DNA from: Candidatus Nanoarchaeia archaeon
GTDB taxonomy: Archaea; Nanobdellota; Nanobdellia; Woesearchaeales; DATDTY01
Assembly: GCA_035290625.1 (NCBI GenBank)
Contig: DATDTY010000001.1
Location: 1-34,510 of the forward strand
Length of the DNA stretch: 34,510 nucleotides
Direction of reading: 5' to 3'
The position numbers and the translations under genes are program-made. Under the pieces are notes generated by a model. It saw only the letters and a program-made list of their open reading frames with translations. It searched no databases and was not told where the DNA came from. Of this stretch, positions 1 to 34,510 are shown one piece after another; positions within the stretch are counted from its first letter, which is position 1, and every line of letters starts with the position of its first letter.

Positions 1-27
1 TCTCCCTGCTTTTCATATGCTTTCACC

Positions 28-2097
28 TCATGGATTTCCATTCTGCGTTAACATTCCTTTTAGGAATACATGGCCTGATTCATTCACAACAATCTGCCAT
101 TCTCCATCCTTTCTTATTCTGAAATCAGTATCATCCAAAGAAGAGGATATTGTGGATTGGTTTTCAGAGAGAGTTCCGTCAATATACACATTGCCGTCAT
201 TCTCTATGATTAAAACATCTTCACCGTTGTTTCTTATTACGAAGGCAAAATCAGCGCTTCTTGCATGAGCGGAGTTCTGCTCTAAGGCTCCCTTAATCAC
301 AGCGTTTCCTGAGTCGCCAAACCAGGCGATGCTGCTGCCTGAAGTATTCTTGATTGTGAATTTGTTTACATCAGTCACATTGCCAATGTTGAAAACGTCT
401 GAAATCGAGTCTGAAACAGAGTCAGCAGAGGCGTTAACAGTTACTGTATAGATTCCTGGTGAGCTGTAGTTGTGCTCTGCGAAGATAAAGATGTCTTCAT
501 TTGCGGAAAGATCGAAGTTATAATTGTTTTTGGTTATGTTTCCGTCACCGAAATTCATGTACCACGTTATATTGTTTATACCTATTGTGCCATTATTCAA
601 GATTACTGCTTCAAAAGTAGCCAGGGAGGCAGTGGAAGAGAGCAATTGTAGCGTAGTCATTGAAAGAGCACGTTGACCGGTTAGTATATTGTTTGTTTCG
701 TCGCTCTCATCGACATAGTTTCCAAGGTCAACTATTGCAGTGTATATTGTATCGCTGGCACTATTGCTTATAGAAAAGTTATAGACTACTGATTCGCTTA
801 TATTCAGATAGGATTGGGTTCTGTTATTCGCATAGGTATTATTATCAAATACGTCTGTAAAAACGCCAAATGCAGGCGCTTCTCCGATATTTGAGACAGT
901 AAGCATAAGGTCCGTTACATTTGCAGAAGAGGTGAATACTGTATCCATACTTATTGTTAAGTCCGGCAATGGCGGTCGTTCATAATCTGTATAATACGAG
1001 GCGTTCTGGTCTGTATGAGGCTGGAAGATGTAATCAACCAACCATCCTGAGCTGTTCAACAATTCAATAGAATTAATCATGTAAGGGCCGTTTGCATAGC
1101 TGGAGTAGAACTCTGTTCCGTTAACATTAATCTGAACAAGCTGCGTTCCTGTGGTGTAAGCATCTGTCGTTGAGAAGTTTGCAATGTAGGTATCAAAGAG
1201 ATCATATATCTCCCCTTTAACCTCATACGTTGCATATGCTTTAATCTCCAAAGTTACATTAACCTGATAGAACTCTGAAAGATTATTCTGATTTGTGTCA
1301 ATCTTTCCTGTGCTGAAATTCTTCATGTAAGAAGTTTTTGCAAAATCTTCATAGTTGTAAACTGAGGTTGAATGGTTAGTATCCGTGGTTTTGTCTCCTA
1401 TTGTTACCACATCAACAGTAAGATTATTGTTATAATGCGTTGATTTAATTGTTTCATCGTCAAAATCAATGGAAACTGTTTGAAAGCCTGCTGTCAGTGT
1501 TTCCTGCTCTGAAGCCGAGATATATGAGTGGTTATACTGCAGAAATACAGTTACATTTGTCGTTTGGCTTTCAGTTACGTTTAAGGTTAGGTTTATTCGG
1601 ATAAAATCGTTATTTATATTTTCATCTGTAATTGCGGTTATATTGACTCCTCGTTCATAATTGCTATAGGATGACGTTTCAACATTGTCTTTCCTATAGA
1701 CAAGCAGGCTATTGTTGTCATAGATTCTCACCGTATAATTGTGCTGATCCTGGTTGAATAACTTTGAGTCAAAGGTGATGCTCATGCTGCCTGTACCTAA
1801 ACCTAAGGATTTACTGTCATTGTTTGTTATAACGCCATAGCTTTCTCCCAAATCTACAAAAACATTATAGTTGTTGCTTACGGTCATATTGAAGTTCAGA
1901 GTGATGTTTAGGATGTCGTTCTGCCCATTGCTGTTCGAGTCGAACATTGAATCTGAGAAGCTTGTAGCATTGATGTCTCCTCTGAAATAGTCGAAGTTGG
2001 TTTGGTCGATGAGTTCGTCGATGGTGAGGGCGGAGACCGAGGTTAGACTTATTATTACTAAAAACAAGGTTGGAATCCATTTGAAGGTTTGGTTCAT
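28..2097 (-). CDS. Secreted surface protein with CARDB and PKD-like domains
   Basis: A 689-residue protein with an N-terminal signal peptide (hydrophobic residues about 7-23) and no C-terminal membrane anchor. Residues about 25-370 are beta-rich, Asn/Thr-rich repeats with many Asn-x-Ser/Thr sites. Residues about 374-470 form a CARDB-like module ending in the typical Asp-Glu-Thr-Asn-Asn. Residues about 490-575 resemble a PKD domain (His-Asn-Tyr-Ser-Ser-Pro-Gly-Ile-Tyr-Thr-Val-Thr). The last 110 residues hold three short repeats built around Ile/Val-Arg/Lys-Asn/Asp-x-Gly, resembling tail repeats of other DPANN secreted proteins. These domains are adhesive or scaffold modules, so a cell-surface role is likely. 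There is no enzyme motif. The next gene to the right (minus strand) is the AT-rich membrane locus. Domain calls are by eye. Confidence 0.85.
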   Translation of the reverse strand: MNQTFKWIPTLFLVIISLTSVSALTIDELIDQTNFDYFRGDINATSFSDSMFDSNSNGQNDILNITLNFNMTVSNNYNVFVDLGESYGVITNNDSKSLGLGTGSMSITFDSKLFNQDQHNYTVRIYDNNSLLVYRKDNVETSSYSNYERGVNITAITDENINNDFIRINLTLNVTESQTTNVTVFLQYNHSYISASEQETLTAGFQTVSIDFDDETIKSTHYNNNLTVDVVTIGDKTTDTNHSTSVYNYEDFAKTSYMKNFSTGKIDTNQNNLSEFYQVNVTLEIKAYATYEVKGEIYDLFDTYIANFSTTDAYTTGTQLVQINVNGTEFYSSYANGPYMINSIELLNSSGWLVDYIFQPHTDQNASYYTDYERPPLPDLTISMDTVFTSSANVTDLMLTVSNIGEAPAFGVFTDVFDNNTYANNRTQSYLNISESVVYNFSISNSASDTIYTAIVDLGNYVDESDETNNILTGQRALSMTTLQLLSSTASLATFEAVILNNGTIGINNITWYMNFGDGNITKNNYNFDLSANEDIFIFAEHNYSSPGIYTVTVNASADSVSDSISDVFNIGNVTDVNKFTIKNTSGSSIAWFGDSGNAVIKGALEQNSAHARSADFAFVIRNNGEDVLIIENDGNVYIDGTLSENQSTISSSLDDTDFRIRKDGEWQIVVNESGHVFLKGMLTQNGNP

Positions 2098-2609
2098 ATT
2101 TCTAGCCGCCTAGCTGGAACATGATCCTTGTTCTGTTCCGGTATCGGTTGATTTTTGTGTTTCCAGCAACATTTTAACCAGGCACCCAAGGAGTTGTAAA
2201 TATGATTATAATCCAATAAAGTATAATCAGTATCCTACTCACTACAAAGAAGGACAATGAAGTTATAACTAAACTTAGTAGCGTAGAGATAATACAAACA
2301 CTTATCTTTAATCTTTGTATTTTTGATAAGTTTGTTATTTGGAAGACAGCAATAGAGATTATAAAAATCATAATGATAAGGAGGGTATATCTTGAATTTA
2401 CCTCTTGTGCTATGGAATTATTAGTAATAAAATCGCTAGATGGTAAAAGAGATAAACTAACTTGATAAATAGATATTATAAAAATTGTGAGGAAGCCTCC
2501 TGCTAAGAAAATTGATGGGAATATGAAACTTCGAAGAATCTTTTTACTTAGATTTAGGTTTTTTCTTGTTAACTTAATTAAAAAAAACGTTGTTAACCTA
2601 ATATGATTT

Positions 2610-2798
2610 TTAATAAAAGCTAAAGAAATAAAGAAATAAAGAAATAAAGAAATAAAGAGTTCCGTCTCTCAGTGCCAGAAAATCATCGTGGAGTAGGATG
2701 GATATTATGGTAATATATGAAATTGCGATTGAGATGCAGAATGCAATAAATTTTTCGGTTAAAGTGAATTTATGTAGGTAGCCCTTTTTTTTCTCCAT
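2610..2798 (-). CDS. Short membrane protein read in the present frame (N-terminal part of the interrupted gene)
   Basis: As the sequence stands, translation from ATG 2798 gives 62 residues: a basic N-terminus (MEKKKGYLHK), one membrane span at about residues 17-36, a loop (LLHDDFLALRDG) and a second hydrophobic stretch encoded by the octanucleotide repeat, then a stop at 2610. A longer reading from 2843 is possible, but it overlaps the protease gene's end and ignores the AGGAGG at about 2805-2810, so ATG 2798 is preferred. The start lies 11 bases inside the protease gene's final codons, so the two are probably co-transcribed. It may be a product in its own right or only the truncated form of the larger protein. 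Confidence 0.5.
   Translation of the reverse strand: MEKKKGYLHKFTLTEKFIAFCISIAISYITIISILLHDDFLALRDGTLYFFISLFLYFFSFY
2621..2658. repeat. Octanucleotide tandem repeat, 4.75 copies of TAAAGAAA
   Basis: On the plus strand the unit TAAAGAAA occurs at 2621, 2629, 2637 and 2645, followed by a partial unit ending at 2658; all copies are identical. Because 8 is not a multiple of 3, every reading frame on the minus strand cycles through the same hydrophobic octapeptide (F-I-S-L-F-L-Y-F). The tract therefore codes for a membrane-compatible segment in any frame, while each copy-number change shifts the downstream frame. Confidence 0.9.
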
Positions 2799-2808
2799 TG
2801 GTTTCCTC

Positions 2809-5800
2809 CTACCGTTCACAATCTTGCTGAGTTGAGATAACATAATCGTTAATATACTTCTGAGTAATTAATTGATTATTTGCTAAAAATTCTTTAATTA
2901 CTTTCTGAACTACTGGGCTTTCACCTAAGCTTAATTTAAACGGCCCCATATGCAATTTATTCTCAAAACTCAAATAATTCTTGTTACTCGAAACAACATT
3001 CTGGCAGATTTCTTTTTGATCGCTTGTTGTAACTACTAGATCAGTATCTTCAGCGTTGGCCGCGGGGGGTATTAGAAGCAATCCTACTCCCGCATTTGTT
3101 ACCTTCCCTTCAATAATGGCAAAATTATTAATCTGGACATTTTCTCCTATTTTAGGCCCAACACCATCATTAGCCCATTCATAAAATGAATCGTAAATGC
3201 TCTTTGACATACGATTGTCCCCAAAAGGGATGATATACGCAAGAACATTGATTAGGATATTCTCTTTAATATCGTGAGACAGCAGTATAGGCTTTCTCGA
3301 GAGAACACTTCTTTTTAATTGATCTGTTGTTATATGCTGGAGGTTCTGCCAATTGTATGAATTGTTGATTGATTCCCACGTCGCATTAAATGCATCTAAG
3401 AATATCGTAAGTTTGCTAAAATTCCCAGGGCAAGCAACCGCAACAAACGTGTCCATTGGATTAGCAGCCAGATTAATACTCGTTCCTTCTAATAATGTTG
3501 CAGCGTTTGGCTTTCCTGCTGCGTTATAACTCTCTAAAGATTCCAGTGCTGCCGAACAACCTAAAGAGTATCCTACATAAGAAGCATTTGCAGAGCCAGA
3601 ATAGTATTGCACTCCAGCGATTAAAGCCGGCCAGTAATTGTCTTTCAAATCTGTGAATGTATAATTTGGACAATTATCCCCGCAGTTTTCATCCTGATTT
3701 GGACCGCCAACCATTTCAATAAGCCAGACATCTTTCCTGTCCTTTTCAGCCAAATCTCTGCCAAATGAATCTTCCCAAGTGAAGAGATTGCTGTGAATAC
3801 CTCTTGATAAAATAACTGGATTTTTCCCGGAAGCATTCTTCAAAGCATCTGTATATACAGGACCGATATGCTTTAGTCTCAATGCAGTATTTTGTCCTGG
3901 TTCTTTAACGTAATAAAGCTCCTCTTCAAATAATTCATTATTGAAAATATATTCAACAAAATTTGGAAAATCGGTTCCGTCGTAGGGATAGTCGGCGTTG
4001 TTGGTATTCCGCAAATAATCCCAAATAGAATATGCCTCTACATCATATTTTTCTAAATATGTTTCTTTACTCTTCGCTAGGTTCTTAAAGAATTTGTCCT
4101 TCTCATCAATTAAACGCTTCACACCTGAGATCGTCCCTTCTAACTCATTACCATAGATGAAGATCCTTGTTTTCTTATCAAGGGGGTCGTAGAATGAACC
4201 AACTATGGCATTGTAAGGCTCTTTTCCCAGAACGCCATTATAACTTACTTTTTTCTGTCTTTTATCATACCACCATCTCAAGGACATTAATGTATAATCA
4301 TTGTGCTCGTTTACAAAACTATTCTTTACAGGGTCTCCCACTGCAATTGTGAAGTTAGTATCAGTTTCGGAAACAGAATCAATATGCTTTTTTAGAAAAG
4401 TTTCTATCTTAGTGTCTACTAAAGGGTAGCCGGTAGAGATGTTTAGATACGCCCTAATCTTAGTAGCAGATACTTCTGGATAGTTGTTTGTTTCATCTGT
4501 TTCGGTAACAAGATTGGTTGAATCAACCATTATCCGCATATCATCAAAATTTACAGTCATAACTGCTGACACTACTGCACTTGAATCGGATGGGACAAAG
4601 CTGAGTGTTTTTGAAGTTCTCTGGATATCTATGCCATTTACTAAACCATAAAAGGTTATTACTACATTACTCCTATTAACGTTTAAGGCATGAACAGTTA
4701 CAGTAAAATTAGTTTGAGAACCTTGTTTTAAGACTTGGATATCTTCTTCATTGATATAAAGATCACTTCCTGAAACGCAAGGATTGGGGATGGTTCCGTT
4801 TTGAGCTGCAACCCATTGCTCGTCTAATCCTGAATTGCAGACAGTTCCCGCAGGGCAGGTGAACGTCGTATTATAATTCTCCGTACTTGGAGCAGTAGGA
4901 TATGTGCTATCATACCTGCCCCGGAGGTAGTAAGTAGATGCTGTCTGGCATACTGCCCATTTTCTGTCATAGATTGTGTAGTAGTCCTCTTGACGTCCAG
5001 AATCTGATCTCCTCCCTTCACTATTATCGCAGTCCACATATAAATATAGTGCCACTGCGCTATCTTTTGGGGCCGAAGTATCTATAGAATGGTTCTGCTC
5101 CGTTCCCTGCAAGCAAGGTCCTTGTCCTAACGCGCAATAATTGTAAAATGTTTTTCCAAAAGGATACGATTGGGCTAAAGTCTGGCTATATGCTTCACAC
5201 TGGCTTTTAGCAGTACTATCTTTATAATAACATTCTTCAAAGATATTATCATCATCGTAATCGTAGCACTCTCCTTCTAGATAAGGAGGATATGGGTCTA
5301 TGTATACCGTAGTCAAGTTTCCATTTACCCAAACATTTCCATCATCAGAGGTGGAATCTTTGGTGAAGTCATCATAAAGTCGTAAAGTCCAAAGCAACAG
5401 AACAGTTCCATCTTCCTTAACTTGTAATTTAATCTCAATTACTTCTTCACCTAAATATTTCTTCACCAGATAATATCCTTCAGTAAAAATAACATCATCA
5501 ATCGTTCCAGTCCCGTTCAGCCAGAAGACAATCTCTTCTTCAGGAGTGTTGTAATTCCAGATGTTGAAGATCTCGTAGAAATAACTTTCCTGAGTTGTAT
5601 TATACTCTTGGCTCTCAAGATTCGCCTGAACCAATCCAAATCCGTATTCATCATCCTTTCCAGAGAAGCCTAAATCAAGAGCGTCATTCTGCAATTTTCC
5701 TCTTATCTGAACATTCGTCAGGCTTGTATTATGCGCTTTTATCAAAGCTGCAACACCAGCAACATGCGGAGCAGACATTGAGGTTCCGGAATAGCTATCA

Positions 5801-6822
5801 TATCCATTGCCTAATGCCGTTGATTGAATATCAACTCCCGGAGCAACAAGCTCAAGCTCAGGCCCATACGAACTGAAAGAAGCTTTTTGGTTAGAAGAAT
5901 CAACTGCTCCAACTGCTATGACCTCAGTATATGCGGCAGGGTATACAACTGCCCCTCCATTGTTTCCTGAAGATCCTATCGAGATGATTCCATTGTTGTA
6001 GGCTTCTTCCACAGCTTCTTTGAATATCTGAGAATAGTCATTAAAGCCAAAACTCATGGAAACAATGTCCACATCATTGTCAATTGCCCATTGCAAACCA
6101 GCAATCGCATCAGATAAATCTCCAAGAGAGGTATTCATGATCTTTACTGCGTATATTGAAGCTTCAGGTGCCGCTCCTACAATCCCTTCTTCATTTAACA
6201 AAGCCGAAATAACTCCTGCAACAGAAGTTCCATGCCCAAAAGTATCTGCATAATCCTGCGAAACAACAGCATAGCCTCCTGCAATTTGGAGATCGGTATG
6301 CTGTGCAATTCCTGAATCCAGAACCGCTATCTTTACACCATCTCCTTTTGAACTGTTCCATACAGAAGGAGCCTGAACAGCAGTAATGCCATAGGGAATA
6401 GAATCTTCCAATAAAGAAACCTCCTGATCTAACTCAACATACTCTACATCAGAATCATTTAATAGCTCAACAATATTGTCATAATCTGTCTGAATTCTGG
6501 CTGCCTTGAATGCTGCATATTCTTTGCCGACATTAACTTTATTCAGTTTATTTGTCTTTATTTCATTCTTAAACTTGACAATGTATAGCTTCTCTTCGCT
6601 CCTATTGATGGCAGTTTCTAAGTATTCTTCTGTCTTTGTGTTAAGCTTATTCTTGTTAAACTGAACGATATCGTCTGGCTGAACTTCTCCTTTCAGAGGA
6701 ACAAACCCTTCATCCGTACGGACTCCGAAAATAGGTGGGCTGTTGCTGAGAACGCTTAGTGAGCCTAAGATGAAGATTACGGCAAATATCAGACCTAAAC
6801 TAAGTCCACCTATCTTTACCAC
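2809..6822 (-). CDS. Subtilisin-family (S8) protease fused to CARDB and alpha/beta-hydrolase domains
   Basis: A 1337-residue exported protein with a GTG start. An N-terminal membrane segment (about 7-26) is followed by a propeptide-like region (about 75-140) and a complete S8 domain: Asp169 (AVLDSG), His197 (GHGTSVAG), oxyanion Asn287 and Ser348 (GTSMSAPHVAG). Then come a beta-rich linker, a Cys-rich segment (about 515-680), a CARDB-like module (about 690-800, ending DETNN) and a region resembling an S-layer-type repeat (about 815-920). The C-terminal part looks like an alpha/beta-hydrolase with GYSLG (Ser near 1085), a candidate Asp near 1259 and a candidate His near 1290. No C-terminal anchor is visible. 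The protease fold is certain; the second enzyme domain is inference from its motif order. A TATA box lies at 6888-6896. It may mature or degrade surface proteins. Confidence 0.93.
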   Translation of the reverse strand: MVKIGGLSLGLIFAVIFILGSLSVLSNSPPIFGVRTDEGFVPLKGEVQPDDIVQFNKNKLNTKTEEYLETAINRSEEKLYIVKFKNEIKTNKLNKVNVGKEYAAFKAARIQTDYDNIVELLNDSDVEYVELDQEVSLLEDSIPYGITAVQAPSVWNSSKGDGVKIAVLDSGIAQHTDLQIAGGYAVVSQDYADTFGHGTSVAGVISALLNEEGIVGAAPEASIYAVKIMNTSLGDLSDAIAGLQWAIDNDVDIVSMSFGFNDYSQIFKEAVEEAYNNGIISIGSSGNNGGAVVYPAAYTEVIAVGAVDSSNQKASFSSYGPELELVAPGVDIQSTALGNGYDSYSGTSMSAPHVAGVAALIKAHNTSLTNVQIRGKLQNDALDLGFSGKDDEYGFGLVQANLESQEYNTTQESYFYEIFNIWNYNTPEEEIVFWLNGTGTIDDVIFTEGYYLVKKYLGEEVIEIKLQVKEDGTVLLLWTLRLYDDFTKDSTSDDGNVWVNGNLTTVYIDPYPPYLEGECYDYDDDNIFEECYYKDSTAKSQCEAYSQTLAQSYPFGKTFYNYCALGQGPCLQGTEQNHSIDTSAPKDSAVALYLYVDCDNSEGRRSDSGRQEDYYTIYDRKWAVCQTASTYYLRGRYDSTYPTAPSTENYNTTFTCPAGTVCNSGLDEQWVAAQNGTIPNPCVSGSDLYINEEDIQVLKQGSQTNFTVTVHALNVNRSNVVITFYGLVNGIDIQRTSKTLSFVPSDSSAVVSAVMTVNFDDMRIMVDSTNLVTETDETNNYPEVSATKIRAYLNISTGYPLVDTKIETFLKKHIDSVSETDTNFTIAVGDPVKNSFVNEHNDYTLMSLRWWYDKRQKKVSYNGVLGKEPYNAIVGSFYDPLDKKTRIFIYGNELEGTISGVKRLIDEKDKFFKNLAKSKETYLEKYDVEAYSIWDYLRNTNNADYPYDGTDFPNFVEYIFNNELFEEELYYVKEPGQNTALRLKHIGPVYTDALKNASGKNPVILSRGIHSNLFTWEDSFGRDLAEKDRKDVWLIEMVGGPNQDENCGDNCPNYTFTDLKDNYWPALIAGVQYYSGSANASYVGYSLGCSAALESLESYNAAGKPNAATLLEGTSINLAANPMDTFVAVACPGNFSKLTIFLDAFNATWESINNSYNWQNLQHITTDQLKRSVLSRKPILLSHDIKENILINVLAYIIPFGDNRMSKSIYDSFYEWANDGVGPKIGENVQINNFAIIEGKVTNAGVGLLLIPPAANAEDTDLVVTTSDQKEICQNVVSSNKNYLSFENKLHMGPFKLSLGESPVVQKVIKEFLANNQLITQKYINDYVISTQQDCER

Positions 6823-6887
6823 ACTCGCCTTTTTAATCGTATTCCCCCAAACTCGATTAACAACCTTTCTAATCCAAAAGCACGGTT

Positions 6888-6896
6888 CTATTTAAA
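6888..6896 (-). promoter_or_regulatory. TATA box of the S8 protease gene
   Basis: Read on the minus strand this is TTTAAATAG, a good archaeal TATA box. Transcription would begin near 6866, leaving a leader of about 44 bases before GTG 6822, with a weak GGCGAG-like ribosome site. Confidence 0.55.
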
Positions 6897-7193
6897 CGTT
6901 TATTACAACCTTTGAGGTGTAAACTGATATAATATCACGTAGAAAGCATTTAAAGTAAAAGAATGTGCTATTTTGACGAAACAAGTGACAGGGATAATAA
7001 AGGGGATAGGACTATCAACTCAAAAATCTCCGCGAAAACTATGTAAACAAGAACTCACATCTTAAAACAAAAACGCAAGAATCAGAGTGAGCATTAAACC
7101 CGAGTTCTAGCCCCCCGGCAGTAGCACTTGAAAATACAAAGAGTAGTTTCATTGGCAACCCGACTGAAAGGAGGTTTTGGATGGAGCCAGCAA
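6897..7193. other. Intergenic stretch without a recognisable gene
   Basis: About 300 AT-rich bases between the start of the protease gene and the end of the transglutaminase-like gene. I see no convincing reading frame, tRNA or repeat. The segment at 7150-7175 (GGCAACCCGACTGAAAGGAG) weakly recalls the 3' side of the dispersed palindromic elements but has no matching 5' half. Confidence 0.5.
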
Positions 7194-9158
7194 TCAGCCC
7201 CGAAACCATCTCCCTGCTTTTAGGAAGAAGTGCTGCGCCTTTTCAAGAAGGCTGAGATTCGTAAGGCTCACAACTGCCTGGCCTGTTAAGAGGTATGTTT
7301 TTCCATTCCTGTCCTTATACGTAATGCGTATCCCGGGGCTATTCCTTCCCTGATTAAGGTCTGATCCTGCTAACTGCAGCACAAACCCCTGGGTGTGGTC
7401 AAGCTGTTCGAGCTTCCAAACCTGCTTCCCTCCTGCAAAATCAACTTCCACGTTCATAGCATAGCCAGGAGAACTCTCTGGAACAACCTCAAAGCGAAGC
7501 TCAAAGTTCTGTTTAAAGCTGACCTCCTCCGGTGCTGCAATATTCTGGATACTGAAAGAAGGGACTTCCTGGATATCAAGGTCAACATCTGCAACCTGGC
7601 TGACAGCCTTATTTGACGCAGTAACAGGAAACACGCCCTTTCCTGCTTTTTCTGACAGCACTGTGAGCTGCACGTTCTTCTGCTGGGTGATGCCAAGGTC
7701 AACCTGGTTGCAGGATGATTTGAAGCAGATGCGCACATCCTCCAGGAAAGCATTGCCTGTGTTCTTCACCTCGCATGCAAGTATCATCGTCTCATTGACG
7801 TAATATGCCTCTTTGTCTGCTTTGCATGCCAGGCTAAGGTCCGGTGTTGTCTCCCTATCCTTCTGGGCCTTAACCGGCTCAACATCAGCTAACGTAACTG
7901 CCGATCCTCTTGTGGAAGCAGTGAAATTGATTGTTATCGCTTTGGAATCAACAAGGCCGTTGATTGGGATAGTATAGGTATAGGAAGGATCAAGCTTTGC
8001 ATTGACCTGCACAATCTTCGTCGCATGCCGTGTCTCATAGGGAGCAAGAAGGAGATAGTCTCTTGCATCTCCAAGAATCGCAACCTCAGCTGGAGCAGCA
8101 AACGATACCACCGTGCTCAGATAATACCCCCTCCTGTTCGTAACAGCAACATCAATGAGGTTGTAGGATCCAGCATTTACATTTTCATATACTGCTGAGC
8201 CCTCAGCCAGAAATGGGTTTTCTGCAGCTCCGGAAACCGACTCAAGCGAAACCGGGAAGCTGAGAGGGCTGGTGTTAAGACCCACATTCTCTGACTTCCA
8301 TTCAAACTTTGTTGAAGGCTCATTGGAATCCAAAGACTCCTTGAGCTTGATATGGGAGAGGTCTACAAACCCAAACTGCCTGTAGCTGATATCATACTCC
8401 ATCCATCCATACCCTGGAACATAGACCTCAGCCCATGCATGGGGGCCCCAGTCGTTTTTTCCTCCGTAGTCTGTATAAGCCAGCCCTGAAACAAACCTGC
8501 TTGGGATATTCAGGCTGCGCAGCATCGCGATGAAGAGGGTTGTCAGCTCATCGCACACTCCTACCTTGTTCTGGAGCACCCACGAGGCATTCTGCGAAAT
8601 CTCTGCAGTCAATGTTGAGAGGTCATACTGGATATTCTGCTCAATCCATGAAGCTATCCTGTGCACAGCCTGGAGGTAATCATCCTCTCCCTCAACAAGC
8701 TTTGATGCCTGGAAGACGATCTCGGGGTTGTCAGAATTGATGTTAGGCGAGGGTCTCGTATAGATGAGATATTCAGGAAGAGTCTCCGCAGCAGGGAATC
8801 TGATTCTCTCTGAAATCCGCCTGAACTCATTTTGTGTGGTTACCTCAGATGTGATGCTGTACTCAAGCTTTCCTGGCTTTGGATTCATCCATCGGTACAC
8901 AAGCTCTGCCCCTTGCTCGGCCTTTGGAGTGGCATTAAACTGGGACACGCTCTGCCGGTAATCCTCCCGCGGAAAAAAGCTGAGGTTGACAACAGCATAC
9001 GAGATCCTGCTCGGCTCCTTCTCGCGGATAAGCACGATGGAAGAGCTGATATTCACACGCATCGTTGCCTGTTGCCCGTCAATAAACTGATTTGAAATGT
9101 CAGCAGCAACCGAAACTGCCAGCAGGAGAAGAAACAGGAACGCCATCGGGGCTTTCAT
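7194..9158 (-). CDS. Secreted transglutaminase-like protein
   Basis: A 654-residue protein with a signal peptide (about residues 5-19). Residues about 160-260 form a transglutaminase-like core with the papain-type triad Cys202 (VGVCDE), His240 (GPHAWAEV) and Asp256 (WMEYDIS). The rest is beta-sandwich-like, including a CARDB or NEW3-type module at about 440-520 with two nearby Cys (about 484 and 488). Family knowledge allows either peptide cleavage or cross-linking at the cell surface; the substrate is unknown. ATG 9158 lies about 27 bases from a TATA box (9182-9189), so the transcript is probably leaderless. It lies close to the pilus locus but on the opposite strand, so a link to pilus biology is only a guess. 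Confidence 0.88.
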   Translation of the reverse strand: MKAPMAFLFLLLLAVSVAADISNQFIDGQQATMRVNISSSIVLIREKEPSRISYAVVNLSFFPREDYRQSVSQFNATPKAEQGAELVYRWMNPKPGKLEYSITSEVTTQNEFRRISERIRFPAAETLPEYLIYTRPSPNINSDNPEIVFQASKLVEGEDDYLQAVHRIASWIEQNIQYDLSTLTAEISQNASWVLQNKVGVCDELTTLFIAMLRSLNIPSRFVSGLAYTDYGGKNDWGPHAWAEVYVPGYGWMEYDISYRQFGFVDLSHIKLKESLDSNEPSTKFEWKSENVGLNTSPLSFPVSLESVSGAAENPFLAEGSAVYENVNAGSYNLIDVAVTNRRGYYLSTVVSFAAPAEVAILGDARDYLLLAPYETRHATKIVQVNAKLDPSYTYTIPINGLVDSKAITINFTASTRGSAVTLADVEPVKAQKDRETTPDLSLACKADKEAYYVNETMILACEVKNTGNAFLEDVRICFKSSCNQVDLGITQQKNVQLTVLSEKAGKGVFPVTASNKAVSQVADVDLDIQEVPSFSIQNIAAPEEVSFKQNFELRFEVVPESSPGYAMNVEVDFAGGKQVWKLEQLDHTQGFVLQLAGSDLNQGRNSPGIRITYKDRNGKTYLLTGQAVVSLTNLSLLEKAQHFFLKAGRWFRG

Positions 9159-9181
9159 TTCGTGGATTTTGAGAAGGAAGG

Positions 9182-9189
9182 TATATAAT
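9182..9189 (-). promoter_or_regulatory. TATA box of the transglutaminase-like gene
   Basis: ATTATATA on the minus strand, centred about 27 bases upstream of ATG 9158. This spacing places the transcript start at or next to the start codon. Confidence 0.6.
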
Positions 9190-9197
9190 TGTTTCTC

Positions 9198-9443
9198 TTA
9201 AAGGGGCTTCGGCGTAAAACGAAGAGCGTTCTGATTTAAACTATAGGGTGAGCAGGGATCTGTCATACTCCACATTGCAGCTTGTTCACGATGTAAAATC
9301 CTCGATTTGTTGCGGCTTTTTCTTACTATCTCCTCAAGCCATTGCTGCCTTGCCTGTTTATCTCTATCTTCAGCCTTATGTTCCTCTTCGGCCTGCTGCA
9401 CAGAATTCACATACTTCGGCAGCCAGGCAATCGGGTAATACAT
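9198..9443 (-). CDS. Possible small charged protein (81 residues), unknown
   Basis: From ATG 9443 this frame encodes MYYPIAWLPKYVNSV followed by a strongly charged, probably helical segment rich in Glu, Lys, Arg and Gln (about residues 16-50), then a less structured tail. A TATA-like TAGATATACA at 9461-9470 sits about 24 bases upstream, the spacing seen at other genes here, and favours this start over an ATG six codons earlier. The plus-strand frame over the same bases looks hydrophobic only because it is antisense to the charged helix. No family recognised; the gene may be spurious, especially its last 30 codons. Confidence 0.4.
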   Translation of the reverse strand: MYYPIAWLPKYVNSVQQAEEEHKAEDRDKQARQQWLEEIVRKSRNKSRILHREQAAMWSMTDPCSPYSLNQNALRFTPKPL

Positions 9444-9537
9444 GATGGCATTATGTTGCATGTATATCTAATTGTTTCTATTCTCCTCTTCAGCAGCCTG
9501 TTTTCCATCACGAATTTGCAAATGAACGAGAATCAAT

Positions 9538-10107
9538 CTAATGCGAAAGATAATCCTGCATCGTAATCCTCTTTTGGTGTCTAAATACTGCGCCGACTTC
9601 CTTCAGTGGTAGGGTATGCGCCTCCTCCCATTCGTAAATACTCTTTGCATCTGCGGCATCAGGAATAACCAAGATCGGCCGGGTCAGGATAAACAATGTT
9701 TCCTCCGGATTGTCATAGTCATAGGTTTGGAACTGCGCCAGTAAAGAAAATGGATCCTCGCATCTCTCCATACTTTCAATCAAGCCCCAATCTGCCCTCA
9801 GGCTCCTGATCAGGCTGTCTGATGGCATTAATCCAATTGCAGATGCAACAGCTTCATACCTTCTTTTCCATGGTGATACGTAGTGGTCTTGAGCATTTCT
9901 GTTTTGAAATACTCCGCTTAAAGAAAGGTAATGATAACAGAGTGGTTCCTCAAGCAATTGCTGTCTATGCGGCAGACTCTGGTAAAACTCCGATTCTGGA
10001 ACTTCTGCGGAAACCAGGACGTCCAGGAATAAGTCAGGCTGAGGAGCCATAATCCCGGGATGCCTTCCAAGTTCATTGAATAATTTTTCAGCGACTTGCT
10101 TTTCCAT
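9538..10107 (-). CDS. Hypothetical soluble protein (189 residues)
   Basis: A full-length frame with ordinary amino-acid composition and no signal peptide or membrane span. I chose ATG 10107 (MEKQVAEKLF) instead of the upstream start at 10146 because TTATAA at 10131-10136 lies 26 bases before it, which fits a leaderless transcript and would fall inside the longer version. The protein is acidic, with many aromatic residues and no Cys cluster or nucleotide-binding motif. I do not recognise the family. It stands alone, reading away from the pilin genes on the other strand. Confidence 0.7.
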   Translation of the reverse strand: MEKQVAEKLFNELGRHPGIMAPQPDLFLDVLVSAEVPESEFYQSLPHRQQLLEEPLCYHYLSLSGVFQNRNAQDHYVSPWKRRYEAVASAIGLMPSDSLIRSLRADWGLIESMERCEDPFSLLAQFQTYDYDNPEETLFILTRPILVIPDAADAKSIYEWEEAHTLPLKEVGAVFRHQKRITMQDYLSH

Positions 10108-10199
10108 AGGCAGGAGAAGGATACCCTTCTTTATAAGTTTTCGCAAATCTCAAAACTGCTTCAGCTGCATCTGCTTTTCAACAATCCTCCAAAGCAAAT

Positions 10200-10208
10200 C
10201 TTAAATAC
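10200..10208 (+). promoter_or_regulatory. TATA box of the pilin operon
   Basis: CTTAAATAC, centred 26 bases before ATG 10230; predicts a leaderless transcript for the first pilin gene and the overlapping genes behind it. Confidence 0.6.
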
Positions 10209-10229
10209 CCATGATCTCTGAAGAGAGCT

Positions 10230-10646
10230 ATGGGAACAAGAGGCCAGGTCAGCATGGAGTATATGTTTGGGTTTGGGTTCATGCTTCTGCTGCTCCTTGT
10301 GCTCCTCGTCTTCATCTTTGACAGGAACCGGGAGCTTGGCGAGGCAAAGGTCTTCCTGGACAAGAAGTCTGAGTGCCTCAAGTTCTCAGCTCTCCTTAAC
10401 TCACTCACAACAGCAGGCGATGGCGCAGAAGCCCATACCTCGACTCCTTACTTTGTCACCATCTTTAACACCAGCTTGATCAATGTACGGGAGATTGCCA
10501 ACATCTCCAGCGAGAACCTCTCGGCAAAGCCTGGCTCTGACGTGACCTGCACCTTCACAGGAATCTCTCCTTACTATCAGTTTACAGGTCCTGTCACCCT
10601 TAGGAATGTTCAGGATCGGATCACAATCAGCAATGAAACAGCATAA
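10230..10646 (+). CDS. Class III signal-peptide pilin
   Basis: A 138-residue prepilin. The N-terminus MGTRGQVSMEY followed by a 17-residue hydrophobic helix is the archaeal class III signal: processing between Gly5 and Gln6 by an EppA-type prepilin peptidase, with the Q-x-S-x-E-Y motif kept after the cut. Residues about 30-138 form the exposed head, with Cys49 and Cys109 that might pair. It opens an operon of four overlapping pilin-like genes (the next starts 14 bases before this one stops). It is probably the main or an initiating subunit of the pilus powered by the ATPase at 14485. Confidence 0.88.
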   Translation: MGTRGQVSMEYMFGFGFMLLLLLVLLVFIFDRNRELGEAKVFLDKKSECLKFSALLNSLTTAGDGAEAHTSTPYFVTIFNTSLINVREIANISSENLSAKPGSDVTCTFTGISPYYQFTGPVTLRNVQDRITISNETA

Positions 10647-11115
10647 GGCTCAGATCGGCATCGCAGGCTTCCTGATGGCCATGGCCATATTTTCCGGGCT
10701 CCTGATCATCCTCATATCCACATGGAACCTCTATCTCACCCGTTTTGAAACCACAGCAGCGCTCAAGGAGATGCAGCTCAAGGCATCCCAGGTTACAGAT
10801 ATCCTTATCCAAACACAGGGTTATCCTCCTGACTGGGAAGACTCCCCTTCCACAATGCTCCTCATTGGCCTTGCAGCCTCTGACCACAATCTTTCCAGAC
10901 AAAAGCTCGAAGCTCTCCCTAATATTTCCTACACCTCCTTCAAGAATAGCCTCACCCTTTTCTCCTATGATCTCTTCCTGGATATTGCTTACCTTGACGG
11001 AACCTCAATACTAACCTATGGAAAGCCCTTTAACGGAACCTTATCAGTTCAGTCAAGCCGTATTGTGACGTATGATGGCAAAACAGCCTCCCTTCGTGGA
11101 CTCCTCTGGCACTAA
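10633..11115 (+). CDS. Pilin-like membrane protein
   Basis: About 160 residues from ATG 10633; an upstream non-ATG start would run further into the first pilin gene. The N-terminus (MKQHKAQIGIAGFLMAMAIF) is a short basic leader followed by one long hydrophobic helix, the layout of type IV pilins. The head domain is extracytoplasmic by analogy and carries several Asn-x-Ser/Thr sites. It overlaps the preceding gene by 14 bases and the following gene by about 44 bases, indicating translational coupling. Probably a minor pilin; the exact peptidase site is not obvious. Confidence 0.75.
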   Translation: MKQHKAQIGIAGFLMAMAIFSGLLIILISTWNLYLTRFETTAALKEMQLKASQVTDILIQTQGYPPDWEDSPSTMLLIGLAASDHNLSRQKLEALPNISYTSFKNSLTLFSYDLFLDIAYLDGTSILTYGKPFNGTLSVQSSRIVTYDGKTASLRGLLWH

Positions 11116-11512
11116 GGCTATGGTCTTTAGCCTCGATGCAGCAATCGCAGTTAGCATCGCAGCTGTCCTGATGGTGTCTGCAGCTGTCGCAATCGCCTCG
11201 TACACCCCTGAAACTGCCTCTGCAGTTCCTATGCTGAAGCTTGGCTATGATGTCGTTGCTGTCCTGGAGCAGCAAGGAGCATTTTCGAAAAGCGAGGAGG
11301 GTATTAAAGATGATCTCCTGCAGCTGCTTCCTGTTAACTATGATATGCGGCTTGCGATCTCCTCGCTCAATCAGTCAAACGCAACACGCTACCGCGTTGT
11401 TGAAAGCACTGGCTCAAATCCCAGCAACCGATTTGTTGGCGCAGGAGAGATGGTTGCCACCACTTCAGGCCTTGAGCACCATCTTGTGAGGTTTTGGATA
11501 TGGGTCAAATAA
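11072..11512 (+). CDS. Pilin-like membrane protein
   Basis: A 146-residue protein (ATG 11072, with a second ATG directly after). A polar leader ending SGTKAMVFSLDA precedes a hydrophobic helix (about residues 22-43), as in prepilins. The remaining 100 residues are a small soluble head with one Trp-rich end (FWIWVK). It overlaps its upstream neighbour by about 44 bases and ends just before the next pilin-like gene, so it belongs to the same transcript. Likely a minor pilin or pseudopilin. Confidence 0.72.
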   Translation: MMAKQPPFVDSSGTKAMVFSLDAAIAVSIAAVLMVSAAVAIASYTPETASAVPMLKLGYDVVAVLEQQGAFSKSEEGIKDDLLQLLPVNYDMRLAISSLNQSNATRYRVVESTGSNPSNRFVGAGEMVATTSGLEHHLVRFWIWVK

Positions 11513-11517
11513 CCTGC

Positions 11518-12318
11518 ATGCGTTCCAACACTCTGGGCAAAAAGGGGGTTTTCCTTACACTCATCACCACCCTGCTCTCCTTGCTCATCCTTGGCCTTGC
11601 CATCCTTGCCAGAGATCAGGAATCCAAGGAAAGCGAGGCGATCATCCCTACAGTTGCCATCTTTCAGCGCATCCATGCTCTTGAGATGTCCATCGAAAAA
11701 AGCGTGCAGGCAGTCTTCAGCCAGAGTTCAGCAGTCAGTGTTGCAGCCACTCAAAACCAGGTCATCATTACCCAATCCCTTCCAAACAACCTAAATGAGA
11801 CCTACAGGCAGGAGCTTGGCCGCCTCAGTCGCTTTATCACTGAAAACAGGAGCTACCTTAATCTGAGCGCAGATTTCACACTCTCTGCAGGATTCAATTA
11901 CACGCAGGATTCCTTTGGCTCTAGGGTCATTATGATCAGGCACTCGCCTTCTGTTGCATCCTATGAGCTTTATTTCCTCTCCAACCAGAGCAATGCAACC
12001 ATTGACATAGAGCAATGGAGCAGCGGAGCAACCAGCCTTTCAGTCATTGTTGAATCATCAACCGGCTGGCTCAGGTCTGAAAGCCGTGATGTCAACCTCA
12101 GCAATCCTGGAAGCATCGAGCTTGAAAACCTTGCAGGAGACCTTGAGATAAGCTGGGATGACGATAACTTAACAATAGGCTCATCGGCAGAGACCCTGCT
12201 GTTCAGGCTTACAGCCTCCTACTCAGGAAACGCCCCCCCAGTTGTTTTCCCTTCCATGCTCAGGTTCAACTTCTCTCAGTATGGGATAAGCAAGGTGAGT
12301 GATGTGAGGGTTGGTTAA
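11518..12318 (+). CDS. Large pilin-like surface protein
   Basis: About 266 residues from ATG 11518, six bases after the preceding stop (an in-frame ATG at 11500 is also possible). The leader MRSNTLGKKG followed by VFLTLITTLLSLLILGLAIL resembles a prepilin signal with cleavage after Lys-Lys-Gly. A short helix (about 40-75) is followed by a long beta-rich, Ser/Asn-rich extracytoplasmic domain with many Asn-x-Ser/Thr sequons. It is the last of the four overlapping pilin-type genes and the largest, fitting an adhesin or tip subunit, though that role is inferred only from size and order. Confidence 0.72.
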   Translation: MRSNTLGKKGVFLTLITTLLSLLILGLAILARDQESKESEAIIPTVAIFQRIHALEMSIEKSVQAVFSQSSAVSVAATQNQVIITQSLPNNLNETYRQELGRLSRFITENRSYLNLSADFTLSAGFNYTQDSFGSRVIMIRHSPSVASYELYFLSNQSNATIDIEQWSSGATSLSVIVESSTGWLRSESRDVNLSNPGSIELENLAGDLEISWDDDNLTIGSSAETLLFRLTASYSGNAPPVVFPSMLRFNFSQYGISKVSDVRVG

Positions 12319-12381
12319 GTTATTACTTCTAAGTGATTAAAATAGAAAGATTTATAAAGGGACGTTTCTGTGTATATTTGT

Positions 12382-13044
12382 ATGGAAATACGACTATTAG
12401 CTATAGATGAACCTACGTATCCTGATGGATCTGATATAGCATATTTTATGCTAGCAATAGAAGAATCTGTATCTGATTATGATGTTATTGTTGCTCCTGA
12501 AGCCGCATTTTCTACTAAGCCTGTCTTGCCTAAAGAAGGCAAAGACAGACTTGTTGAGAGGATTAGGGGCGCGTCTGAGGGGAGCAGCACTCTTGTACTG
12601 CCCGGAACGTTTCTTTGGAAAGACAATGGACAGCTATACAATTCATCGCCAATTGTGTCAGATGGAAGAGTGCTCAAAGAGTATTTTAAGGAAACTACTG
12701 ATCGCCAGGATCAATACGTTGCTGATACCGAGGGACTTGTTCATATCACTGGGAATAACCAAGGGGGGGCAGATTGGAATGGAATCAATGTTGGAGTAGA
12801 GATTTGCAGAGATCATGGTATGGGAAGATTAAAGAGATGGATTGAGAATTTTGGTATGCGTAAGCCGGTAGACTTACATGTAGTGCTTTCTCGAGGAATA
12901 TATTATCATCCCCCTCACGATATGAGTGGAGAGCAGGGTTCTTTTGTTTTGTGTGATGGGGTAAATGGAAGCAGTGATGTCAGGAGGAATTCTAGATTAC
13001 TCCAAGGGGAACACACCTTCTTTGGAACACGGTATAGACTTTAG
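12382..13044 (+). CDS. Nitrilase-superfamily (carbon-nitrogen hydrolase) protein
   Basis: About 220 residues from ATG 12382. The Glu-Lys-Cys triad is visible: Glu40 (VAPEAAF), Lys103 (YFKETT) and Cys142 (GVEICRDHG), matching CN-hydrolase enzymes that cut amide or nitrile bonds. The protein is shorter than typical members (about 260-280), lacking part of the C-terminal region, and its substrate cannot be told. TTTATAAAG at 12351-12359 gives a leaderless start at 12382, 26 bases away. Codon use is more AT-rich than in the pilus genes on both sides, and the gene has its own promoter, suggesting that it was inserted into the pilus locus. Confidence 0.82.
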   Translation: MEIRLLAIDEPTYPDGSDIAYFMLAIEESVSDYDVIVAPEAAFSTKPVLPKEGKDRLVERIRGASEGSSTLVLPGTFLWKDNGQLYNSSPIVSDGRVLKEYFKETTDRQDQYVADTEGLVHITGNNQGGADWNGINVGVEICRDHGMGRLKRWIENFGMRKPVDLHVVLSRGIYYHPPHDMSGEQGSFVLCDGVNGSSDVRRNSRLLQGEHTFFGTRYRL

Positions 13045-13105
13045 CATTATTAAGTAGTCAAATGTTCACAATGTTTAAATAGTCCAGAAAGACCCTCGTA
13101 TATGT

Positions 13106-13405
13106 ATGACCAAAGAGCTTTATTTAGGGTATAACCGATATACACAAGAGGTATTTCTTAATATCCGCGGAAATAAAAATGCTGCAGAAGATATAGGCTT
13201 TCGGAGACTTTTTGACGGAACCGATTTTATCAATCCGTTAATGGATTATTTAGTCAAAGACCACGGAACCAGAAAAAAAACTCTGCTTAAAATTGAGATT
13301 CCAGAGCCTGCTGCATCTGAGTTAGAGGAAAAAGTTAGCGATGCAACTGTGGCAAAACAATTGAATAAGTGGAGAGTAAACAAGCTTCCTTATTCTGATT
13401 CGTAA
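13106..13405 (+). CDS. Hypothetical protein (99 residues)
   Basis: A small soluble protein (MTKELYLGYNRYTQEVF start) with a Gly-Asn/Lys-rich turn and a C-terminal charged helix (about residues 68-90). TTTAAATA at 13074-13081 stands about 28 bases before the ATG, the local leaderless pattern. No family recognised. Like the nitrilase-type gene before it, it is AT-rich, has its own promoter, and separates the two blocks of pilus genes. Confidence 0.65.
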   Translation: MTKELYLGYNRYTQEVFLNIRGNKNAAEDIGFRRLFDGTDFINPLMDYLVKDHGTRKKTLLKIEIPEPAASELEEKVSDATVAKQLNKWRVNKLPYSDS

Positions 13406-13475
13406 GGTTTCACCCCTCCAAAATTAACACACAAGTTTAAGAATCCTCATTCTGTGAATGTGATTGGGGAATGGA

Positions 13476-14501
13476 ATGAAGTATTTGAAGGCATTGCTGC
13501 CAAGCCATAACCAGCTTCTGATAGAGTTATCGTTCCTGATCGGCATCGTATTCCTTGGGGCATCATTTATCGGCCAGAACACCAGTTCTTTCTTTGTAGG
13601 CCTCGGCATGCTGTTCTACTCCCTTTATGTCTTTGAGATGAGCCTCTTTGGTGAGGAAAAAGCACAGCAAAAAAAAGTCTCTGTTGTCCTCTTTTTTCTT
13701 ATAGCACTTGGTATCCTGCTCTTCCTTATATTCCTCTCCTACCCAAGGATTATTGAGCCTTTGGCAGGAGTGCCCCTCAGCAAAAACTGGCTGATCTACG
13801 TCCTTATCGCCTTTTTTATCATAGACCTTGCATTCCTGGCAGCTCATATCAGGAAATCAAAATCTGCCAATGCTCCAAACTCTGCTCCCAAAGCTCACAC
13901 CCTTAGAACCCTGCCTAAGGCAGCGCCCAAGAAAGAGGCAATGGAGACAAGCAAGCAGTTGCCAAAACCTCCAAGAAAGCACAAAACGCCAAGACAACTG
14001 TTCTATATCTTCTTGTTCTATGTTGGGATCCTCATCTCCATCTTTAGCCTGGTTTCAGCAGAGTGGATCACCTTTGTCATAATCCTTATAGTCATGGCTG
14101 CAAGCCTCTACAGCTACCGCTTAACACTTCCTGTGAGGCTGGCTGAGAAAGCTCCTTCCAAATCCCCTCCAAAAGCCCCCCTCTGGCAAAGGCTTCTGAA
14201 CAGGCTTGGGCTCAGGATAAAAAAGAAAACATTTGCCCCTGTGGAAATCGAGACTCATCAGCCAAGAGACATCATTGTGAAAGGCGTTGCAAGCTATGAG
14301 ACTGATTTTGACAGGCTCTATGCCCTTGTGCAGGCCAAAAAAATAGTTAAGGCGCAGGAGATTGCTCAGAAGTTTGGAATCAACATTAAAAAGGCAGAGG
14401 AATGGGCCAAGATCCTTGAGTCTTCAAATCTCATTGAGATCCTCTATACTCCATTTGGAGAGTTTACTGTGAGAATAAAAGGCAATGACAAAACCCATTG
14501 A
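13476..14501 (+). CDS. Pilus-locus membrane protein with C-terminal winged-helix domain
   Basis: About 341 residues from ATG 13476 (preceded by GGGGA; an in-frame TTG at 13464 is the longer option). Four membrane spans lie in residues about 15-130, then a Lys/Pro-rich cytoplasmic linker (about 135-175), two more spans (about 180-220), a second linker and a soluble C-terminal domain (about 275-340) that reads as a winged helix-turn-helix (RLYALVQAKKIVKAQEIAQK). A similar domain often accompanies secretion ATPases in archaea. The gene overlaps the ATPase start by 17 bases. It is probably an inner-membrane or docking component for the pilus motor. Confidence 0.75.
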   Translation: MKYLKALLPSHNQLLIELSFLIGIVFLGASFIGQNTSSFFVGLGMLFYSLYVFEMSLFGEEKAQQKKVSVVLFFLIALGILLFLIFLSYPRIIEPLAGVPLSKNWLIYVLIAFFIIDLAFLAAHIRKSKSANAPNSAPKAHTLRTLPKAAPKKEAMETSKQLPKPPRKHKTPRQLFYIFLFYVGILISIFSLVSAEWITFVIILIVMAASLYSYRLTLPVRLAEKAPSKSPPKAPLWQRLLNRLGLRIKKKTFAPVEIETHQPRDIIVKGVASYETDFDRLYALVQAKKIVKAQEIAQKFGINIKKAEEWAKILESSNLIEILYTPFGEFTVRIKGNDKTH

Positions 14502-15984
14502 TGAATACGATATTGAAGCTGAGGGGATGCTTGTAAGGGTTGCCATATCCCATGAGCCAGGCGCTGCCCCGCTCTACCATATCGTAATCACGCAATTCAA
14601 GCCTGCGACAATTGCCCTGTTGAATGACATAAAGCAGCAGCTGATTACAGAGCTTCGCCTCACCTCAACTGAAGTCCTTGATGCGAAGATGATTGACAGT
14701 ATCAAGGAAAAGTTCAAGCAGAAGGCATTTGCCTTGTTCAGCGACAGGCTTCCAAAAGCAAAAAGCGGAGAGCTGAATCTCCTTGTTACCTACCTCACGC
14801 ATGAGATGCTTGGCCTTGGAAAGATTGAGTTCCTGCTGCAGGACAGCCAGCTTGAGGAGATTATCGTCAACTCTGCCAGAGAGCCGATACGGGTATACCA
14901 CAAAAAGCATGGCTGGCTTGAGACGAATATCTTTGTAAAGGATGAGGCTCAGATCCAGAACTATTCCAGCATCATCGCAAGGCGCGTTGGAAGGCAGATC
15001 ACAACCCTTCACCCACTCCTTGATGCACACCTTGTTAGCGGAGACAGAGCAAACGCAGTCCTCTACCCCATAGCCACCAAGGGCAACACAATCACCATCC
15101 GAAAGTTTGTGCGCGATCCCTGGACTGTAACCGACTTCATCCAGAACAAAACAGGGGACTCAACACTCTTCAGCCTGATCTGGATTGCCATGCAGTATGA
15201 GATGAACATCCTCATAAGCGGCGGCACAGGCTCAGGAAAAACATCATTGCTCAATGTGATCATGCCCTTTATCCCATTCAACCACAGGATTATCTCGATT
15301 GAGGACACCCGTGAGCTCCAGCTTCCTGAGTATCTCTACTGGGCTCCGCTTGTGACACGACAGCCTAACCCCGAGGGAAAAGGAGAAGTCACTATGCTTG
15401 ACCTTCTCATCAATGCCCTGCGCATGAGGCCAGACCGGATCATCCTCGGCGAGATCAGGAAAGGCAGGGATGCAGAAGTGCTCTTTGAGGCGATGCATAC
15501 AGGTCATAGCGTCTATGCAACCCTGCATGCAGACTCGATTGGAGAAACGATTCAGCGGCTGATCCACCCGCCAATCAACGTTCCTCCAAACCTGCTTTCT
15601 GCAGTCAACCTCAATGTGGTGATGTTCAGGGATAGAAGGAAGGGGATCAGAAGGATATACCAGGTAGGGGAGTTTATTACAGAGACTGAATCCGCAACGC
15701 CGCAGCCTGGGATCCTCTACAGATGGAAGCCGGAATCAGACGCCATGGTTGAGCACAACAAGCCAACCCGCTTCTTTGACAATCTGGCAAGACATACCGG
15801 CATGACATATGCTGAAATCGCAAAAGACCTCAAAATCAAGGAGAAAATCCTGAACTACATGGTCAAGCATAATCTTAGGGATGTCCAGAGCGTCGGTAAA
15901 ATCATGAGGAAATATTATCTGGACGAAAAGGCAGTGGTCAGCCATGTCCTGGCTGCCAAGAGCCCAAAACAGCTATTGGAGTAG
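14485..15984 (+). CDS. Type II/IV secretion system ATPase, TadA/archaeal pilus type
   Basis: A 499-residue hexameric motor ATPase driving pilus assembly. Residues 1-110 form the N-terminal part, about 110-230 the N2 domain (LTHEMLGLGKIEFLLQD), and about 230-430 the RecA-type core: Walker A GGTGSGKT at 246-253 (Lys252), the Asp-box region SIEDTRELQLP, Walker B DRIILGE (Glu323) and the His box (His338, His341, His348). The last 70 residues are an extra helical tail. Overlap with the upstream gene and a two-base gap to the downstream TadC-like gene show one operon. All catalytic motifs are intact. Confidence 0.96.
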   Translation: MTKPIDEYDIEAEGMLVRVAISHEPGAAPLYHIVITQFKPATIALLNDIKQQLITELRLTSTEVLDAKMIDSIKEKFKQKAFALFSDRLPKAKSGELNLLVTYLTHEMLGLGKIEFLLQDSQLEEIIVNSAREPIRVYHKKHGWLETNIFVKDEAQIQNYSSIIARRVGRQITTLHPLLDAHLVSGDRANAVLYPIATKGNTITIRKFVRDPWTVTDFIQNKTGDSTLFSLIWIAMQYEMNILISGGTGSGKTSLLNVIMPFIPFNHRIISIEDTRELQLPEYLYWAPLVTRQPNPEGKGEVTMLDLLINALRMRPDRIILGEIRKGRDAEVLFEAMHTGHSVYATLHADSIGETIQRLIHPPINVPPNLLSAVNLNVVMFRDRRKGIRRIYQVGEFITETESATPQPGILYRWKPESDAMVEHNKPTRFFDNLARHTGMTYAEIAKDLKIKEKILNYMVKHNLRDVQSVGKIMRKYYLDEKAVVSHVLAAKSPKQLLE

Positions 15985-15986
15985 CA

Positions 15987-16883
15987 ATGAACAGCGTCAA
16001 GATTCCCTTTTCCTTGCTCCCTCCTGCAATATTGGAGAAAGGGAGCCGCCGTTTCCTCTGGCTTGGCAGCATGGCTGAGAGGTTCTTTCCGTTTTTGAGA
16101 CTCTCCCTCCTCCAATCTGAGCTTGGAGTAAAACCCAGGGAGTATCTTGCGTTGTGCATCCTCAGCACGCTTTCCTTTTTTTTTGCAGGAACATTTGTCC
16201 TGTCAGGGCTCCTTCTGCTCTTTAGAGTGGATGCTGCAATCCTTGTAGGTCTCAGCATTATGCTCCTCTTTTCTGCATTTATCTTCATTGAGCAGGTGAT
16301 GTATCCAAGAGTCATTTCCAGCCGCAGGATCAAGGACATTGACCAGAACCTGCTTCCCGCCTTACGGACAATGCTGATTCACGTGAATTCAGGCGTTCCT
16401 CTTTTTGAGGCATTGGTGAGTATTGCTAACGAGCAGTATGGCGCAGTTTCCCTTGAGTTCAAAAAAGCAGTGAAAGCCATCAATGCAGGAATCCCCGAAG
16501 TTGAAAGCCTTGAGAAGCTTGCTGAGGAAAATCCATCGTTCTATTTCCGGAGGGCAATCTGGCAGATTGTGAACGGCATCACTGCAGGAAGCCAGGTGGA
16601 CACAGTCCTGAAAGAAGTCACCCACAGCATCAGCCAGGAGCAGACAATCCAGATAGAGACCTATGGCTCACAGCTCAATCCTCTGGCGATGTTCTACATG
16701 ATTATAGCGGTGATTATCCCTGCCCTAGGCATGACCTTCATGGTTATCATCTCCTCATTCATTGCCTTGTCTGAATCAGGCACTAAGATTATGTTTTGGG
16801 GGATGTATGCCTTTGTCATCTTTTTCCAAATCATGTTCCTTGGCCTTATCCGCACCAAGCGGCCAAATCTCATCGGAGGATAG
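15987..16883 (+). CDS. TadC/FlaJ-like pilus assembly membrane protein (first)
   Basis: A 298-residue platform protein of the T2SSF family. Membrane spans lie near residues 55-80, 85-105, 230-255 and 265-290. The cytoplasmic domain between them contains the family signature around LLPALRTMLIHVNSGVPLFEAL and a long helical stretch with AVKAINAGI. By homology it binds the ATPase and transmits its movement to pilins. It begins two bases after the ATPase stop and ends one base before the second TadC-like gene, so the trio is co-transcribed. Confidence 0.9.
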   Translation: MNSVKIPFSLLPPAILEKGSRRFLWLGSMAERFFPFLRLSLLQSELGVKPREYLALCILSTLSFFFAGTFVLSGLLLLFRVDAAILVGLSIMLLFSAFIFIEQVMYPRVISSRRIKDIDQNLLPALRTMLIHVNSGVPLFEALVSIANEQYGAVSLEFKKAVKAINAGIPEVESLEKLAEENPSFYFRRAIWQIVNGITAGSQVDTVLKEVTHSISQEQTIQIETYGSQLNPLAMFYMIIAVIIPALGMTFMVIISSFIALSESGTKIMFWGMYAFVIFFQIMFLGLIRTKRPNLIGG

Positions 16884-16884
16884 C

Positions 16885-17850
16885 ATGTATCAGTATATCG
16901 GAAAGCTCTACCCTGCTCCATTGAAGAAACGCCTTGAGAAACTCTTGTCCTATTCCAAAATCAGGACAGAGCGTGACAGCCTTATCGGATTTACAGCCCT
17001 GACCACCCTTCTCCTTGCCTTGCTTGCAGGCTTTGGCCTTGGATACCTGTTCAGCATTTCAGCGCTGCTTGTCTTCCTCCTGGCTCTGTTCCTGCTCCAG
17101 GCTCTGCTCTTTATCCTGCTCCTCCTCTCTGCCGAGAGGACTGCAAAGCTTGTTGAAAGCGTGCTTCCTGATGCGCTCCAGCTCATGGCCTCCAATCTGA
17201 GGGCTGGAATGACAAATGACCGGGCATTGTTCATGTCCTCAAGGCCTGAGTTCGGGCCTTTGGCCCATGAGATCAATCTGGTCGGGAAGAAGGTGATGCT
17301 TGGAGAGGAGCTTGAAGATAGCCTCCATGAAATGACTCGCCATATCAAGAGCCAGAGATTGGAGAAAGTTGTTGAGCTCATCACCTCAGGCACACGCTCA
17401 GGAGGCCAGCTTGCCATGCTTCTTGAGCATACCGCCGCTGACCTGAGGCGCCAGTCCATTGTAGACAAGAAGGTGAGGGCGAGCGTCAATATGTATGTCA
17501 TCTTTATTTTTATCGCAGCTGGAATCGCTTCTCCTGTGCTCTTTGGCCTGAGCTCTTACCTTGTTGAAGTGCTCTCAGAGAACATCTCTAGCATTGATCT
17601 GCCTCCAACTGTGACAGCATTGCCTATCTCCCTGTCGAAGATCAGCATCTCTCCAGCTTTTGTGATCCAGTTTTCAGTCATATCCTTGATCACCACAAGC
17701 CTGCTTGCAAGCTTTGTCCTCGGCCTTATCAGCAAAGGCAAGGAAAGCGAGGGATTCAAGTTTATGATACCCCTGCTCTTCCTAAGCCTCTCCCTCTTCT
17801 TCGCCTCCAGGTATATTGTCTCGCATGCATTGGGCGGGCTGTTTGGGTAA
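16885..17850 (+). CDS. TadC/FlaJ-like pilus assembly membrane protein (second)
   Basis: A 321-residue T2SSF-family protein. I chose ATG 16885, directly behind the previous stop and behind CGGAGGA; the open frame extends upstream but only inside the previous gene. Two spans at about residues 38-82, a cytoplasmic domain with SVLPDALQLMASNLRAGMTND and LEKVVELITSGTRSGGQLA, then spans at about 205-230, 255-285 and 295-315. Paired TadB/TadC-like platform proteins are usual in Tad-type and archaeal pili. It closes the pilus operon; structured element copy 1 follows 17 bases later. Confidence 0.9.
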   Translation: MYQYIGKLYPAPLKKRLEKLLSYSKIRTERDSLIGFTALTTLLLALLAGFGLGYLFSISALLVFLLALFLLQALLFILLLLSAERTAKLVESVLPDALQLMASNLRAGMTNDRALFMSSRPEFGPLAHEINLVGKKVMLGEELEDSLHEMTRHIKSQRLEKVVELITSGTRSGGQLAMLLEHTAADLRRQSIVDKKVRASVNMYVIFIFIAAGIASPVLFGLSSYLVEVLSENISSIDLPPTVTALPISLSKISISPAFVIQFSVISLITTSLLASFVLGLISKGKESEGFKFMIPLLFLSLSLFFASRYIVSHALGGLFG

Positions 17851-17867
17851 GCTGCAGATAGGCATCC

Positions 17868-18063
17868 GGCTTCCCTGAAAATGTAGTTGCCGTCAATTCG
17901 TGAGGCTCTTATACGCTGAGACGCCAAACCGACAAGGGGGTCGTCCCACCCGGGGAATGTCGGTCCTCCAGAAGATCTTTGCAGCCGAGCCGGTGGCTAG
18001 CGAGCAAGCTCGCATTGCTCGCTTGCAAGCCACAGCAACCTCGAAGAGATTTTCAGGGAAGCC
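17868..18063 (+). repeat. Structured palindromic element, copy 1 (A subfamily)
   Basis: A 196-nt element. P1 GGCTTCCCTGAAAAT (17868-17882) pairs perfectly with 18049-18063. P2 is GTTGC (17886-17890)/GCAAC (18035-18039), with CTCGAAGAG inserted on the 3' side. P3 is GTGAGGC with GCCGAGC, including tandem G-A/A-G. Core P4 is ACCGACA (17928-17934)/TGTCGGT (17958-17964). A private hairpin with GCGAGCAA/TTGCTCGC arms lies within 17993-18033. AGGCATCC at 17860-17867 is repeated at 18066-18073, an apparent 8-bp target duplication. Copy 6 shares the P1 sequence. The element fills the space after the pilus operon; the TATA box of the next gene (18080-18088) follows. Confidence 0.85.
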
Positions 18064-18106
18064 CTAGGCATCCTAAACCTTTAAATAGAATATCTTTCTG
18101 TGATTA

Positions 18107-19750
18107 ATGATGAACACGAAGGTTCGACCAAAACTTCTGCTGCTCTGCGCATTCTTGATTCTTGCCCTGTTTGCAGCACAGATTACCTTTCCCGAAGAAA
18201 CATTTGTTGGGAAAGCCGCAGATCTGCCTGAATCAGATGCTTGTGAAGAGGCTGGCATCTTATTTTGCGGACTGATGGTCAGCAGGGATATTGTAAGCTC
18301 GAAGTTCACATCCATGGAACTCAGAGGGATTATTGACGAGACTACTTTGTATCCGCCTCTTGACAACTGGGAAACCGGCGATTGGAATGAGGACGACTAT
18401 ACTCAGGAAATACAGTACCCTGGACCTGACTTCCGCCTTGAGTTTGCTGAAGATCCAGGAGTTCGCGCATGCGGCCTTGAGGATGTTGTTGAAGAATTAA
18501 GAGAAGTAGCAGAAGAGATAGCATTTTTCAGGCTTTTGAAGGAAGGAGGGTATTATGATTCAAGGATCCATCATGTGGATAGAAGGTATCTCAATGAAGA
18601 GGAGCTTCCTGAGTTTGATCCAACATATACAGGGCGCCTTGCAGCAGATTTTTTGGAGCAATGCTCGGAGAATCCGGGGCTGGGAGGCCTGCATCCTCAG
18701 GAAGGAGGGACATTTGCAGACATCTATGGGCGGATTCCAACAGGAAGCTGCGCAATCATTGTTAACCGGGTCATAGACTTGCAGCTTTCAATACTTGAAA
18801 GGAAAAAGGAGGATATCCTGCGGTCTCATGTTCGGGAGGGAAGGTATGCTCCATTCACAGCGGAAGATTTTAATGAAGGGACTGAGGTCAGTGATACAGA
18901 CATATTTGAAGGGGCTAAGAGATTCGCCAGGAATTTTGACAGCGTATTTGATAGATGCAGAGTTTTCTTTAATAGATATAACGGAGATGCATCTGAGGAT
19001 ATCCTCTTTTCTCTCAAGCAAAGGTATTACGGGTATGCGTGTTCTGCATCAAAATCTGTATTTAGGCAATTTAACCCCCCTGAGGACGCACCACCAGTGG
19101 AAAGCCCAATTTATGGAAACGAACAGGGCATTTGTTTAGGCATATCCTCCACAGTCAACAGATTTTTCAGTGATGGAAAGTTCGTGGGAGGCGACTGTAA
19201 GATATCTCAGAGAGAATATGCTGACATGATAAGAGGTGAAGGATGCTTTGAAGTTCCCTGCCAGACCTTTAGCGAATTATTAACAGCAGTATACCCAAGA
19301 GGGAGCCATTCACCCCTCTCAGAGACGACGAGATTCCATCGTGAGCAGAATCAGGAACTGAAGGAATGTATGGCGAGAGAGGGGACCCTAGAAAGGAGAG
19401 GCACGCTGTTTGCGAGATGGTTTGAGTATACTAATCCACAATCTCTGCTGCAAATCGAGGAGCAGGAAATAAATTATTTTGATCTTCTCGATCGAATACT
19501 CGATGGCGAAACGCCTATGATATCAATTGTCGGCACTGCTTTGGGGCCCTCCCATTCAATTTTTGCGCATTCCTGTGATGATGTAGGCCTTATTGAGGTA
19601 TTTGATCCTAACTTCCCCGAAGATACACGTTATCTCAGATACACAGGATCAGGCACGTTTATGGAGCCAACGTTCTTGGAACCCGTCATTATAAGACATG
19701 TTGAGTCTCCTTACACCCCCAGAAACATCTGCCATGAGGAATCTCCTTGA
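18107..19750 (+). CDS. Secreted protein with papain-fold (C58/YopT-like) candidate triad
   Basis: A 547-residue protein with a signal peptide or anchor at residues about 9-26 (KLLLLCAFLILALFAAQ). The mature part is acidic with about twelve Cys, which may form disulfides. Near the C-terminus a Cys-His-Asp order resembles papain-fold peptidases: Cys343 in GICLGISSTVNRFF, His483 in PSHSIFAH and Asp500-Pro-Asn in EVFDPNF. This spacing and the Asp-Pro-Asn context are reminiscent of YopT/C58-type enzymes; the assignment is inference. Residues about 120-330 are helical and of unknown role. TTTAAATAG at 18080-18088 sits about 23-26 bases before the double ATG, giving a leaderless start. Confidence 0.72.
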   Translation: MMNTKVRPKLLLLCAFLILALFAAQITFPEETFVGKAADLPESDACEEAGILFCGLMVSRDIVSSKFTSMELRGIIDETTLYPPLDNWETGDWNEDDYTQEIQYPGPDFRLEFAEDPGVRACGLEDVVEELREVAEEIAFFRLLKEGGYYDSRIHHVDRRYLNEEELPEFDPTYTGRLAADFLEQCSENPGLGGLHPQEGGTFADIYGRIPTGSCAIIVNRVIDLQLSILERKKEDILRSHVREGRYAPFTAEDFNEGTEVSDTDIFEGAKRFARNFDSVFDRCRVFFNRYNGDASEDILFSLKQRYYGYACSASKSVFRQFNPPEDAPPVESPIYGNEQGICLGISSTVNRFFSDGKFVGGDCKISQREYADMIRGEGCFEVPCQTFSELLTAVYPRGSHSPLSETTRFHREQNQELKECMAREGTLERRGTLFARWFEYTNPQSLLQIEEQEINYFDLLDRILDGETPMISIVGTALGPSHSIFAHSCDDVGLIEVFDPNFPEDTRYLRYTGSGTFMEPTFLEPVIIRHVESPYTPRNICHEESP

Positions 19751-19854
19751 TCTGCCACTCGTGTAAGACGTGAAGGCCTCAAACTCTGAACAGAAGATGA
19801 TTATAGTGAAGGTTAGGATGAAGGGCACAAGTGAACCGCTTACCCTGAACTGCG

Positions 19855-20538
19855 TCACTCCACTGTCTTTGACGTGTCAACCTCTATGCCTTCCTTTGTG
19901 ATGTCGAAAGGAAACGTCTTGTCAGGAATTTTTGTTCCCCTCATCTTGATCACTTCGAGCGCCCTGTTTCTTACTCCTTTCTGCTTCCTGTGGTAAAGAA
20001 AGATGATCCCATCCACCTCAAACTCCATCGCTGCAGTCACGCTTTCATCAGTCACATTTCCCTGGCTTGTAAGCACAGCAGTGCAGTCCCATTTGTTGAT
20101 CAGCTCGAATAACGCAAGCGCAGCCTCCTTCTTTGTAAGCTCATCCTCATACAGCAGCACAAATGATGTTATTGAATCAATAACCAGCCTCTTCGCCTTC
20201 ATCTTTTCGATGATATGCTCAATAATGCCCCCCCCTTCAACCAGCACCTTCTTTACCTGCTCAGGAGTATACTCAAGGAATGAGAACTTCCCTTCTTTCT
20301 CGTATTTCGCCAGATCCCAGCCAAATTCCAGCATCGACTCGTATACCTTTTCCTTCTTCTCTTCAAAAGTGATGTAGATCCCAGATTCTCCCTTCTTAAA
20401 TCCCTCTACAAGGAATTGGATGGCAAAGATGCTTTTTCCCGAGCCAGCGGTTCCCGCAACAAGATTGATAGAATTCTTCTGAAACCCGCCTTGCAGCAGC
20501 GTATCAAGCTTGGAAATTCCTGAAGAGACCCGCGGCAT
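19855..20538 (-). CDS. KaiC-like RecA-superfamily ATPase (second of pair)
   Basis: A 227-residue single-domain KaiC-like protein. Walker A GTAGSGKS at residues 29-36, acidic pair Glu59-Glu60 after the second strand (ITFEE), and Walker B RLVIDS with Asp121 are intact. Archaeal KaiC-like ATPases act as signalling or assembly switches, and some regulate motility. The start lies three bases after the stop of the upstream KaiC-like gene and has GAGGGGTAG as ribosome site, so the two are co-transcribed and may form a complex. It ends convergent with the papain-fold gene. Confidence 0.9.
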   Translation of the reverse strand: MPRVSSGISKLDTLLQGGFQKNSINLVAGTAGSGKSIFAIQFLVEGFKKGESGIYITFEEKKEKVYESMLEFGWDLAKYEKEGKFSFLEYTPEQVKKVLVEGGGIIEHIIEKMKAKRLVIDSITSFVLLYEDELTKKEAALALFELINKWDCTAVLTSQGNVTDESVTAAMEFEVDGIIFLYHRKQKGVRNRALEVIKMRGTKIPDKTFPFDITKEGIEVDTSKTVE

Positions 20539-20541
20539 TGC

Positions 20542-21264
20542 CTACCCCTCTTTCTTAAAGTCCTTCTCGAACAAAGAAAAGGGCAGTTGGTCATGGAATA
20601 TCTTGACGCCTTTTCCATCTATGGTAAAGGGGTAGATGTCAAGCATATGGTCCTGGTTCCGCATTTTTGCTATCGTAAGGATGCGCTCAAATGACGAGGA
20701 TCTCCGCACCTTTGAGAGGAGGATCAGCCCATCGAAGAGAAAGTCCTCAGGCTCATACTCAAGCTCATCAAGATGCGTAAAGGGCTTCTCTGCTGTGGCC
20801 ACAAGCGTGACACTCGCTTCTTTCATTCGCAGGATAAAGTCAAGCACTTCCTTCCTGTAGTCCATCTCCCCTGCCACATGGATATAGCCGAAGAGGGTCA
20901 AAGAATCCAGCACGACGCGTTTGATCCGCTTTTTCTTGATGATCTCAAGAGGAGTGACAATCGACATCAGCTTTTTTGACGAGATTGACTGTTTGATGAA
21001 GGTAAGCAGGCCTTTCCGTTCCAGATCATCCAGGCCGGGGTATATCTCCCTGCCCGTCTCGCGGATCGAATCAACTTCTTCCTCTGAGGTTATGTACAGC
21101 CCGGGCTCCCCAAGCTTGGCTCCAGCAATCATGAACTGCATCGTCATCATTGTTTTTCCGGTTCCAGGCGCGCCAGTCACAAGGACACAGTTGCCCTGAA
21201 GAATTCCGCCATAGAGAATCTCATCCAGCCCCGGAATGCCTGTTTTTATCCTTGCATGTTGCAT
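20542..21264 (-). CDS. KaiC-like RecA-superfamily ATPase (first of pair)
   Basis: A 240-residue protein starting MQHARIKTGIPGLDEILYGG, the typical KaiC-family opening. Walker A GAPGTGKT is at 31-38, Glu61-Glu62 follow ITSEE, and Walker B RVVLDS ends at Asp120-Ser121. ATG 21264 is preferred to a start at 21363 because TTTTTATATC (about 21286-21295 on the plus strand) lies 26 bases upstream, and the extension would lack KaiC similarity. It leads a two-gene operon with the ATPase at 19855. Partner and target are unknown. Confidence 0.9.
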   Translation of the reverse strand: MQHARIKTGIPGLDEILYGGILQGNCVLVTGAPGTGKTMMTMQFMIAGAKLGEPGLYITSEEEVDSIRETGREIYPGLDDLERKGLLTFIKQSISSKKLMSIVTPLEIIKKKRIKRVVLDSLTLFGYIHVAGEMDYRKEVLDFILRMKEASVTLVATAEKPFTHLDELEYEPEDFLFDGLILLSKVRRSSSFERILTIAKMRNQDHMLDIYPFTIDGKGVKIFHDQLPFSLFEKDFKKEG

Positions 21265-21298
21265 AGACCAGCTACCAGCACAACTGATATAAAAAGAT

Positions 21299-21673
21299 TT
21301 AGGTCTTTGAGAGCCTGTCAGGCCCATTGAAGAACACAGCAAAAAACCCGGCAGCAAGGGCAAGATCCCTCACCATCACATCATTATATCCAAGATTGAT
21401 GGCAATAAAGAGCACATGGATAAAGGCAATGAAAGCTGCAACCCTCACAATAAATCCTGACAGGAGCAGAAGGCTCAAAGCAATTTCAAATACTCCATTT
21501 GCAGCGACAAGCAGGGTTGTGTTTGCAACAGCATCAGCCCAGCCAGGAACATAGGAAGCCCAGTTGTCCGGAGACGCCACCTGCCACACCCCAAACCAGA
21601 GCAGAAAGATTCCCAGGCTTATCCTGAGGATTACTGGCCCATAGGACGAATCAATCTTCATCCAACCACTCAT
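21299..21673 (-). CDS. DoxX-family membrane protein
   Basis: A 124-residue protein from ATG 21673 (MSGWMKID), with GAGG close upstream; ATG 21682 is an alternative. The open frame runs to 21883 but that part lies in structured element copy 2 and is not coding. Four membrane spans: residues about 14-32 (ILRISLGIFLLWFGVW), 48-66, 70-90 and 98-118, matching DoxX-type proteins found in quinone-linked or thiol oxidation systems. A second DoxX-like gene lies at 33273. The substrate is unknown. Confidence 0.8.
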   Translation of the reverse strand: MSGWMKIDSSYGPVILRISLGIFLLWFGVWQVASPDNWASYVPGWADAVANTTLLVAANGVFEIALSLLLLSGFIVRVAAFIAFIHVLFIAINLGYNDVMVRDLALAAGFFAVFFNGPDRLSKT

Positions 21674-21709
21674 ATTCCTCATCTTTTTAAGGGTTTTTAT
21701 TTTGATGGA

Positions 21710-21879
21710 GGTTGGTGCGAAATTGAAGGTTGCCATCATTTTGTGAGCAACATCGCTAATGAATAAGCATCGACATCGAGGGGGATGCCCCATGGAGGAC
21801 GAATGTCGATTATCACAGAGATATATGCCATGTGCGAACTCGATGGCAACCCGAGCATTGCGAGAATTTCGCACCAACC
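21710..21879 (+). repeat. Structured palindromic element, copy 2 (D subfamily)
   Basis: A 170-nt element. P1 GGTTGGTGCGAAATT (21710-21724) pairs perfectly with 21865-21879. P2 GGTTGCCATC (21728-21737) pairs with GATGGCAACC (21842-21851), with CGAGCATTGCGAG inserted on the 3' side. P3 is GTGAGCA with TGCGAAC, including tandem G-A/A-G. Core P4 is ATCGACAT (21769-21776)/ATGTCGAT (21803-21810), enclosing GGGGGATGCCCC. No clear flanking duplication is visible. A TATA-like CTTTTTAAG at 21683-21691 lies about 24 bases upstream. It sits between the divergent DoxX and DUF357 genes. Confidence 0.83.
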
Positions 21880-21927
21880 CCATTTTTACACATAAACTTT
21901 TAAACCTGTTGCAGTTTCAGGTACACC

Positions 21928-22218
21928 ATGAATATCATCACTGATGAAAAGCTTGAAAAGTATTTTTCCATCACGCAAAGAGCGCTTCTGAAGGCAAAGG
22001 CAGTAAAAAAGAAAGCAGAGATTGACTTTGAAGAGAAGGCGCTTGAATTCCTTGACATGGCCCAGCGCTACTTTGACGATGCAAAACATTTTGAGAAGAA
22101 AGGGGATATCGTGACTTCCTTTGCCTGCCTGAACTATGCCCACGGCTGGCTTGATGCAGGAGCGCGGCTTGGCCTCTTTGATGTTGGAGGAGACTCAACA
22201 CTTTTTACTGTGGATTAG
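21928..22218 (+). CDS. DUF357 family protein
   Basis: A 96-residue helical protein (MNIITDEKLEKYFSITQRAL) matching the archaeal DUF357 family: a Lys/Ala-rich first helix, a second helix with ALEFLDMAQRYFDDAKHFEKKGD, and the conserved end SFACLNYAHGWLDAGARLGLF. The function of the family is unknown. TTTTAAAC at about 21898-21905 is 26 bases from ATG, so the gene is probably leaderless, with its promoter starting about 20 bases after element copy 2. It ends overlapping the convergent peroxiredoxin gene by four bases. Confidence 0.85.
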   Translation: MNIITDEKLEKYFSITQRALLKAKAVKKKAEIDFEEKALEFLDMAQRYFDDAKHFEKKGDIVTSFACLNYAHGWLDAGARLGLFDVGGDSTLFTVD

Positions 22219-22682
22219 CGCACTCTCTTCACTATGCCCAGCACATCAGCGGCATGGCCTTTCGGCTCCACACTCCTCCAATGCTCTGCAATCCTTCCCT
22301 GAGGATCAATAAGCACAGTGCTTCTGATAACTCCTTCAATCTCCTTGCCGTACATCATCTTCTTCCCCCAGGCGCCATACTGCTTAATCACTCTTTTGTC
22401 AGGATCGCTTAAGAGCCTTACTGTTAAGCCGTGCTTTTCAATGAAGTTACAATGGCTTTTCCCAGAATCCGGGCTGATTCCAAGCACAACTGCATCGCTC
22501 TTGTCAAACTCTTTGCTAAGCCCCGAGAACTCGATTGCCTCGATGGTGCACCCCGGCGTGTCGTCTTTTGGATAGAAATAAACAACAACAAATCTCCCTT
22601 TCAGGTCTTTCAGGCAGACATCTTTCTCATCCTGATCCCTGAGGCAAAAATCAGGCGCTTTCATCCCTTTGGTGATCTCCAT
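22215..22682 (-). CDS. bcp: Peroxiredoxin, PrxQ/Bcp type
   Basis: A 155-residue thiol peroxidase that reduces hydrogen peroxide and alkyl hydroperoxides. The active-site motif is YPKDDTPGCT with peroxidatic Cys45; the downstream Arg is in VIRSTVLID. The usual PrxQ second Cys five residues after the first is replaced by Ile50; Cys78 in KSHCNF could instead resolve, as in PrxQ forms with the resolving Cys in helix 3. TATA-like sequence at 22703-22710 is about 24 bases from ATG 22682. It stands divergent from the Cys-rich membrane genes and CcdA, which suits a thiol-redox neighbourhood. Confidence 0.92.
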   Translation of the reverse strand: MEITKGMKAPDFCLRDQDEKDVCLKDLKGRFVVVYFYPKDDTPGCTIEAIEFSGLSKEFDKSDAVVLGISPDSGKSHCNFIEKHGLTVRLLSDPDKRVIKQYGAWGKKMMYGKEIEGVIRSTVLIDPQGRIAEHWRSVEPKGHAADVLGIVKRVR

Positions 22683-22785
22683 GGCGAACAGTCAGAAACA
22701 GGATATATTTCCATGTTGTGATTTTTGCTGATTCCAAGAGCACAGATTCACAAACTTTATAAACGCCATCACAAGCCTTCACACT

Positions 22786-23493
22786 ATGAAACTCGAAGGT
22801 AAGTTTGAAAGTATAAGCATTGGGCTTGTTGGTGTGCTGGTTCTCCTCGTTGTTGCAAACCAGGCCCAGATATCGAGCATTTCAGGATCTACAACAGGAT
22901 CCAGCATAGGACTGGGTTCAGGCTTGAGGCTCGGCAGAGGCACTGCTGATCTTGCTTCAGTGGACATCAATGAGATCAGGTCAACAGCGCAGGGCATTGC
23001 AACGCTTTTCCCTGTAGAAAAATTATCAACAGCAGAAGGGGCAATGCAAGCCATGTTTCCGACAGGAACTCCAGAGTATGGAGATGCGATGGGAGTGACA
23101 TTTGATGATCCTATCGGAGCCTTGACAAAGCTCTCAAACGCCTATCCTGCATTGGACCAACAGGCAAGAGGAAATCCAGAGGTTTGGCAACGATACATTA
23201 ATCTTGCTTCAGAGCCAAGAGGCGTAAGCTGCGAGTTCTGCTGCGGTGTCGGAGCAGCAGGCATCTCAAAAGATGGCCGCTCACTCTGCGGCTGCCAGCA
23301 TGCTCCTGCTCTTTTAAGCGTCACGCTCTGGCTGCTTATGAACACAGACTACAATGACGCGCAGATACTGCAGGAAGTATACCGCTGGAAAACCCTTTTC
23401 TTCCCGAGGAATATGATTGAGCTTGCAGGCAAGGTTGCAGGCGGAGACAGTTCAGTGTTAAATGATTTGCCAGGAATGGTAGGAGGATGTTAG
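22786..23493 (+). CDS. Cys-rich membrane-anchored protein with C-terminal LPGMVGGC tail
   Basis: A 235-residue protein with one N-terminal membrane span (about 9-29), a Gly/Ser-rich linker and an extracytoplasmic domain. A cluster Cys149-x2-Cys152-Cys153, then Cys168-x-Cys170-x-His172 (CGCQHAP), looks like a metal- or thiol-active site. The last residues are DLPGMVGGC, ending on Cys235. The next gene ends NLPQMVGGC with different codons, so the tail is conserved at protein level. TTTATAAA at 22756-22763 gives a leaderless start. No family name recognised; proximity to PrxQ and CcdA suggests thiol or metal chemistry outside the cytoplasm. Confidence 0.75.
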   Translation: MKLEGKFESISIGLVGVLVLLVVANQAQISSISGSTTGSSIGLGSGLRLGRGTADLASVDINEIRSTAQGIATLFPVEKLSTAEGAMQAMFPTGTPEYGDAMGVTFDDPIGALTKLSNAYPALDQQARGNPEVWQRYINLASEPRGVSCEFCCGVGAAGISKDGRSLCGCQHAPALLSVTLWLLMNTDYNDAQILQEVYRWKTLFFPRNMIELAGKVAGGDSSVLNDLPGMVGGC

Positions 23494-23494
23494 C

Positions 23495-23713
23495 ATGAAA
23501 AAGGAAGTATTGATAACCATTGTCTTGGCTGTCTTGGTATTGGTATCTTTGGTTCAGGCTCTCCAGCTGAGAAGCCTTAAAAGCCAGATTGAGACAGGTA
23601 GCTTTTCTGTGCAGACAAAGGCTGCTGCTACGCCAGTGGCGTCAGGAAGCGCCGGAAGCCCAGCATTGCCGCAGAGCCTGGATAACCTTCCGCAGATGGT
23701 CGGAGGATGTTAA
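23495..23713 (+). CDS. Small membrane-anchored protein with C-terminal LPQMVGGC tail
   Basis: A 72-residue protein: one membrane span at residues about 5-23 (LITIVLAVLVLVSLVQAL), an Ala/Ser/Gly/Pro-rich flexible linker, and a C-terminus SLDNLPQMVGGC with the only Cys as last residue. It starts two bases after the upstream stop and shares only the tail with that protein, so it looks like a minimal carrier of the tail motif. The exposed terminal Cys might form a thiol, lipid or metal link, or be a recognition signal. All of this is inference. Confidence 0.72.
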   Translation: MKKEVLITIVLAVLVLVSLVQALQLRSLKSQIETGSFSVQTKAAATPVASGSAGSPALPQSLDNLPQMVGGC

Positions 23714-23786
23714 TCTTTTGTGAAGGGGCAGATTCTTTGTTCTTTTCTGCTTCTCATCTCTCAAGCATTGCTGCATTTGGGGATGG

Positions 23787-24248
23787 ATGATGAATGGTTT
23801 AATTCTTGGGATGTTATCTATGGTCATGCTTCAGGCTTGTGCTCAGGCCAGTGAGGATAACCCTGATATGCTGGCCATCAACCTAATGGACTATAAGACC
23901 TTAGCATTCCATATGCATCCTCATCTTGAGATTGAGATTCTTGGGGAGCAGTATGTCATCCCAGCAAATATAGGCGCATCGCGCCAGGCGATTCGCGTGA
24001 TCCACACCCATGAGCCTGACGGAACACTGCATGTTGAGTCTCCTTATCCTCATCAGTTTGTACTGGCAGACTTTTTTACAATCTGGGGAGAACGTTTTGA
24101 TAAAACGTGTATCTTTAATTACTGCATTGATGAAGAGCATGAACTCCTTGTGTTTGTCAATGGAGGGCAGAGCGATTTGTATGAGAATACCCCCCTCAGG
24201 GAAGACGATGAGATAAAGATAGTTTATAGGAAGTCTATAGGAGAGTAA
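23787..24248 (+). CDS. Lipoprotein-like protein with HMHPH and HTHEPDG histidine motifs
   Basis: A 153-residue exported protein (double ATG at 23787/23790). The leader ends MLQAC, a lipobox-like site with Cys18. Residues about 42-100 hold the conserved series HMHPHLEIEI, YVIPANIGA, VIHTHEPDGTLHVESP and FVLADFFTIWG, a family I know only as uncharacterised, found in archaea and bacteria near thioredoxin, DsbD-like or copper proteins. The His clusters suggest metal binding. Cys109 and Cys114 (TCIFNYC) may form a disulfide. It precedes ccdA by 27 bases, probably in the same transcript. Confidence 0.78.
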   Translation: MMNGLILGMLSMVMLQACAQASEDNPDMLAINLMDYKTLAFHMHPHLEIEILGEQYVIPANIGASRQAIRVIHTHEPDGTLHVESPYPHQFVLADFFTIWGERFDKTCIFNYCIDEEHELLVFVNGGQSDLYENTPLREDDEIKIVYRKSIGE

Positions 24249-24275
24249 AGAACAAGAACCAAGAAGGGAATAGAC

Positions 24276-25271
24276 ATGAAGCTGCGATATCGTCTCATCC
24301 AAAGTGCAGGCGCTTTAAGCATAGCTTTAGCACTCCTCATAACCCTCTTTGCGCAGTCTGCAACAGCCCAGGATCTGCCTGTCGGCCTGCAGAAGATCAA
24401 TGAATACAACCAAAAGCAGGCAGAGGATATAGCTCTCAAAGTATCATTTGTTGTCGCCTTTATTGCAGGAATCCTCGGCATCTTCTCTCCATGCATCCTG
24501 CCGTTCCTTCCTGCCTACTTTTCTTACACATTCAAGGAAAAGCGGAATATAACTTTTATGACACTGGTGTTCTTTCTCGGATTCTCAGTCTCCTTTGTTA
24601 GTATGGGAGTGATCGCTGGCACGCTTGGCTATACAGCATTAAGCGTGATCCAGCCTGCGTGGCTTGTCAGGATAGCTGCTGTTGCAATCATTATCTTTGG
24701 CATCATGACCTTATTGGGAAAAGGGATATCCTCGTTCGTGAAGTTCAGGGTTCATTCCCGGAACGATATCCCAGGAACGTTCTTATTAGGCATATTCTTT
24801 GCTGTCGGATGGTCTGCCTGCTTAGGGCCTATATTAGCAGGAATACTCGGAATCGGAGCCGTATTGGGAAATCCTGTGCTGAGCGGATTCCTTCTGTTTG
24901 CATATTCGCTTGGAAATCTGCTGCCATTATTCGTATTATCTGTCTTTTATGATAGATTCAACTTAGGGAAGAGCAGGCTTATCAGAGGAAGGATCCTTCA
25001 TTTTTCATTGATGGGAGAAGGATATGAGGTTCATTCAACAAACCTGATCTCAGGAGTCTTGTTCTTGGTTTTGGGAGGGGTCATGCTGGCGTATAATGGA
25101 ACAGCTGCCTTGAATGCATTGGATCCTCTGAGGCTGTCAGAGTTCTTCTATTCAGGCCAGAATGCTCTGATTAGCTGGAAGTACAGCCAGATTGCCGGGA
25201 TTATGGCTTTGGCGGTGTTTGCGATAGGTGTTGGCTGGTTTTTGTGGAAGAGAAAAAAGGATTCTGAATAG
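24276..25271 (+). CDS. ccdA: CcdA/DsbD-type transmembrane thiol-electron transporter
   Basis: A 331-residue membrane protein that moves reducing equivalents across the membrane by a Cys pair. An N-terminal signal-like span (about 10-31) is followed by at least six further spans. The redox Cys are Cys73 in FSPCILPFLPAYFSY and Cys182 in GWSACLGPILAGILG, the two family hallmarks. The N- and C-terminal additions make it longer than the core CcdA (about 220-240). Its position after the His-rich lipoprotein and the Cys-tailed proteins suggests that it supplies electrons to them (inference). Confidence 0.93.
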   Translation: MKLRYRLIQSAGALSIALALLITLFAQSATAQDLPVGLQKINEYNQKQAEDIALKVSFVVAFIAGILGIFSPCILPFLPAYFSYTFKEKRNITFMTLVFFLGFSVSFVSMGVIAGTLGYTALSVIQPAWLVRIAAVAIIIFGIMTLLGKGISSFVKFRVHSRNDIPGTFLLGIFFAVGWSACLGPILAGILGIGAVLGNPVLSGFLLFAYSLGNLLPLFVLSVFYDRFNLGKSRLIRGRILHFSLMGEGYEVHSTNLISGVLFLVLGGVMLAYNGTAALNALDPLRLSEFFYSGQNALISWKYSQIAGIMALAVFAIGVGWFLWKRKKDSE

Positions 25272-25302
25272 ATTTAAATATGGTCTGTGCTTTGCAATAT
25301 GA

Positions 25303-26121
25303 ATGAAAGAAGAAGTGCTAGAGCTTCTGAGAAAGCATACCAGACATGAATTTGTTGCGTTAACCCCTAAGGGAAATGCTTCGGTGTATGCTGCATTTGA
25401 GACAGTCAGGCAATTAAGCCAGCAGAATGTTGTGCTGATTCCAGACCAGGGCGGCTGGGTAACCTACCGCCAGATTCCCAGGAAGATGAAGATGCTTGCC
25501 TTTGAATATAAAACAGATTACGGTGTCCTGGACGCTAAAGGCCTGCCTTTGCACCTCCAAAATGTGAACTCCCTCATCTATTCCAACCCTGCAGGCTACT
25601 ATGCCGATCAGCCAAGCCAGGAAATCTATAAGGAATGCTCCCAGCGTTTTCCTGTCATCATGGAAGTGTCAGGCTGTCTTGGCTCAGAGACCTGCGATGG
25701 AAGGCATGCTGATATCATGATAGGAAGCTTTGGCAAATGGAAGCCGATCAGCATAGGGACAGGAGGCTTCATCTCCTTCAAGGCTGAGGAAGCCTATAAG
25801 GCCTTCCTGGAGAGAAAAGAGCATAAAGAGCCAAGCATAGAGGAGACAAAGCTCCATGACCTCTATGCCAAGCTTGAGGCAGCTCCTTCAATCTACAAGA
25901 GGTATTACGAAGCTGTCCAGCAGATAAAAAAGGATTTGGGGAATTTTGAGGTCCTCCATCCGAAAAGCCAGGGTATCAATGTCATTGTGAAGTTCAATAC
26001 TGAAGATGAGAAGAAGCTTTTGGTCCAGTATTGCGAAAAGAATAAATATGAATACAAACTCTGCCCAAGGTATATCAGGGTGAATGAGAACGCATTGAGC
26101 ATTGAGGTGAAGCATACATGA
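25303..26121 (+). CDS. PLP-dependent transferase-fold protein, DegT/aminotransferase-like
   Basis: A 272-residue fold type I PLP protein. The segment GSFGKWKPISIGTGGFI (141-157) aligns with the DegT Lys-x7-Gly-Gly pattern, making Lys147 the likely cofactor lysine; SNPAG at 94-98 and MEVSGCLGSE near 120-129 fit the substrate and PLP-ring regions. It is shorter than full DegT enzymes (about 370), and the usual Asp before the lysine strand is Glu, so activity and substrate are uncertain. TTTAAATA at 25273-25280 predicts a leaderless ATG at 25303. It overlaps the next gene by four bases (ATGA). Confidence 0.78.
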   Translation: MKEEVLELLRKHTRHEFVALTPKGNASVYAAFETVRQLSQQNVVLIPDQGGWVTYRQIPRKMKMLAFEYKTDYGVLDAKGLPLHLQNVNSLIYSNPAGYYADQPSQEIYKECSQRFPVIMEVSGCLGSETCDGRHADIMIGSFGKWKPISIGTGGFISFKAEEAYKAFLERKEHKEPSIEETKLHDLYAKLEAAPSIYKRYYEAVQQIKKDLGNFEVLHPKSQGINVIVKFNTEDEKKLLVQYCEKNKYEYKLCPRYIRVNENALSIEVKHT

Positions 26122-26363
26122 AGAGGGTTATGTTCCTGGTGGTCATTTTCTTACTGATAGGCTCTTTGATGATCCTAGGGGCGAGAGACATCTCCCTATC
26201 CAACTCAACAGGCAGAAAAACCTTTTTCCTCAGCTTTCTTGAGTGGATGGGAGTTGTGGGAAAGAGCAGCTATGATACTGCCGGCTATGCAATAAAGCAG
26301 GATTGGCTTCCGAACGTGAGCCAGAACAGCAGCAACAGCTCAATCCGGAAGTTGCTCCGATGA
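26118..26363 (+). CDS. Small membrane-anchored protein, unknown
   Basis: An 81-residue protein that starts by ATGA overlap with the PLP-fold gene. One N-terminal span (residues about 4-22) is followed by a polar, Ser/Asn-rich extracytoplasmic part with several Asn-x-Ser sequons and a basic end (SIRKLLR). It also ends by ATGA overlap with the zinc-ribbon gene. No family recognised; the coupling implies co-expression with its neighbours. Confidence 0.65.
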   Translation: MKRVMFLVVIFLLIGSLMILGARDISLSNSTGRKTFFLSFLEWMGVVGKSSYDTAGYAIKQDWLPNVSQNSSNSSIRKLLR

Positions 26364-26764
26364 ATGAGCCAGAGTCCATGGACACTCTTGTGTACTTTAC
26401 CAACAGAACCATTGGCAATGGCCATATCAAGGCGTGGGTATATAAGCAGCAGTGCTCCCAGTGCAAAGGAATGATGGGTAAGCCGAAGGGCGCAAAGGGG
26501 AAGGTAAAGATCAGGGCGCAGAATTATGTCTGCAATGAATGCGGATTTTCAGTTCCCAATGAAGAATATGAGGGCGGGCTCAAAGTTCAGGTCAAGTACA
26601 CCTGCCCTTCCTGTAGCAACAGGGGGGAGGCAGAGGTTCCTTTTAGGAGGAAGCGCATCAATGGTGTTGAAACCGTGCGCATCGAATGCAGCCACTGCCA
26701 CGCATCCGTTGACATTACAAAGAAGATGAAGGAGAAGAACGCAGGCGAGCAGGAAAAGCAGTGA
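26360..26764 (+). CDS. Zinc-ribbon protein (134 residues)
   Basis: I chose ATG 26360, which overlaps the preceding stop (ATGA), over an upstream TTG. The protein has four Cys-x2-Cys knuckles: CSQC, CNEC, CPSC and CSHC. They make two zinc ribbons (about residues 32-62 and 81-115), separated by a basic segment (KPKGAKGKVKIRAQN), with a Lys-rich C-terminus. Such proteins usually bind nucleic acid or protein; nothing shows the target. The start of the methyltransferase-like gene follows after 24 bases. Confidence 0.8.
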   Translation: MNEPESMDTLVYFTNRTIGNGHIKAWVYKQQCSQCKGMMGKPKGAKGKVKIRAQNYVCNECGFSVPNEEYEGGLKVQVKYTCPSCSNRGEAEVPFRRKRINGVETVRIECSHCHASVDITKKMKEKNAGEQEKQ

Positions 26765-26788
26765 GGCCGAAAGCTTTGTGGATATAAC

Positions 26789-27592
26789 ATGCCAAAAGAC
26801 TGGAGCGACGAGTTTGTGCACCACTGGAATTATTTCATAGGTCCTGCCAGAGCATCTCCTTCTGACTTAAGGTTCATAAAAAAGAAGATTCTCGAGAAAG
26901 ACAGGGATGCAAAGGTGCTTGTTTTGGGAGCAACACCTGGATACAGGAACCTGTGCGGAGAGTTGGACATTCCTGTAACACTTATTGACTTCAAACGATA
27001 CAATTATGAGTACCTCTCAGATGAAGTCAAGAATAAACCAAAAGAGAGGTTTGTGGAAGGTAATTGGATGGATACAGTGCTGCCTGAGAAGTTTGATATA
27101 ATCCTCGCAGACAATGTTCTGAATGTTGTTCCAACTAAAGAGAATATACGGATTGTCCTTAAAAACGTAGCCAGTATGCTAAAGAAAGATGGGCTGTTCA
27201 TGCCGAGAACTTATGTAAGGGGAAAAAATGAAAGGATTGATCCTGAAAAGGTCATTAAGGAGTACAGGAAAAAGCGGGACGGAAGTGACCTTTACACATG
27301 GCTCTCAAGGGATTTATATCTGGCTGCATATGATTTTAAAGAGGATGTTGTCAGATTTAAGGATATCTGGAAGGTTATAAAGAAGATGCATGACAATGGC
27401 CTTTTTACTGATGAAGAGCTCAAAGAGTGGAGGAACAACTCGTTTGAGAATAGGGAATTCCATTTTATAATCCCTGTAAAAGAAGAGATTGAGGAGATTC
27501 TTTCAGAATTCTTCAATATTAAGCAGGTGTTCTGCGGAACCGAAGAATATATACACGAAACACTTCCGTTGTATGTACTTACATTGAAATGA
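26789..27592 (+). CDS. Class I SAM-dependent methyltransferase-like protein
   Basis: A 267-residue protein with a Rossmann methyltransferase core. Motif I is VLVLGATPGYRNL (about 45-57), the acidic end of strand 2 is TLIDFKRYN, motif II/IV is FDIILADNVLNVVP, and a post-motif LKKDGLFMPRTYVR follows. The C-terminal 100 residues are helical and probably hold the substrate site. No substrate family recognised. It is downstream of the zinc-ribbon gene and may share its transcript. Confidence 0.82.
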   Translation: MPKDWSDEFVHHWNYFIGPARASPSDLRFIKKKILEKDRDAKVLVLGATPGYRNLCGELDIPVTLIDFKRYNYEYLSDEVKNKPKERFVEGNWMDTVLPEKFDIILADNVLNVVPTKENIRIVLKNVASMLKKDGLFMPRTYVRGKNERIDPEKVIKEYRKKRDGSDLYTWLSRDLYLAAYDFKEDVVRFKDIWKVIKKMHDNGLFTDEELKEWRNNSFENREFHFIIPVKEEIEEILSEFFNIKQVFCGTEEYIHETLPLYVLTLK

Positions 27593-27859
27593 ACCTAATA
27601 GCCCAGGTGGCAGAGGCAGAGTTGTTCCGGCTCACTTTATGTTAAGCATGATCTTCGTGAAAAAGGTATTGGAACAAAGCCGTTGCAGTATGTTGAGAAA
27701 TATGCTAAAAAGAAAGGATTGAAAGAATTGAAATTAGGTTCAACTATAACCGCTTTAGATTTTTACAGAAATAGAGGTTACAAAACCATAAAGAAAAAAT
27801 ATTATGTGGTCCTTCAAAGTGTTAGAATACCTTGCATCCTGATGTCAAAAAGATTGTAA
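27589..27859 (+). pseudogene. Broken GNAT N-acetyltransferase remnant
   Basis: The frame open to TAA 27857 encodes KHDLREKGIGTKPLQYVEKY and continues with AKKKGLKELKLGS, ALDFYRNRGYK and a normal end: the acetyl-CoA loop and C-terminal half of a GNAT enzyme. Upstream the matching residues (VAEAELFRLTL) lie in another frame that stops at about 27645, so at least one small indel near 27640 disrupts the gene, and the N-terminal half is missing. A start ATG at 27589 overlaps the methyltransferase stop. Acetyltransferase activity is therefore not expected unless the frameshift is a sequencing error. Confidence 0.7.
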
Positions 27860-27891
27860 AGGCACCAAAACTCAATTGAAAGTAACAACCC

Positions 27892-28482
27892 TTAGATAAA
27901 CTCCTCTTTCTTCCGCTTTCTAAGCAGCAAGCCTATACCAAAGGCTGCTGCAAGCGCTGCAAGCAGGATAAGGGGGCCGGTAAGAGAGCCTTGATCAGCA
28001 GCGTTCTGTCTGCACTTGTAGAATCTTGTGTCACAAGCTCCGTTCTTACAGTCGCTGTCCTCCTCGCATTCTATCTTTGAAAGAGGCAGGACAGTCATGC
28101 TTCTCTTTGCATCAGGGCAGATCATTGCCGGATCATCAATCTTGTCTGTTATGATAACTGCTTCAATGCAGGTAAGGTAGTCAAATGTTCTCACACCTGC
28201 AATGGGGGGCCTGATTTTCCATGGAAACACTGCCTTGCCGGTTGCATTAGGCCCAAGCTGGAGGTTGGGATGGTAGGAAGCAAATATTGTCTTGGTCTCT
28301 GCCTCCTGGAGAAGGACAGAAGCGACATGCGTTGTAGCATTGATATTATTCCATATCAGGAAGGTTATGTTTGCTTCAGTCCCTTCCCTGCAGTGGGGAT
28401 CGCTGCACTGTATAGTCGAGGAAAAAGCCGCAGATACACTCTGGCTTGCAAGAACCAATAAAACGATGGCAAGGAAACGCAT
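27892..28482 (-). CDS. Surface protein with signal peptide, Cys-rich stem and C-terminal anchor
   Basis: A 196-residue type I membrane protein. Signal peptide at 1-19 (cleavage near VSAAF); an extracytoplasmic beta-rich domain with Asn-x-Thr/Ser sites; a Cys-rich stretch ECEEDSDCKNGACDTRFYKC (about 137-156) resembling small disulfide modules; then one membrane span (about 170-187) and a basic cytoplasmic tail RKRKKEE. TTAAATATCC (28502-28511 on the plus strand) is 26 bases from ATG 28482, predicting a leaderless transcript. Function unknown. Confidence 0.8.
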   Translation of the reverse strand: MRFLAIVLLVLASQSVSAAFSSTIQCSDPHCREGTEANITFLIWNNINATTHVASVLLQEAETKTIFASYHPNLQLGPNATGKAVFPWKIRPPIAGVRTFDYLTCIEAVIITDKIDDPAMICPDAKRSMTVLPLSKIECEEDSDCKNGACDTRFYKCRQNAADQGSLTGPLILLAALAAAFGIGLLLRKRKKEEFI

Positions 28483-28539
28483 TCCAGCGGAGTTAACAGA
28501 GGGGATATTTAAGTCTTTTGAACCTGCCTGAAATCAATC

Positions 28540-28701
28540 GGCGCCATTGAAAGGCAATGCAATGCCTCATCATGAGCCATTGAAGCAAGGTAGGAGCAGC
28601 GACAAAGGGGTTGCTCCACACGGGAAATGTCGCCTAGCAGCAGAATCTGTGATTGGCGAATCTGGCATTGCCGAGCGAAGCGAGAGCTTTTCAATGGCGC
28701 C
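28540..28701 (+). repeat. Structured palindromic element, copy 3 (C subfamily)
   Basis: A 162-nt element. P1 GGCGCCATTGAAA (28540-28552) pairs with 28689-28701. P2 GGCAATGC (28553-28560) pairs with GCATTGCC (28665-28672), with GAGCGAAGCGAGAGC and one T on the 3' side. P3 is ATGAGCC with GGCGAAT, including tandem G-A/A-G. Core P4 is GCGACA (28599-28604)/TGTCGC (28628-28633), enclosing AAGGGGTTGCTCC. CAATCG flanks it at 28535-28540 and 28705-28710. P1 and P2 sequences are unlike the other copies, yet pairing is kept. It stands head to head with copy 4 on the other strand. Confidence 0.83.
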
Positions 28702-28709
28702 CGCCAATC

Positions 28710-28911
28710 GGCTCAGTAGAAAGTCAGCCGGCATCAGGCTCGCTTGCGCTTGTATTCGTGTATGCTGACACCCCCGAAGGTGCTAAAAAGAGCTACGCTC
28801 TTTTGGCACACCAAAACGCCCGACGGCGTTTTGATTGGGGCAACCCTCTGTCAGCAGCGGTTATGATTGCGAAGAAGCTCGCAGAAAGGATGCCGGACTT
28901 TCTACAGAGCC
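28710..28911 (-). repeat. Structured palindromic element, copy 4 (F subfamily, reverse strand)
   Basis: A 202-nt element, the reverse-strand relative of copy 7. P1 GGCTCAGTAGAAAGTC (28710-28725) pairs with 28896-28911 with one mismatch. Compared with copy 7, the change C to A in one arm is matched by G to T in the other, a compensatory pair. P2 is CCGGCATC/GATGCCGG (28728-28735/28889-28896). Core arms are GCTGACA (28764-28770) and TGTCAGC (28849-28855). A hairpin cassette at 28776-28833 enlarges the core and is nearly identical to one in copy 5. CCGCCAATCG flanks it at 28701-28710 and 28912-28921. Confidence 0.83.
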
Positions 28912-28968
28912 CCGCCAATCGTTAAATTTAAATATTCAGAAAAGCCCAGCCCCTTCGGGGATGGAAAG

Positions 28969-29097
28969 ATGAAAAAGCAGAAATCAGCCCAAGTTCCAGA
29001 AACTGAGGAGAGGAAGTGTCCAGAGTGCGGAAGCAGGGATATTGGCACTGATGAGACTGAGATGTACTGCAAAAAGTGCGGCTATGTCTTTGAGTGA
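28969..29097 (+). CDS. Small TFB-like zinc-ribbon protein (42 residues)
   Basis: From ATG 28969 (MKKQKSAQVPETEERKCPEC). Two Cys-x2-Cys knuckles, CPEC and CKKC, enclose SRDIGTDETEMY; the pattern resembles the N-terminal zinc ribbon of transcription factor B, without the cyclin-like repeats. An AT-rich TATA candidate (AATTTAAATATT, 28925-28936) gives a short leader. The open frame upstream of 28969 lies in element copy 4 and its flank and is not coding. It could be a free-standing zinc-ribbon regulator; similar tiny proteins are common in archaea. Confidence 0.72.
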   Translation: MKKQKSAQVPETEERKCPECGSRDIGTDETEMYCKKCGYVFE

Positions 29098-29218
29098 TGG
29101 CTGCTTCTTGATGGATAAATTCTACAAAACCTGCCCTAGTATACTTTTTTCACCATCAGCCCGCACAAAATTTATAAAGGATGATTGCTCAGAATAAGTA
29201 AGGGGGGTGGGTAAGATT

Positions 29219-29344
29219 ATGAACCAATCTAAAATCCATGACATCGTTGTGGTTGAAGATGGTTCGCTTATCCATAAGCAGGTCGAGCAAAGGCATGGGT
29301 TGCTCTTTATGCGAATAAAGAAGCGGCATGTCTTTGTGACCTGA
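29219..29344 (+). CDS. Possible small basic protein (41 residues)
   Basis: ATG 29219 opens MNQSKIHDIVVVEDGSLIHK and the frame runs to TGA 29344, ending KKRHVFVT. TTTATAAAG at 29171-29179 is a good TATA box, and GGGGGGTGGG at about 29202-29211 could serve as ribosome site, so the start is plausible. A six-codon open frame (29181-29201) precedes it in the leader. The sequence has the alternating pattern of a small beta-rich protein and is basic. No family recognised; the opposite-strand frame here appears to be a shadow. Confidence 0.45.
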   Translation: MNQSKIHDIVVVEDGSLIHKQVEQRHGLLFMRIKKRHVFVT

Positions 29345-29466
29345 CTTGTTCTGCAGTTAAGAGTGGCTAAGAGTGGCTCTTGGGAGAACAGCACCTGTTT
29401 GTAAGCTTCCTTACAGAATAATCTACTGCCCCAAGATATGCCAAAGAAAGATTCTAAGATGAGATC

Positions 29467-29709
29467 CTAATGATACCGTAGAACACGTATCTCTTCATGC
29501 TGTTTCTGCTCTAAAGGCAGGTTTGCCTGCACTGCAACTTCAAAGGGATCTCCTTTATGATGCAGCAGAACAAGGTTTGCCTGCGTCTCAAAATAGACAA
29601 AATGCCTTTGCCATCCGTGCTTGTCAGGCTGGTAGAAGAGCTTTTCAGTATTCAGCTGCTCCGCAAGCCTAATGAACTCTTTCATTCCGTTGATTTGCAG
29701 AATAGGCAT
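29467..29709 (-). CDS. Hypothetical protein (80 residues)
   Basis: A small soluble protein (MPILQINGMKEFIRLAEQLN) with an alternating hydrophobic pattern, five His and no Cys. A TATA box at 29731-29739 is about 26 bases upstream of ATG 29709, consistent with the leaderless pattern of neighbours. No family recognised. It is divergent from structured element copy 5. Confidence 0.62.
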   Translation of the reverse strand: MPILQINGMKEFIRLAEQLNTEKLFYQPDKHGWQRHFVYFETQANLVLLHHKGDPFEVAVQANLPLEQKQHEEIRVLRYH

Positions 29710-29730
29710 AGCCCTCTTTGGGCGTGCATC

Positions 29731-29739
29731 ATTTATATA
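29731..29739. promoter_or_regulatory. Bidirectional TATA box between hypothetical gene and element copy 5
   Basis: ATTTATATA reads as a TATA box on both strands. Leftward it predicts initiation at ATG 29709; rightward it predicts initiation near 29760, the first base of P1 of element copy 5 (29759). Confidence 0.5.
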
Positions 29740-29758
29740 GTTTCTTGTTTTAGGCAGC

Positions 29759-29963
29759 GTTCAAAATTTGGGTTGCCGCCTGCTTGTGAGCAACCTACCT
29801 AGAGTAGGCGCATCGACAAGGGAGTTGCCCCAGCCAAAACGCCATCGGGCGTTTTGGTGTGCCAAAAGAGCGTAGCTCTTTTTAGCACCTTCGGGACATG
29901 TCGATATACACAGATATGCAGAGATTGCGAACTTGGCGGCAACCGCTGAATGAGATTTTGAAC
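29759..29963 (+). repeat. Structured palindromic element, copy 5 (E subfamily)
   Basis: A 205-nt element. P1 GTTCAAAAT (29759-29767) pairs with 29955-29963. P2 GGTTGCCGCC (29771-29780) pairs with GGCGGCAACC (29935-29944), with GCTGAATGAG on the 3' side. P3 GTGAGCAA pairs with TTGCGAAC including tandem G-A/A-G. Core P4 is ATCGACA (29812-29818)/TGTCGAT (29899-29905), carrying GGGAGTTGCCCC and a hairpin cassette (29834-29891) nearly identical to that of copy 4. CTTGTTTTAG at 29744-29753 recurs at 29968-29977, four to five bases outside P1 on each side. Confidence 0.83.
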
Positions 29964-30141
29964 ACAGCTTGTTTTAGAGCCGAGATCATGATTACGAATT
30001 TCAAAATGAACCTCAGATTGCCTATAAGCACAAAATTTTCAGGTTGCAAAGCCCAGGGTATCAGCTTTTATCCTGATTTCCAAAAAGTTTATATACTAAC
30101 CACAAGTAGTTCACAGTAAATCCTAATACCGAGGTGAAAAA

Positions 30142-30288
30142 ATGGTGCAAGGGAGATGTATGAAATGCAAGAAGCAGGTTGATATCAAGAACGGTAAGGA
30201 GACGACCATGAAGAATGGGATGAAGGCAGTAAAGGGAGAGTGCCCATCTTGCGGCACAAAGGTTTTCAGGATTCTTGGAAAGGCTTAG
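30142..30288 (+). CDS. DUF5679-like small zinc-binding protein (48 residues)
   Basis: ATG 30142 stands behind GAGGTGA. The protein MVQGRCMKCKKQVDIKNGKE continues to GECPSCGTKVFRILGKA: two Cys-x2-Cys pairs around a Lys-rich, Gly-containing middle (MKNGMKAVKG), as in the DUF5679 family. The role of this family is unknown. TTTATATAC near 30088-30096 gives a TATA box with a leader of about 25 bases. It ends seven bases before the TatD gene, so the two are probably co-transcribed. Confidence 0.82.
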   Translation: MVQGRCMKCKKQVDIKNGKETTMKNGMKAVKGECPSCGTKVFRILGKA

Positions 30289-30295
30289 GCCTTTT

Positions 30296-31060
30296 ATGAT
30301 TGACTGCCATTGCCACCTTGACCACCCTCTCTTTGATAAGGACAGAGACCAGGTGGTTGAGGCAGCAAAAACATCTGGGATTTCTGTTATCATTACCAAT
30401 GGCATAGACCCTGGAACAAATAGGAAATCCCTGGAGCTTGCCAGGAGGTATAGCATTGTAAAAGCTGGCCTTGGCGTCTATCCCAGAAGCGCAATCAAGC
30501 ATGAGACTGAGCAAGAGGGAAAAAAGTACACCTCCTTTGATATTGGTGAGGAGCTTGGGTTTATCACAGATCATAAGAAGGAGGTTATTGCTATAGGGGA
30601 GGTTGGCCTGGATGGTGTCCGGGGCATCGATACTCCCCAAAAAAAGGACTTTGAACTCATGATTGAGCTGGCAGAAAAGCTCAAAAAACCCATCATTGTG
30701 CATTCGCGCAAGGCTGAAGCTGAAGTGCTTGCCTTGCTTGAGACCTCAAAGCTAAAAGTAATCCTGCACGCCTTTCATGGCAAAAGGAGGCTCGTCCAGA
30801 AGGCAATTGACAATGGCTGGTATTTCTCAGTCTCTACCCATATAGCCAGGAGCCAGGAGATGCAGTACATAGCTAAGGAAGCTCCCTTGTCAAAGCTGTT
30901 TCCAGAGACAGATGCTCCGTTCCTCAGCCCATTTCCAGGAAAGCGCAATGAGCCTGCTTTTGTTATTGAAGCAATTAAGAAGATTGCCGAAATAAAAGGC
31001 CTGGATATGGAGGAAACATCCAAGAATATCTGGAAAAATTACCAGAAGGTGTTTGTGTAG
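30296..31060 (+). CDS. tatD: TatD-family metal-dependent DNase/hydrolase
   Basis: A 254-residue TIM-barrel hydrolase from ATG 30296 (a TTG at 30275 would overlap the DUF5679 gene). Metal ligands of the family are present: His5 and His7 (DCHCHLD), Glu102 (IGEVGLD), His136 (IVHSRKAE), His158/His161 (LHAFHG) and Asp206 (PETDAPFL). TatD enzymes are metal-dependent 3' to 5' nucleases or deacylase relatives; the usual length is about 255-265, so this is complete. Confidence 0.93.
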   Translation: MIDCHCHLDHPLFDKDRDQVVEAAKTSGISVIITNGIDPGTNRKSLELARRYSIVKAGLGVYPRSAIKHETEQEGKKYTSFDIGEELGFITDHKKEVIAIGEVGLDGVRGIDTPQKKDFELMIELAEKLKKPIIVHSRKAEAEVLALLETSKLKVILHAFHGKRRLVQKAIDNGWYFSVSTHIARSQEMQYIAKEAPLSKLFPETDAPFLSPFPGKRNEPAFVIEAIKKIAEIKGLDMEETSKNIWKNYQKVFV

Positions 31061-31103
31061 GGAGCAAGCAACCTTAATATAGAAGGCTTCATTCCCCCTC
31101 TTT

Positions 31104-31931
31104 ATGCACAGGAGAGCTTTTCTGAGCCTAACCCTCACAGCAGCGGCTGCTGCCTGCACCAAGATGCAGGGATTAGAAATGACCATTGCTGATGCATCGA
31201 AAGACCACAGCAGAGCATTGCAGCTTGGCCGCCAGTGGATGGCTGAAGGGAAATTCGGCGAAGCCAGGGCTGCACTAGAGGTTGGTGTGCAGGGATATAC
31301 GCTCCGGCAAGACTTGAACCTGAATCTCTACATGTATAACGAGGGCCAATTTCAGCCCCTAACCCAAGAACAAAAGGACGTGCTCATGCAGTTCTATGAT
31401 GCCTTGGGCCATGCCTGCGCAGCAGCGCAGCAATTCTCCATTGCTTTGGGGTATTTCCAGCAGACAGTCTTCATCGATCCCAGCAACCCGGAGCATTTTA
31501 TGGCATTTGCAAAAACCAGCGCTGAGATATTTAATGATGAAGCAGCAGAGGGATTAAGGCTTCCTTATGAAACCCTCTTAAAGCGTCATGTTCGAGTCAT
31601 CCGATACCCTCCAATGGTTGTGATGAATGCAAGCGTAGCTGCATATTTAGAATGTGACTCCCGGCCTGGCCAATGGCAACTTGCGAATCAGGTATTCCAG
31701 GAATACACGAGATATCTAAAGGATGTTGCCATGGAGCTGTCACGAAGGGACATAGCATGTAGCATCCAAATCCCTAATGAAGAGAGCAACCAGGAAAAAT
31801 GGGATATCGCAAGGCAGATGTACCAGCAAGACCCTTATTTTACAGTCCGATATCAGAATTATCTCCCAGGGATGATCCATTTTGCAATCCCCCTGCAAGA
31901 AAAAAGGCCTAATACTTCAAACAGCCTGTAA
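31104..31931 (+). CDS. TPR-containing lipoprotein with twin-arginine-type signal
   Basis: A 275-residue protein. The N-terminus MHRRAFLSLTLTAAAAACTK has Arg-Arg-x-Phe-Leu, a hydrophobic stretch and a lipobox-like Ala-Ala-Ala-Cys18, so it is probably exported by Tat and lipid-anchored. Residues about 35-60 (LGRQWMAEGKFGEARAAL) and about 95-130 (ALGHACAAAQQFSIALGYFQQTVFIDPSNP) are TPR-like helical pairs. No catalytic motif is seen, so it is likely a binding scaffold at the cell surface. CTTAATATA at about 31073-31081 gives a leaderless start. Element copy 6 follows 16 bases after the stop. Confidence 0.75.
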   Translation: MHRRAFLSLTLTAAAAACTKMQGLEMTIADASKDHSRALQLGRQWMAEGKFGEARAALEVGVQGYTLRQDLNLNLYMYNEGQFQPLTQEQKDVLMQFYDALGHACAAAQQFSIALGYFQQTVFIDPSNPEHFMAFAKTSAEIFNDEAAEGLRLPYETLLKRHVRVIRYPPMVVMNASVAAYLECDSRPGQWQLANQVFQEYTRYLKDVAMELSRRDIACSIQIPNEESNQEKWDIARQMYQQDPYFTVRYQNYLPGMIHFAIPLQEKRPNTSNSL

Positions 31932-31947
31932 GATGCCAGGAATAACT

Positions 31948-32144
31948 GGCTTCCCTGAAAATGGCGTTGCCGTCAATCTGCGAGGCTCTTGACCTTAAAG
32001 ACTGAAAACCGACAAGGGAGTTGCCCCCATGGAGGAATGTCGGTCCCCCCGTCATATGCGCGGCCGAACCGACGTGCTCCGAAGGAGCGCCCGGAAATGT
32101 TTGGCATTTCCGACGGCAACCTCGAAGAGATTTTCAGGGAAGCC
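31948..32144 (+). repeat. Structured palindromic element, copy 6 (A subfamily)
   Basis: A 197-nt element, sister of copy 1. P1 GGCTTCCCTGAAAAT (31948-31962) pairs perfectly with 32130-32144. P2 GTTGCCGTC (31966-31974) pairs with GACGGCAAC (32112-32120), with CTCGAAGAG on the 3' side. P3 is GCGAGGC with GCCGAAC, including tandem G-A/A-G. Core P4 is ACCGACA (32008-32014)/TGTCGGT (32038-32044), enclosing AAGGGAGTTGCCCCC. It has two private hairpins: GCTCC/GGAGC, and GGAAATG/CATTTCC. GGAATAAC at 31939-31946 is repeated at 32145-32152, a clean 8-bp duplication. Confidence 0.86.
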
Positions 32145-32189
32145 GGAATAACGCAAAGCCTTTTATACCTGTTTTGCCTATAAGCCTCT

Positions 32190-32498
32190 ATGAAACTGAC
32201 TCTGGACACCAAAGAGGACTCGCATGAGCATTTGAGGCACGTGATTGCGATGCTTCAGAGTATTATCGGAGGTAGTGAGCAGGACGTCCATGAACCTGGA
32301 CAGCAGCCTGTAAGTCAGGACCAAGGCTTTGTCAATCTGTTTGGTGATGCTGCAATCAGCCCATCGCCTCCTGAGCAGAAAAAGGATTCCGGCCTTGATG
32401 TTGACCCTGCAAAGATCCAGGACATCCTGCAGAAGGCAAGCTTAGAAAAGGCGCGCCTGTCTGAGACCAAAGAGTTCAAGATGGAGGAATATCTTTAG
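32190..32498 (+). CDS. Hypothetical acidic protein (102 residues)
   Basis: Starts MKLTLDTKEDSHEHLRHVIA, an amphipathic first helix, followed by a Pro/Gln/Asp-rich disordered middle (about 30-75) and a charged C-terminal helix. TTTTATAC at 32161-32168 is 26 bases upstream, so the gene is leaderless and its promoter begins about nine bases after the duplication flanking element copy 6. I recall similar openings in DPANN hypothetical proteins but cannot name a function. Confidence 0.72.
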   Translation: MKLTLDTKEDSHEHLRHVIAMLQSIIGGSEQDVHEPGQQPVSQDQGFVNLFGDAAISPSPPEQKKDSGLDVDPAKIQDILQKASLEKARLSETKEFKMEEYL

Positions 32499-32546
32499 GA
32501 TGCATTTCATCTAACGCTTCTCGCCTTGCAGAACGAATTTAGAAAT

Positions 32547-32993
32547 CTAAAATCTCCACACCCTCTTCCCGTTTCTATGTATCGCTCTCACCCTGTGGAT
32601 AGGAATAAAAATCTCCTTGCCACGCTCATGGATATGGATGATATTCTTCTCGATGCGCCGTATCTGGGCTGCCTTGAACTCTATCTCCTTTTTTCTCACC
32701 TTATCCAGATACCTGATCCTGAACTCGTTCCTTTGCGGATGCGCCTGAACAGAATTGAGAATCTTCAGAGTGCCCTGCTCCAATCCTCCCAAAGGATCAA
32801 ACTCCTTGAGGATAATCCCTGAGAACGTAAGTATCGCCAAGCCAATAAACAGGCTGACAAAAGGCTCTTCAAGTATAGGCAACGCTCCAAACCCTTCCCA
32901 TATCCCACGCCAGAAGAAGATGATTCCTGTCGCTCCAAGAAGTGACCAGAGAAAATGCTTGTCTGACTCACGCAACTGATAGATACTACTCAC
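32547..32993 (-). CDS. Membrane protein with C-terminal DUF504/MJ1316-like domain
   Basis: A 148-residue protein: two membrane spans (about 13-30 and 45-65), then a basic soluble domain (about 85-148) reading RYLDKVRKKEIEFKAAQIRR and ending IFIPIHRVRAIHRNGKRVWR. The Ile-Pro-x-His-Arg-x-x-x-Ile...Gly-x-x-Val-Trp end is the DUF504 (MJ1316, RNA cyclic-end recognition) signature; the membrane anchor is unusual. Archease, an RNA-ligase cofactor, lies 0.75 kb away. A TATA box at 33022-33029 and AGGTGAG before ATG 32993 support the start. Confidence 0.75.
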   Translation of the reverse strand: MSSIYQLRESDKHFLWSLLGATGIIFFWRGIWEGFGALPILEEPFVSLFIGLAILTFSGIILKEFDPLGGLEQGTLKILNSVQAHPQRNEFRIRYLDKVRKKEIEFKAAQIRRIEKNIIHIHERGKEIFIPIHRVRAIHRNGKRVWRF

Positions 32994-33021
32994 CTCTTTT
33001 GGATGCTTTCAGGCATTCGGG

Positions 33022-33029
33022 TATAAATA
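33022..33029. promoter_or_regulatory. Bidirectional TATA box between MJ1316-like gene and element copy 7
   Basis: TATAAATA within GTATAAATAC is near-palindromic. Leftward it suits transcription of the gene starting at 32993; rightward it would start transcription near 33050, at the left arm of element copy 7 (33044). Confidence 0.45.
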
Positions 33030-33043
33030 CGTTATGGTTTTGT

Positions 33044-33187
33044 GGCTCAGTAGCAAGTCCGGCATCATTCCTGCGAGCTTCTTCAGCTCCATAAGCAGTG
33101 CTGACAGAGGGTAGGCCCCTTCGGGGGTGTCAGCATACACGAATACAGGCGCAAGCGAGCCTGATGCCGGCTGACTTGCTACTGAGC
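33044..33187 (+). repeat. Structured palindromic element, copy 7 (F subfamily)
   Basis: A 144-nt element, the most compact copy. P1 GCTCAGTAGCAAGTC (33045-33059) pairs perfectly with 33173-33187. P2 CGGCATCA (33060-33067) pairs with TGATGCCG (33162-33169). P3 GCGAGCTT pairs with AAGCGAGC including tandem G-A/A-G. Core P4 is GCTGACA (33100-33106)/TGTCAGC (33128-33134), enclosing GGGTAGGCCCC and a CCCC-TTCG-GGGG hairpin. GGTTTTG flanks it at 33036-33042 and 33189-33195. It lies between the MJ1316-like gene and a DoxX-like gene. Confidence 0.84.
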
Positions 33188-33272
33188 AGGTTTTGAGCTG
33201 CCGCCCAGGTATGGAAAGTTTTAATAACCCTCCATGAACCTTTCAAAAAATAATTATAGGGAGGTGCGCAGC

Positions 33273-33677
33273 ATGGCTTATTTTGAAACAAAGTATAGGG
33301 ATTATCTGTACGTTATTTTCCGTATAGGCATAGGTGCATTATTTTTCATGTATGGTGTGCAGAAATTGTTCGGACTTTGGGGTATGCCCGGAGGTCCTGC
33401 TGCCTTTGGGACTCTGGTCTGGTATGCTGGCGCAGCCGAGCTCCTGATAGGATTAGCTCTCATTGCTGGTGTCCTGACGCGGCTTGCATCCTTCTTCGGG
33501 GTAATTGAGATGATTGTGGCCTACAGCATCGGGCACGCTTTACCCGGAGGATGGAATCCTGCAGTAAACCAGGGAGCGCCTGCTCTGCTGTTCATGTTGG
33601 CGTTCCTCGTTACTTTGGCGTATGGAGCCAGAAAAGCCAGTTTCGAGCAAGCAGTCCTTGGAAAAGAACTCTTTTGA
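33273..33677 (+). CDS. DoxX-family membrane protein
   Basis: A 134-residue protein from ATG 33273, preceded by GGGAGGTG; an upstream ATG at 33234 lacks such a site. Four spans: YVIFRIGIGALFFMYGVQK (about 14-32), AGAAELLIGLALIAGVLT (about 56-74), a third at about 78-95 and LLFMLAFLVTLAYG (about 104-118). Gly-Val-Gln-Lys-Leu in the first span is typical of DoxX/SURF4-like proteins. It is the second DoxX-type gene of this window and only distantly similar to that at 21299. Possible role in thiol or quinone redox; substrate unknown. Confidence 0.85.
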   Translation: MAYFETKYRDYLYVIFRIGIGALFFMYGVQKLFGLWGMPGGPAAFGTLVWYAGAAELLIGLALIAGVLTRLASFFGVIEMIVAYSIGHALPGGWNPAVNQGAPALLFMLAFLVTLAYGARKASFEQAVLGKELF

Positions 33678-33747
33678 GCTTCCGCAAAGGATTTACAGAA
33701 CCCAGGCTCCAGCAACCTATAAATAGTCCTGCCTCTTACTGCATCTC

Positions 33748-34158
33748 ATGGGCTACCGTATGCTTGATGACCTGACCTCAGATGTCATGTTTGAGGCAAC
33801 AGGAAAAGACTTGAAGGAATTGTTCAGCAGCGCTGCCCAGGGACTGTTCTCCATCATCTGCGACAGGAAGAATGTGAGGCCAGCTTCCAAACGGGGCATT
33901 CATGTTGCAGGAAAGGATCTCAGGGAGACCATGATCAATTTTCTCCAGGCCCTCATCGCTTTAGTTGATACCGAAGAGATGTTCTTCTCCAAGTTTGTCA
34001 TTACGAGTGCTGAAGAGACAGAGATTGTTGCAGAGGCCTATGGCGAGCCTTTCAGGCCTGACCTTGCAGGAACTGTTGTCAAGGCAGTTACTTATTACAA
34101 TTTCTCTGTTGAAAAGACTCAGAAAGGATGGCGGTGCAAGGTTGTTGTGGATGTGTAA
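33748..34158 (+). CDS. Archease
   Basis: A 136-residue archease, the cofactor that speeds guanylylation and turnover of the tRNA ligase RtcB and also helps tRNA methylation in archaea. Family marks are MLDDLTSDVMFEATGKDLKE at the N-terminus (Asp7, Asp8 and Asp12 in the metal-binding region), ELFSSAAQGLFSIICD, the Ala-Val-Thr-Tyr motif in VKAVTYYNFSVEK, and the C-terminal WRCKVVVDV with the final Asp. CTATAAATAG at about 33717-33726 predicts a leaderless start. No rtcB is in this window. Confidence 0.93.
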   Translation: MGYRMLDDLTSDVMFEATGKDLKELFSSAAQGLFSIICDRKNVRPASKRGIHVAGKDLRETMINFLQALIALVDTEEMFFSKFVITSAEETEIVAEAYGEPFRPDLAGTVVKAVTYYNFSVEKTQKGWRCKVVVDV

Positions 34159-34167
34159 ATATAAAAA

Positions 34168-34296
34168 TCACAGCTTTAACCCAACCACTGCTGCAACCTC
34201 ACTTGGGCTTGACTCAAAGCTGTCAAAGCCTGTTAAGAATTTGCATCTCCGGCTGATCTCTTCCAGATTTGGATCTACAAGAACCAAGTGGCGCAC
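34168..34296 (-). CDS. Possible short protein (GTG start, 42 residues)
   Basis: A frame from GTG 34296 reads RHLVLVDPNLEEISRRCKFL and ends EVAAVVGLKL before TGA 34168. It has the look of real protein (strand, then helix, then Ser-Pro-Ser turn), and a TATA candidate (AATATATAG, about 34325-34333 on the plus strand) lies upstream. The frame stays open for 12 more codons upstream without an ATG, so the true start is uncertain. It could also be the surviving end of a longer gene cut by the adjacent insertion sequence. Confidence 0.3.
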   Translation of the reverse strand: MRHLVLVDPNLEEISRRCKFLTGFDSFESSPSEVAAVVGLKL

Positions 34297-34375
34297 CCAA
34301 CATTTATAAGTAAGAGTCCATTTCTATATATTTATCAGACCAAAACTATACTCATTTAAATGGCAAAAAAGGGTT

Positions 34376-34399
34376 AAGTCAACACGCGTGTGTTGACTT
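34376..34399. repeat. Inverted repeat at the end of the transposase gene
   Basis: AAGTCAACAC (34376-34385) and GTGTTGACTT (34390-34399) are perfect complements around GCGT. The hairpin spans the transposase stop codon and may be the insertion-sequence end or a terminator. Confidence 0.6.
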
Positions 34400-34510
34400 T
34401 CTTTGATTGTAGTGGTAGAACCATAGCCCAAAGAATGCTTGAGCGCCTCCCAAACTCTGGAATGTGCTGAACCACTTAACCCTTCGTTTAATCTCTCTAT
34501 TCAGCCTCTC
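34379..34510 (-). CDS. Transposase, C-terminal fragment (cut by window edge)
   Basis: Forty-three codons ending at TGA 34379. The sequence ERLNREIKRRVKWFSTFQSL followed by GGAQAFFGLWFYHYNQRKS matches the C-terminal part of DDE transposases: the Glu-Arg-Leu-Asn segment normally contains the last catalytic acidic residue, followed by the basic helix and a Tyr-Asn-x-x-Arg motif. The remaining gene lies beyond the window, so family (IS6-like or IS256-like) cannot be fixed. GGGTTAAGT at 34371-34379 may mark the outer end of the element. Confidence 0.7.
   Translation of the reverse strand, partial: ERLNREIKRRVKWFSTFQSLGGAQAFFGLWFYHYNQRKSTHAC

What the first reader, a model, noticed from the sequence alone, without database searches (positions are those of the whole stretch)
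17868..33187. Seven-copy family of dispersed structured elements with conserved architecture
Seven intergenic elements (17868-18063, 21710-21879, 28540-28701, 28710-28911 reverse, 29759-29963, 31948-32144, 33044-33187) share P1, P2, a P3 helix with G-A/A-G pairs, and a P4 hairpin with GACA/TGTC arms around a GGG..CCC interior. At least five P1/P2 sequence types occur, but pairing is kept in all. A simple MITE would be expected to keep its ends and lose its inside; here the ends vary and the fold and core stay. I know of no described family with this layout. It could be a mobile structured RNA, a single-stranded-DNA hairpin substrate, or an archaeal counterpart of ERIC/BOX-type elements.
Basis: seen in the sequence. 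Interest (0 to 1): 0.93.

Follow-up and report, generated by a model that had tools for sequence, protein, structure and literature searches.

The report
Shape-conserved jumping repeats of Woesearchaeota
The seven repeats are small jumping DNA elements, present in about 130 copies in this tiny archaeon and in about a quarter of the sampled genomes of its order; they keep one folded core while swapping the end sequences that cutting-and-pasting enzymes recognise, which suggests that the fold itself is what is being selected.

Summary
All seven elements are there. A covariance model built from five finds the other two, about 130 copies in the 1.37-Mb genome, and matches in 88 of 353 genomes of the order (Woesearchaeales, inferred from record names); an exact core pattern hit only Woesearchaeota/Nanoarchaeota-type archaeal records. 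Covariation is strong; Rfam, viral contigs, phages and plasmids give nothing. IS5-family insertion sequences with the same TIRs occur in related genomes, twice in the same genome as a matching element. So these are MITEs: non-autonomous transposons moved in trans. They are odd MITEs. One genome holds at least nine TIR types around one core; a second class carries the core behind unrelated TIRs; the sequenced autonomous ISs lack it. The fold has a tandem G·A helix and a mirror-symmetric purine motif. Base pairs are almost purely Watson-Crick (GU about 2%; 10% in a small tRNA control), GU and AC decay equally, and orientation to genes is random. I favour a DNA-level fold that helps mobility; an RNA role is not excluded.

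The parts
17868..18063 (+). E1: core element, TIR GGCTTCCCTGAAAAT, insert B at 17991-18033, P4/P5 at 17930-17962
   Evidence: R1 82.6 bits; TIR and TSD
17859..17867 (.). left target-site duplication TAGGCATCC of E1 (right copy 18065-18073)
21710..21879 (+). E2: core element, TIR GRGGTTGGTGCGAAAT (element about 21708-21881), P4/P5 at 21771-21808; TSD not clear
   Evidence: R1 109.5 bits; sister copy L034 with the same TIR has a 9/9 TSD
28540..28701 (+). E3: core element, TIR GGCGCCATTGAAA, P4/P5 at 28600-28632; TSD not clear
   Evidence: R1 105.6 bits
28710..28911 (-). E4: core element, TIR GGCTCWGTAGAAAGTC, insert A at 28779-28836
   Evidence: R1 40.5 bits; TSD 9/9
28701..28709 (.). target-site duplication CCGCCAATC of E4 (other copy 28912-28920)
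29754..29968 (+). E5: core element, TIR GCWGYGTTCAAAAT, insert A at 29832-29889
   Evidence: R1 104.8 bits; TSD 9/9 TTGTTTTAG 29745-29753 / 29969-29977
31948..32144 (+). E6: core element, TIR GGCTTCCCTGAAAAT, insert at 32070-32110, P4/P5 at 32010-32042
   Evidence: R1 74.7 bits; TSD GGAATAAC 31939-31946 / 32145-32152
33044..33187 (+). E7: shortest core element, TIR GGCTCAGTAGCAAGTC, P4/P5 at 33102-33132
   Evidence: R1 54.3 bits; E7 as query gives 35 matches in the genome; TSD 7/9

Best explanation
[quoted passage not shown] Each copy is about 136-220 bp, begins and ends with a 14-16 bp TIR and is moved in trans by IS5-family DDE transposases, which duplicate 8-9 bp of target (TIRs, TSDs and matching autonomous ISs shown; transposition itself inferred). 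What defines the family is not the TIR but a folded core: P2, a 5/2-nt internal loop, P3 with a tandem G.A step (YGAR), P4 and the three-tract hairpin P5, usually with a G.A hairpin P6 (shown by covariation and by search). The core rides behind at least nine TIR types in one genome, and behind a second, unrelated TIR class with 8-bp TSDs whose transposase is unknown (shown). Most likely job of the core (inferred, about 45%): it acts as DNA. When the element becomes single-stranded during replication or extrudes as a cruciform, the fold pairs the two ends (P1) and sets them side by side, so that whichever transposase is present can synapse such a short element; copies that lose the fold stop amplifying, while the ends may drift in concert to fit a new transposase.
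For: TIR plus TSD: 31 of 92 own-genome and 25 of 70 other-genome copies with a TIR have a perfect 8/9-bp TSD, against 0.5 and 0.7 with right flanks swapped and boundaries re-optimised. Autonomous ISs of 887-1076 bp with class-1 TIRs whose transposases are closest to IS5 (NF033579, 93-139 bits); same-genome IS/MITE pairs G066 L201/L124 (GGCTCTGTCCTAAAT) and G064 L208/L154 (GGCTCTGTAGAAAA); no core inside these ISs. Copy number: 137 R1 matches at E<=1; 76 hits of one TIR type, nearly all paired some 136-240 nt apart, none at IS spacing. Distribution: 88 of 353 genomes of the order, 70 of 220 genera. Core in class 2, down to 131-bp elements. Covariation: scores 0.47-0.59 against 0.16-0.22 shuffled and 0.04-0.09 slid. 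DNA-level hints: GU about 2.5% and AC 1.6% of cells; within subfamilies GU 17, AC 19; subfamily consensus GU 5 of 287 against 12 of 121 in eight tRNAs of related genomes, p 4e-4; random orientation to genes; left AAGGG goes with right GGGAAA and left AGAGGG with right GGAGAA, a mirror relation (Fisher 2e-19 and 6e-9, not corrected for relatedness).
Against: No transposition was observed and no empty site was compared. In the own genome only one IS5-type IS was found (TIR GGCTCGATTGCAAGTT, 12 of 16 like E7's); its own 2-3 MITEs lack the core, so a core is not needed for every MITE, and the other TIR types have no partner there. Across genomes GU exceeds AC about 2:1 once a few odd pairs are set aside, which fits some RNA-level selection. 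The tRNA control is small. The class-2 transposase is unknown. Some copies have neither TIR nor TSD (e.g. L120, L145).
Confidence: 0.7

Rival explanations
1. Mobile structured RNA: the core is transcribed and works as RNA (protein-binding, regulatory or catalytic), and transposons spread it or are spread by it.
For: Strong compensatory covariation over 70 genera, complex fold with tandem G.A and a three-way junction, a modest GU over AC excess across genomes, the same core behind unrelated ends.
Against: GU only 1.7% in subfamily consensus against 10% in tRNA stems; GU equals AC within subfamilies; no orientation bias; no Rfam match. No transcript data.
Confidence: 0.28
2. Ordinary IS5-derived MITEs; the palindromic interior is kept perfect by template switching or copying between copies, not by function.
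For: Palindromes are known to be corrected this way (general knowledge); the elements are otherwise typical MITEs in size, TIR and TSD.
Against: Correction would erase the tandem G.A mismatch, yet GA/GA is exact in 127 of about 144 copies of A3 and A5; the core is shared by many TIR types and recurs in another TIR class.
Confidence: 0.12
3. Cis-acting mRNA element (ERIC/Correia-like processing site, attenuator or insulator) selected by the host.
For: Intergenic, median 60-80 bp from ORFs; several window copies lie just upstream of TATA-like promoters.
Against: Sense, antisense, divergent and convergent positions all occur (14/8/9/3 and 15/15/14/10).
Confidence: 0.1
4. REP-like hairpins mobilised by an HUH (Y1) transposase.
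For: Single-strand fold; six Y1_Tnp matches in the own genome and some in 14 of 30 carriers.
Against: TIRs and 8-9 bp TSDs are not made by Y1 transposition; 16 of 30 carrier genomes show no Y1_Tnp (MAGs are incomplete); matching DDE insertion sequences exist.
Confidence: 0.03

Closest known systems
IS5-family MITEs (IS903-like ends, from memory)
   Same: TIR beginning GGC with GAAA/AAAT near its inner end, 8-9 bp TSD, size about 150 bp, autonomous IS5-type partners with the same TIR
   Different: conserved core not derived from the sequenced ISs, shared by many TIR types and by a second TIR class
ERIC (enterobacterial repetitive intergenic consensus)
   Same: intergenic imperfect palindrome of similar size, up to hundreds of copies per genome (PMC10969869)
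   Different: archaeal; ends diverge while the core stays; TSD 8-9 bp; transposase partners identified; no alignment to ERIC made here
Sulfolobus SM1-SM4 MITEs and other archaeal MITEs (PMC10969869)
   Same: archaeal MITEs at tens of copies per genome
   Different: no shared folded core in the passages read; Woesearchaeota not mentioned there
REP/REPIN with RAYT
   Same: a single-strand hairpin is the unit of conservation
   Different: no TIR or TSD in REPs; much shorter hairpins; no RAYT dependence shown here

Membership tests
MITE (non-autonomous DDE transposon) | terminal inverted repeats | tested here: met
   92 of 117 own and 70 of 117 other copies with at least 11 of 14 matching ends
MITE (non-autonomous DDE transposon) | target-site duplication | tested here: met
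   31 and 25 perfect against 0.5 and 0.7 in controls
MITE (non-autonomous DDE transposon) | no transposase gene inside | tested here: met
   136-220 bp, no room for one
MITE (non-autonomous DDE transposon) | autonomous partner with the same TIR | tested here: met
   several TIR types, two in the same genome; most own-genome TIR types without a partner there
IS5-family MITE | partner transposase is IS5 family | tested here: met
   NF033579 best hit for five partners, 93-139 bits, under the curated cut-off of 140
IS5-family MITE | interior derived from the IS | tested here: not met
   no R1 match inside the ISs
Rfam RNA family | match at gathering score or E<=1 | tested here: not met
transcribed structured RNA | covariation | tested here: met
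transcribed structured RNA | GU wobble favoured over AC | tested here: inconclusive
   about 2:1 across genomes, 17:19 within subfamilies
transcribed structured RNA | expression as RNA | not testable with these tools
   no transcript data
REP/RAYT or IS200/IS605-like | mobility without TIR and TSD | tested here: not met
   TIRs and TSDs present
ERIC | sequence homology to the ERIC consensus | not tested
   no ERIC consensus aligned; the core pattern was found only in archaeal records among those listed

The most novel reading that the evidence does not exclude
The core is a transposase-independent mobility module: a conserved single-stranded DNA fold (tandem sheared G.A helix plus a mirror-purine, possibly triplex, hairpin) that lets short elements be used by several unrelated transposases, so that it has outlived and switched its transposases across an archaeal order.
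Probability: 0.3. Interest if true: 0.88.

Novelty: new variant of a known kind. Interest (0 to 1): 0.72.

Why it matters
MITEs are usually defined by their ends. Here the constant part is a fold inside and the ends are exchangeable, at about one copy per 10 kb in a 1.4-Mb DPANN genome and across some 70 genera. If the fold is used as DNA, it shows selection for single-strand DNA structure in transposition outside HUH elements and integrons; if it is used as RNA, it is a large unrecognised RNA family of Woesearchaeota. Either way there is now a tested covariance model, named loci and matching insertion sequences to work with, and an explanation for some of the contig breaks in these assemblies.

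Tried and rejected
Rfam at gathering and permissive thresholds: nothing. E6 in phages and plasmids, and the core pattern in viral contigs: nothing. IS1595 (PF12762) as partner, suggested by the TIR: none in 25 carriers. PF01609 in the own genome: none, though the IS5 model later found one IS. IS-sized TIR pairs with TSD in the loci fetched by then: none. IS-sized spacing of class-2 TIRs: none among the listed places. Cis-acting sense-strand element: disfavoured on orientation. Reading of P5 in which the 5' GGGG pairs with CCC in the ordinary antiparallel way: not fully excluded, since short versions remain possible. My first Fisher test of the mirror relation used wrong positions because the pattern took in the A of GACA; redone from the same table. 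tRNA control limited to eight tRNAs. An automatic test for the P6 G.A hairpin was too strict to be used; P6 rests on reading the sequences.

Full report
Observation. A covariance model of the core (R1: P2, P3, P4, P5; built from E1, E2, E3, E5, E6) recovers all seven, including E4 and E7 that were left out. In the own genome (1.37 Mb, 84 contigs) it gives 137 matches at E<=1, nearly all far below that, with only 150 of 254 candidates scored; a few are the same copy seen at two contig ends. E7 alone as a DNA query finds 35 matches.

Distribution. R1 finds matches at E<=1e-5 in 88 of 353 genomes of the order and 70 of 220 genera; this is a lower bound because ten candidates were scored per genome. 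None in 2.9 million viral contigs, and E6 finds nothing in phages or plasmids. The order name Woesearchaeales is inferred from these titles.

Fold. On 92 distinct sequences from other, named genomes, none of which built the model, 96.6% of cells pair against 69.9% when shuffled, 24 of 26 pairs change on both sides, and the covariation score is 0.581 against 0.161 shuffled and 0.06-0.08 when slid. The own-genome set and the mixed set agree. The alignments were fitted to the model, which leans towards it, and relatedness is not corrected. P3 has the form NN-GA-NNNN / NNNN-GA-NN with the flanks covarying and GA/GA kept exactly in 127 of about 144 copies of A3 and A5; a kept mismatch is not expected from a duplex-bound inverted repeat. 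In P5 the left purine tract mirrors the right one (AAGGG with GGGAAA, AGAGGG with GGAGAA; Fisher 2e-19 and 6e-9, uncorrected), which fits a three-strand purine arrangement but does not prove it.

Ends. The outer stem P1 is a terminal inverted repeat. Copies are flanked by 8-9 bp direct repeats: 31 of 92 own and 25 of 70 other copies are perfect, against 0.5 and 0.7 with swapped flanks. In the window E1, E4, E5 and E6 show them. In own-genome TIRs positions 10-13 (mostly GAAA) are nearly constant and 4-9 vary, yet left and right stay 86-99% identical at the varying positions. The own genome holds at least nine TIR types. The best full-length pair is 98.8% identical, the median nearest relative 87%, so some activity was fairly recent.

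Partners. Of 25 carrier genomes 10 have DDE_Tnp_1 genes; several lie in ISs of 887-1076 bp with the same kind of TIR, three of them with 8-9 bp TSDs, and their transposases match IS5 best. In G066 the IS L201 and the MITE L124 share GGCTCTGTCCTAAAT; in G064 the IS L208 and the MITE L154 share GGCTCTGTAGAAAA. R1 has no match inside these ISs, so the core is not a leftover of the sequenced ISs. The own genome has one IS5-type IS with a perfect 16-nt TIR, further ends of it at contig ends, and two or three MITEs of its own that lack the core.

Second class. The same core occurs in elements with TIR GTAWTNNTTYAGC and 8-bp TSDs (L161 TGTGGATT, L090 GCACTTTC, L094 CTCTCCGC, L285 CAATTATC, read), often Y-shaped with a second arm that can hold a degenerate core on the other strand. 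Such TIRs occur 206 times in G070. No partner was found.

RNA or DNA. Orientation to flanking genes shows no clear bias. GU pairs are about 2.5% and AC 1.6% of cells; single changes within subfamilies give GU 17, AC 19, as in neutral decay; in subfamily consensus sequences GU is 5 of 287, against 12 of 121 in stems of eight tRNAs. This favours DNA-level selection. Against it, GU exceeds AC about 2:1 across genomes after setting aside four odd pairs (my count). I put DNA-level at about 45%, RNA-level at 28%, the rest shared by cis-acting, correction and other readings.

Comparison. By mechanism these are IS5-type MITEs; by anatomy they are nearest to ERIC. A 2024 review of prokaryotic MITEs (PMC10969869) names archaeal MITEs in Sulfolobus, Halobacterium, Haloquadratum and others, with no Woesearchaeota in the passages read; searches for Woesearchaeota or DPANN with MITE or structured-RNA terms found nothing relevant. 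Subscription papers and preprints were not searched, so priority cannot be claimed firmly.

Noticed in passing
own genome G000:C49:19040-20006 (L303): Intact IS5-family IS, 967 bp, perfect 16-nt TIR GGCTCGATTGCAAGTT, 294-aa transposase; further ends at contig ends C25, C41, C42, C50, C74, so probably several recent copies collapsed in assembly.
   Followed up: partly
G000:C15:2072-2290 and C30:15139-15357 (L314, L317): Two near-identical 219-bp MITEs with that IS's TIR but without the folded core.
   Followed up: partly
window 28779-28836 and 29832-29889; 17991-18033: Modular hairpin inserts: A in the P5 loop (E4, E5 and other copies), B between P3' and P2' (E1 and other copies); the same inserts recur at the same places in other copies.
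   Followed up: partly
L152, L161, L090, L286, L290: Class-2 elements with two cores on opposite strands, so that either strand holds one.
   Followed up: partly
own genome, six places including C49:16170-16517: Y1_Tnp (IS200/IS605 or RAYT-like) genes, the larger ones 175-186 aa; link to the elements not shown.
   Followed up: no
window 34376-34399: Isolated palindrome AAGTCAACACGCGTGTGTTGACTT in an apparently intergenic stretch.
   Followed up: no
L070 and L080 (G030): Core copies inside inverted repeats of another kind (CGTTTTTCACTC...), possibly a third class of ends.
   Followed up: no
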